From: a virus
IMG/VR virus record: IMGVR_UViG_3300011116_001238
Location: 1-43,528 of that record
Length of the DNA: 43,528 nucleotides
Direction: 5' to 3' (one strand)
Part shown: positions 1 to 43,528 of the stretch, piece after piece
Layout of the letters: every line of letters starts with the position of its first letter
How positions within the stretch are numbered: position 1 is the first letter of the stretch
The notes under the pieces: generated by a model
What the model was told of the DNA's origin: nothing
Seen by the model: the letters and a program-made list of their open reading frames with translations, nothing else
The model's database searches: none
Program-made: the position numbers and the translations under genes

Positions 1-1646
1 TGATTAGGGTCTATCATAAGTTCTACAATCATTGAAGAATTGTGTTTTAAAATATCTGATAATTCAGAAATTAATTCTTTATTATTACTAATTAGTTTAT
101 AATCAATATCAAACAATTTAGCTGTTTTAGAAATACTGGGTAAAGTTAAACCGCTCTCAGGATCACTTGCAACTAGAAAATTGTTAAAATGATTTTTTTG
201 AGTTGACTTTATAGAGCCATAGCCGTTATTATTAAGAATAAACAAAATAATTGGTAAATTGTATCTTTTAATTAATTCAAGTTCCTGAAAATTCATAAAA
301 AATCCACCATCTCCATCTATACAAATTGTTTTATGAGATGATGCTAAACAAGCTCCAATAGCTGCAGGAACTCCAAACCCCATTGATCCTAAACCTTCGC
401 TGTTAAAAACTCTTGTGCCTTGTTTTATCTTAAGTGCTTGCATTGTTACTTCGCTACAGGCTCCAGAACTCCCAGGAACAACAAGTGAATTTTCTGGTAA
501 TGTTTTTGACAATTCTTCAATAAATACGTAATTATTTACATAATCTTTTTGTTCATAATAGCTATCTAAACAAATAGGATATTTTTTATATAAATTTTTA
601 CAAAATTTTAACCAATCTTCTGTGTTAATTTTTATTTTATCAATATTATCCAACATTGATTGTAAAAATACTTCACATCCATTATTGATAGAGAAATCAA
701 CATTTAAACCAAGTTTATCAATTTCAGCATTATCAATATCAACAATTATTTTTTTAGCTTCTCTTGCAAAAAATTTAGATTGATATGCTAATTGTCCATG
801 ATCTAATCTTGCACCTAAACAAATAATTAAGTCTGAATTTTGTTGGTTAAAATTAGCTCCTCTTGAAGCTACACCTCCAGGACGACCAACATATAATTCA
901 TGATCTTCCTCTAAAAAATCTAAAGCCTTCCATGTTAATAAAGTTGGAATTTTAGTTTTTTCAATGAATAATTTAAACTTATCTAAAGCTCCAGATAATC
1001 TAACACCATTACCAGCTAAAATAATAGGCCTTTTACTTGCATTTATTGCTTCAATAATTTTACTTACTTGCAAATTAGTTTTATCATCTACAGGAGGAGT
1101 GTAAACAGGAGAAATATCTAAATCAATAACTGAAGACTGCACATCTAAAGGTATTTCTAAAACAACAGGTCCAGGTCTCCCATTTTTAGCCAAATACAAA
1201 GCTTTCTCTAAATAATAAGGAATTTCATCTGGTTGTTTAACACAATGTGAAAATTTTGTAATAGAACTAGTTATGTTTGACAAATTTATTTCTTGAAAAC
1301 CTAATTGCCTTACACCTTTATTAGACTTCATATCCTTGCGTTGTACTTGGCCAACTAAAACTAGCATAGGTAAAGAATCTAGCCAAGCAGATGCTATAGG
1401 TGTAACAATATTTGTACCTCCAGGACCAGTTGTAACTAAAGCCACACCAATATTATTAGTGTATTGGGAATAAGCTTCTGCTGATATACCAGAAGCTTGT
1501 TCATGTAAATTACAAATAGGCTTAATATTACTTTTTCCCAGTGAATCTACCAAATGAATACATCCACCACCAGGAATTAAGAATATATGTTTTACTTCTT
1601 TTTCTAATCTATTGATAATGTAGTCAGAAACTTTAATTGTATTCAT
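1..1646 (-). CDS. Acetolactate-synthase-like ThDP enzyme (partial, runs off the left edge)
   Basis: Translating the minus strand from the ATG at 1646 gives 548 open codons with no stop before the window edge, so the C-terminus is missing. The protein has the three-domain plan of the acetolactate synthase/pyruvate decarboxylase family. The N-terminal PYR domain has the cofactor-activating Glu in a HEQ motif (residue 49), followed by TTGPGGTN near residue 72. The C-terminal PP domain has the GDGG...NN diphosphate/Mg motif near residues 445-472. These enzymes decarboxylate a 2-keto acid and transfer the two-carbon unit. In a deoxysugar cluster the closest functional precedent is YerE, which adds an acetyl group to a 3,6-dideoxy-4-ketohexose in yersiniose synthesis. 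That role is inference; an ordinary acetolactate synthase or another decarboxylase is possible. The start overlaps the end of the NeuB-like gene by 14 nt. Confidence 0.85.
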   Translation of the reverse strand, partial: MNTIKVSDYIINRLEKEVKHIFLIPGGGCIHLVDSLGKSNIKPICNLHEQASGISAEAYSQYTNNIGVALVTTGPGGTNIVTPIASAWLDSLPMLVLVGQVQRKDMKSNKGVRQLGFQEINLSNITSSITKFSHCVKQPDEIPYYLEKALYLAKNGRPGPVVLEIPLDVQSSVIDLDISPVYTPPVDDKTNLQVSKIIEAINASKRPIILAGNGVRLSGALDKFKLFIEKTKIPTLLTWKALDFLEEDHELYVGRPGGVASRGANFNQQNSDLIICLGARLDHGQLAYQSKFFAREAKKIIVDIDNAEIDKLGLNVDFSINNGCEVFLQSMLDNIDKIKINTEDWLKFCKNLYKKYPICLDSYYEQKDYVNNYVFIEELSKTLPENSLVVPGSSGACSEVTMQALKIKQGTRVFNSEGLGSMGFGVPAAIGACLASSHKTICIDGDGGFFMNFQELELIKRYNLPIILFILNNNGYGSIKSTQKNHFNNFLVASDPESGLTLPSISKTAKLFDIDYKLISNNKELISELSDILKHNSSMIVELMIDPN

Positions 1647-3150
1647 GTGCCCAGAAATTAACCGTAAACTTTCTGTTTTTATTAGTGTTTATAAATTCAT
1701 CGGTGTAATAGGAATCGTTTGTAAAATGAGTGGTTGATATCTCTTCGATAATGCATCCATTTTCAGTAAACATTTGATGTTTTACGCCCCTATTGATAGT
1801 AACTATATCTCCTGTTTTATAATGTTGATTTACACCATTTAATTGTAGTTCCAATGTTCCACTTTGTAGGATAAATGTTTCTTCTTTTTCCAAATGATAT
1901 TGTTCAGGATGTGTTTGTCCAGGTAATAAGATGATATATTTTTTACAATAGTCTCTATTTATCAATGGGAAAATACCACACCCAAAATTATAAAATTCAT
2001 CTAAACCATAATGCATAGATAATTCTAAATAGCTTTTTGTTGGAATAAGAATATTCTTACCCTTCATGAAGTTCTCAATAGTTTGTGTAATGTCATATAT
2101 TTTTTCTTTTATATTGACATATTCAATAGATTCAGCAAAAAGAGGAGAATCAGCTAATAAATTTTCTTTTGCTGTGATAAGAGCATATTTACTCATATGT
2201 TTCGATGACAATTGTCCATCTAAACATAGATTAGGAATAGCATAATAAACATCATTCCTAGTTATTGTTTCACCCAAATCAATATTTCTTCTTAGGAACA
2301 CTCCACGCTTAAATTGGTTGATATCACTCAATTCTTTTGACGAAGGTATATATCTGGAATTTTCTAATCCGCAATATGCCTTAGATTGAACTAAAGCATT
2401 CAGCCATTTTTCCAATTGATTAGGAAGAATAGAATAAGCATTAGGGCTATATTCGCTTGTCTTTAAAGCAATATGCTTTTCATAAATATCAGCACCTTTT
2501 GATACTGCAATTTTTATTGCTTCAATATCATCTGGGCTTTCATGTGTAGAGAATCCAGTAGGTAAATTAAATCTGTTTTTGAGAAATGTTATTTGATTAA
2601 GCTGTAGGTTTTCAGGCAAAGTAGGATATTCACCAACACAATGCATAATAGCAATATCTTTATGTCTGTTAACAAAGAAACTTACTGAATTATCAATTGT
2701 CAATAAATCAACTCCGCCCAAACTCATTATTACTGGCTTGTCATGTTTAATAATTTCAGCAAATAATGGATAATCATCATTTGAGCAACTAGCTATTTTT
2801 AATATGTCAAAATTTAAATCTATAACATTTTGAACTGAAGCTTCATCAAAAGGAGTACAAGCTGTTAAAAAGCCTAATTCTTTACAAAGTTTATTCAATA
2901 AATCAAAATTTTCTAATGATAATTTTGTTGAAGTAAATCTTTGGACACTTTTATTTTCAGAATTCACTTTATGGTTTGCATGTATTAGAGTATCCAAATT
3001 TCTCATTTGAAATTTCATACAAAATTTTAATTGCGGAAATAATTTTATAAATTTTGAATATTCATTAATCATATTGATAGCATGATTCAAATCACCCATA
3101 TGATTATTGGCCATTTCAAGAATAACTAAATCTTTAAACATTTCGCTCAT
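1633..3150 (-). CDS. NeuB-type nonulosonate synthase with SAF and C-terminal cupin domains
   Basis: A 505-residue protein. Residues 5-270 are a sialic/legionaminic acid synthase (NeuB) TIM barrel. Glu12, Asn16-His17 and Gly19-Asp20, the KFQ motif at 46-48, the late GFSTHE motif and the YEKHI motif are all visible. NeuB enzymes condense phosphoenolpyruvate with an N-acyl hexosamine. Residues about 278-336 resemble the SAF/antifreeze-like substrate domain. The extra C-terminal part (about 395-480) is a cupin with candidate metal ligands His414, His419, Glu423 and His458. NeuB proteins are usually about 340-350 residues, so the cupin is an added module. I chose ATG 3150 because the in-frame codon at 3162 is TTG and GGAAATAAAT precedes 3150. 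It overlaps the HAD gene stop region and is probably translationally coupled. Substrate unknown. Confidence 0.85.
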   Translation of the reverse strand: MSEMFKDLVILEMANNHMGDLNHAINMINEYSKFIKLFPQLKFCMKFQMRNLDTLIHANHKVNSENKSVQRFTSTKLSLENFDLLNKLCKELGFLTACTPFDEASVQNVIDLNFDILKIASCSNDDYPLFAEIIKHDKPVIMSLGGVDLLTIDNSVSFFVNRHKDIAIMHCVGEYPTLPENLQLNQITFLKNRFNLPTGFSTHESPDDIEAIKIAVSKGADIYEKHIALKTSEYSPNAYSILPNQLEKWLNALVQSKAYCGLENSRYIPSSKELSDINQFKRGVFLRRNIDLGETITRNDVYYAIPNLCLDGQLSSKHMSKYALITAKENLLADSPLFAESIEYVNIKEKIYDITQTIENFMKGKNILIPTKSYLELSMHYGLDEFYNFGCGIFPLINRDYCKKYIILLPGQTHPEQYHLEKEETFILQSGTLELQLNGVNQHYKTGDIVTINRGVKHQMFTENGCIIEEISTTHFTNDSYYTDEFINTNKNRKFTVNFWAHEYN

Positions 3151-3152
3151 AT

Positions 3153-3458
3153 TTATTTCCAATCCCTAACATTGATATTTTTATCGTCAATAAACATATC
3201 ATAATAAGGCTTATTCGCTTTCAATTTATGAAATTTTACACCCCAAGATTTTAATTGATTGTATGTAAATTTTAAAAGATTTTGATTAGATAAACTTCCT
3301 CTGGCAGTCCAATAAACAATTGTGTTACCTTGATCATACAATTGATTAGCTTTATCTATATTTTCAACTAGAGGTCTTGAAGTTGTATAGTCAGGAGCAT
3401 CAGGGCTTTCACAAATAGTTTCGTCAATATCGATATATATAATTCTACCAGTTACCAT
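3153..3458 (-). CDS. Small HAD-superfamily phosphatase-like protein
   Basis: A 101-residue protein with the HAD nucleophile motif DIDET (Asp10 and Asp12), a central WTARG segment matching HAD motif II, a Lys-rich KANKP stretch and a late IDDKN acidic motif (motifs III/IV). It has no cap domain and is close to the minimal length of such folds. Similar short HAD proteins occur in capsule and LPS loci, where they probably dephosphorylate sugar phosphates or nonulosonate 9-phosphates; the exact substrate cannot be read here. It overlaps the upstream dehydratase gene by 7 nt, and the NeuB-like gene starts at its stop codon. This fits the phosphatase acting in the same pathway as the NeuB-like enzyme (inference). 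Confidence 0.7.
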   Translation of the reverse strand: MVTGRIIYIDIDETICESPDAPDYTTSRPLVENIDKANQLYDQGNTIVYWTARGSLSNQNLLKFTYNQLKSWGVKFHKLKANKPYYDMFIDDKNINVRDWK

Positions 3459-4402
3459 ATAAATTGATTCCTATAATAATTAACAATTGGAATGATTTCA
3501 TCATCAAAAACACACTCAGGTTTCCAGCCTAAACTACGCAATTTATCATCATTTAAAGCATACCTTAAATCTTGCCCTGGTCTTTGTATTGATAAATCCA
3601 AAAAAGATTCATAATTGTCAAAATCTTTATCAAAATATGCATTGACTAATTTCTTGACAGTATCAATATTTGATTGCTCAAATCCACCAGCTATATTGAA
3701 AATTTGATTTTTAATTCCATTTTCTATAATAGTTATAATACCAGAAGCTGTGTCTTTAGCGTGTAACCAATTTCTGATAGGTGTTCCATTATTGTGAAGT
3801 GGAATTCTTCTACCTAAAGTTAAATATTTACATGCTCTAGGAATTAATTTTTCAACATATTGCCCAATACCATAATTATTTGTAGGTCTAACAATATTAT
3901 AATCAATATTATATGTTCGTGCCCAAGCTAAAATTAATTGATCTGCTGCTGCCTTAGTTGCTGAGTATGGATTGCTAGGTTTCAATATGTCAGTTTCAAT
4001 ATGTACCCCATCAGTAATATCTCCATAAACTTCATCAGTACTAAAATGTATCAATGTAGGCTGAACATATCCTCCTTTTTTATAATTTTTCAACAATTCA
4101 AGTATGTTATAGACACCCATAATATTAGAATGAATAAAATCATCACTTTTTCGGATGGAATTATCAACATGAGTTTCAGCAGCTGTATTTATAAAATAAT
4201 CACAGTCAACAAGCCTGTCAATATTACAAATATCATTTTGTTCAAATTTAAATTTAGGATATAAAGAAAATTCTTGAAGCTTATGAACATTAGACGCATA
4301 AGTGCATTTATCTATCCCATACACGTACCAGCCTTTATCAAGACATGCTTTAGTGACATGTGATCCTATAAACCCAAGACAACCAGTAATATAAATAATC
4401 AT
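3452..4402 (-). CDS. NDP-glucose 4,6-dehydratase (RmlB-like, extended SDR)
   Basis: A 316-residue extended short-chain dehydrogenase. The N-terminal GxxGxxG (GCLGFIGS) binds NAD. STDEVYG carries the Asp-Glu pair diagnostic of 4,6-dehydratases, and YSATKAAAD is the YxxxK catalytic motif. The NNYG and EKLIP motifs match dTDP-glucose 4,6-dehydratases. It should convert an NDP-hexose to the NDP-4-keto-6-deoxyhexose, the common precursor for the 3-dehydratases and epimerases of this island. The nucleotide (dTDP, CDP or GDP) is not decided by sequence alone; overall likeness is to the dTDP type. It overlaps the upstream gene by 4 nt (ATGA arrangement) and the downstream HAD gene by 7 nt, so the group is one operon. 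At 316 residues it is slightly shorter than typical RmlB (about 340-360). Confidence 0.85.
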   Translation of the reverse strand: MIIYITGCLGFIGSHVTKACLDKGWYVYGIDKCTYASNVHKLQEFSLYPKFKFEQNDICNIDRLVDCDYFINTAAETHVDNSIRKSDDFIHSNIMGVYNILELLKNYKKGGYVQPTLIHFSTDEVYGDITDGVHIETDILKPSNPYSATKAAADQLILAWARTYNIDYNIVRPTNNYGIGQYVEKLIPRACKYLTLGRRIPLHNNGTPIRNWLHAKDTASGIITIIENGIKNQIFNIAGGFEQSNIDTVKKLVNAYFDKDFDNYESFLDLSIQRPGQDLRYALNDDKLRSLGWKPECVFDDEIIPIVNYYRNQFIW

Positions 4403-5391
4403 GATAATTTTTCTTTCATATTTTCTTCAATAATATTGACAATATTATCGCGCTCATAATTTTCAGATTCAACATACTTGCATAATCCACCAGCATAATA
4501 AAGTCCAATTATTTTTCTTTTAAAATAAATGAGAGTTTTAGATGGATCATTGAAAACATTGCTATTCAATATTGGAAATCCTGGCCCTGACATACTTGTT
4601 ACTAATATATCCATAAAAGAACTTAAGTATTCAATTTCATTTAAATTTGGAATGCTAACAAAATTATCAACATAAAATACATTATCTTTCGTTACATTTT
4701 TATAATTATTAGATAAAATAAAAGCAACATCAACATACTCATCAAATAAATTTTCTAAATATTCTTCATAAAAGAAATTCGGTCTTTGAAGTGATTCAGT
4801 ATGAGAGTTAGCTATGAAAACTTTTAATTTAAATTTATCTAAATTTGAAATTAATAAATCTGCTTCATTTTTTTTCTTTGGATTAGAAGTGCCTTTATTT
4901 ATTACATCTTCTAATTGAGGATATTTGATTTTTTTAGATGAAAAGTTCATCAAAAAATACTGATTGATAAAATCTATATTCTGATTGCAGATTTTTTGTT
5001 GCCAATAAACATTATCAAAAATGTCATTTTTGCCTAAAATATATTGTCCATTTTCATCAGGCATAATCCATCTCTGAACACCATTTTCGTCTCCTACTTC
5101 TCGGCAACCATTTAAAGTTCCTAACCAAACATCAACCCAAATAGCATTTTTAAACTTACCAGCACTTTTCATATATTTTATCATGCTTGTCATAGAAAAT
5201 GCATGAAAATAAAATTGTGGACTTACAATAGTGACTTTTTCATGAATAAAAATAGATTCTGGATTTTTTTCATGAATATAATAAAAATCAAAATTATCAC
5301 CTAATTGATCTATTATGTACCTTACATATTGTTTTGAGGAAATAATGTCACCATGTTGATGAGCTAAATAAAAAACGACTTCTTGCTTCAT
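4399..5391 (-). CDS. Unrecognised protein, possibly a GT-B-like glycosyltransferase
   Basis: About 330 residues, first gene of the minus-strand sugar operon. I do not recognise the family firmly. The layout (two alpha/beta-like halves, an early HQHGD, and a late segment with SMSGPGFP preceded by LSSFMDILV) resembles the C-terminal nucleotide-sugar half of GT-B glycosyltransferases, where a short hydrophobic strand leads to an S-G-P loop. No signal peptide or membrane helix is visible. Its place directly before an NDP-sugar dehydratase supports a glycan role. ATG 5391 is preferred over the in-frame TTG at 5406 because the TTG lies in the divergent promoter region. It overlaps the downstream RmlB-like gene by 4 nt. 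Confidence 0.5.
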   Translation of the reverse strand: MKQEVVFYLAHQHGDIISSKQYVRYIIDQLGDNFDFYYIHEKNPESIFIHEKVTIVSPQFYFHAFSMTSMIKYMKSAGKFKNAIWVDVWLGTLNGCREVGDENGVQRWIMPDENGQYILGKNDIFDNVYWQQKICNQNIDFINQYFLMNFSSKKIKYPQLEDVINKGTSNPKKKNEADLLISNLDKFKLKVFIANSHTESLQRPNFFYEEYLENLFDEYVDVAFILSNNYKNVTKDNVFYVDNFVSIPNLNEIEYLSSFMDILVTSMSGPGFPILNSNVFNDPSKTLIYFKRKIIGLYYAGGLCKYVESENYERDNIVNIIEENMKEKLS

Positions 5392-5406
5392 ATTTATTTT
5401 ATACAA

Positions 5407-5435
5407 TTGACAGGAAACTGACTATTTTGTATAAT
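5407..5435 (+). promoter_or_regulatory. Perfect sigma-70 consensus promoter for the plus-strand sugar operon
   Basis: TTGACA at 5407-5412 and TATAAT at 5430-5435 are separated by exactly 17 nt. Both hexamers match the vegetative sigma-70 consensus perfectly. The expected start point is near 5441-5443, giving a leader of only about 12 nt before ATG 5454, with AGG at 5441-5443 as a weak ribosome site. It lies in the 62-nt gap between divergent genes. On the other strand a TATAAA lies just before ATG 5391, but without a good -35 at proper spacing. Confidence 0.8.
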
Positions 5436-5453
5436 TCAGTAGGTAATAAATTA

Positions 5454-5855
5454 ATGTCAAGAAAATATCTTCCCACTTTATCAGAGCTAATTGATAGACT
5501 TTCTATTGTTCAATTAAAAGAAGTTTTTATGCCGGATCATAAAACAGAATATGCAAAAGAAATTGCAGATATTCTTCATGATATTCAAGCCCATATTGAC
5601 GAAAATAATACTGTAATTGACGCAGAAGTTATTAGAGCCGTAGTAGTCTTATCGCAAATGAATCTACATATTTGGCATAATGAAACCAATTATCGAAAAG
5701 GCATTAAAGACGGAAATAATCTTGAATTAACCCACGGCCTAAATGGAATCAGAAACACTGCCAAGAATAAAATTCAAGAAGTGGTTGGTGGAAGAAAAGA
5801 CTACAAAATTGATTGTTTAGCTGCTGATTTTAAGGATTGGGAGATCAGCTGGTAA
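5454..5855 (+). CDS. Conserved hypothetical protein, first gene of plus-strand sugar operon
   Basis: A 133-residue, probably soluble and helical protein with no signal peptide. It opens with a ribosome-side LPTLSELIDRLSIVQLKE helix. Notable are a LSQMNLHIWHNE segment, which is rich in polar residues that could bind metal or ligand (His-Asn-Glu), a central LTHGLNGIRNTAKNKI segment and a GGRKDYK loop. I recall similar proteins in marine phages, but no function is established to my knowledge. I chose ATG 5454 because the in-frame TTG at 5427 overlaps the -10 box of the promoter and would not be transcribed. Its stop overlaps the next start (TAATG), so it is translationally coupled to the SDR gene. 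Function unknown; an accessory role in the sugar pathway is only inferred from position. Confidence 0.7.
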   Translation: MSRKYLPTLSELIDRLSIVQLKEVFMPDHKTEYAKEIADILHDIQAHIDENNTVIDAEVIRAVVVLSQMNLHIWHNETNYRKGIKDGNNLELTHGLNGIRNTAKNKIQEVVGGRKDYKIDCLAADFKDWEISW

Positions 5856-6793
5856 TGCAAAAAGTATTAATTACAGGTGGGGCAGGGTATCTTGGCTCTG
5901 TTCTTACTGAAGTTTTATTGTCAAAAGGTTATGCAGTTACTGTTTTAGACAATTTAATATATAAGCAACTTTCTTTAACTTCATTTTGCCATAACAAAAA
6001 TTTCAAACTAGTAGTTGGCGATGTTCGAGACAGTCAACTTTTATCTGATTTGGTTGAAACTCACGACATCATTATCCCGTTAGCAGCTATTGTTGGTATG
6101 CCAGCTTGCAAAAAAGATCCTGATTTAACAGTAGCAGTAAACTATCAGCAAATTGATGATATTGTTCATTTTGCTAGATTTGGTCAAAAGATTTTAGTAC
6201 CCAATACCAATTCACAGTATGGAAGTTCTGACACTATTATCACTGAAGAAAGTCCATTTAACCCACTTTCACTATATGCACAAACAAAATGTGATGCTGA
6301 AAAAGCTGTATTGGATTCCGGTAATGGAATTTCGCTTAGACTTGCTACAGTATTTGGAGTTTCATACAGGCAAAGAATGGATCTACTTGTAAACGATTTT
6401 GTTTACAGGGCTTTTACTGATGAATTTTTAGTCTTATTTGAATCACATTTTTTACGCAATTATGTTCATGTAAGAGATGTAGCTAAAGCATTCGTTCATT
6501 TGATTGAAAATTATGAAACTTGTAACAATAACGCATATAATGTAGGACTTACATCAGCGAATATGTCTAAGCTTCAACTTGCTCAAAAAGTTAAAGAATA
6601 TGTTCCAAATTTAGTCATTATTGAAGAACAGTTCAAAGAAGATTTCGATAAAAGAAATTATATTGTTTCAAATGAAAAACTTGAAAAAACAGGATGGGAT
6701 TGTGATTACTCTTTAGATGCTGGAATTCAGGAATTATTGACAGCGTATAAAATGATTTCAAATTTCAAAAATAAAGATTTCACTAATTTATAG
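5855..6793 (+). CDS. NAD-dependent sugar epimerase/dehydratase (extended SDR)
   Basis: A 312-residue extended SDR. It has an N-terminal GGAGYLGS nucleotide-binding loop after LIT, an acidic residue ending strand 2 (VLDN), a PNTNSQYG segment in place of the usual SSxxVYG, an intact YAQTK catalytic YxxxK motif, and RNYVHVRD near the C-terminal substrate domain. The enzymes act on NDP-sugars as epimerases, dehydratases or reductases. It lacks the TDE dehydratase signature, so epimerase or ketoreductase activity is more likely. I chose ATG 5855, overlapping the previous stop as TAATG; the upstream TTG at 5837 would add six residues before the Rossmann strand. It is followed by a 25-nt gap and a second SDR gene. 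Confidence 0.85.
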   Translation: MQKVLITGGAGYLGSVLTEVLLSKGYAVTVLDNLIYKQLSLTSFCHNKNFKLVVGDVRDSQLLSDLVETHDIIIPLAAIVGMPACKKDPDLTVAVNYQQIDDIVHFARFGQKILVPNTNSQYGSSDTIITEESPFNPLSLYAQTKCDAEKAVLDSGNGISLRLATVFGVSYRQRMDLLVNDFVYRAFTDEFLVLFESHFLRNYVHVRDVAKAFVHLIENYETCNNNAYNVGLTSANMSKLQLAQKVKEYVPNLVIIEEQFKEDFDKRNYIVSNEKLEKTGWDCDYSLDAGIQELLTAYKMISNFKNKDFTNL

Positions 6794-6818
6794 ATAAGAC
6801 GAATAATAGGAATATAAA

Positions 6819-7793
6819 ATGTTTAAAAATCAAAATGTGTTAGTTACAGGCGGGGCAGGAATGGTTGGAAGAGCTTTAGTTGCAAAGCTTTTGACTTTAA
6901 ATGCAAACGTAACGATAGCTGACTTACATAAACCATCAGACCTTGAACCCGAAGTTAATTTTGTAAGTAAAGATTTAAGGTATTTGCATAATTGTGAAGA
7001 AATCTGTTCAGGACAAGATTATGTTTTTAATATTATTGGTATCAAGGGTTCACCCAAAGCCTGTGCTGAGCAGCCAGCGGACTTCATGGTTCCAATGTTG
7101 CAGTTCAATACTAATATGATGGAAGCTGCTAGAAAAGCTAATGTCAAATGGTATCTTTACACAAGCTCAGTAGGTGTTTATTCTCCTGCTGATGTTTTTT
7201 ATGAAGATGATGTATGGAAGACATTTCCATCTCCTAATGATAAATTTGCTGGTTGGGCAAAAAGAATGGGAGAATTACAATCGGAAGCATATTCAATTCA
7301 ATATGGCTTGAATAACATTTCTATAGTAAGACCTGCTAATATTTTTGGTAAATATGATAATTTTAATCCTGTAAATTCAATGGTTATTCCGTCTTTAATT
7401 AGAAAAGCGCAAGAAAATGATGTTCTTGAGGTTTGGGGAGATGGATCACCAATTCGAGATTTTATATTTGCTGATGATGTAGCTGATTCAATGATTAAAT
7501 GTGTTGAAAACAAAGTAACAGTTCCTGTTAATTTAGGCTCTGGTAAAGGTTATTCTATTAAGGAATTAGTTGAAGTTGTAGTAAAATGTTCAGGCAAAGA
7601 TAATTTAGAAGTTAAATGGCTTGTAGACAAAGGCAATGGTGATGCTATCAGAATCATGTCTACTGAACGTGCTGAAAGTTTTGGAATTAAAACCAATACT
7701 ACTCTTGAAGAAGGCATTAAAGTTGTAACTGAATGGTTTAAAGATAATAAAAATACAATAGATCAGCGTTACAATGTGTTTGTAAATCATTAA
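6819..7793 (+). CDS. GDP-fucose-synthase-like SDR lacking the catalytic Tyr
   Basis: A 324-residue extended SDR with GGAGMVG at the N-terminus, TSSVGVYSP (active-site Ser strand), FAGWAKRMGE where YxxxK is expected, SIVRPANIFG and GSPIRDFIFADDV. In the YxxxK motif the Lys is kept but the position of the catalytic Tyr is Ala (A-G-W-A-K). Related enzymes include GDP-4-keto-6-deoxy-mannose epimerase-reductases. Loss of Tyr suggests altered chemistry, such as epimerisation only or a binding role, unless a nearby residue substitutes. A clear ribosome site (AGGAATATAAA) precedes ATG 6819. The next gene is a paralogue with a different change at the same motif. Likely step: epimerisation or reduction of a 4-keto-deoxysugar made in this island (inference). 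Confidence 0.8.
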   Translation: MFKNQNVLVTGGAGMVGRALVAKLLTLNANVTIADLHKPSDLEPEVNFVSKDLRYLHNCEEICSGQDYVFNIIGIKGSPKACAEQPADFMVPMLQFNTNMMEAARKANVKWYLYTSSVGVYSPADVFYEDDVWKTFPSPNDKFAGWAKRMGELQSEAYSIQYGLNNISIVRPANIFGKYDNFNPVNSMVIPSLIRKAQENDVLEVWGDGSPIRDFIFADDVADSMIKCVENKVTVPVNLGSGKGYSIKELVEVVVKCSGKDNLEVKWLVDKGNGDAIRIMSTERAESFGIKTNTTLEEGIKVVTEWFKDNKNTIDQRYNVFVNH

Positions 7794-7803
7794 GGATAAA
7801 AAA

Positions 7804-8763
7804 ATGAGTTTTTTCGCAGGTAAAAAAGTTGTTGTTACTGGTGGTAGTGGATTCTTGGGAAGTAATTACATTGAAGGTCTAGTAAAGCGTGGAGCTAATG
7901 TATTTACTCACATCCATCAAAAGCCATTACAAACTAATGTTGAAGGTGTGAATGTCATGCCTTATTGTGATTTGACAAATCTAGATGATTGTATCAAGCT
8001 TATTGATGGAGCTGATTATGTAATTCATAGTGGTGGAAATATAGCACATCCATCTACAGTTCCAACAGATATTCAAATTTCAATTCAAAATATTAATGTT
8101 TTAGGAAATGTTCTTGATGCTTGCAACAAAACGGGAGTAAAAAGAATTCTAGATCTTAATAGTTCAACTGGATACCCTGATAGAAGGTATCCAATCACTG
8201 AAGATGAATATTGGGACGATGAGCCCTACAAAGCTTATTATGGATATGGATGGATGAGAAGATATCGTGAAAAACTCATGGAACATGTTTCAAAGTTTTC
8301 TGATCTTGAAATTATGTTAACAAGAGGAACTGCTATCTTTGGACCTTATGATAATTTTGACACTAAATCCTGTCATGTTGTTCCAGCTCTCATCAATAGA
8401 GTTCTTACAGATGAAAATCCATTCACCGCTTGGGGTAGTCCAGATGTAGTACGTGATTTCTTGTACGTAGAAGATGTAGTAAATGCAGCTTTATTGGTTC
8501 TTGAAAAGGGTGTTTCCATGCGCCCATACAATGTGGGCATGGGTAAGACTATCACAATTGGAGAAATATTAGAGTCTATTTTAAAAGCAACAGGAAAAAA
8601 TCCTGATATTGTTTGGGATAATTCTAAACCTACAACAATTCCTTTCAGAATGGTTTCTACAGAAAGAATTACAAGCGAATTAGGTTTTGAGCCTCAATAT
8701 ACATTTGATCAGGGAATAGAAAAAACCATAAAATGGTACAAGGAGCATTATGGAATTCATTAA
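7804..8763 (+). CDS. SDR family sugar epimerase/reductase with YxxxR motif
   Basis: A 319-residue extended SDR, visibly related to the protein encoded just before it. It has GGSGFLGS at the N-terminus, LNSSTGYP as the Ser strand, YGWMRR where YxxxK is expected (Tyr kept, Lys replaced by Arg), LTRGTAIFGPYDNFD, and VVRDFLYVEDV in the C-terminal domain. GDP-fucose-synthase-like enzymes are the nearest recognisable relatives. The paired changes in the two adjacent SDRs (Ala for Tyr in one, Arg for Lys in the other) raise the possibility of a heteromeric or sequential enzyme pair; that is inference. ATG 7804 follows the preceding stop by 10 nt with AAGGATAAAAA as ribosome site. It overlaps the next gene by 14 nt. 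Confidence 0.8.
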   Translation: MSFFAGKKVVVTGGSGFLGSNYIEGLVKRGANVFTHIHQKPLQTNVEGVNVMPYCDLTNLDDCIKLIDGADYVIHSGGNIAHPSTVPTDIQISIQNINVLGNVLDACNKTGVKRILDLNSSTGYPDRRYPITEDEYWDDEPYKAYYGYGWMRRYREKLMEHVSKFSDLEIMLTRGTAIFGPYDNFDTKSCHVVPALINRVLTDENPFTAWGSPDVVRDFLYVEDVVNAALLVLEKGVSMRPYNVGMGKTITIGEILESILKATGKNPDIVWDNSKPTTIPFRMVSTERITSELGFEPQYTFDQGIEKTIKWYKEHYGIH

Positions 8764-9283
8764 TGAATTAGAATTAGCGTTAGAAAAAACATTACGCTCT
8801 ATGGATAAATGGCATAATGAAAGTTTAACATGGTTTGATTATGATGAAGAAGAGAATGATAGTTTATTTTCATTAATAAGAAAGCTTGCTTTTCATAATT
8901 ATTGTAATTGGCACTTTACCGAAGCTTATAATCACGACAGCCATGATGTAGTCAGATTTGTTTGGGAAGGTGGTTTAGGTCACAATAATTTCAGAAATAT
9001 GTTTATGGAAAAAATAGATACATATTTTGTAAATAAACAAACTTCTGAAGGTGATTTCAATAGCGAGGGCATGGGCAGTATCATAGACAGGTATACTAAT
9101 GATTACTTAAAATTTATTCATTTGACATCTGAAAATGATGAAAGAGCCCCATTGCTCTTACCGCAAATTGATTTCCTTAAAAATGCATCATTAACTCTTG
9201 AAAAAGATTTAATTTCTGGAAAAAAGAGAATTATTATTTTTAAAAAGTTTAAGACAAAAGGCTATATAGCTTTGTGTAAATAA
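8750..9283 (+). CDS. DUF4254-like protein of a polysaccharide cluster
   Basis: A 177-residue, probably helical protein without signal peptide or membrane segment. Features resembling DUF4254 proteins of LPS loci are an N-x-W-H-x-x-E segment (about residues 47-53) followed by a basic and aspartate-rich stretch, and a later IIDRYTNDYLKFI segment like the family's ID-x-x-N-x-x-R motif. The match is by eye and partial. DUF4254 has no established enzymatic role that I know. The gene overlaps the upstream SDR by 14 nt and ends 2 nt before the E1-alpha-like gene, so it is embedded in the operon. If it is not DUF4254 it remains a hypothetical protein of the same pathway. Confidence 0.5.
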   Translation: MEFINELELALEKTLRSMDKWHNESLTWFDYDEEENDSLFSLIRKLAFHNYCNWHFTEAYNHDSHDVVRFVWEGGLGHNNFRNMFMEKIDTYFVNKQTSEGDFNSEGMGSIIDRYTNDYLKFIHLTSENDERAPLLLPQIDFLKNASLTLEKDLISGKKRIIIFKKFKTKGYIALCK

Positions 9284-9285
9284 TT

Positions 9286-9888
9286 ATGAAAAATTACAGC
9301 GAAGAAGAACTAATAAAGTTTGAAACAGATATAGCTGAATGTTTTAATGAAGGCATGATCAAGTCTCCAATACACCTTTACAGCGGAAATGAGTCTGAAA
9401 TTATAAATGTATTCAGCAATATAAATGATGAAGACTGGATTTTCTGTACATGGAGATCGCATTATCAATGCTTACTAAAAGGAGTTCCGCAAGAAGTCTT
9501 AAAGAGCGATATCATTAAAGGTAAATCTATTACTCTTTGTTATCCAGAATATAAAATTTATTCTTCAGCAATTGTAACAGGAAGCATCCCCATTTCAGTA
9601 GGCGTGGCATTAGATATTAAAAGAAAGAATCAAAAAGGTCATGTATGGTGTTTTGTAGGAGACATGGCATCTGAAACTGGAACTTTTTTTGAAAATTGGA
9701 AATATGCTAATAACCATGACTTGCCTATTACATTTGTTATAGAAGATAATAATAAATCAGTATGTACGGATACTAGAAAAGTATGGAATGTAGATGATTT
9801 GTATTTTAAGGATAAAAATAAAGTAATTTATTATCAATATGAATCTAAATACCCTCATGCTGGTGCTGGTAAAAGGATACAATTTTGA
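9286..9888 (+). CDS. ThDP-dependent E1 alpha-like subunit (short)
   Basis: A 200-residue protein matching the cofactor-binding core of pyruvate/acetoin dehydrogenase E1 alpha subunits. His59 lies in an RSHYQ context. GDMASETG starts at about residue 125 and leads to the EDNN segment at 153-156, together forming the GDG-like ThDP diphosphate/Mg motif. E1 alpha subunits are usually 320-400 residues, so this is a reduced version lacking the N-terminal extension and C-terminal arm. No lipoyl E2 or E3 gene is nearby, so a dehydrogenase complex is unlikely. Precedent: the avilamycin AviB1/AviB2 proteins, E1 alpha/beta-like, are implicated in adding a two-carbon branch to a sugar. A similar transfer onto a 4-keto sugar is inferred. 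Its TGA stop overlaps the start of the beta-like gene. Confidence 0.8.
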   Translation: MKNYSEEELIKFETDIAECFNEGMIKSPIHLYSGNESEIINVFSNINDEDWIFCTWRSHYQCLLKGVPQEVLKSDIIKGKSITLCYPEYKIYSSAIVTGSIPISVGVALDIKRKNQKGHVWCFVGDMASETGTFFENWKYANNHDLPITFVIEDNNKSVCTDTRKVWNVDDLYFKDKNKVIYYQYESKYPHAGAGKRIQF

Positions 9889-10424
9889 TGACATATTTTG
9901 ATGAGTTAAAAAGATCTATGGAATGGTTAGCCAGCCAAAAAGATACTTTATTTTTAGGTCAAGCTGTAGAATATCCAGGAACAGGTATGACTAATACATT
10001 AAAAAATGTAGATAAATCAAAACTTCTTGAAATGCCTGTAAATGAAGATATGCAAATGGGTATAACGTTAGGTTTAGCTCTTAATGGAACAGTACCTATA
10101 TCTTTATATCCTAGATGGAATTTTTTGTTATTAGCAGCTAATCAACTTGTCAATCATGTAGACAAAATTAAAATAATGTCAGATGGACAATATACTCCTA
10201 AAATTATTATAAGGACTTCTATTGGGTCTCAAAGACCACTACATCCTCAGCATCAACACATCGCGGATTTTACTGGTGGATTCAAAGCTATGTGTGATTT
10301 TGTTGACATAATTAAATTAGATGAGCCTAATCAAATTTTTGAAGCTTATCAATATGCTTATGAGAGAACAGACAATAGACCAACAATTTTAGTTGAATGG
10401 GGCGACTATTACAACGAGAAATAA
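9888..10424 (+). CDS. ThDP-dependent E1 beta-like subunit (short)
   Basis: A 178-residue protein matching the PYR domain of E1 beta/transketolase beta subunits. Glu53 in the VNEDMQMG segment is the expected cofactor-activating glutamate. SLYPRWNF and the IIIRTSIGSQRPLHPQH loop match the ThDP-facing region (RxxxG...H). The usual C-terminal transketolase domain of about 130 residues is absent, since complete beta subunits run about 320-330 residues. It should pair with the preceding alpha-like subunit; the coupled ATG at 9888 within the TGATG overlap supports equal synthesis. The pair probably makes a minimal heteromeric ThDP enzyme acting on a ketosugar or 2-keto acid (inference). The next gene, a 3-dehydratase, starts 1 nt after its stop. 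Confidence 0.8.
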   Translation: MTYFDELKRSMEWLASQKDTLFLGQAVEYPGTGMTNTLKNVDKSKLLEMPVNEDMQMGITLGLALNGTVPISLYPRWNFLLLAANQLVNHVDKIKIMSDGQYTPKIIIRTSIGSQRPLHPQHQHIADFTGGFKAMCDFVDIIKLDEPNQIFEAYQYAYERTDNRPTILVEWGDYYNEK

Positions 10425-10425
10425 T

Positions 10426-11595
10426 ATGAGTAATTTTTTTCTTCCACTTATGAATGATAATATTGATAAAGAAGACATCAATAATGTTATTGATTTTTTA
10501 TCTCAAGACAAAATACCAAAGTTAACTAATGGCCCAAAAGTAGTTGAATTTGAAAATTCTTGGGGTGAATGGCTAGGCACAAAATATAATCTTATGGTTA
10601 ATTCTGGCGCTTCAGCTAATGAATTAACAATGTTAGCCCTTGCTCATATTGTTGGAGAAGGAGAAATTATTGTCCCTCCTCTTACTTGGATTTCTGATAT
10701 TTCTTCAGTGCTTTTTGCTGGTCATAAACTTGTATTTGTTGATGTTAATTTTACCAACTTGTCTTTTGATATCGAAAAATTAAAAGCAGCAATAACTCCG
10801 CAAACCAAAGCTATTTTTCTTACACATGTTCTTGGTATTAATGCTCTTACCAAACAACTTATTGATATTTGTGAAAACCAAAACATTCTTTTAATTGAAG
10901 ATGTTTGCGAATCTCATGGTACAACATATAAAGATACAAAGGTTGGAAATGTAGGTTTTGCAAGCAATTTTAGCTTTTATTTCGCTCATCATATGTCAAC
11001 CATAGAAGGCGGTATGATAAGTACCAATAATCATGAATTTTACCAAGTTTGTCGTGCTTTAAGATCTCATGGTATGACAAGAGAAATGACTGATGTTTCT
11101 ATGAGACAAAAGGTAATTGACTCTAATCCTGATTTAAATCCAGATTTTATTTTTCTTAGACCAGCTCATAATTTTAGGAGCACAGAAATCAATGCTGTTA
11201 TTGGCTTGTCTCAACTTAGGAAACTTGATGCAAAAAATCAAGAAAGAAAAGATAATTTCGATTTATTCATTTCAAATTTAAATCCTGACAAATATCATAT
11301 TGCTATTAACACAGAAGGCAATTGCAATTATGCTTTTATTGTAATATTAAAAAATCCTGATATGAAAGAACGTGATCTTTTAGAAAATAAACTTAAAGAA
11401 AACGGTATTGAATTTAGAAGAGGATTATCTGGTGGTGGAAATCAAATGAGACAGCCATTTTTCAAATCTGTCTATAAAGATTTTTCAAATTATCCTAATA
11501 TTGAACACATACATAACTTTTCTTGGTATATAGGAAATTATCCAGGATTAGAAAAAGAAAAAATTATTAAATTACTTGAGGTATTGAATGCCTAG
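10426..11595 (+). CDS. ColD-like PLP-dependent sugar 3-dehydratase (DegT/DnrJ fold)
   Basis: A 389-residue aminotransferase-fold protein. The PLP pocket is clear: NSGASANE (phosphate loop, about 59-66), IEDVCESHG (Asp159, pyridine nitrogen) and SFYFAHHMSTIEGG. In sugar aminotransferases the internal-aldimine Lys sits where this protein has His188. Replacement of that Lys by His is the hallmark of 3-dehydratases such as ColD (GDP-4-keto-6-deoxymannose 3-dehydratase), and SHGMTR matches ColD's AHGWTR region. It should remove the C3 hydroxyl of an NDP-4-keto-6-deoxyhexose, using glutamate and PLP. There is no Fe-S cysteine cluster, unlike the RfbH-type protein encoded at 13179. ATG 10426 is chosen rather than an upstream ATG that would overlap the E1 beta gene. 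It overlaps the following RmlC-like gene by 8 nt. Confidence 0.85.
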   Translation: MSNFFLPLMNDNIDKEDINNVIDFLSQDKIPKLTNGPKVVEFENSWGEWLGTKYNLMVNSGASANELTMLALAHIVGEGEIIVPPLTWISDISSVLFAGHKLVFVDVNFTNLSFDIEKLKAAITPQTKAIFLTHVLGINALTKQLIDICENQNILLIEDVCESHGTTYKDTKVGNVGFASNFSFYFAHHMSTIEGGMISTNNHEFYQVCRALRSHGMTREMTDVSMRQKVIDSNPDLNPDFIFLRPAHNFRSTEINAVIGLSQLRKLDAKNQERKDNFDLFISNLNPDKYHIAINTEGNCNYAFIVILKNPDMKERDLLENKLKENGIEFRRGLSGGGNQMRQPFFKSVYKDFSNYPNIEHIHNFSWYIGNYPGLEKEKIIKLLEVLNA

Positions 11596-12082
11596 AGTAG
11601 ATAATCTTCCTGGAGTAACTGTTTTTATAAAAGATGCATTTACAGATAATCGTGGACAATTATATACAATTTGGAACGAAAAAGATACACCTAATCTAAA
11701 TTTTAATCATGATAAAGTTGCTGTATCTAGTAAAAATGTTCTTAGAGGCCTTCATACTGATAAATCTTGGAAACTAATTACTTGTTTATATGGAAAAATA
11801 CAACTAGTAATTTTAAATCTTAAAACTTACGAATATACTGATTTTATAATTGATGCAGAATCTAATGATAAAATCAGTGTGTTAGTACCACCTGGATTTT
11901 ATAATGGACATTTGGTCCTTAGTGAAAATGCTGTTTTTCATTATAAATGGTGCTATGAAAATGATTACCCAGATGTTAAAGATCAACAATCTTTAAGTTG
12001 TCATGATACAAAATTGGGTATAAATTGGTTAATAGATAATCCAATTTTATCAGAAAGAGATAAAAATACACCATTATTATGA
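11588..12082 (+). CDS. RmlC-like NDP-sugar 3,5-epimerase (cupin)
   Basis: A 164-residue cupin of the dTDP-4-dehydrorhamnose 3,5-epimerase type. The DNRGQLY opening, VLRGLH with the catalytic His, the VPPGFYNGHLVLSE segment and a C-terminal GINWLI segment (RmlC: GIxWP) are all visible. Normal RmlC is about 180 residues, so this is nearly full length. It would epimerise one or two positions next to the keto group of an NDP-4-keto-deoxysugar. After a 3-dehydratase only the C5 epimerisation is relevant, as in ascarylose-type pathways (inference). The residue after RGLH is Thr, where canonical RmlC has a hydrophobic residue then Gln, so substrate differences are likely. It overlaps both neighbours, by 8 nt upstream and 4 nt downstream (ATGA). 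Confidence 0.8.
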   Translation: MPRVDNLPGVTVFIKDAFTDNRGQLYTIWNEKDTPNLNFNHDKVAVSSKNVLRGLHTDKSWKLITCLYGKIQLVILNLKTYEYTDFIIDAESNDKISVLVPPGFYNGHLVLSENAVFHYKWCYENDYPDVKDQQSLSCHDTKLGINWLIDNPILSERDKNTPLL

Positions 12083-12861
12083 AAGAAATATACAAAGAAA
12101 TATACAAAGACATAAAAATACTTATTATTGGTGATTCATGTAAAGATATTTTTATATACGGAAATGTACCAAGATTAGCTCCTGAGGGCCCAATACCTGT
12201 TTTCAATCCTTTGCATAGTAAAGAAAATAATGGTATGGCTTCAAATGTTTATGAAAACATCAAAGCAATTGGTGCAAAACCTTTTCTTATTACTCAAGAC
12301 GAAACTATTGTAAAAACAAGGTATGTTGATGACAGAACCAACAGTTTGTTACTAAGGGTTGACACTAATGATAAGGCAAGCCGTATTAATAAAAATATAT
12401 TAAATAATATTAAAAATAATATTTTTGATGGCATATCTTACGATGCAATTGTAATAAGTGATTATTGTAAAGGATTTTTGACAGAAGAAGATATTGATGA
12501 AATTTCTAAAAATAATTATAATATTTTTCTAGATACTAAAAAAGTTTTGGGCGATTGGTGTAAATATGTATCTTATATAAAAATAAATCAAGTTGAATAT
12601 GAAAAGACTAAGCATACTATAGCTAAATTAGGTATTTATGATCAACTGATTATCACAAAGTCAAATGATGGTTGTCAACATAAAAATAAAAAATATCCAG
12701 TTGAAGATGTTAATGTTAAAGACGTATCTGGCGCTGGAGACACTTTTATGTCAGGTTTGGTAACTGAAATGGTTAGAGTTGAAAATATAGATATAGCTAT
12801 AAGTTTTGCTCAAGAATGCGCTACTAAAGTGGTTCAAAAATTAGGAGTTTGTACTATATGA
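12079..12861 (+). CDS. PfkB-family sugar kinase, HldE kinase-domain-like
   Basis: A 260-residue ribokinase-fold protein. The early ILIIGDS strand, a PRLAPEGPIPVF segment like the ISPEAPVPV loop of heptose kinases, GMASNVYENIKAIGA, and the PfkB signature DVSGAGDTFMSG with its catalytic Asp are visible. The nearest match is the D-glycero-beta-D-manno-heptose-7-phosphate kinase domain of HldE/RfaE. HldE kinase domains are about 315-330 residues, so this one is shortened. No cytidylyltransferase domain is attached. The N-terminus contains two direct 12-nt copies (12082-12093 and 12094-12105) coding a repeated KEIY. It probably phosphorylates a sugar for nucleotide activation. It overlaps the next gene by 4 nt. 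Confidence 0.75.
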   Translation: MKEIYKEIYKDIKILIIGDSCKDIFIYGNVPRLAPEGPIPVFNPLHSKENNGMASNVYENIKAIGAKPFLITQDETIVKTRYVDDRTNSLLLRVDTNDKASRINKNILNNIKNNIFDGISYDAIVISDYCKGFLTEEDIDEISKNNYNIFLDTKKVLGDWCKYVSYIKINQVEYEKTKHTIAKLGIYDQLIITKSNDGCQHKNKKYPVEDVNVKDVSGAGDTFMSGLVTEMVRVENIDIAISFAQECATKVVQKLGVCTI

Positions 12862-13148
12862 ATATGACTGAATACTATGCAATGTATCTTACCTTGCATC
12901 AAAATAAAACATGCAGAAGGTTACATGTCTTAGGACAACTAATGACACTCTTGTGGATTGCTGGATGCTTATGGTATCAATATTACTGGTTTCTTTTACT
13001 TACACCATTTATTGTCTATCCATTTGCCTGGAGCGGACATTACTTTTTTGAAAAGAACAAACCAGCAGCCTTTAAAGATCCAATAAAAGCTAAAATTAGC
13101 GATTGGATAATGCTCTCTGACATATTGAGAGGCAAAGTTCCATTCTAA
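12858..13148 (+). CDS. Mpo1-like (DUF962) small membrane protein
   Basis: A 96-residue protein with about two hydrophobic helices (near residues 25-55), matching the DUF962/Mpo1-like family. An early YLTLHQN segment with His, RRLHVLG and the late GHYFFEKNKPAAFKDP stretch are the family's conserved histidine motifs. Yeast Mpo1 is a dioxygenase that alpha-oxidises 2-hydroxy fatty acids, and bacterial members are mostly uncharacterised. This copy is shorter than most but carries the His/Glu motif region. It is last in the plus-strand operon, overlaps the kinase stop by 4 nt (ATGA), and ends just before the terminator. A role in modifying lipid or lipid A acyl chains together with the glycan would fit the island but is not shown. 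Confidence 0.75.
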   Translation: MNMTEYYAMYLTLHQNKTCRRLHVLGQLMTLLWIAGCLWYQYYWFLLLTPFIVYPFAWSGHYFFEKNKPAAFKDPIKAKISDWIMLSDILRGKVPF

Positions 13149-13150
13149 CA

Positions 13151-13180
13151 AAAAAAGGAGGCTTTTCAGCCTCCTTTTTT
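13151..13180. terminator. Strong bidirectional intrinsic terminator between convergent units
   Basis: A 13-bp perfect stem (six A, then GGAGGCT) closes a TTTC loop and its complement ends in six T, so the hairpin works on both strands. It ends the plus-strand sugar operon 2 nt after its last stop and serves the minus-strand RfbH gene, whose TAA stop lies at its edge. Confidence 0.92.
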
Positions 13181-14495
13181 ATATTTGATCAATAAACTTA
13201 TCTAGCATGTCGCAAATATAAATTATTTGTGTCGGTGTAATAACAGGAGATGTACCCAAGAAGAATGTATTAGTAGTGACAATATTCGCTACTGGAAAAT
13301 CCTTTAAAGTAAGATCTCCAATTAAACCGCTATATGCTGGTTGCATCAAAATATTACCAGCAAAATACGGTCTTGTTTGAATTTTTTTACTTTCAAAAAA
13401 TTGACATAAATCACTTCTCTTAAATGGGGCATCTTCCTTGACTGTTATAGGGAATGCAAACCAATTTACATCCGCTTTGGCTTGTGGTCTAGGTAAATGG
13501 AAATATTCTTCATATTTTCCAAATACATCAAACAAGAGCTTGTAGTTTCGTTTTCGTAAGTTTGATATTTCATCAAACTTATCAATTTGAGCCAAAAGCA
13601 TTGAAGCTTGCACTTCGATTGGTTTAAGGTTGTAACCCACTTCTTCGTAAACATATTTATGATCAAATACCTCACCGGGCATACTTGGAAGCCATTCTGA
13701 AAACCTTTTATTACAAGCTCCACATTCTGTAATATTTTGTTTACCTATACAAAAACATCCTCTACCCCAATCTCTGAATGATCTAATAACTCTTTCAAGT
13801 TCATCGTCATTACATGTTACTAATCCACCTTCTCCACAAGTAATATGATGAGCAGGGTAAAAAGAACAAGAAGACATAGCCCCAAAGCTACCGAGAGGTT
13901 TACCATCAAAGGTACTTCCCAATGCATCACAACAGTCCTCGAGTAAAATAAGATTATAATCTTTTATAATTTTCATAAGTAAATCCATATCTGGTGGATT
14001 ACCTAATACATGTGCAAAAGTAATAATTTTAGTGTCTGGATTTTGTTCTAGAGATTTAACAACACAATCTAAGTCAAGATTCAATCCATCAAGGGTAATG
14101 TCTACAAAAACAGGCTTAAAACCACATTGAAAAATAGGATTTACAGTAGTTGGAAAACCAGCAATAGGAGTTAATACCTTAGTTCCCTCAGGAAAATCTA
14201 AAAATCTTTTGGATTTCATTGCTGACATCATTAAAAGGTTACTACTGCTACCGGAATTAGTTAACAAAGCATGTTTTTTGCCAAACATCTTAGCTAATTT
14301 ATTCTCTGCCTTATAAGCTTCAGAGCCTAACACTAGCCAACCGTCTAATAAGGTATTAACAGACCTTACAATTTCATTAGTGTCAAAATAAGGACCAGCG
14401 TAATGCACATAGTCTTTACCAGGTCTCCATGATTTCTCAGGAGATGAATCTACATATTGCTCAATTAACTTGAGCAACTCTTCTCTTGTTACCAT
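13179..14495 (-). CDS. rfbH: RfbH-type NDP-4-keto-6-deoxyglucose 3-dehydrase (E1, [2Fe-2S], PMP-dependent)
   Basis: A 438-residue protein close in length and motif order to RfbH/AscC (CDP-6-deoxy-L-threo-D-glycero-4-hexulose-3-dehydrase). TNSGSSSNLL is the phosphate loop and LLEDCCDALGSTFDG the cofactor loop. SFYPAHHITCGEGG carries His216 in place of the aminotransferase Lys. RDWGRGCFC is followed by further cysteines; Cys189, Cys247, Cys249 and Cys258 or 261 fit the CX57CXC-type [2Fe-2S] ligands of E1. The enzyme removes the C3 hydroxyl, the committed step to 3,6-dideoxyhexoses, and needs an E3-type reductase. None is visible in this window, so it must come from elsewhere in the phage or from the host. 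The gene is 15 nt downstream of the DUF3431-like gene and ends in the shared terminator. Confidence 0.92.
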   Translation of the reverse strand: MVTREELLKLIEQYVDSSPEKSWRPGKDYVHYAGPYFDTNEIVRSVNTLLDGWLVLGSEAYKAENKLAKMFGKKHALLTNSGSSSNLLMMSAMKSKRFLDFPEGTKVLTPIAGFPTTVNPIFQCGFKPVFVDITLDGLNLDLDCVVKSLEQNPDTKIITFAHVLGNPPDMDLLMKIIKDYNLILLEDCCDALGSTFDGKPLGSFGAMSSCSFYPAHHITCGEGGLVTCNDDELERVIRSFRDWGRGCFCIGKQNITECGACNKRFSEWLPSMPGEVFDHKYVYEEVGYNLKPIEVQASMLLAQIDKFDEISNLRKRNYKLLFDVFGKYEEYFHLPRPQAKADVNWFAFPITVKEDAPFKRSDLCQFFESKKIQTRPYFAGNILMQPAYSGLIGDLTLKDFPVANIVTTNTFFLGTSPVITPTQIIYICDMLDKFIDQI

Positions 14496-14510
14496 AAATA
14501 AATTATACCT

Positions 14511-15233
14511 TTAGATTTCATAAATCCATTCATTATAATCTTTATTGTTAGAAAAATCAAAATCATTATGCCCAAAATCGAAAAGTTTACCTGAATTATC
14601 AACATTAAATATAAAATTTTGTGAACTTTCGGTATTCCATTCTGCTACGGGATTGCTGTATCTCCAATGATCAATAAGCATAATATAATACTCAATAGGG
14701 TTAGATAAAATAGCTTCCTTGGTTATACCCGAATGCCCATTCCTATAAAATCTAATTGGAACATTCCAATCAATTTTGTTATATGGATCTAAAAGATGTG
14801 TCCACTCTTTCCAATCAACAGTGTATTTAATGAATTCTCCATGATGCCTTTGATTATAATTTGGAGGGCTAATATACTTATTTCCAATATGTTGGTTGAA
14901 TGGTGGACGAGACATATATTCACCATTAGGAATAGAAGTATAATAATCTCTCATAGAAAATATATCATTTTTGTTGTTACCCCATTTGTGATGAGTTTCC
15001 AAGTCGCCGTCAAATGGATGCCCTTGAATAAACCATGTAATATCTGCTAAATTATAATAATTTTTGATTATATGGTATAATTGCGATCCATGATACATTC
15101 CTAAGTTGGGTAAGTTAACTACTTTATGTTTTGAATTAGTTTTATTACCTTTGTTATAAATTACAACATCTTCTAAATAATCAGTCCAAGAAATATCTTC
15201 ACTATGTCTCATAACCACTGTCTGAATTTTCAT
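14511..15233 (-). CDS. DUF3431-like protein, probably sugar-related
   Basis: A 240-residue protein resembling DUF3431. An early VVMRHSEDISW segment (family: VxARYxEDxSW), VVIYNKG, VVNLPNLGMYHGSQLYHIIKNYYNL (quoted in pieces: LPNLG, then HIIKNYYNL), and TWFIQGHPFD match the family's conserved order. DUF3431 proteins occur beside glycosyltransferases and may be GT-like, but their reaction is not established to my knowledge. No signal peptide or membrane segment is seen. It has a good ribosome site (AGGAGAAAATA before ATG 15233) and is followed 15 nt later by rfbH, so both are probably one transcript. It lies just downstream of the capsid terminator, at the edge of the sugar island. Confidence 0.7.
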   Translation of the reverse strand: MKIQTVVMRHSEDISWTDYLEDVVIYNKGNKTNSKHKVVNLPNLGMYHGSQLYHIIKNYYNLADITWFIQGHPFDGDLETHHKWGNNKNDIFSMRDYYTSIPNGEYMSRPPFNQHIGNKYISPPNYNQRHHGEFIKYTVDWKEWTHLLDPYNKIDWNVPIRFYRNGHSGITKEAILSNPIEYYIMLIDHWRYSNPVAEWNTESSQNFIFNVDNSGKLFDFGHNDFDFSNNKDYNEWIYEI

Positions 15234-15290
15234 TATTTTCTCCTATAAAATAAGTTGATTGGCCAGAGTCTACATTTTATATTGTAAAGC

Positions 15291-15323
15291 AAAAAAAAAA
15301 GGCCCTTCCGAAGAAGGGCCTTT
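15291..15323 (-). terminator. Intrinsic terminator after the major capsid gene
   Basis: On the minus strand a GC-rich stem (GGCCCTTC / GAAGGGCC, extended by A-T pairs) closes a TTCG tetraloop and is followed by ten T (A tract 15291-15300). It lies 20 nt after the capsid stop and separates the head module from the sugar island. Confidence 0.92.
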
Positions 15324-15342
15324 CATGAATTTTATTCCTAAA

Positions 15343-16197
15343 TTAGGAAACAGTAATTCTTGAAACTGCGTAGTCGTTGATAAGAGCAAAACCGAGCTCT
15401 TCGTAAACGACCCATCCGAGACGAAGTCTCTTTGGATCATCTGCTGGGAGGACAGTGATGTCTTGTCTGATTGGCATAGCGCCACAGAATTGAGCAGGTG
15501 CAAGAACATAAACTGAGTTCTTAGGAACCATTGTGGAAACGTGGATGTCTGCGGAATAAATATGTCCGTAGAGACCAGTCATAAGAATATCTCTTTGAGT
15601 TGCCTCATCGAAGAATTCCTTACCCCAGTTTCTGATATCCTTGTATCTTTGTGGGTGAAGAACAACCTTAGCACCGATTAACTCGTGCTCTTCAATAAGA
15701 GTCAACGCAAGGTTGACGTTCTCAGGTTGAAGAGTACCAGAAACGGAAATTGCTTGGTCAGTTGGAACACCAGCATTGATAACCTTGAAGACTTCAGTAT
15801 CTTCTTGTCTTTGGAGGGAGTCCTTAGCACGGACTTGAGCTCTATCGACAATATAGAATCTTCTTTGGCGAATTTCGTTTAAACGAATTTGTGGATGTGC
15901 AGCCAACTCAATGGTTGGAACAAGAAGCTCTTCTGCTTCAACTTCAGCTGAAGGAACAGCTCCACGCTTAGGGATGACATAAGACTTTACAGCTACGTCT
16001 CTTTCATAACGAGCAAGTGCACCTTGTGGAAGCTCATCGACCATCAAGAGCTTACGACCAATTGCTTGGTACATAAGAGAGGTCTTGATTGGCTCGACCA
16101 TAGCTTGTGCAAGAGCAGTACGACCCTCTGGGGTCTCAAGAGCCATAGCAATAATGGACTCTCTTTGCTCATTAGTATTTCTTTTGATCATTGACAT
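15343..16197 (-). CDS. Major capsid protein, HK97-fold-like
   Basis: A 284-residue protein placed last in the head module, directly before a strong terminator and after portal, protease, scaffold-like and decoration-like genes, which is the usual place of the capsid gene. It has a helical N-terminus, a long basic E-loop-like stretch with alternating charge (about residues 60-130), an IEEHELIGAKVVLHPQRY spine-helix/strand pattern and a C-terminal segment ending in INDYAVSRITV. That beta-strand ending is typical of HK97-type capsid proteins. Its codons and G/C use are richer than in neighbours, as expected for a highly expressed gene. Unlike most proteins upstream it contains no [KR]TA[SQ] tetrapeptide. 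AAGGAGAAAATTAAAA before ATG 16197 is the strongest ribosome site in the region. Confidence 0.8.
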   Translation of the reverse strand: MSMIKRNTNEQRESIIAMALETPEGRTALAQAMVEPIKTSLMYQAIGRKLLMVDELPQGALARYERDVAVKSYVIPKRGAVPSAEVEAEELLVPTIELAAHPQIRLNEIRQRRFYIVDRAQVRAKDSLQRQEDTEVFKVINAGVPTDQAISVSGTLQPENVNLALTLIEEHELIGAKVVLHPQRYKDIRNWGKEFFDEATQRDILMTGLYGHIYSADIHVSTMVPKNSVYVLAPAQFCGAMPIRQDITVLPADDPKRLRLGWVVYEELGFALINDYAVSRITVS

Positions 16198-16230
16198 TTT
16201 TAATTTTCTCCTTATAAAAGTCCTATGTTA

Positions 16231-16902
16231 TTATGCTTGGGTGAAGTAAAGTAAACCAGCAGCAGAATCATAGCGGTCAACATAACCAACTAACAATTTG
16301 CCGACAGTACCACCCCAACCAGAAGCGAATCCACCAGATTGACCAGGTGCAACTACACCAGCCTCAACGATTTTACCAGAGCCGTTAGCAGCAAAGGTAA
16401 GAGGAGCTCCAGGATTGTAAACAGCAGTTGAGCCATCAGTAAAGATAGATATTGCAGAACTACCAGATCCAGTAAGGAATTGGTCAGTTACAAATTGAGC
16501 GCCAATTGAGTTATAAACTCCAACACCTCTTCTTGGGCCTTCATATCCTGAAGAACCAGCTGTTGGGTTAGTAACATTATTAACGTTTTCCGCTAAGAAA
16601 TCGCCAATAGCTCTTTTGGAAACTGTGTAAAAGCCATTGTTGTTAGCTTGGAAGTTTCCTGAAGCATCAGTGTAAGAGGAACCAACTGGGTCAGCAATAA
16701 TCATGGTATTGCCAGTTCTTGCTGTGTCATCAGATGAGAATCCGACGAATCCAGTGGAAGAACCTAAAGCAGATCTAGTACCAATAACTACACGACCAGC
16801 GTTTGAATAATCTCTAACAAGACAAGCACCTGCTAACCAGGATGCAGTAGCTGCTGTATCGTAATTAGCAACAATTGTTGAATTTAATGCGCGAATAGCC
16901 AT
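16231..16902 (-). CDS. Probable capsid decoration or head-fiber protein
   Basis: A 223-residue protein rich in Gly, Ser, Ala, Thr and Asn, with predicted beta-rich, low-charge character and no signal peptide. Repeated short Gly-Ser turns (GSSTGF, TGSGSSA, SGGFASGWGG) are typical of exposed virion decoration or fiber domains. It lies 33 nt upstream of the major capsid gene in the same transcript, and both have very strong AGGAGAAA ribosome sites, pointing to high copy number. Small decoration proteins next to the capsid gene are common in tailed phages. No family is recognised with certainty; an alternative is a minor capsid or vertex protein. Confidence 0.6.
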   Translation of the reverse strand: MAIRALNSTIVANYDTAATASWLAGACLVRDYSNAGRVVIGTRSALGSSTGFVGFSSDDTARTGNTMIIADPVGSSYTDASGNFQANNNGFYTVSKRAIGDFLAENVNNVTNPTAGSSGYEGPRRGVGVYNSIGAQFVTDQFLTGSGSSAISIFTDGSTAVYNPGAPLTFAANGSGKIVEAGVVAPGQSGGFASGWGGTVGKLLVGYVDRYDSAAGLLYFTQA

Positions 16903-16936
16903 TTTATATTTCTCCTAAAAATAATTTTGAAGATTA

Positions 16937-18541
16937 CTAATCTTCGATGTTTGGCATTGTCCAAGTGCCCTTGAGGGCAGATTGAATATCAAGAGCTGCA
17001 CTATTGGAAACTGAACTTCCAGAAAATGCAGGGGATGTAGAAATACCGATTGTTTGAGCAGTTCTGGTATTCATTTTCTCTGCAGCAGCTGCAGCAATTC
17101 TCTCAGAACTTGTCTGAGCAGATTTGAGCAGTAGCTTTGTTTGTCTGATCATTGCGTCAGCTTTAAGATTGTCATTAAGCATTTGATCAGCGTATGAATC
17201 GATTTCATTGGCATCAATAATACCAGCTAAAGCTAATTTACTTGAGCATGAAAAAGCTGTTTTAATTCTTGCTGTCTCTAAAGCAGCTACTTTACTGAAT
17301 TCTGCACTTGAAGTGATATTCATCTTGTTATTATTAAGATCAAATTCAGTCTTAGTTGCTTCAACATCACCATCGTCATTTTTCATGCCAGACTTCTTGC
17401 ACTCTGGGCAATCATAAGAAGCCATTTCATGTTCAGCTAAAGCTGTTTTGTATCCACATGAAGTACATTCACACATTTGCTTGTTTTGATCATTAGCAAC
17501 TGTAGTTTTATGTCCAAATCCTGGCATTTGAGTAGGGATAGATGGTTGATCAACATCAAAATTACCCGCAGATGGGGTCTTAAAAAGCTCTGCATCCAAT
17601 ACATACTCTAATGAACCGTCTTTAGGTCCTGGCATTGTAACTGGATTAGTTGCATCTTTTGTTTGTAAATATTTACCATTAAGGGTAGGAACCGCGAATG
17701 GTTCAGGTGAGAAATTATCGTCCTTAAGACTATTACCTTCACTTGAATCTAATGACATTGTTGGGTATTCAACTTCGCCTGGAAAACTTACTTTATCATT
17801 GTTATATGAAAAACTAGCTGACGCTTTCATACTATCTTCTTCAGCAGCTAATCTGCGAAGGATTTCTTCTCTTTCAGCACGTCGAGAAGCCTGAGCATTT
17901 TTACTCATTTTATTTACTCCATTACTTAATTTGTGCATTGGCTCGGAATCATCTTCCATATCTTCATCATCAAAATCCTCTTCCATGTCGTCATCTTCCA
18001 TGTCATCATCTTGATCTTCATCATCAAAATCCATGTCGTCATCTTCCATGTCAAAGTCTGAATCTTCTCCGCCAAGAAGATTGTCAAGCGCTTCTTGCAC
18101 AGCTTTTTGTGCAGCGTCAACCATGTCAGCGGGAACTTCTATAACTATCTTTGCGATATCACCATCATCTTCTACTTCGTCATTATCTTCTTGAATATCG
18201 TTATCAAATTCATCTTCATCATCTTCTAAATGATGCATATCTTCATTCATATCGTCATCTGATTCGTCTACGAAGTCTGCAGTCTGTTCAGCCCCATTAT
18301 CAAAATTTAAAAGTTTTTTGACTCCGATATCTGAAATTCCAGCTTGCTTGGCTAAATTAGGTAAATATTTTGCTCTAATTGCTTTAGCTATTTCAAGAGC
18401 TTCGCTTTGATCCAATGATGCGCCTTTTGAAATATCATTAGCACAATTAATCAAATCTTCTCTATCAGTTGCTTTTATTTCAGCTAAACGAAGTGCTGCA
18501 ATTTTTTCTTGATTTGCGGCATTCTTCATAATATCTTTCAT
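16937..18541 (-). CDS. Acidic scaffold-like head protein with zinc ribbon and cleavage-like motifs
   Basis: A 534-residue protein of unrecognised family. Residues 90-200 are extremely acidic (runs of Asp/Glu with Met spacers), followed by a basic coiled stretch (about 210-235). A zinc ribbon uses Cys359, Cys362, Cys378 and Cys381. The C-terminal part is helical with KTAF (427), KSAQ (473) and RTAQ (493). An acidic, low-complexity protein between the protease and capsid genes would fit a scaffolding or prohead-core protein, as T4 gp22 does; that is inference from position and composition. A GGGAAGC site precedes ATG 18541. Two perfect inverted repeats and a terminator lie in the 198-nt gap upstream, so it may start its own unit. 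Confidence 0.6.
   Translation of the reverse strand: MKDIMKNAANQEKIAALRLAEIKATDREDLINCANDISKGASLDQSEALEIAKAIRAKYLPNLAKQAGISDIGVKKLLNFDNGAEQTADFVDESDDDMNEDMHHLEDDEDEFDNDIQEDNDEVEDDGDIAKIVIEVPADMVDAAQKAVQEALDNLLGGEDSDFDMEDDDMDFDDEDQDDDMEDDDMEEDFDDEDMEDDSEPMHKLSNGVNKMSKNAQASRRAEREEILRRLAAEEDSMKASASFSYNNDKVSFPGEVEYPTMSLDSSEGNSLKDDNFSPEPFAVPTLNGKYLQTKDATNPVTMPGPKDGSLEYVLDAELFKTPSAGNFDVDQPSIPTQMPGFGHKTTVANDQNKQMCECTSCGYKTALAEHEMASYDCPECKKSGMKNDDGDVEATKTEFDLNNNKMNITSSAEFSKVAALETARIKTAFSCSSKLALAGIIDANEIDSYADQMLNDNLKADAMIRQTKLLLKSAQTSSERIAAAAAEKMNTRTAQTIGISTSPAFSGSSVSNSAALDIQSALKGTWTMPNIED
17960..18053. repeat. In-frame tandem duplication within the acidic tract
   Basis: Two copies, at 17960-18005 (46 nt) and 18014-18053 (40 nt), share the same start and end sequence and differ by a 6-nt insertion. 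Both encode Asp/Glu/Met-rich peptide. The in-frame length change shows recent repeat expansion in the scaffold-like gene. Confidence 0.8.
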
Positions 18542-18570
18542 TTATTGCTGCTTCCCTCATAATATTGTTT

Positions 18571-18603
18571 AATCAATAAAATTGATTTACAAGTTATACT
18601 TGT
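18571..18603. promoter_or_regulatory. Two adjacent perfect inverted repeats upstream of the scaffold-like gene
   Basis: AATCAAT-AAA-ATTGATT at 18571-18587 and ACAAGT-TAT-ACTTGT at 18589-18603 each have a 3-nt centre and lie 1 nt apart, 30 nt before ATG 18541. They could be operator sites or small hairpins in the leader. The rest of the 18542-18739 gap holds the terminator at 18696-18725 and AT-rich sequence with no gene. Confidence 0.45.
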
Positions 18604-18695
18604 TGTAGAAACTATTTTTATGTTCTGGTTAATCTAAAATAATTCCTGCTTATCATACATACTTTGTATATTTTACAAGTTTATTTTATAGTCAT

Positions 18696-18725
18696 AAAAA
18701 AGAGGGGAAAAATCCCCTCTTTTTT
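18696..18725. terminator. Intrinsic terminator after the 1398-residue protease gene
   Basis: AGAGGGGA / TCCCCTCT stem with an AAAA loop, flanked by A and T runs so that both strands end in T. It lies 15 nt after the minus-strand stop at 18740 and so ends the portal-protease transcript or attenuates reading into the scaffold gene. Confidence 0.9.
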
Positions 18726-18739
18726 ATTGTTTTACAATG

Positions 18740-21700
18740 TTAGTCAATCCAAGTAATGGTTGCATCTAATAGTGACGGATTCTTTTTATTTGCCTTGACT
18801 TCAGTCTTAGCATATGTACCGCACCCGTAGCAGAATGTATTATTCTTAACTTTATGTGCTTTTCTATTTCCACACTTAGGACATACCATACCTAATGGTA
18901 ACTTAGTTTCAGTGTCTCTATTGAAATCAGGAGATGCTGTTCTCAAGTAAACATCAGAATCTAAAGTTGTAGCTAATCTAAACATTGACTTCTTTGATGC
19001 CATAGGAGCCATCGGTGCAGGAGCAGTAGCAGCACCTAATCCAGCTTCACCCATTGCAGCTCCACCCATTCCAGCGTCAGGAGCACCAGAAAGAGCATCC
19101 TCTTCGCCAGGAGCGCCTAAATCATCTTCACCTTGAGATTTTAATTCAATAGATTGATGAATGGTGTATCTTGCCTTACAGTTGTTACACGCGCCTTCGC
19201 CATTCGCAACATCGGTGTCGTCAGATCCACAACTAGGACATATAGATCCCCAAGGTTTACTTACACCTGGCTCCGCAACTGCATCCATGTCAGTAGCATC
19301 AGCAGCATCTGGACCGCCAGTTAAGGAAGATAATCCTAAATCACCACCAGCTGGTGGAGCTCCGGCATCCATTCCAGCCATAGGGGCAGCACCTGCGCCC
19401 ATGCCACCCATAGGCGCTCCCATTGGAGCTCCCATACCAGGAGCCATTTGAGCATACTTCTGCAAAACATCATTTCTACGTTTTACAGTAGCAATTCTAG
19501 CTGCATCTGTCATCATTATAGGATCAACTATAGCAACTTCAACATCTGCATCCATTGGCATTTCAGGAGAAACTTCATCTGCTCCATTATTGCTTACATC
19601 AAATGTCTTAGAAGATCTAGTTGAAACAGTGGCTTCTACTCTACCGTCTTCAAAAACACAAAGATCAGTAAAGCTAAAAGTACTAGGATCTACGTGATAA
19701 TCACGCTCTTGGAGAACTTGAATTGCTTTTTGCTTAAATGCTTCATCAAATCCCTCATCAGAAGGATTCATTCCATCTAAATCGTCTACAGTGCATTGGA
19801 ATCTAAAACTTTCTGACTTCTCTTTTGTTACTTTCATTCCAGCAGTTCTATCAGAATTAATTTTTGCTTCGATGGCTTTGGTAATAATTCTTTCAGCCAT
19901 TTCTGGATCTTCAACAAATCTTTTAGCAGCAACAACAATTGTTTTAGTAGGAATGTTGAAATTTGTTGAATAGTCAGCAAGCCATCCAATAATATTTCCT
20001 GCTAAATCCTTAGTAGAAGCTGTTTTGACTCCCCAGAACTCTCTTCTGGCTCTTGATCTCAATCTAGCAGAAGTGACTGTGTCAGTTTTAGCTTTTGTAA
20101 TACCATAAATCATTGAATCAGTAGTCATGCTAGCTACAGCATTGATTGTTTCATCAGGAGTTACTCCTGTTTCAATAGTTGACTGAGCAGCTGCAGAAAT
20201 AGCATTCATCAAAGCACTCTTTGGAGGAATTGTTTCATCAGCGTCAATAGCACCCATGAGGGCTGATTTCAATTCTTCATTCTTTGAAGGAACAGCATCA
20301 ACATCAAGGCCTTCGCCAGGAACGTTAGCTTCACCCATAAGAAGTTCTGCTAATCTTCCGATGCCTTCTTTAGTAATTTCTGATTCAGAAGCAGCTACTG
20401 ACAATGCTTGAGCAAGGTCAGAAGGAGTAATTCCCATTTCAGGACTTACAGCAGAACCTAATTGTTTCAAGATAGCACTAACAGAATCATCAGAAGAACT
20501 GTCTTTACCAAAGAATGAAGAATTTTCCTTTTGTTCTTCTCTCATTGGATTACCAGCAGCGGCAGCACCAATCATCTCAGGCAACATTGGTTCTTCTGAA
20601 AGCATTTGAGCAGTTCTTACAATATGATCAGGTGTTTCCATAGCAGAAACTACTGCTTTAGCTAAAGCTCTGACAGTTGTTGACATCACAACGTGTGGTT
20701 TAGCGGAACCTTCATTTCTGCATTTTGCTAAAAGATTTTCCAGAACGTCTTCATAAGATCCCTTTTGAACATCAGCAATTAATTCTGAAAGTGACTTTCT
20801 GGCATTCTTGTCAATAACCTTCCAGCCATAAAGACCAGCATTCTCAAGACCTGACTCAGAAATGTCAGTTTCTTTTCTTCGATTGCTGTAATAATTACCA
20901 GCTAATTCTTCTTCTCTTGTTTTCTCACCATCTGCACTATGCTTTGATGAAAGTCCATCTTGTAAAGTTTTGTATGGAAGACCTGTTCTGCTACCTTCTA
21001 ATTCGACATCTCTAGTTTTACCAGCTTTATCATTAGAAGAAGTTTTGATAAATCCGCTGTAATCTTTAAGCAATTCAGCAGCAACTCTTGAACCGTTTCC
21101 ACCTTCCATCATGTTAATTTGATTTTCAGTGAGAATTGGGTCCCAATCGGTTTTCTTTCCGTTTGTAAAGCCTGTAATAGAGCCATCAGTTGAAAGAACA
21201 ACACGATTACCGGCATTGTCTTCTACCTTAAAATCTATAGTAACAGCAGCAGCAAGTTTCTTTCTTTGTTCCGCTGCAATTTTTGCAAAATGATCCATTT
21301 GATTTATGCCCTCCGCCTGATTTATTTTTGGCGTATTTGTTTTGATATTTTTATTTCGTTCATTAGCTAATCTAATGACATTACTTATACTGTTTTGGAT
21401 TGATGATTCATCATTAATTGAAGATTTAAGATCAACTAATTTAGAAACAAAATTCACAAATTTATTTTCAGGTTCTAATTTTTTATGATTAGAACTTGCG
21501 AAAATTTCTCTTTTACCATCAGTAGAAGCCCAAACTAAATTAACATTAGAATGCGCTAAAGCTACACCACCACCCACATTTGCTTGGTCACCCAAAATTG
21601 GTTCCATAACTTTACCTACAGAACCAGATGTGTAATCAGCTAATCCAACATTAGGCGATAAGTTGGATTGTTGTTGTTGCTGTTGTGCACCTAATTGTTG

Positions 21701-22936
21701 TTGATTTAAAGGTTGTCTTTGTTGACCGCCTCCAACATCAACACCACCTTCATCAATAATATCTTGCATGGTGCCTTGAAGATCAGCCATAGATTTTGTT
21801 ATTTTTTGGACATAACCTAAATCAACATTGTCTTTTCTGGCAAACATATTCATAACAGCAACTTCTAAGAAATTTAATGATAAATTAATTAGATCAAGAA
21901 CATTCAAGCCGGTTCGTGGGTCGATTCCCAGAGCAGTTAAAACTGCTAACACTGTAGAATTTTGATTAGCACCTTCTGCAGCTAATAAAGGACCTCCCAC
22001 AAGAGTACCAGCATTTTGAGCTAATTTAATAGATGATTTAGCAGTTGTTTCAGCTACTCTAAGGAACTGCTCATAATAAAATCTATCTTGAGAATTAGTA
22101 GGGCAATTATTATGTGCTAAAACAATGTTAGCACAAATTTGATTTGCTTTCTTTTCTAAGTTTTGAGCAGCCTCTAAAACATCATCAACGTCATAAATTT
22201 CTTGAATTTCACATGCTTCAAATGCTCCATCGCCAACACATGAAAGCTCAATAAATTTTACATTGTAGTTTTCTTCATAAACTTTTTTGTTTGATTTAGG
22301 ACTAACTTTGCCTTTATATTTCTTAAGACAATCGCAATAATCTCTTTCTACATAAGCCTTATTACCACACTCAGAACAAATGCCCCAATCAACTGACGCT
22401 CCCATAGAAACGTCGTGAATAACACCAGTTCTGATATTTCTGGCAATATCAGGATATGCTTCTTCGTCTACGAAAAAAGTACAGTAAACACAATTTTCAT
22501 CGTCATCCCATTCAGCATACACAACCATTCCTTTGGCTTGTTCAATATCATCATTTTTATGATTTGTATATATTGGTACACCTTCAAATGTTTTATATGC
22601 TGGAATCTTTTGACCTTTTAGATCAATCTCTTTGAGTAATTCAGCTTTAGAAAAGTAATCTCCATTAGCATTTACAACATCAGCATCAATTGCTCTAGCT
22701 CTTACCCATAAAAGTTTAGCACCTTTACGAGCTTGCATTTCTTTAACAATATCAAAATCTTTGTATTTTTCTAGAACTTCTTTAGGATCAGCATATAAAG
22801 ATTGTAAACCAATTTTAGCCGCTTCTCTCATGGTAGAAGATGCTGTTTTGAGCATAAAATCTCTAGCAATCTCTCTATCAGATTCTTTTAAGAAACTATT
22901 GATTGTAATAGCTCCGCCTTTTGCAACCCTATACAT
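18740..22936 (-). CDS. Giant prohead protease polyprotein with zinc ribbons
   Basis: A 1398-residue protein. Residues 70-250 match prohead maturation proteases: NANGDYF, TNHKND with candidate catalytic His126, and HDVSMGASVDW with candidate nucleophile Ser177. A small Cys cluster (Cys187, 190, 201, 203) is inserted after the Ser motif. Then come a helical region, a Gln-rich stretch (405-424), and long helical segments of unknown family (545-1150). A Gly-Ala-Pro-Met linker follows (about 1164-1199), then two zinc ribbons (Cys1233/1236/1250/1253 and Cys1352/1355/1369/1372). Cleavage-like tetrapeptides occur at 30, 774, 971, 1030 and 1332. T4- and HK97-type proteases are about 200-250 residues, so the extra 1100 residues are exceptional and may be scaffold or core released by self-cleavage (inference). 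It lies between portal and capsid genes. Confidence 0.7.
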   Translation of the reverse strand: MYRVAKGGAITINSFLKESDREIARDFMLKTASSTMREAAKIGLQSLYADPKEVLEKYKDFDIVKEMQARKGAKLLWVRARAIDADVVNANGDYFSKAELLKEIDLKGQKIPAYKTFEGVPIYTNHKNDDIEQAKGMVVYAEWDDDENCVYCTFFVDEEAYPDIARNIRTGVIHDVSMGASVDWGICSECGNKAYVERDYCDCLKKYKGKVSPKSNKKVYEENYNVKFIELSCVGDGAFEACEIQEIYDVDDVLEAAQNLEKKANQICANIVLAHNNCPTNSQDRFYYEQFLRVAETTAKSSIKLAQNAGTLVGGPLLAAEGANQNSTVLAVLTALGIDPRTGLNVLDLINLSLNFLEVAVMNMFARKDNVDLGYVQKITKSMADLQGTMQDIIDEGGVDVGGGQQRQPLNQQQLGAQQQQQQSNLSPNVGLADYTSGSVGKVMEPILGDQANVGGGVALAHSNVNLVWASTDGKREIFASSNHKKLEPENKFVNFVSKLVDLKSSINDESSIQNSISNVIRLANERNKNIKTNTPKINQAEGINQMDHFAKIAAEQRKKLAAAVTIDFKVEDNAGNRVVLSTDGSITGFTNGKKTDWDPILTENQINMMEGGNGSRVAAELLKDYSGFIKTSSNDKAGKTRDVELEGSRTGLPYKTLQDGLSSKHSADGEKTREEELAGNYYSNRRKETDISESGLENAGLYGWKVIDKNARKSLSELIADVQKGSYEDVLENLLAKCRNEGSAKPHVVMSTTVRALAKAVVSAMETPDHIVRTAQMLSEEPMLPEMIGAAAAGNPMREEQKENSSFFGKDSSSDDSVSAILKQLGSAVSPEMGITPSDLAQALSVAASESEITKEGIGRLAELLMGEANVPGEGLDVDAVPSKNEELKSALMGAIDADETIPPKSALMNAISAAAQSTIETGVTPDETINAVASMTTDSMIYGITKAKTDTVTSARLRSRARREFWGVKTASTKDLAGNIIGWLADYSTNFNIPTKTIVVAAKRFVEDPEMAERIITKAIEAKINSDRTAGMKVTKEKSESFRFQCTVDDLDGMNPSDEGFDEAFKQKAIQVLQERDYHVDPSTFSFTDLCVFEDGRVEATVSTRSSKTFDVSNNGADEVSPEMPMDADVEVAIVDPIMMTDAARIATVKRRNDVLQKYAQMAPGMGAPMGAPMGGMGAGAAPMAGMDAGAPPAGGDLGLSSLTGGPDAADATDMDAVAEPGVSKPWGSICPSCGSDDTDVANGEGACNNCKARYTIHQSIELKSQGEDDLGAPGEEDALSGAPDAGMGGAAMGEAGLGAATAPAPMAPMASKKSMFRLATTLDSDVYLRTASPDFNRDTETKLPLGMVCPKCGNRKAHKVKNNTFCYGCGTYAKTEVKANKKNPSLLDATITWID
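19340..19447. repeat. Gly-Ala-Pro-Met repeat linker in the protease polyprotein
   Basis: Short degenerate repeats encode residues about 1164-1199 of the protease polyprotein (GMGAP / PMGAP-like units). They form a flexible linker before the two C-terminal zinc ribbons. A similar linker occurs in the portal gene. Confidence 0.7.
21665..21724 (-). repeat. Gln-rich (CAA/CAG) repeat tract
   Basis: A run of Gln codons (residues about 405-424 of the protease polyprotein) marks a flexible boundary between the protease-containing N-terminal part and the following helical region. Confidence 0.75.
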
Positions 22937-23012
22937 ATTTATGCTTCCTTTAAAAAATCACAAACAATTTACTTTTCACTTCTATAAAAATAGCTTAAAT
23001 TCCTACAAAAAC

Positions 23013-23040
23013 ATAAACCCGTCGATTTCGACGGGTTTAT
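23013..23040. terminator. Intrinsic terminator between portal and protease genes
   Basis: A near-perfect 13-bp inverted repeat (AAACCCGTCGA / TCGACGGGTTT with flanking A-T pairs, 2-nt centre), followed on the minus strand by ATGTTTTTG. It lies 23 nt after the portal stop. The 22937-23062 gap otherwise holds the AAAGGAAGC ribosome site of the protease gene. Confidence 0.85.
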
Positions 23041-23062
23041 TGTACAAGCAATATAATTTCAA

Positions 23063-25426
23063 TTAAAGAGTATCTTTACTGGATCCGCCATTAGTTCTTT
23101 TCCTTATTGCTTGTATTATTACATTAATACAGTCTTGAGGAAAATCTTTTAATTCCTTATCAGTAAATCTTAGAATTACCCATCCGTTAGATGCTAATTC
23201 AGTATCTCTTCGTTTATCTTTGGCTATTTTTTCTGGATTATTGTGCCAAATTCCTCCATCAGCTTCAATTCCAATTTGTATTGATGGAATAGCAGCATCT
23301 AATTGATAATCACCAGTAGGACCAGCAGAATATTGAGCATACAGCGCATATGGCATATTCAGGGATAATAACAAACCATATAATAATTTCTCTATAGATG
23401 TATACATTTGAGGCTGATTGATTTGTTTTTTAGCAGCAATAACTGTTTTAAAGTTTTCATTTTCAGAAGATTCTGCTAATCTGATTTCCATTTGCGCTTC
23501 TATATTTAAAGGAACTGACTGAATTCCTCCAAGTAAAGGAGCATATAAATTGCCAAATAGTCCATCATATTCATCAGGTAAAGGTCCTAAATTACCTCTT
23601 CCTGATACTGGATATAAAGAATGTAAAAATCCTTCATGAGCGGCAGATTTTATTTTTCTGCTTGCTGTTCTAAGTTTAGAATCTTTAATTTTCAATCTGT
23701 CATTATAAATATCATTAATAATTGATGAGGCAAATTTGTAATATTCTAATTTATTACTAGCTGTAGGCATACCAGCCGGAGCGCCCATTGCTGGCGCTCC
23801 CATACCAGGTGCTCCCATTCCTGGAGCACCCATTTCAGGAGTCATTCCAGGTTGTTGAGCACCAAAGCCTTGTCCTGTAACACCATTTGATTGAAAGTTT
23901 AATGAAAAATTAGGAGTACCAAAATTCGAATCATTCATAAAATTCGAACCTTGCTCATATCTCAATCTTTCAATTTCTTGATCTGGATCTAAACCAAACG
24001 CTTCAATAAGTGAAACATTAGAAATTACTCCATTTTGATTAGCAGTAACAAGGGTTTGTAGTTTTCCAGTATCATCTCTAAGCTCTAGATCATCAAACTT
24101 AATTTTTGGAAATACAATTTCCTCTTGCCCTCTTTCACCTTCAACAATGAATCCATTCCATTGGGCAACTGGTTTAAATATGCATTGTTCTATCCAGTGC
24201 TTAACTTCATTTCTAAAGGTATCTAGTCTTTTACCCATAGCTAAAAGACCAACTTGTCCAGATGAATACGCTGGCCCTTCTCCATTAAGCAAAAGTTTAT
24301 TAAGCATAACTCCGTCTAAAATTTCTTGCTCAATCAATTCAAATTCATTAGAAAGAGTATGGATTTTACCTGTAGCACCAACATAATCCATATCAAAAGC
24401 ATGGTGAGTAACAAGTGTAAGATTAGGATCATTAGCAATTGCTGCTAATTCATCTTGAACACCGTCAATATCTTCTTGTGATGCTGGTCTTGTGTCATTT
24501 CCAACTTTGACAACCTTAATTGGTAAAATCATTCTTTCAGCTACAACAAATTGAGCTTGACGCAATTTATCTTTATAGGTCAAAGTGGGAAATAAACTTC
24601 TAATCATTGGGGTTCCATAGTCTTCCCAAGGATTAGAGCCATACTTAAAGTGATGAATAGAAATAGGATTTAACTTTATTGGATCCCCTTTTATAATCAT
24701 CTTCTTTACATTGTCAGGAATTGCATCATAATGCTCTTTAGGTTGTCTCTCATTTACTAATCTAACTTCTTCTGGAGAAGGTCTGTAAACATAAGATCCT
24801 TGTTGATCAATCATTCCTGGAGATTTTAAAACACTGTCAGGGTTTAGGATAGAAATAGAATTCCAAGAAGCTCCATCATGTGTGCATTCTTCATTTTTAT
24901 CATCATTCCAGTTACTACCATGACATTGAGGGCAGTTAATTGATAGTAAAACAAAACAGTCACCTAATAAATGGTATACTTTTGAAATTTCCGGTAGCCA
25001 TTTTTGAAAATTAAGATGTTCAATAAGTTTTTCGAAATAATCTTTTACATAAGATGAGGAGCATTCTAGTGTCCAGCCAGAAAATGGATAATTAGTGTAA
25101 AAGTTTATAGCGGCAGCAACTTTAGGTTCATTATTCCTCCACCAGTTAGCCCACAAATAAACTTCACGTCTAGCGTTAGGGATTTGAAACGAGGATGGTG
25201 TAAGGAATGGTGAATAAAAGTTAGGAGCGGTGGTCATTGTATTTGTACCACCACTCATTTGGGAATATCTGTTCATATTAGTAGTAACAGATGTGCCCAT
25301 AGACATTCCTATTCTAGAACTTGCATAATTTCTAGTTGACTCGGAAGAACTAGCAGAATTAGCATCTTTTATAGCGTAATTACCTGCTGTTTTTATTGCT
25401 GATGCTAACGATGTTCTTTTTGCCAT
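23063..25426 (-). CDS. Portal protein with inserted zinc motif and C-terminal VSR/DUF559-like nuclease domain
   Basis: A 787-residue protein. Residues about 85-510 match large phage portal proteins (dodecameric DNA gate at the capsid vertex): a WANWWRNNEPKVAAAINFY start, a PISIHHFKYG strand, a KLLLNGEGPAYSS stretch and helical stem. A zinc-knuckle candidate (Cys165, Cys168, Cys181, His183) interrupts the wing. Residues 527-555 are a Gly-Ala-Pro-Met repeat linker, then KFAS (564) and RTAS (586). Residues about 655-775 resemble the very-short-patch-repair/DUF559 nuclease fold: Asp710, Glu721-x-Asp723, the DGGIWH motif and Arg739/Asp741 followed by a GWVILRF strand. Portals are usually 450-600 residues, so the C-terminal nuclease-like domain is an addition. 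Five genes before it and the protease after it are co-oriented. Confidence 0.85.
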   Translation of the reverse strand: MAKRTSLASAIKTAGNYAIKDANSASSSESTRNYASSRIGMSMGTSVTTNMNRYSQMSGGTNTMTTAPNFYSPFLTPSSFQIPNARREVYLWANWWRNNEPKVAAAINFYTNYPFSGWTLECSSSYVKDYFEKLIEHLNFQKWLPEISKVYHLLGDCFVLLSINCPQCHGSNWNDDKNEECTHDGASWNSISILNPDSVLKSPGMIDQQGSYVYRPSPEEVRLVNERQPKEHYDAIPDNVKKMIIKGDPIKLNPISIHHFKYGSNPWEDYGTPMIRSLFPTLTYKDKLRQAQFVVAERMILPIKVVKVGNDTRPASQEDIDGVQDELAAIANDPNLTLVTHHAFDMDYVGATGKIHTLSNEFELIEQEILDGVMLNKLLLNGEGPAYSSGQVGLLAMGKRLDTFRNEVKHWIEQCIFKPVAQWNGFIVEGERGQEEIVFPKIKFDDLELRDDTGKLQTLVTANQNGVISNVSLIEAFGLDPDQEIERLRYEQGSNFMNDSNFGTPNFSLNFQSNGVTGQGFGAQQPGMTPEMGAPGMGAPGMGAPAMGAPAGMPTASNKLEYYKFASSIINDIYNDRLKIKDSKLRTASRKIKSAAHEGFLHSLYPVSGRGNLGPLPDEYDGLFGNLYAPLLGGIQSVPLNIEAQMEIRLAESSENENFKTVIAAKKQINQPQMYTSIEKLLYGLLLSLNMPYALYAQYSAGPTGDYQLDAAIPSIQIGIEADGGIWHNNPEKIAKDKRRDTELASNGWVILRFTDKELKDFPQDCINVIIQAIRKRTNGGSSKDTL
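23762..23848. repeat. GAP/MGAP repeat linker in the portal gene
   Basis: Tandem copies of a 15-nt-like unit encode MGAPG-type pentapeptides (portal residues about 527-555), joining the portal body to the C-terminal nuclease-like domain. Confidence 0.8.
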
Positions 25427-25465
25427 AATATAATTATACCCACTAAGTGCATTTTATATATAGCA

Positions 25466-25759
25466 CTAATACAATGATTTATCAGATGGCAAATTGTCTA
25501 GATTATTAAGACTTGAATTTAACGGATACATGCCTTCTCCGTTTTTTAGTGCCACCGATCCCTGAATTTTTTCATAGCTACCCATATTTTGTTTTTCGTC
25601 AGTAGGTCTAATTTCACTTAAAGATTGTTCTACTGTTTTAAATAAGGGCGTAACAGGCTTGCTAATAACTTCTTCAATTTGTGGTTGAATTGTCTCTTCT
25701 AAATTTATCTGCCTTTGAGGACCTACGCCAAAACTAGATTTGACAATTCTGTACCACAT
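25466..25759 (-). CDS. Small hypothetical head-module protein
   Basis: A 97-residue protein of unknown family between portal and the 476-residue protein gene, 1 nt after the latter's stop. It starts with a MWYRIVKSSFG peptide, similar to the MYRV/MYRI starts of two other proteins in this module, and is otherwise polar, proline-containing and without a recognisable fold. No signal peptide or membrane segment is seen. Its tight spacing shows co-transcription with the head genes. It could be a small portal- or scaffold-associated protein, but nothing in the sequence shows a function. Confidence 0.55.
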   Translation of the reverse strand: MWYRIVKSSFGVGPQRQINLEETIQPQIEEVISKPVTPLFKTVEQSLSEIRPTDEKQNMGSYEKIQGSVALKNGEGMYPLNSSLNNLDNLPSDKSLY

Positions 25760-25760
25760 A

Positions 25761-27191
25761 TTAATCTCTCAAATCTTCTAATCTTGAATCTAATCCAAGT
25801 TCATCTGCAAATGACTTCAAGTCATCATCAGAAAATTGATGACCCCAATCCTCATCAGAATCTAATAAAGATTCAATTGATTCTGTATATTCATCATTTG
25901 TTCTGGTTTCTTCTAATTTAGAATCAAAACTTAAATCTTCTTGCTTTTTTGCTTTTTTATTTAAGAAAGATTGTCTAAAATCATCATACTCTTCATCAAA
26001 TTCATTTCCAGACGTTACTCTTTTAGCAAGAATATTCATAACATCTGAGCCCTTGATGTTATTTTTAGATGAAGCTAATTTATGAGGTAATTGATTTTCA
26101 AAAGGGGTTTCTTCAATTTTCTTTAATTCATTTTTAGATTTAGCATCATTTCTGTAAGCTTCATAAACTGAATTGTTGTCAGAAAGTTGTTTTTCTCTTG
26201 AGGTAGTATAATCTAGCTTGCCTCTATTTTTATTGATTCCGTCTTTGGCTTCTTCAAATCTTTCTTCGTATGTTTTCTCATTATCTTTTAATGGCTTAGA
26301 TCTTTCACCCTCATTAAGATTGAGTAAATTTTCTTCATTATCAGCATGTCTTTGAACATCTAATCTTGACATTACTTGATCATGTGTTTGGAAAGCTACT
26401 TTAAGCCAATCTTGATAAGCACAAGAAACAGAGCCATCCTTGCCTACTCTTGAGTCTATACAATTATCTCTACATTTGCTGATCTCCATTGGAACAGCAC
26501 CATTGCCTTGAAAATTACCTTTAGGGCAAAGTAAATATGGCTCATTGTTTTGTGTTGATAATGATGTATACGCTACTCTTCTGTTCTCTGTAGGTGTAAG
26601 ATCATCAAACATTCTTTTCAATATTGTAGAAGCAATTTTATAATTTGATTTAACACCGGAAATTACATTGTTTCTGGCATTAATAAATTGATCTCTAGAA
26701 TATGTAGTTAATGAAAGATTAATAGCAGAATCAATAGCTTTTAATGCTTCAATTTGTCTAAAGCCAGCAGATTTGTATTCTGACTTCGATGCAATTCTTT
26801 CCATTTTAACTGCATCGTTATTAGGATCGATAGCTTCTTGAAGAGAAGTGTAAGCAACTCTAATATTTTGTCTTATTTCAGATAATCTTATTTGAACTAA
26901 AGATTCATAAACATTAGATAATACTTCTTTTGCATTTGAAGCGCTAAAAACTCTTTTAGCGCCATCATAGCCATTCATACTTTCGAAAAATGATTTGACT
27001 AATAAATCATCATCATTAAAATCATTTTTTGATAAAAAACTAAAAGGATTATCGTCATGAGGTCTTTGTTTTTCGGACATTTTCATTTTATCAAGAATCA
27101 TATCCATTAATCCTTGACCGTGGATTAATTTGTCTATTGTTTTAGGATTACTTGTATGAACCTCAGATCTCATTTTATAAAAGTTACTCAT
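25761..27191 (-). CDS. Hypothetical head-module protein with four-cysteine cluster
   Basis: A 476-residue, mostly helical and charged protein. A possible zinc site is formed by Cys222, Cys240, Cys244 and Cys257, within a segment reading LCPKGNF ... ISKCRDNC ... SVSCAYQDW. Repeated basic-hydrophobic tetrapeptides occur before and after it: RVAYTSL twice (111 and 205), RIAS (132), KIAS (185), KVAF (264) and KLAS. The C-terminus is acidic. No family is recognised. It lies 1 nt downstream of the 27193 gene and upstream of the small protein and portal genes, so a structural or assembly role is likely. The start ATG 27191 follows a short ribosome site (AGGAAAATA). Confidence 0.6.
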   Translation of the reverse strand: MSNFYKMRSEVHTSNPKTIDKLIHGQGLMDMILDKMKMSEKQRPHDDNPFSFLSKNDFNDDDLLVKSFFESMNGYDGAKRVFSASNAKEVLSNVYESLVQIRLSEIRQNIRVAYTSLQEAIDPNNDAVKMERIASKSEYKSAGFRQIEALKAIDSAINLSLTTYSRDQFINARNNVISGVKSNYKIASTILKRMFDDLTPTENRRVAYTSLSTQNNEPYLLCPKGNFQGNGAVPMEISKCRDNCIDSRVGKDGSVSCAYQDWLKVAFQTHDQVMSRLDVQRHADNEENLLNLNEGERSKPLKDNEKTYEERFEEAKDGINKNRGKLDYTTSREKQLSDNNSVYEAYRNDAKSKNELKKIEETPFENQLPHKLASSKNNIKGSDVMNILAKRVTSGNEFDEEYDDFRQSFLNKKAKKQEDLSFDSKLEETRTNDEYTESIESLLDSDEDWGHQFSDDDLKSFADELGLDSRLEDLRD

Positions 27192-27192
27192 T

Positions 27193-28065
27193 TTATTTTC
27201 CTAATCCTAATTTTTTCATATCTTCTTTATCAAAATCGCGATCTTCCAATGCTTTTTTGATTTTATTTATTTCTTCACTAACACCAGCTTTACTAGGAGC
27301 TTCTTTTCCATTACTTTGAGGACTAGTTTTAGTAAAATCTTTAAGGTCTAATAAATAAACAAGTCTATTTAATAATTCAGGAGTAGATCTAGTTTCGTAA
27401 TTAGGTTTAGTATCATAATCAAAAGCAGATGTCACCAATTTTGAATTTTGGGAATCAGCCTTTTTTCTTTCCTTATTTTTATTATATTCCATAACAACTT
27501 TGACAGCTTTTTCTATTGTTTCTTTATCCCAAATTTTGTCTTTAAGAATAAATCTGACAATATCTTTTTTCAATACACCGTGATCAAGAAGTTTACCAAT
27601 TTTACCCATCAAAACTCTAAAAGGATTTCCTCTGGTTTTTTTCTTCTTTTTTTGAATACGTTGTGCTGTTCTATTATTATAAACTACTGCAGTAGGTTCC
27701 ATTTGTTTCTCCACAGATTTTTTATTTTTTACTAAATCTATAATGTCAGAAGCTATTTCTTTTGGTAATGGTTCTGGCTTTTGTGTTTCAGGATTTATAG
27801 TGGGACTGTTTGGATTATGATTCATGCCTAAAGCGTAAATTAATTTTCCTACTTTTTCTTTTATTGTAGAATCAGAAATTTGCTCTTTTAGAATTGAAAG
27901 TTCATGTGCTAATTCAGGGCTAGGAGAATTATCAACTTTTTGACAGGCAGCAATGAGTGTTTCTGGTTTTACACCTTCACTACCATTACCATCCAATCGA
28001 ATGTTATTAACTCCATTAGCTGGATTTGAAGCTACAGCTCCCTGATATTGCGAAATCCTATACAT
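27193..28065 (-). CDS. Hypothetical head-module protein (MYRIS start)
   Basis: A 290-residue, lysine-rich helical protein with no recognised family. It begins MYRISQYQGAV, similar to the start of the protease polyprotein (MYRVAK), and contains an RTAQ tetrapeptide at 132-135 followed by a strongly basic QKKKKKTRG segment (about 137-146) that could bind DNA or RNA. A GKLLDHGVLKKDIVRFIL helix follows. It ends 1 nt before the next gene start and begins 3 nt after the preceding stop, so it is part of one tightly packed transcript with the 28069 and 25761 genes. An internal-head or DNA-binding role is possible, but only inferred. Confidence 0.6.
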   Translation of the reverse strand: MYRISQYQGAVASNPANGVNNIRLDGNGSEGVKPETLIAACQKVDNSPSPELAHELSILKEQISDSTIKEKVGKLIYALGMNHNPNSPTINPETQKPEPLPKEIASDIIDLVKNKKSVEKQMEPTAVVYNNRTAQRIQKKKKKTRGNPFRVLMGKIGKLLDHGVLKKDIVRFILKDKIWDKETIEKAVKVVMEYNKNKERKKADSQNSKLVTSAFDYDTKPNYETRSTPELLNRLVYLLDLKDFTKTSPQSNGKEAPSKAGVSEEINKIKKALEDRDFDKEDMKKLGLGK

Positions 28066-28068
28066 TTG

Positions 28069-28848
28069 TTAATCTTCCAAATCAAAACTATTATATATAT
28101 CAGCTAAGGTTTTAGATCCATTTAAAGATTTAGCAACTAAATCATCATGCATGTGCTTTTTGATAGCAAGTTTTTGTTGTCTAGCTTTTTCTTGACTAGC
28201 AACTCTTGATTGTTCTCTTGCATCAAGTTCATTTGGATCTAAAATACCAAATTGTGATGATCTTGAAACATCATCAGAAGCAACACGTAATATACTGTGA
28301 GCTCTAGAATTAACAACTTGTGATTTTCTTAATGATTCTAAAGCGTTTTGCTCCCAAGTTGAATGTCTTGCAGCTTTTGCTTCTCTTCTATGAGCGTTGT
28401 TTTCAATAGCTTGAACAGTTTGTGATTCTTGACTTTGTAAGAAATCACTTTCGATGCCAAATAATTGTGGCATTAATTCATTATTGCCACTAAGCATAGC
28501 ATTCATATAATCAGCAGCTGAAAAAGCTTGTAAATTGCTTGCTGTTCTAGTATTATCTGAATTGTCATTAGAAGATCCATAAGTTCCATTATTAACTCTG
28601 TTTTCTAATGTGTAATCTGAAAGTTGATCATATGTTTGAGCTGATGAAATTTTTTCCCAGGACTTTTCACTTTGTGATGTTCTGGTCATTCCAATTTGTT
28701 GTTTTGAAATTTTAATTCTATTTTCAGCTGAATTATTTTTTAAATTAGCATATGGGTCATCTTCAATTTCAACATGAGATCCAACAAATCTCTTTTCAAT
28801 GAAATTTGGTAAATTGTTAGTATCAGATACTTTTCTAAAATTACTCAT
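28069..28848 (-). CDS. Hypothetical head-module protein with repeated cleavage-like tetrapeptides
   Basis: A 259-residue polar helical protein with no recognised family. It starts MSNFRKVSD, like the MSNFYKM start of the 27191 protein. Basic-x-Ala-Ser tetrapeptides are frequent: RTAS (101), RVAS (188 and 215), with RTSQ (56) and KISS (66) as weaker forms. They fall at intervals separating Gln/Asn/Ser-rich segments, which would suit processing into pieces. ATG 28848 follows a GGAATAAATAA spacer. A terminator hairpin lies 40 nt upstream, so this may be the first gene of the portal transcript, with its promoter in the 78-nt gap, though I see no clear promoter. Confidence 0.6.
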   Translation of the reverse strand: MSNFRKVSDTNNLPNFIEKRFVGSHVEIEDDPYANLKNNSAENRIKISKQQIGMTRTSQSEKSWEKISSAQTYDQLSDYTLENRVNNGTYGSSNDNSDNTRTASNLQAFSAADYMNAMLSGNNELMPQLFGIESDFLQSQESQTVQAIENNAHRREAKAARHSTWEQNALESLRKSQVVNSRAHSILRVASDDVSRSSQFGILDPNELDAREQSRVASQEKARQQKLAIKKHMHDDLVAKSLNGSKTLADIYNSFDLED

Positions 28849-28887
28849 TTATTTATTCCTGGTTTCTTTCTTAATTACAACAAAAAC

Positions 28888-28913
28888 TACCCAGGAAATT
28901 TTCATCCTGGGTA
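28888..28913 (-). terminator. Intrinsic terminator after the 28927 gene
   Basis: A 9-bp stem (TACCCAGGA / TCCTGGGTA) with an 8-nt loop, followed on the minus strand by GTTTTTG, 13 nt after the stop at 28927. Confidence 0.85.
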
Positions 28914-28926
28914 ATTAGTTGAGGAT

Positions 28927-29874
28927 TTAGTCGTATTTTTTGGTGAACAAGGCATCGATCCATTCAACATCACCGTAGCCAAGTTCGTTTTTCCAGTAAT
29001 TAATAATTCTTGAGTAGTCAGCGTTGGTTAATGTTGCAGTTCTAACCATGGATTCAACAGCTGATTTTTTGATATTGACATCAAGGTTAGATGCCATAAC
29101 ATTTTTAATCTCAATAGTTCTTTCTTCAGAAGAATATGCTTCGCCTAAAACAGCTTGAACATATTCAGAAGGGAAACCATGGGACATAGCTTTTTCTGCA
29201 AATGCTTGTTTGGCGCTTCTTGACATATTTGAAACTTTTACAAAACTTTCAGCTTTAGCAGTCTTGATAGTTTTTTCTGCTCTAGCGTCAATCTTTGGTT
29301 TATTGTTTGCAGAAGCTGTTTTTAATAAAGATTCACGGTAAGCTTTTCTTTGTGCTAATTTAAGTTGTTTAGCATTAGAAGCTTCTATTTTCTTTTGAAT
29401 TTGTTGAGCCAATATAACTCTTCTCTCATGTCTAGCAGCAAGAATTGTATTAGCTAAAATTTGGTTCCCAGAAGCCAATGCTGCTTCTACTGCCTCAGCA
29501 CTTAATTGATCAGGATGTGTGAAAGAAATTCTGTCTGGAGCACGTTTGATCATTTTAGATTCATGCTCTTTATCATCCTCGCCACTTACATGCATGTTGT
29601 CATCTTTGCTGTCATCATCATCATCATCAGATGAAACTTTCCAGTTGCTTTGAACATCATGATCAACACCAGCAGCAACCTCTTCAAACTCAGGTCCATG
29701 AGTTTTCTTAAGTGCTCTTAATAATTCTGATACATTATCTGAAGCAGTTTGCTCAGAGCCTTCTTTGACTTGGGCAAGCTTTTCGTTGAAGTTATCCCAA
29801 TCAATACCTTTGAACATTGCGTCAGATTCAAATGAATCATCTTGGTATGTATTAGGAAAAATAATATCTGCCAT
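28927..29874 (-). CDS. Hypothetical abundant head-module protein with acidic tract
   Basis: A 315-residue protein in its own unit, bounded by hairpins at 29971-29996 and 28888-28913, with a good ACGAGGAG ribosome site. The N-terminal third is acidic with a DDDDDD run (about 83-88). The middle is Ala-rich helical and the C-terminus has a compact NYWKNELGYGDVEWID segment. Tetrapeptides KTAS (185), KTAK (204) and RTAT (278) divide it into domains. No family is recognised. The composition (acidic plus coiled, with candidate processing sites) resembles prohead-core or internal proteins. Isolation behind its own terminators suggests separate, probably high, expression. Function unknown. Confidence 0.6.
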   Translation of the reverse strand: MADIIFPNTYQDDSFESDAMFKGIDWDNFNEKLAQVKEGSEQTASDNVSELLRALKKTHGPEFEEVAAGVDHDVQSNWKVSSDDDDDDSKDDNMHVSGEDDKEHESKMIKRAPDRISFTHPDQLSAEAVEAALASGNQILANTILAARHERRVILAQQIQKKIEASNAKQLKLAQRKAYRESLLKTASANNKPKIDARAEKTIKTAKAESFVKVSNMSRSAKQAFAEKAMSHGFPSEYVQAVLGEAYSSEERTIEIKNVMASNLDVNIKKSAVESMVRTATLTNADYSRIINYWKNELGYGDVEWIDALFTKKYD

Positions 29875-29970
29875 AATTTTTATAAACTCCTCGTTTATTT
29901 TTTTAAATCCTCAACTTCCTATAGCGAGGACGTTGATAAAAATACATTAATTTGCTTCTATTTAAAACCC

Positions 29971-29996
29971 ATAAAATCCTTTAAAAGGTATTTTAT
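29971..29996 (-). terminator. Weak hairpin, probable terminator after the DUF192 gene
   Basis: A-T-rich inverted repeat (ATAAAAT-CCTTT / AAAGG-T-ATTTTAT) that begins at the stop codon of the DUF192 gene and is followed on the minus strand by GGGTTTTAAA. The G+C content of the stem is low, so strength is uncertain. The rest of the 29875-29992 gap is AT-rich leader of the 29874 gene. Confidence 0.45.
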
Positions 29997-30292
29997 TTTA
30001 TGACAATAAGTTTTTTGTTTTTAAGATTAAACTTATCACCAATATTTATGTTGTGTTTGCTAAATTCACCTTTTTTAGCTTCTACAACATATTTTACAGA
30101 ATTTGATTTTGGAGATACATTCTTTGTGCTTTGCTCCTCTAAATCTTTGATATCTACAATTTCCATATCACTATTTAAAAAAGCTAAACTTAAAGCAAAA
30201 TCTACATTTTTGTTCCAAAAAGAATAACAATCTGGATAATCAAATTCAAAAAACGCTACTTCTAAATCTTCTAAAGGTTTTGCAAACATCAA
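29993..30292 (-). CDS. DUF192-family domain, apparently missing its own start
   Basis: About 100 residues from the first possible start (TTG 30292 / ATG 30289). GLMFAKPLED, a FWNKNVDFALSLAFLNSD segment (family: WMKNT..LDIxFLD), a VEAKKGEF segment and a late INIGDKF match DUF192, a small beta-barrel family of unknown function. The conserved start of the fold, reading EFDVRFIANDNKSRTK before GLM, is present upstream in the same frame (to about 30343) but has no ATG, GTG or TTG. That frame continues without break to the TGA stop of the 30371 gene. So the domain is either translated by readthrough of that TGA, initiated at a rare codon, or truncated. It ends in a weak hairpin. Confidence 0.6.
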   Translation of the reverse strand: MMFAKPLEDLEVAFFEFDYPDCYSFWNKNVDFALSLAFLNSDMEIVDIKDLEEQSTKNVSPKSNSVKYVVEAKKGEFSKHNINIGDKFNLKNKKLIVIK

Positions 30293-30370
30293 TCCTTTAG
30301 TTCTTGATTTATTGTCGTTAGCAATAAATCTTACGTCAAATTCTAAACTAGAATTTTTACTACTAGTGAG

Positions 30371-30838
30371 TCAAGTAGAAACTTTTCTAAATTTAGGTTG
30401 ATTCTCTGAAACTTTAATGTTTTTAGCTTCTTGAAGATCAAATTTATCTTTAGATCTAGCTTTTCTAAATTCATTAATATTATCTGTTGATAAATAATAA
30501 TCTCTTAAAGCTAATTTTGCCTTTTCAGTTAAATTAACTGATCTACCATGACCTGTAAGCATTCCAGCTGTTTTCAAATAAAGAAGATCTGAATCAGTAA
30601 TATGATGAGGTACTTCTGAATAATTTGAAGCTGTTTTTACATCAGTAATGCTTGATTCAATAGTCTTTAGAATTTCCATGTCTCTATTTGAAACTTTTCC
30701 AGCTTCTTTTTTAGGCTTATTATTCATTCCTAAAAGCTGCATTTGAATTTCTGATAAACCAGCTTGATTTTGAATTGGTAAATCAAATAATTCTGCATGT
30801 AAATCTAAAGTGTGAACAGGTTTAATTGGTATTGGCAT
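30371..30838 (-). CDS. Hypothetical head-module protein, in frame with the following DUF192 domain
   Basis: A 155-residue protein of unknown family with a short N-terminal segment of Pro/Leu type. KTAS (68) and YLKTAG (87-92) motifs are in the middle, and a possible winged-helix-like stretch (about 76-112: ITDSDLLYLKTAG, then VNLTEKAKLALRDYYLS) resembles small DNA-binding domains. It ends in FRKVST, the same peptide type that starts the 28848 protein. The stop is TGA followed by C, and the reading frame after it is open and encodes DUF192. AAGGAAATAAAATT precedes ATG 30838. The function is not known; its motif content links it to the head genes. Confidence 0.6.
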   Translation of the reverse strand: MPIPIKPVHTLDLHAELFDLPIQNQAGLSEIQMQLLGMNNKPKKEAGKVSNRDMEILKTIESSITDVKTASNYSEVPHHITDSDLLYLKTAGMLTGHGRSVNLTEKAKLALRDYYLSTDNINEFRKARSKDKFDLQEAKNIKVSENQPKFRKVST

Positions 30839-30862
30839 AATTTTATTTCCTTATCGTAAGTA

Positions 30863-31339
30863 TTAAGTTCTATCCGGTATTCTATTTTTCCAAGCATTAC
30901 CATCTGATACATTTTGTTCATAGTTTTCTTCGAAGCCATATTTATTATCTATATCTTCTCCACTACGAACGTTCATTGAAGGACTTTTGCCTGGACCTGG
31001 ATCAATAGCTGCAGGCCCAGTAACTCCAGATGGTCCATTAAGTCTACCTTCAGTAGATAATTCATCTATTTGAGAAGCATCATCACCATCGCCATAATTG
31101 TAATATTGCTTAGGCATTAATGGTGGAAATTTTGTTGTGAATGATTCTTGGTTATCATCAAACTGTTGTTGTGTAATTTCATCCCATTTCATGAATGAAT
31201 TACCTTGCCACTTAACAGAGCTAGGGCCTACAGTATATTGTGAAATTTTAACGAACAGCCTGTCTGCTTTTTTATACTCGCCTGATTTGTCAAGTTCAAA
31301 AGATCTTTTCAGAAACTGTTCAATAATTTTATTATTCAT
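30863..31339 (-). CDS. Hypothetical protein of the head module
   Basis: A 158-residue protein. Residues 1-35 form a basic amphipathic helix (EQFLKRSFELDKSGEYKKAD, quoted from the region) ending in LFVKISQYTVG, which resembles the ISQY start peptide of the 28065 protein. The rest is polar, Gly/Pro/Asp-rich and probably disordered. No family is recognised and no membrane segment is visible. It lies between the UDP-galactopyranose mutase gene and the 30838 gene, with gaps of about 24 nt on both sides and the same direction, so it is co-transcribed with the head module. A short, disordered linker or assembly protein is possible. Confidence 0.5.
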   Translation of the reverse strand: MNNKIIEQFLKRSFELDKSGEYKKADRLFVKISQYTVGPSSVKWQGNSFMKWDEITQQQFDDNQESFTTKFPPLMPKQYYNYGDGDDASQIDELSTEGRLNGPSGVTGPAAIDPGPGKSPSMNVRSGEDIDNKYGFEENYEQNVSDGNAWKNRIPDRT

Positions 31340-31363
31340 ACTTCAATTTTATGAGAAAAATTA

Positions 31364-32479
31364 TTATTTTCCTGCTAATTCTTTTTCTACAAATTTTAAA
31401 ACGCTATCAATTGTCATATCCATATCGTAATATTTATAATCACCTAGTCTCCCAGCAAAAACCACATTAGGTTCATTTTGATTTGCGTAATCTTTATATT
31501 TAAGATAAAGCTCATTATTTGCTTGATCATTAATTGGGTAAAATCTTTCATCATGAATTTTTTTATCAAATTGAAAAGATGTTTCAATTGACACATAATC
31601 TTTTTCAGATTTACTAAAATTAAAATGTTTATGTTGTATTATTCTGGTCCAAAATACTTTTTCAGATGGATAATTTACTATTGCTGTGCCTTGAAAATCA
31701 CCCTTTAATATTTGCTCAAAATGACTTAATGTTCTGTATTCCAAATCACCAAATATATAATCAAAATATGAATCAATAGGGCCGGTATAAATAATTTTTT
31801 TGGCAATATTTTTATAATTGTGCTTTTCTTTTAAATAATCAACATTTAAAATCACTTCAATATTTTTCAGTAATGATTCAAAGATAGCAGTGTATCCATT
31901 GACAGGTATCCCTTCATATATATGAGATTCATGATAATATCTATCATTAAAATCAAATCTAATAGGTATCCTTTTTGCTATGTCTGCTGATAAATCTTTT
32001 GGATCTTTACCCCATTGTTTTTTAGTGTAGCCTTTAAAAAACATTTCATATAAAGTCTTACCCATATTAGCTAAACAATACTGTTCAAAATTTTTAGGAT
32101 TAGGATATTTAACAGTATCTTTAGAAATTATTTCTTTTGCTTTTGCCGGAATGTTAGCTTCAGGCCATATTTGACACATTGTTGTTAGATTGATAGGTAA
32201 AGAATATATTTTATTATCTATGTTTGCTTTTGATCTTAATGAAAAATTATTAAAAGAAGTAAATTGATTTATATAATCCCAAACGTGTTTTTTATTGGTG
32301 TGAAAAATATGAGGACCATATTTATGTATATGATAGTCTTCAAATGGCTCTGAATAGCAATTGCCACCAATATGATTTCTTTTTTCTAATACTAATACTT
32401 TTTTCCCATTTTTATTAGCTTCAAAAGCAAAAATGGAGCCGAATAATCCGGCTCCAATAATTAAATAATCATATTGCAT
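31364..32479 (-). CDS. glf: UDP-galactopyranose mutase
   Basis: A 371-residue flavoprotein matching bacterial UDP-galactopyranose mutases in length and motifs. It has an N-terminal GAGLFGS FAD loop, LEKRNHIGGNCYSE with the GGN motif, HKYGPHIFHT, the GYTKKQWG active-site segment, RIPIRFDFNDRYY, and a C-terminal AGRLGDYKYYDMD segment closing the FAD site. It interconverts UDP-galactopyranose and UDP-galactofuranose using reduced FAD, supplying galactofuranose for surface glycans. It sits inside the packaging/head module rather than in the sugar island, 7 nt after the preceding gene's stop, in the same direction. It is therefore expected to be expressed with head genes, which suggests a late role such as virion or receptor glycan change (inference). 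Confidence 0.95.
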   Translation of the reverse strand: MQYDYLIIGAGLFGSIFAFEANKNGKKVLVLEKRNHIGGNCYSEPFEDYHIHKYGPHIFHTNKKHVWDYINQFTSFNNFSLRSKANIDNKIYSLPINLTTMCQIWPEANIPAKAKEIISKDTVKYPNPKNFEQYCLANMGKTLYEMFFKGYTKKQWGKDPKDLSADIAKRIPIRFDFNDRYYHESHIYEGIPVNGYTAIFESLLKNIEVILNVDYLKEKHNYKNIAKKIIYTGPIDSYFDYIFGDLEYRTLSHFEQILKGDFQGTAIVNYPSEKVFWTRIIQHKHFNFSKSEKDYVSIETSFQFDKKIHDERFYPINDQANNELYLKYKDYANQNEPNVVFAGRLGDYKYYDMDMTIDSVLKFVEKELAGK

Positions 32480-32486
32480 ACATTAT

Positions 32487-33503
32487 TTATACGCTAAACG
32501 GTGATGGAGAAAACCTTCCAATTTCATTTTGTCCTGGATATAAATCTTCAAGACCTGCAGATTCTTGATTTCCTAAATTGTTTCTTGTATACATATCAAG
32601 CGGAGAAACTTCACGGAAATTTCCTTCTAGTGTTTTAAAAGGGTTAACCTTTTTTACCATAGGAGCAATTTCGCTTCTTGGATGAACGTTAGGTAGAGTT
32701 TCTTTATATTGGTTAGTTAAAACGGTTTCTTCGTTGTATGCTCCATCATCATTTACATAACCTCTGTTAACACCAGCTCCGCCTTTTAAAAAATCTTCAA
32801 CATCTTGCATATTTATCATTGGCTTAACTGAACCAGAAGGATAAGTTTGATATCTTGTTTTATAGACATCGTTTTCTTCATCAGATGTATCTTTATTGCC
32901 GTCAATAAAACTACTCATTTCATTTGGTCTTGAAATTTCATAGTTTGAAACAATTATTTTTTCATGATTATTTTTTGAAGTATGAGTTCTTGTTGGTTGA
33001 ATTAATTCTGGTATATCATCTTCATATTGAAAATAATTTTTCTTAGGATCATCATCGTATTGTCTGCGTTTTTTAAGCTGCTCTTCCATTGTTGTAACAT
33101 GCTCTTCTTTTGGTTGGAAATATTTGTTTATATATCCAACACTATTCTGTTCTAAACTCTCAGCGTGTTCTTCCAATGACTTTTTGTATTTGTGTAACTC
33201 AGCTCTAAACTTTGCTCTTAATCTTTCGTTTGGATCTAAAATATAATTTTTAGTTTCCTCTGAATATTGATGTTGAGGTGTTAATCTTGTTTCTATGTTT
33301 CTTTCAGATACATCTTGTTCCATGTGAATTCTGGAAAGCATAGACTCTAAAGTTTTATCATCTTTCCAAGGCACATTGATGTCGTTAGCAGTGCCTGGAT
33401 TGCCACCTCTACCAAGTGGACTAGCGCCAGGGGAGAATGGAGATCCTTGATATCCACCTCCGACACCACCAAATTGAGCAGTTTTAATATTTTTAGAAGA
33501 CAT
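32487..33503 (-). CDS. Hypothetical head-module protein next to the terminase
   Basis: A 338-residue polar, Pro/Asn/Gly-rich protein of no recognised family. I chose ATG 33503 (MSSKNIKTAQ) because the upstream in-frame start at 33542 is a GTG overlapping the terminase stop, whereas 33503 has an AGAAAAG site. A KTAQ tetrapeptide falls at residues 7-10 and is followed by a Gly-Pro-rich segment, so N-terminal trimming is conceivable. The middle (about 60-150) is a charged coiled stretch and the remainder is largely disordered. It sits between terL and glf in the same direction. A role in packaging or head completion would fit the location; nothing proves it. Confidence 0.55.
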   Translation of the reverse strand: MSSKNIKTAQFGGVGGGYQGSPFSPGASPLGRGGNPGTANDINVPWKDDKTLESMLSRIHMEQDVSERNIETRLTPQHQYSEETKNYILDPNERLRAKFRAELHKYKKSLEEHAESLEQNSVGYINKYFQPKEEHVTTMEEQLKKRRQYDDDPKKNYFQYEDDIPELIQPTRTHTSKNNHEKIIVSNYEISRPNEMSSFIDGNKDTSDEENDVYKTRYQTYPSGSVKPMINMQDVEDFLKGGAGVNRGYVNDDGAYNEETVLTNQYKETLPNVHPRSEIAPMVKKVNPFKTLEGNFREVSPLDMYTRNNLGNQESAGLEDLYPGQNEIGRFSPSPFSV

Positions 33504-33525
33504 ATTTTTCTTTTCTGATAAGCTA

Positions 33526-35643
33526 CTATCTAAACCTTCCACCCATATTCATAAGTCTAGATTGAGGTAATCTCTTAATAATAATGCTTGTAAGACACTC
33601 ATAAGAAACAGCAGCTACGGCATCGCAAATATCATCTTTGTAACCAGATAAAGCTTTGATGTAAAATCTATTGCCTTTCCAAATTTTCTGTAAAAATAAA
33701 AATTGAGTTTTTGCTTCCTGCACTTCATTCAAGCTTTGAAGTTGATTATTTAAATCCATATAAACTCCGCCTGGTAAGTCATAAATATCAATTCTGTCTT
33801 CTCTAATAAGCTGAGATAATTCAGTATAAATTTTTTCTTTATATTCTTTATTGAATTGTCTTTCTACGACATTGATTCCAAAAGATTGTAATTTAATAAT
33901 TGATGATTGAGAATGCCATTGGTCAAAGCTAACTTGTTTAAATCTGAATCTTTGATGTAAATCAATAACGTAATCTTCAACTTCTCTTTCAGATACAGGC
34001 TGGTTTTTGGTTTTAGGATTCCAAAAATGTATGTGATCAATTATCACTCTTTTCATTGGAAGTTTATCTGGACCGTATTTTCCGTGCATATTTTCAGTAT
34101 GAGCTACTACTAAGGCATAATAATCTGATGTACGAGCTGGATCTAAATGACAATAATAATCTGTCAACCCATTGCCTTTTTCAGATCTATTTACCATTGA
34201 CATACTAGAAAACATCCTGTCAATAGAGTCTTGGGTAAACATTGGGTCAGAAGAAGATGCTCCAAACTCTGCCCCATATTGCATGGTATGTTCAACTGGA
34301 TTCTTTTTCTTTTGATCATCTAACCAAGCTTTATCAATGTTTGGATTTGTAAGCCATGTAGGAAGTCTCATTACAAGAGTTGATGGATCATCTTGTCTGT
34401 TTTCATGGAGATCATAAAGTAAACCAATAGGGCCTTTAGGGTTAGATAACATCATCATTTTGCCATCTTTACCAAATGTAGCTAAGGATGGCTTCAATTC
34501 ATCATATAATGCATAATCTACACCAGATTCTGGGTTGTCACCAGCCATAGCGGCAACCTCATCCATGATAATACACCAGCAAGTTAAACCAACAAGGCCA
34601 GACGCATTACTAGAACCACATCTTAAAACTAAACTGCCAGCAAAAAGGTTTAATCCTTTTTCATTTCTTCTTTCGTTTTCAATTCTGTCATGATCAGAAT
34701 AGAACCGCATTTCAAGTTCTGTATCTTTTCCAATATAAGGTCCGAAAAATGGAGAAGCTAAAACTGTTTGTTTAATTTTAGAGAAAATAGCTTTTTTTGC
34801 TTGTTCTTCGTTTCTAGCAACATTCAATAGAACAATTTCATCAAATTCCATCAAACCATATCTTGCTTGAGGATGTCCCATAGAAATTAATCGATCCAAT
34901 TCATAAAGTGCCATGGCTGACACAAGGAATGATTTTCCAGAACGTCTACCGAGTACTAAAACCAATTCTTGAAATTTATATCTCTTAGTACATTTCTCTG
35001 TAACTTGCATTCTTAACTTTGGATCAAATTCTTCAGAATATAATAAATCTTTTTCTGATTGAAAATTGTCAAGAATCGGTCTTTCTTCTAATTCTTTTAC
35101 TTGTCTTTCAGAATCGGGATTTGTTGCTTCTTCTCTAGCTTGTGAATATCTTTCAATTTTTATTTCATTTGTCTGTCTTTTGCACTGTAAGCAAGGAGAG
35201 TTAACAATAGAGAATATTGTTTTAAATTGTCTATTTTCTTTTCTAGCCTTATAAAAAGATTCTTCATTGGTATGTATGTATTCCCAAACACAGCCTTTAC
35301 AATCTATATCATTGTCAACATCATTTATTTCTAAATTTGTATTACCTTCCTGTCCCATGTAAAAACACTTTAAAATTAATTTTTGCCATGGATAGGGTTT
35401 TAGATTACAAAAATATGGATGCTCAATAAAAGTAACAATATCAACAATTTGATCTGGATTAAACCTAGATTTATCAGGCACATTAGGAGGCGCAACTTCA
35501 CTTCTTACGCTAGGAGCAATTTCATCTAAAAATTCTGCTGCGTATCCCTGTTCTTTAAAATAATCTGTTATTTTACTTGCTTGTTGCAACATCTGACTTT
35601 TGAGTTCATTTTGTTGCAACTTAGCTGTGTTAGGTTTTCTCAT
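33526..35643 (-). CDS. terL: Terminase large subunit (ATPase-nuclease), with N-terminal zinc-finger insertion
   Basis: A 705-residue packaging motor. The ATPase domain has Walker A GRRSGKS (232-238), Walker B IIMDE (358-362) and coupling motif SNPKG (400-404). The RNase-H-like nuclease has Asp501 in HLDPARTSD, Asp574 in SFDQWHS and Asp671/Asp674 in KDDICDAV. An N-terminal region (about 60-200) contains Cys115-x2-Cys118 and Cys151-x2-Cys154, a probable zinc finger not seen in ordinary TerL proteins, which are typically 450-620 residues. It cuts concatemers and drives DNA through the portal using ATP. It follows the methyltransferase gene at 1 nt, and no small terminase is immediately adjacent, although the 36404 protein is a candidate. 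Start ATG 35643 has a GTAAATAA spacer. Confidence 0.95.
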   Translation of the reverse strand: MRKPNTAKLQQNELKSQMLQQASKITDYFKEQGYAAEFLDEIAPSVRSEVAPPNVPDKSRFNPDQIVDIVTFIEHPYFCNLKPYPWQKLILKCFYMGQEGNTNLEINDVDNDIDCKGCVWEYIHTNEESFYKARKENRQFKTIFSIVNSPCLQCKRQTNEIKIERYSQAREEATNPDSERQVKELEERPILDNFQSEKDLLYSEEFDPKLRMQVTEKCTKRYKFQELVLVLGRRSGKSFLVSAMALYELDRLISMGHPQARYGLMEFDEIVLLNVARNEEQAKKAIFSKIKQTVLASPFFGPYIGKDTELEMRFYSDHDRIENERRNEKGLNLFAGSLVLRCGSSNASGLVGLTCWCIIMDEVAAMAGDNPESGVDYALYDELKPSLATFGKDGKMMMLSNPKGPIGLLYDLHENRQDDPSTLVMRLPTWLTNPNIDKAWLDDQKKKNPVEHTMQYGAEFGASSSDPMFTQDSIDRMFSSMSMVNRSEKGNGLTDYYCHLDPARTSDYYALVVAHTENMHGKYGPDKLPMKRVIIDHIHFWNPKTKNQPVSEREVEDYVIDLHQRFRFKQVSFDQWHSQSSIIKLQSFGINVVERQFNKEYKEKIYTELSQLIREDRIDIYDLPGGVYMDLNNQLQSLNEVQEAKTQFLFLQKIWKGNRFYIKALSGYKDDICDAVAAVSYECLTSIIIKRLPQSRLMNMGGRFR

Positions 35644-36402
35644 TTATTTACTGCATTGAACATATATCCATTGAGTATGAATATAGTCGTCAAAAGATTT
35701 TTCAATTTTATATGTAATATTTTTAAAACCAATTTTAGTAAGATCAGAAATAATTTGTTCTGGAGAAGTTACTCTTACATCATATTCGCCATTAGATCCA
35801 ATAGCATCATAAACATCATCATAATAATTTGCCACTCTTAAATTTACTGGAACTGTAAGTGTTCCTGTTCTCATTAAGCAGAAAAATTTATCAGGATAAT
35901 TTCTTTCATGTATATTTGAACCGTAACCCATTTGGAATGTAAAAACACCATCATTTTTCATAATTCTATAAACTTCTTCCATAAGTTTATATCTAAGCTT
36001 GTAAACTGCTAAATATTGAAAAACTAATGAAGAAATAACAAAATCAAATTGTTCATCTTTAAAAATCTTCAGATTTCTTCCTGACACTTTATGGAATTTA
36101 CATTTTTCTTCAAATGTTGTCGTACATTGATCAACATTCTTTTTACTTAAGTCAACAGCATCAATTCTACTCCAATTTGCTAACTTTAATAAATTATTTA
36201 CATTTCTTCCTAAACCTGTGCCTAAATCAAAAGCTTTCTTATCTTGCCATAGCTCAGGATTTTCTTTAACAGGACCTAATAAATAATCCCAATACAAGGG
36301 ATTTAAATCATGTCTATCATAATAAGATGTTCCTATTACATGCTCATTATTTAACATTTCAATATATTTACTTAACTCATCATTATTTGTCGAAAAAAAC
36401 AT
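35644..36402 (-). CDS. Class I SAM-dependent methyltransferase
   Basis: A 252-residue Rossmann methyltransferase. Motif I is FDLGTGLGRN (about 53-62), the acidic end of strand 2 is DAVDLS, and DFVISSLVFQYL and a FQMGYG late strand mark the remaining SAM-fold elements. There is no DPPY/NPPY motif, so base-N6 adenine or cytosine methylation is unlikely. The general type resembles small-molecule, glycan or protein methyltransferases. It begins 1 nt after the previous stop and ends directly at the terminase start, so it is co-expressed with packaging genes. The substrate is unknown; virion glycan or a host small molecule are possible. An AGGATAATTAAT ribosome site precedes ATG 36402. Confidence 0.8.
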   Translation of the reverse strand: MFFSTNNDELSKYIEMLNNEHVIGTSYYDRHDLNPLYWDYLLGPVKENPELWQDKKAFDLGTGLGRNVNNLLKLANWSRIDAVDLSKKNVDQCTTTFEEKCKFHKVSGRNLKIFKDEQFDFVISSLVFQYLAVYKLRYKLMEEVYRIMKNDGVFTFQMGYGSNIHERNYPDKFFCLMRTGTLTVPVNLRVANYYDDVYDAIGSNGEYDVRVTSPEQIISDLTKIGFKNITYKIEKSFDDYIHTQWIYVQCSK

Positions 36403-36403
36403 A

Positions 36404-37108
36404 TTAATTATCCTGTTGTATTTGATTTCTTAACTGAACTAACTTTTCTCTAATTTTCTTCTTGTCTGCTTCGGATTCCATTTCTTCGTGTAAATCCATT
36501 AAGATTTCAAAAATATTAATTGAATACACACCTCTGTTATCTCTGGCTTCTTTTAGTTGTAGAATTTTGCTAATTAGTTTTTCAACCATTTGAGCTCTTC
36601 TAAGTTTTAGATCATTATTTTTTGAACAATCCATGCCTCTTATGTCATCGAGTTCAACAAGAAGAGCTGTTAATGCTAATTGATGTTCTCTAAAAATCCA
36701 AGGAGCAATTAATTCTTCTCTTTGTTCATAATTTTTTAAACCTGATGTTGCAATTTTCTTAAAATCACAATGGTTTTCCATGTGAGTGTTAACTTGAACC
36801 CAATTTAGTTTTGCATCATAATGTTTAGCAAAATAATGAATAACAGATTGAGGTTTTTTACCACTTTCTAAAAAAACATGTTCAGCTAAATCTCTAAATG
36901 ACGAAGTACAAATAACGCATCTAGGTTCTAAAAATTGGGGATAAGAAATATCAGACATACTATCAGGAGGAATAGGAACAATAGGCCTTTCACCCTCCTT
37001 CAGATCACTAAACATTCTTGATGGCTTTTTGTCATCTTTTACAGGTATATTTTCCTGTACTGGAGCTATTGCGTCAACAATATCTACATCTTCAGTATTA
37101 TCACTCAT
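36404..37108 (-). CDS. Possible terminase small subunit with zinc-like Cys/His motif
   Basis: A 234-residue protein upstream of the methyltransferase and terL, in the usual place of a small terminase subunit. The N-terminus is acidic and disordered. Residues 60-115 contain CVIC (64-67) and a late H-x3-H-C (109-114), a probable zinc site enclosing a helix-turn-helix-like stretch (KPQSVIHYFAKHY, then LNWVQVNTHM). The C-terminal half is helical coiled-coil, consistent with oligomerisation. Small terminase subunits combine an HTH with an oligomerisation coiled coil, so the assignment is plausible but not proven. ATG 37108 is chosen because an earlier in-frame start would lie inside the terminator at 37130-37158. 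Confidence 0.45.
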   Translation of the reverse strand: MSDNTEDVDIVDAIAPVQENIPVKDDKKPSRMFSDLKEGERPIVPIPPDSMSDISYPQFLEPRCVICTSSFRDLAEHVFLESGKKPQSVIHYFAKHYDAKLNWVQVNTHMENHCDFKKIATSGLKNYEQREELIAPWIFREHQLALTALLVELDDIRGMDCSKNNDLKLRRAQMVEKLISKILQLKEARDNRGVYSINIFEILMDLHEEMESEADKKKIREKLVQLRNQIQQDN

Positions 37109-37129
37109 AATTGTTCTTATACAAAGCAA

Positions 37130-37158
37130 AATAAGCCGCATAAAATATGCGGCTTATT
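37130..37158. terminator. Strong bidirectional terminator before the packaging genes
   Basis: A 13-bp perfect stem (AATAAGCCGCATA / TATGCGGCTTATT) with an AAA loop and flanking A/T runs, 17 nt after the stop at 37176. It separates the 37886 gene from the packaging operon, which must start downstream of it. TATAAG at about 37111-37119 could be a -10 box, but is uncertain. Confidence 0.9.
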
Positions 37159-37175
37159 TTTCGAATACCTTAAAA

Positions 37176-37886
37176 TTAATCTTTTAGAGCTCTTTTAAGT
37201 CTTTCATATGGAGAAACGGCATCAGCAGCCTTCACTAAAAATTCGTCTGCTAAACCAAATAATTCATAGTTGCCTTCAATAAATTTATCACTGTTAGAAG
37301 TAGCAGTGGATAAATTTACTTCAGCTGTTCCATTTTTCATAGAGACAACTACTTTGTCTTTAGAAGCAGTTTTAATTTGGGCATCATTTTTTTGAGCTAA
37401 TAAAACATTGTTCAATAATGCTTCTTCTACCCAAGGCTTTAATTCATTATGGAGAGCAACTCTAGCATTATAGCTTTTTTTAGCTAATTCTGCGAGTCTT
37501 TTCCATGAATCATATCCTTTGTCATCAACCTGAACAATAGCAAATCTATTTTTAGTCAGCTTATTGACAAATTCTTTAGCACTTAATTTTTGTAAAGTTT
37601 TTTCAATAATAGGAGCGCAATCAGAGTATTTTGTAGCAACTACAGATACTTCAGCGGCTGTTCTTACTGAATTATTATCGTCAAATAAATTAGAAGCAAC
37701 TCTTGTAGCTAATTCGATATCATAGTTATCGGCTGCTAACAATTCAATAACTTCGCCTTTATTGAAACCTTGATTTTTAAGCTTTAATGCTTGAGAGTTA
37801 GCTACAACTTTCATACCACTGGAGTGACCCTTGAGTTCGTTGCGCCAATTATAAATCATATCATCGGATGTATTTTTTTCAACCAC
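37176..37886 (-). CDS. Hypothetical phage protein in its own transcription unit
   Basis: A 236-residue, mostly helical soluble protein with no recognised family. It carries RVAS (62), RTAA (75) and KTAS (172), like the proteins of the head module. The start is GTG 37886 with an AGGGAG ribosome site 8 nt upstream. It is flanked by a hairpin upstream (37909-37938) and a strong terminator downstream (37130-37158), so it is the only gene of its unit, an arrangement typical of strongly expressed phage structural or internal proteins. The last 60 residues contain a compact FIEGNYELFGLADEF segment. Role unknown; an internal head protein is a reasonable guess from the motifs. Confidence 0.6.
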   Translation of the reverse strand: MVEKNTSDDMIYNWRNELKGHSSGMKVVANSQALKLKNQGFNKGEVIELLAADNYDIELATRVASNLFDDNNSVRTAAEVSVVATKYSDCAPIIEKTLQKLSAKEFVNKLTKNRFAIVQVDDKGYDSWKRLAELAKKSYNARVALHNELKPWVEEALLNNVLLAQKNDAQIKTASKDKVVVSMKNGTAEVNLSTATSNSDKFIEGNYELFGLADEFLVKAADAVSPYERLKRALKD

Positions 37887-37908
37887 AGTGATTTCTCCCT
37901 TAAATAAA

Positions 37909-37938
37909 AATTCCCTTTAGTTTAGCTTAAAGGGAATT
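37909..37938 (-). terminator. Intrinsic terminator between the sigma-factor operon and the 37886 gene
   Basis: An 11-bp perfect stem (AATTCCCTTTA / TAAAGGGAATT) with an 8-nt loop followed on the minus strand by TTTTTATTT. It lies 46 nt after the stop at 37985 and just before the ribosome site of the 37886 gene. The rest of the 37887-37984 gap is very AT-rich. Confidence 0.85.
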
Positions 37939-37984
37939 ATTGGAACATATAAATATAATACCAAAATAAAAATATAATATTCCT

Positions 37985-38548
37985 TTAAAAATCAAGAAAA
38001 TCATCACCAAGTATTTTTTTCATACTTTCATGCGCTTTTGATAATCTTTTAGAAAAAGAGCTTTGTGATATTTTCAATTCTTCAGCAGCTTCTTTTTGAT
38101 CTAAGCCTTGGAAATAATACAAATCTAAAACAATTCTATCTTTAACATTTAACTTATTTAAAGCAGATTGAATAACAATAACATTTGTAAGTTTATTAAA
38201 TGGATCAACTAAAGAAGATTCATCTATATTATCATCGCTGTATTCATTGGTTACATATTTGTCAGAAACATATCTGAATAAATTTATATCTATTCTAGTG
38301 GATAAAAAATAAGAAAAATATGTTAAATTAGGGTCATATTGATTTACTAGCTTGATAAAAACAAAAATTGAATCAGCTAATATATCTTCCTTGTAAACTG
38401 ATAATTTAGGCTCTTTTGCTACACATCTTGAAATAGAAGACAGCATTAAAGGACGATAAAATTCATACAATTCAAAAATTGAATTATTATCTCCAGCCTT
38501 GCATTTTGCTACAAGAGAATTTATATATTTATATTTATCTTCAAGCAT
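37985..38548 (-). CDS. Small sigma-70-family (ECF-like) sigma factor
   Basis: A 187-residue protein with the two-domain plan of small sigma factors. Region 2 (about residues 10-100) contains the DILADSIFVFIKLVNQYDPN core-binding segment and the YFSYFLSTRIDINLFRY promoter-melting stretch. Region 4 (about 125-180) has LNVKDRIVLDLYYFQGLDQKEAAEELKIS leading into a helix-turn-helix (quoted in parts: KEAAEELKISQSSFSKRL). There is no region 1.1 or region 3. Such phage-encoded sigma factors redirect host RNA polymerase to phage genes, typically middle or late. It is the last gene of the replication operon and lies next to the head-gene region it might switch on (inference). It lies 7 nt downstream of the HolA-like gene. 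Confidence 0.85.
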   Translation of the reverse strand: MLEDKYKYINSLVAKCKAGDNNSIFELYEFYRPLMLSSISRCVAKEPKLSVYKEDILADSIFVFIKLVNQYDPNLTYFSYFLSTRIDINLFRYVSDKYVTNEYSDDNIDESSLVDPFNKLTNVIVIQSALNKLNVKDRIVLDLYYFQGLDQKEAAEELKISQSSFSKRLSKAHESMKKILGDDFLDF

Positions 38549-38555
38549 AGATGAA

Positions 38556-39548
38556 TTATACAGAACAGATTTTAGAAATCATGAAGAATAAAACATGATC
38601 TCTTGAGCCGTTATTTCTAAGATCTTTAATAGCATCAACTACAATAATGATAATTGTTGATAATTGTTGTGTGTTCTTGGTATTCTTTGACAATTCAATC
38701 TTTACTCTTATCGGATTCTCTGATAATTTAGTAAAGTTTGTTTCGGTCCATTCTTTATTGTAATATTTTCCTAGCAAATCTTGAAGTTCTAAAATTGATA
38801 TAACTTCATCAGGATTTCTAATATTTTTTTCTTTGCAGCTAGAAATCTTAAGTAAAAAATACAATTGATATAGAAGAATCATTAGGAGTCCTTGTTCTCC
38901 AATAGATTCACATAAGAACCCTGCTAAATGCAAGCTTTTATCTTTATTATTTGAAAGTAAGGCTTCGATGAATTCAAAGATATCGCCATCCTTATTAAAT
39001 AAACTTTCAGAAAAATCTCCAATAGTTATTTTGTTATTTATAGAAGTCAATTTATTTATTTCTTGAGATAATAAATCAATATCGTAACAAATTTTTTCTT
39101 TCTTAGATATCTTTGACTTTACACGCATCAATGGGCAGTTTTTATATAGCCACTCATAACAATCATAATCCATTTCAATTCCAGGTGCTAAAGCTTTGTT
39201 TATAGCTCTTTTTAAGTTGGAATAATCTCCAATAACAGGAGGCGATAAATCGATTATGAGATTAGCTTTTTTGATTTTTGATATTATGCTTATTCGACCA
39301 TCAAAAGAATCATCATTATAAAACAAAAAATGAAATCCTTTGTTGTTATCTATTTGTTGTGAGATAATTTTTAGATTTTCATTAGATGGATTGTCATGAA
39401 AAAACAATTTATTCTTATCGAAAAAAATTGAATAACTTTTGATGTGTTTAACTGGATCATCTACAAAAACAATTGAATGCCCTGGATAATCATTTTTGAT
39501 GTGACTGATCGCTTGATTTTTTGATCCAATATAAATTCTCGAATTCAT
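38556..39548 (-). CDS. DNA polymerase III delta-like clamp-loader subunit
   Basis: A 330-residue protein with the layout of HolA (delta). An N-terminal alpha/beta AAA-like domain without Walker motifs carries an LIIDLSPP-type strand in place of the delta loop region. Residues about 155-245 match the delta pattern: DIDLLSQEINKLTSI, then ITIGDF, IFEFIEALLSNN, and a LLMILLYQLYFLLKI helix. HolA is about 340 residues, so length fits. Delta opens the sliding clamp ring in the clamp loader. The assignment is by pattern, since sequence identity between deltas is low. It lies 2 nt downstream of the DnaN-like gene, and a DnaX-like gene is 3 kb upstream in the same operon, so the phage appears to carry its own loader subunits. 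Confidence 0.7.
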   Translation of the reverse strand: MNSRIYIGSKNQAISHIKNDYPGHSIVFVDDPVKHIKSYSIFFDKNKLFFHDNPSNENLKIISQQIDNNKGFHFLFYNDDSFDGRISIISKIKKANLIIDLSPPVIGDYSNLKRAINKALAPGIEMDYDCYEWLYKNCPLMRVKSKISKKEKICYDIDLLSQEINKLTSINNKITIGDFSESLFNKDGDIFEFIEALLSNNKDKSLHLAGFLCESIGEQGLLMILLYQLYFLLKISSCKEKNIRNPDEVISILELQDLLGKYYNKEWTETNFTKLSENPIRVKIELSKNTKNTQQLSTIIIIVVDAIKDLRNNGSRDHVLFFMISKICSV

Positions 39549-39550
39549 AA

Positions 39551-40642
39551 TTATTCCATTGGGAAAAGAATATGCTCGAATTTTCCAGATTCAATCATAA
39601 GAAGATTGTAACTGTTGAATTCAAGAATATTAATAATTATATCAGTTTCAGATAAAATTTCAAGAATCTTTATCAAATGCGAAGATAGATAAGATACTTT
39701 TATAGATTCTACATTATTATCTAAAATGATAGAGTCAACTACAGCTCCTTTATCAGAACTGTTTCCAGATAGAGATAATTTATCATCACAAAAATTTAAC
39801 TCTGTGTTGAGTGAATTGGTAATACTTGATACAAATTTCAAAGACTTTAAGAAAGATTGTCTATCAAGCTTGCAAGACAATACAAAATTAGCATCTAAAA
39901 ATTGAGATAAATTGTCAAATGTATCAATATCGACCTTAGACCCTAAAGAAGCTACAATATAGCCATTTTGCCATGAAATTAGCAGCTTATTAAGGTCAAG
40001 GCTATATCTAAAGTCATGCTTGCGATCAAGAAAATAAATTAGAACATCTGCGGTTTGTTTGTCAATTATATAGGAATTATCCTTATCAACTTCTCCGAAG
40101 AATGAAATCCTATGTTTATCTGATGACTGAGAATTAATTGTTCCATTTATATTGAAATTAATTGAATTATAAGGATAATCATCATTTTCATTAGAGCAGC
40201 TAAAAGCTGTCATTTTGAAAGCTTCGATTAATAATTCGGCATCTAATTTTAATAAAGAATGTTCTTTTAATTCAGGTGGCTTATTACAAGGTGAAGTTTT
40301 TAATGCAACTCTGGTCTTTTTGTTTCCAAATATTAATGTATTTTCTTCAAAATTATATACAAACTGAATTTCATCTGCGGGAAAATTATTAAATGCTGAA
40401 TAGAATAAATTCATGTCTAAAGCAAAACAATAATCTTCCTCGCAAATCAAATCAATAAGAGACCAGCCTGATTCGCAAAACATAGTATTAACATATAAAT
40501 TCAATTTATCATTTTTGATATAAAAAATTAAACTTTCGTTAGTAGATGATTTATTTTCTTTCATAGAAAGTTTTGTTTTTTCAAGCCTATTCAACAGGCT
40601 AAAAATGTACAAATGCTCTGCCTTATTTAGCTTAAACTTCAA
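39551..40642 (-). CDS. DnaN-like DNA polymerase sliding clamp
   Basis: A 363-residue protein matching the bacterial beta clamp in length (about 366) and three-domain repeat. The middle domain has the FSCSNENDDYPYNSINFNI and SSDKHRISFFGE segments, which match beta-clamp motifs (FxxSxDExRxxLxGV and DGHRLAxxx). The C-terminal domain contains an SYLSSHLIKILEIL helix and ends with LLMIESGKFEHILFPME; beta clamps end with a similar ...MPMR/L strand. Residue identity is low, so it is divergent. It encircles DNA and tethers the polymerase and repair factors. Phages of the T4 type use a trimeric gp45 instead, so a dimeric beta-type clamp is noteworthy. It overlaps the PurA-like gene by 4 nt. Confidence 0.8.
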   Translation of the reverse strand: MKFKLNKAEHLYIFSLLNRLEKTKLSMKENKSSTNESLIFYIKNDKLNLYVNTMFCESGWSLIDLICEEDYCFALDMNLFYSAFNNFPADEIQFVYNFEENTLIFGNKKTRVALKTSPCNKPPELKEHSLLKLDAELLIEAFKMTAFSCSNENDDYPYNSINFNINGTINSQSSDKHRISFFGEVDKDNSYIIDKQTADVLIYFLDRKHDFRYSLDLNKLLISWQNGYIVASLGSKVDIDTFDNLSQFLDANFVLSCKLDRQSFLKSLKFVSSITNSLNTELNFCDDKLSLSGNSSDKGAVVDSIILDNNVESIKVSYLSSHLIKILEILSETDIIINILEFNSYNLLMIESGKFEHILFPME

Positions 40643-41634
40643 TGTAATTGTCCTTGGAATTCTATTTCAATTTTTGGAATACGCTGAGTTATATGGCTGA
40701 TAAGGCACAGCATAAACGTACCTTCGTCATCCACTGAATGCAGCTTACCATTACCATACCAATTCCATCCACCTAAAACTTGATCAAGCACATCCATCTT
40801 ATTTATAATCAGCTTTGTAATACCATTCATTTGGCAAGCTATAACCACTTCGTCAAGATTCAGCCAGTCGATTTGTCTTGGCCTACCTGTTGTGGCACCG
40901 AACTCTTGACCAATCTCACGCAATTGTTTAAATCTATCGTCGTTTTTTTGGTATCCTTTAGCTCCAACATAGGTAGAATAACACTTGATAACCCCGACAA
41001 CATCCCGTACTTGCTTAAAATTGAAACCATTATTTAATACTGCTCCTACTCCTGTGTTTGAGGAAGTTACATAAGGATAATCACCAAAATCAATATCAAG
41101 CCAATATCCTTGAGCGCCTTCAGCTAAAAAGTTCTTGGGCGTGGAATGTATGAGATCATACATATTGGTAATATATGGAGCTAATTCTGGAACATCTTTG
41201 GCACGAAGACCTGTACGGCCAACTTTGTCTTTATAACAAGGGCCATTTCCAGTGCGAGTAGTTCCAATTTTAGTATCTTTGGAATCTTCGTCAATGTGAT
41301 CTTTGGTAATTATGTGTGCGTTTTCTGCTATTTTGAGGATCGATGTATCAAATCCAAATCCTTCAAGATATTCAAGTTCATCAAATAATTTTTGTGTATT
41401 GATAACACAACCATTACCGATGACGCTAGGGATGCCATGCAGAATACCACAAGGAACAAGGTGTGTAACAATTTTCTCTCCATTGAGGTAAATCGTATGA
41501 CCTGCATTTCCTCCTCCATTGAAGCGAAACACATAGTCATATCCACCAGATGCAGCCATTTGATTGGCTATTTTTCCCTTGCCTTCATCGCCATATTGCA
41601 TGCCGATTACAACGTCAACAATCGAAGTTTCCAT
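40639..41634 (-). CDS. Adenylosuccinate synthetase, short archaeal/viral type (PurA/PurZ family)
   Basis: A 331-residue protein with all hallmarks of the PurA fold: GMQYGDEGKGK (P-loop, catalytic Asp in GDEGKG), GGGNAGHT with the catalytic His, IGTTRTGNGPCYKDK and VGRTG for the nucleotide, VTSSNTG, ATTGRPRQ (Asp-binding loop) and NKMDVLD (guanine recognition). Bacterial PurA is about 430 residues; this one lacks about 100 residues in the middle, like archaeal PurA and the PurZ enzymes of phages with 2-aminoadenine DNA. It keeps Asp in GDEGKG, which PurZ enzymes are reported to replace, and the NKxD guanine motif, so it reads as GTP-using PurA or PurZ0-like. It normally makes adenylosuccinate from IMP and aspartate. 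Its place between clamp and polymerase-accessory genes suggests support of DNA precursor synthesis. Confidence 0.85.
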   Translation of the reverse strand: METSIVDVVIGMQYGDEGKGKIANQMAASGGYDYVFRFNGGGNAGHTIYLNGEKIVTHLVPCGILHGIPSVIGNGCVINTQKLFDELEYLEGFGFDTSILKIAENAHIITKDHIDEDSKDTKIGTTRTGNGPCYKDKVGRTGLRAKDVPELAPYITNMYDLIHSTPKNFLAEGAQGYWLDIDFGDYPYVTSSNTGVGAVLNNGFNFKQVRDVVGVIKCYSTYVGAKGYQKNDDRFKQLREIGQEFGATTGRPRQIDWLNLDEVVIACQMNGITKLIINKMDVLDQVLGGWNWYGNGKLHSVDDEGTFMLCLISHITQRIPKIEIEFQGQLH

Positions 41635-41671
41635 ATGTTAATTCTACTTCATCGTAGAAAAGAAAGCAAGT

Positions 41672-42346
41672 TTATTCTGGTTTTTTAAAAAACTCCGACT
41701 CATTTTTTTTGTATTGTATATATACTTCTGAAGCTTTTTTTCTAATCCTTGTCAAAGCATTGTCTACACATTTAGGAGGTACGTTTAATGTGCTTGAAAT
41801 TTCTTTGTACGATGAATTGTAACCATATTCAGTAAAAATTTCAGACTCTAACGGAGTTAATTTTTCAAGTAAAAATTTAGAATTTAAATCATATTCTTCT
41901 TTGACAATGATATCTAACACTAAATCACATTCAGGAGACTCGTCGTAGGGGTTTTGTTTTTCAGGAATAAAATCAGCTAAAGTTTGTAAATTACCATCAT
42001 CCCCCAAAATAATTGGAGCATCTAATGACACTGCATCATTCAACACTGAATTTTTCATTCTTTTAGCAGAAGAAATAGCTGTAGCTAAATGTCTCTTACA
42101 AACTAAATTAACACAAAAGTTTTTAAAAGTTGTATCTTTAGTGCAATCATACGAATTAATAGCTTTAAAAACGCCTAATCTTAATTCTTGCATTACGTCT
42201 TCTCTGTCACCACCAATTATAAAATAATGTGTGGCTAATTTTTTAAGATCAGGTTCTACAAGCTTCATCAAGGTAGTGAATGCTCTATTATCACCCTTTT
42301 TTGCTTTATTAACTATTCTAACTATTTTTGGATCTTCGGTTGCCAT
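41672..42346 (-). CDS. SigH-like sigma factor
   Basis: A 224-residue sigma-70-family protein. GDNRAFTTLMKLVEPDL leads to YFIIGGDREDVMQEL, the signature region 2 of SigH/Spo0H-type sigma factors (YFIxGADxEDxxQE), then FKAINSYDCTKDTTFKNFC, and a DAVSLDAPI linker, and region 4 with SSYKEISSTLNVPPKCVDNALTRIRKK (quoted in parts: EISSTLNV, then VDNALTRIRKK). Length equals that of SigH (about 218). I chose ATG 42346 rather than an in-frame GTG at 42364, because CGGGAATTTTA supplies a ribosome site. It is the second sigma factor of this operon and could serve a different promoter class from the 37985 factor. It lies 26 nt downstream of the DnaX-like gene. Confidence 0.85.
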   Translation of the reverse strand: MATEDPKIVRIVNKAKKGDNRAFTTLMKLVEPDLKKLATHYFIIGGDREDVMQELRLGVFKAINSYDCTKDTTFKNFCVNLVCKRHLATAISSAKRMKNSVLNDAVSLDAPIILGDDGNLQTLADFIPEKQNPYDESPECDLVLDIIVKEEYDLNSKFLLEKLTPLESEIFTEYGYNSSYKEISSTLNVPPKCVDNALTRIRKKASEVYIQYKKNESEFFKKPE

Positions 42347-42372
42347 TAAAATTCCCGAAGGCACAATTCTTT

Positions 42373-43443
42373 CTAGGTTTCTTTTGCACTCTCTTGTGAA
42401 GCGTACCAGTCAATTATTTTGAGAACACCAGTATATGTTACGATGTCTTCAGATACAGTTTGCCTTATATTACTTGATATATTATACAACTGTTCTGCTA
42501 TATTGATAATTATTGATAACCTAACAGTTCTACAGATATTTTTTATAAAAGGATCTTTCTTTTCCTTTGAATCTTTGTCTGACATGTATCTACAAGCAGT
42601 AATAAATACGTTTGATGATTCCAAAAGAAGACTTGATAAGCTCCTACCTTCAATATTTGCAGATTGTATGATTCTAAATGCTTCACCACGGTCTTTATTT
42701 AAAATAGCAGATACAAGGTTATAAGAAACAAACTTAGGGGATCTGTTTAATAAATTTCTCACAAAATCATCAGTTATATCGTTTATGGATGATTGTTCTA
42801 ATATTGAAAGAGCAGTTCTAGCACTTCCTTCAGCCTCTTTAGCTATTAATGATAAAGCTTCAGATTCATAAGTAAAATTTTCTTTTACACAAACATCTTC
42901 AAGTAATTCAAATAAATTATCTGCAGATAATTTACGCATTGAAAAAATTTGGCATCTTGTCTGTATAGCTCTTAAGATTTTATTTGCTTCAGTAGTGCAA
43001 AAGAAAAATTTAACAAAAGCTGGAGGCTCTTCAGTAAGTTTAATAAGTGAAGTTTGAGCCTGTGTGGTAAGCATATGGCATTCATCTAAAATGAATATCT
43101 TATATTTTCCAGAGATAGGTGCTAGCCTAGCCAGTTGAACAATGTTGTCTCTTACATTATCAACGCCGTTATTTACAGCACAATTAATTTCATAAACATC
43201 AGGATGATTATCATTTATTACTGAATTACAAACATTGCAATTACAATTATCTACATTGTTAGGGCATAGTAATGACTTGGCTGCTACTCTTGCTATAGTT
43301 GTCTTGCCAGTACCAGGAGGGCCAGCAAAAATATAAGCATGAGAAGTTTTACCTAATTGTATTTGCTTTTCTAATATATTTGCTGAAAAAGAACCACGAA
43401 TATCTTTAAAACTTTGAGGTCTATATTTATTATATAATGACAT
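42373..43443 (-). CDS. DnaX-like DNA polymerase III clamp-loader ATPase (gamma/tau core)
   Basis: A 356-residue protein matching domains I-III of DnaX. It opens with the conserved SLYNKYRPQSFKDI. Walker A is GPPGTGKT, followed by the zinc module CPNNVDNCNCNVC (four Cys). DECHML is Walker B, TEEPP and the SRC-like TRCQIFSMRKL sensor/arginine-finger region follow, and SARTALSILEQ is in domain II. The tau-specific C-terminal extension is absent. It hydrolyses ATP to load the sliding clamp. I chose ATG 43443 because TTTGGA lies at proper spacing; an in-frame ATG at 43452 would also overlap the upstream stop. It begins at the stop of the preceding reading frame, and the SigH-like gene follows. Confidence 0.92.
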   Translation of the reverse strand: MSLYNKYRPQSFKDIRGSFSANILEKQIQLGKTSHAYIFAGPPGTGKTTIARVAAKSLLCPNNVDNCNCNVCNSVINDNHPDVYEINCAVNNGVDNVRDNIVQLARLAPISGKYKIFILDECHMLTTQAQTSLIKLTEEPPAFVKFFFCTTEANKILRAIQTRCQIFSMRKLSADNLFELLEDVCVKENFTYESEALSLIAKEAEGSARTALSILEQSSINDITDDFVRNLLNRSPKFVSYNLVSAILNKDRGEAFRIIQSANIEGRSLSSLLLESSNVFITACRYMSDKDSKEKKDPFIKNICRTVRLSIIINIAEQLYNISSNIRQTVSEDIVTYTGVLKIIDWYASQESAKET

Positions 43444-43444
43444 G

Positions 43445-43528
43445 CTATTCATCCAAAGGCAATAATAATGGCAATGTCTCATCACCATTTAACAATGAAG
43501 GCAGATTATCCTTAATGTCCCAATAAGG
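43445..43528 (-). CDS. C-terminal end of an upstream gene (partial)
   Basis: On the minus strand 27 codons without a stop run from the window edge to TAG at 43445-43447, 1 nt before the ATG of the DnaX-like gene. The peptide is Leu/Pro/Asp-rich (ends LPLLLPLDE). Such tight spacing is the rule in this operon, so it is probably the end of a real gene, but the part seen is too short to identify. Confidence 0.45.
   Translation of the reverse strand, partial: PYWDIKDNLPSLLNGDETLPLLLPLDE

Follow-up and report, generated by a model that had tools for sequence, protein, structure and literature searches.

We have identified a short sequence signal, [KR]-x-A-[SQ], that is concentrated in the head proteins encoded by a stretch of DNA from a giant freshwater phage (IMG/VR record IMGVR_UViG_3300011116_001238; all 43,528 nucleotides analysed are called the window) and in those of its relatives, and that is probably the cleavage signal of the prohead protease domain at the N-terminus of the polyprotein encoded at 18740..22936. 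In its best form the signal reads [LIV]-[KR]-[TVIL]-A-[SQ], and the scissile bond would lie after the alanine. All features described below are on the minus strand of the window.

Results

An earlier sequence-only reading of the window listed twelve exact [KR]TA[SQ] tetrapeptides and suggested that they might be cleavage sites for the prohead protease that the phage encodes or might target proteins to the capsid. All twelve are found at the residues that it named, in nine head-module proteins rather than the eight that it counted, and, as it stated, none occurs in the capsid, decoration, replication or sugar proteins. Shuffling, the enrichment check that it proposed, gives an expectation of 0.33 for the 12 motifs in the head proteins (6,612 aa; 0 of 2,000 shuffles reached 12 and the maximum was 3), and of 0.17 for the remaining window proteins (7,504 aa), which contain 0. 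The choice of motif is more than hindsight, since [KR]-T-A ranks first among 59,049 three-position patterns in the window head proteins. The preference for Ile, Leu or Val ahead of the motif is also genuine, because [ILV][KR]TA occurs 15 times against 0.57 expected. The exact tetrapeptide is thus enriched and restricted to head proteins, but it is slightly too narrow as the signal because its T position varies freely among orthologs. It was dropped for the broader, true signal, [KR]-x-A-[SQ], frequently in the five-residue form given above. Among orthologs, seven of the twelve sites are kept, two are partly kept and three are not.

The same excess is found in relatives with genomes of 255-379 kb. 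When the 171 protein families present in three or more genomes were ranked by [KR]-x-A-[SQ] enrichment, the top six were all head proteins, with the prohead-protease polyprotein, the scaffold-like protein and the portal leading the ranking. The 16 head families hold 163 motifs against 38.5 expected, while the 155 non-head families remain near background (188 against 165.7); equal frequency in non-head proteins, which the sequence-only reading had named as evidence against itself, was therefore not seen. No excess was detected in the shell and packaging families of capsid (1 observed, 1.6 expected), decoration (0 and 0.9) and large terminase TerL (5 and 4.0). When each genome is divided into blocks (24-35 per genome), it is the head block that ranks highest for [KR]xA[SQ] in 6/6 relatives, which are not statistically independent of one another, and the non-head blocks lie near background. 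Blind scanning of the blocks returns [KR]/R-x-A-[SQ] as the top head-block pattern in three genomes (G001, G004 and G007), and a [KR]-x-A-[SQ] form also comes out on top in the head region of the huge phage LR745208. The conserved P3-x-P1 motif is present in the scaffold, the protease and inner proteins and absent from non-virion proteins. Some additional non-head families with an excess, including a dUTPase-like family (GDRIAQLV) and a small DNA-binding-like protein, have about one site each; these look like enzyme motifs rather than substrates and were set aside.

The protease polyprotein (1,398 aa, 18740..22936; PHROG 18299, head maturation protease, 3e-16) is encoded between the portal and the scaffold and capsid genes, and the head homologs are clustered in relatives. 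A T4-gp21-like protease fold occupies about residues 47-250 and is followed by about 1,150 aa with more sites, ending in two zinc-ribbon-like segments at the C-terminus. The AlphaFold2 model of the protease has a pLDDT of 80, with residues 24-46 below 50. In Foldseek this model matches T4 gp21 (5jbl, chains A-C) with a probability of 1.00, E-values of 4e-3 to 6e-3 and a target TM score of 0.50-0.55; many phage prohead proteases match at 1e-7 and better, and gp19 of phage G at 3.4e-21. As modelled, the domain has the fold of the T4 gp21-like, or herpes-like, prohead protease superfamily. A sequence search of the PDB with the domain as query gave no match, and aligning the protease profile to T4 gp21 by hhalign gave a match too weak for use. 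His126 (TNH) and Ser177 (DVSMG), a putative catalytic pair, are invariant in 29 orthologs, and Ser177 aligns near the VSS of gp21 in the weak hhalign match.

Most of the protease polyproteins carry 6-10 copies of the motif. KTAS at residue 30 (22838..22849), kept in 61% of orthologs, lies in the disordered N-terminus immediately ahead of the protease fold, and KLAQ at residue 304 (22016..22027), kept in 93%, is the earliest conserved site downstream of it. Further along, RTAQ at residue 774 (20606..20617) is kept only in the close clade, and KTAS at residue 971 (20015..20026) is kept in 86-89% of orthologs, with T, V, I, F or K at P2 and Ser at P1'. KYAQ at residue 1160 (19448..19459), kept in 89%, precedes a Gly/Met/Pro-rich linker and shows [KR]-x-A in 29/29 orthologs with at least six different residues at P2. 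At RTAS of residue 1332 (18932..18943), which like residue 774 is partly conserved, K/R-T-A is often kept and P1' is variable.

The acidic scaffold-like protein (534 aa, 16937..18541), encoded between the protease and the decoration and capsid genes, belongs to a family with 22 motifs against 3.2 expected. Its RTAQ at residue 493 (17054..17065) is kept in 84-92% of orthologs, in which indels immediately adjoin it, and cutting there would detach the conserved C-terminal tail, about 38 residues long. A second site, KSAQ at residue 473 (17114..17125), is kept in 76%, and an N-terminal site, KGAS at residue 39 (18416..18427), is kept in 84% and reads KTAS or RTAS in most orthologs. The portal (23063..25426) carries a Pro/Gly/Met-rich linker and a C-terminal DUF559/MTES_1575 nuclease-like domain; its AlphaFold2 model is of low overall confidence (pLDDT 61) and was used only to tell linkers from domain boundaries. 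KFAS at residue 564 (23726..23737), kept in 81%, directly follows the linker, and EKIAS occupies the same position in the phage G portal. RTAS at residue 586 (23660..23671), where 76% of orthologs have R-[TVILFY]-A-[SGN], lies in a low-confidence segment (579-594) at the junction between the portal core and the nuclease domain. Two other kept [KR]xA[SQ] matches, at portal residues 289 and 313, fall in the folded core of the portal and are unlikely to be real sites.

Among other head-module proteins, both KTAS at residue 172 (37362..37373) and RVAS at residue 62 (37692..37703) of the 37176-37886 protein are present in 100% of orthologs. RTAQ of the 27193-28065 protein (27661..27672) precedes a KKKKKTRGNP run and is matched by [KR]-x-AQ in 89% of orthologs. 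In the 32487-33542 protein, the N-terminal KTAQ (33474..33485), kept in 85%, stands at residue 20 from the start at 33542 and at residue 7 from the Met used by most orthologs; numbered from the latter, cutting would free a peptide of about nine residues. KLAQ at residue 172 of the 28927-29874 protein (29350..29361) is kept in 81%. The three unconserved members of the original twelve are KTAS at residue 185 of the same protein (29311..29322), found in only 9-12% of orthologs; RTAS at residue 101 of the 28069-28848 protein (28537..28548), which reads RTTS in most orthologs and so is probably no site; and KTAS at residue 68 of the 30371-30838 protein (30626..30637), where orthologs have VTA, indicating that it is probably a chance match.

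Bacillus/Lysinibacillus phage G is the closest isolate, with a capsid 48% identical to that of the window. Its head module comprises gp14 (portal), gp19 (protease, homologous to the window protease) and gp27 (capsid). Phage G resembles the window in its K-x-A-S excess and in the placement of its sites, and differs in having a separate protease of 300 aa, a portal without the nuclease and a genome of 497 kb. Blind scanning of its head block puts K-x-A-[AGS] first, and for [KR][TVILMYF]AS the head block ranks first of 40 (9 against 1.2). Sites flank the separate protease on both sides and another follows the portal linker. In the literature searched, no published cleavage motif for phage G was found. 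Its gp2, which adjoins the terminase, is annotated as a zinc-dependent peptidase. In Myrna, a more distant relative, the excess is confined to the protease fusion gp97 (5 against 1.5), and no general excess was seen in the head module.

Discussion

These findings support the proposal that the phage's prohead protease is what cuts at these sites, a reading that passed each test that we ran. The analysis shows the motif, its enrichment and conservation, the protease fold and the positions of the sites, and we infer the cutting, the bond and the order of events. A closed prohead would form first. Self-cleavage at residues 30 and 304 would then release the protease, which would also process the remainder of its own polyprotein. 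The C-terminal tail of the scaffold would be clipped at residue 493 and the nuclease-like domain of the portal released at residues 564 and 586, while the remaining inner head proteins would be trimmed or fragmented, emptying the interior for DNA. The capsid, decoration and terminase proteins, which have no enriched or conserved sites, would stay uncut.

The motif might instead be an uncut signal for incorporation into the prohead, by docking to the capsid, portal or protease, which we consider unlikely. Its limitation to proteins expected in the prohead interior, with none in shell proteins, would suit such a role, and the site at 33474-33485 lies near the N-terminus as does the T4 capsid-targeting sequence (PMC9958956). 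However, capsid targeting fits less well because the motif occurs in several copies per protein, inside internal linkers and within the protease polyprotein itself, on either side of the protease fold. Moreover, known prohead protease sites likewise have a fixed P3 and P1 with a free P2, and in T4 the same scan recovers a cleavage rule that is genuine.

Against the cleavage reading, helices rich in K and A abound in head proteins. It is still less probable that the excess is a by-product, with no common function, of Lys/Ala/Ser-rich amphipathic helices or linkers in fast-evolving head proteins, even though these proteins are Ala-rich, several sites are in predicted helix and some individual sites are clearly chance. 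Expectations were corrected for composition protein by protein, other genome blocks lie near background and the motif is recovered in phage G. Patterns of identical shape, used as controls, are also less retained among orthologs (mean 0.07-0.47, against 0.52 for [KR]xA[SQ]), and none gives more than 5 strongly kept sites, compared with 14. A scan for conserved [a]-x-[b] pairs around a variable residue places K/R-x-A first (18 against 5.9, P 4e-5; runner-up P 8e-3). That the sites are cut after ejection or lysis by a protease of the host or by another phage peptidase, of which gp2 of phage G could be an example, is hardly credible, since no family is more enriched than the protease polyprotein and conserved sites bracket its fold in both clades, which is the mark of self-processing.

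Cleavage by the prohead protease would carry a wider meaning. On balance, we favor the view that phage G shares with a large clade of giant phages, uncultured and from freshwater, a [KR]-x-A-[SQ] rule closer to the Ala-Ser bond of herpesviruses than to the Glu rules of T4 and phiKZ, with a protease that excises itself from a polyprotein and a portal nuclease that is cut loose, and that such rules can be read by blind scanning of head genes. If so, the gp21-like fold has switched specificity in another giant-phage lineage, the phage G lineage is tied to a herpesvirus-type bond, and many unknown proteins of this lineage can be assigned as inner head proteins. The scan itself would offer a simple predictor of prohead protease specificity, checked here against T4 and, less strongly, phiKZ; the rule is directly testable because phage G is cultured. 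Freshwater Bacteroidetes phages encoding bS21, with genomes of up to 331 kb, possibly overlap with the window's group; the portions of a paper on ribosomal protein S21 considered here place their TerL, portal, 'prohead core scaffolding and protease' and capsid genes together and do not mention cleavage (PMC9723584).

As a positive control, seven T4 head proteins were scanned blind; of the a-x-b-c patterns, [ILV]-x-E-[AGS] came out on top, in agreement with the known gp21 rule, and in phiKZ S-x-E came first, weakly, in line with the S/A/G-X-E rule of gp175 (PMC13282480). Glu-specific maturation sites of the x-X-E type find no support in the window head proteins, which show no excess of [ILV]xE[AGS] (22 against 19.2), AxE (34 against 37.9) or [AGS]xE (96 against 103.6). 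The known gp21-fold enzymes of large myophages (T4, phiKZ, 201phi2-1 and SPN3US) cleave after Glu (PMC5694885), so that specificity must have changed in the window lineage if our reading holds. In phiKZ and SPN3US many inner head proteins are processed and the protease autocleaves (PMC5694885, PMC10052503). The window shares with T4 the gp21 fold, the P3-x-P1 rule with a free P2 and a small P1', the large number of sites across scaffold and inner proteins and an excess detectable by the same scan. It differs from T4 ([LI]-x-E) in having Ala at P1 and Lys or Arg at P3, and likewise from SPN3US gp245 (A-X-E) and phiKZ gp175; its protease, unlike gp21, belongs to a polyprotein of 1,398 aa, and no site is present in its capsid, in contrast to T4, where gp23 and gp24 are cut. 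In herpesviruses, assemblin releases itself and trims the C-terminal tail of the scaffold, and both its release and its maturation sites are Ala-Ser bonds. Assemblin is homologous in fold to the phage prohead proteases (PMC5694885), and the window system, which differs from it in a basic P3 and in Gln as an alternative P1', is likened to it by fold and site rule only. Within these terms, the window matches assemblin in Ala at P1 and Ser at P1' and, as we propose, in self-release and in trimming of the scaffold tail.

Results

The head and packaging module and its motif

The window is a single virus record of 43,528 bases, in which ORF starts were set mechanically. A head and packaging module lies in its right half, on the minus strand. 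It comprises the capsid (15343-16197, PHROG 2522), a decoration-like protein, an acidic scaffold-like protein (16937-18541), a protein of 1,398 aa whose N-terminus is a prohead protease (18740-22936), a portal carrying a nuclease-like domain at its C-terminus (23063-25426), the large terminase and several proteins of unknown kind. Twelve [KR]TA[SQ] tetrapeptides had been picked out in this region by a sequence-only reading, and all twelve are present at the positions it named, although they fall in nine proteins rather than the eight it had counted. They stand far above chance: when the head proteins were shuffled one by one in 2,000 trials, the mean was 0.33 motifs and no trial gave more than 3. 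The other proteins of the window have none. Because the motif had been chosen by eye, we also ranked all 59,049 three-position patterns made up of individual residues or groups of residues. [KR]-T-A headed the ranking, with [KR]-x-A-[SQ] in second place. Rules ending in Glu showed no enrichment in the window.

Several other features of the window were observed. The large sugar module at 1-13148 (NeuB with cupin, a TPP enzyme, several NAD-sugar epimerases and aminotransferases) contains no exact [KR]TA[SQ]-type motif. Within the head operon lie a UDP-galactopyranose mutase and a methyltransferase, at 31364-32479 and 35644-36402; only a minority of relatives carry them (30 and 3 matches), and they therefore look like recent insertions. 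An adenylosuccinate-synthetase-like gene at 40639-41634 belongs to PHROG 1211, the phage-type adenylosuccinate synthetase family, which gives a hint that the genome carries modified purines. Zinc-ribbon-like CxxC pairs are found in the scaffold-like protein at about residues 355-385 and twice close to the end of the protease polyprotein. The nuclease-like domain of the portal (DUF559/MTES_1575, about residues 640-780), in which E679, D710, E721 and D723 are invariant across relatives, is joined to the portal through a linker rich in Pro, Gly and Met that contains two [KR]-x-A-S sites; the portal of phage G, the closest cultured isolate, has no nuclease.

Conservation of the sites among orthologs

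In ortholog alignments with a mean identity near 50%, the sites survive in indel-rich stretches and their middle residue varies. Portal residue 586 reads R-[TVILFY]-A-[SGN] across orthologs and protease residue 1160 reads [KR]-[YFVILA]-A-Q, while the 27193 protein keeps [KR]-x-AQ followed by KKKKKTRGNP. K/R-x-A is the most over-represented conserved pair around a variable residue (18 versus 5.9). At least 70% of orthologs keep 14 of the 29 [KR]xA[SQ] sites in the head proteins of the window, and each of twelve control patterns has at most 5 sites kept at that level. The twelve original sites fared unevenly: seven (protease 30 and 971, scaffold 493, portal 586, the site in the 27193 protein, and those at 33474 and 37362) are conserved, two are partly conserved (protease 774 and 1332) and three are not.

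Enrichment in related genomes

Searches of viral contigs with the portal, capsid and terminase yielded more than 100 relatives, on contigs of up to 479 kb. Six large contigs, of 255-379 kb, carry [KR]TA[SQ] 0.45-1.37 times per 1,000 residues in their head homologs versus 0.05-0.10 times elsewhere, and in every one of the six the head block ranks first for [KR]xA[SQ]. When 179 blocks were scanned blind, [KR]- or R-x-A-[SQ] was the top-scoring pattern of the head block for three genomes; outside the head, most blocks with higher scores appear tandem-repeat or low-complexity-like, as judged from their patterns alone. Head proteins take the first six places when 171 families are ranked by enrichment; the observed and expected counts are 44 versus 8.5 for the protease, 22 versus 3.2 for the scaffold, 24 versus 4.0 for the portal and 188 versus 165.7 for the 155 non-head families. 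In the same count the capsid, decoration and terminase families have the motif at background. The related genomes are not independent of one another, and the Poisson tests assume that positions are.

One relative, the 441-kb contig G006 (reached via L083), has several more capsid-like matches of 29-37% identity beyond its main capsid gene, suggesting capsid paralogs.

Positive controls and phage G

Applied to seven T4 head proteins, the blind scan placed [ILV]-x-E-[AGS] first, which is the experimentally known gp21 rule. With the phiKZ head proteins, S-x-E-D ranked first but was weak, and it agrees with the phiKZ rule S/A/G-X-E (PMC13282480). The head block of phage G ranks first of 40 for [KR][TVILMYF]AS, with K-x-A-[AGS] as its best blind pattern, and for the huge phage LR745208 the scan yields [KR]-x-A-S.

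The placement of the sites also recurs. In the model of protease residues 1-290, confidence is high from residue 50 onward; the model matches T4 gp21, its best match being gp19, the protease of phage G. The KTAS site lies within a low-confidence stretch at residues 24-46, and a conserved [KR][LIV]AQ at 304 follows the fold; likewise gp19 has VKTAA before the fold and EKVAS/LKIAS after it. In the phage G portal, EKIAS comes after the Pro/Gly linker, which is also where the portal of the window has KFAS.

Discussion

The known prohead proteases with this fold cleave inner proteins at the end of a P3-x-P1 motif of three residues, and in T4, phiKZ, 201phi2-1 and SPN3US the cut always follows Glu (PMC5694885, PMC10052503). 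T4 gp21 turns active once the prohead is complete (PMC9958956). We conclude that [KR]-x-A/[SQ], the slash marking the putative cut, is very probably the maturation-cleavage signal. By analogy with the P3-x-P1 motifs, and given the small P1' residues, we infer that the bond cut would be the one after Ala. The pattern in the window follows the same P3-x-P1 logic as that of the Glu-cutting prohead proteases, with other letters. In herpesviruses the bond is Ala/Ser, which the proposed Ala/[SQ] cut of the window resembles.
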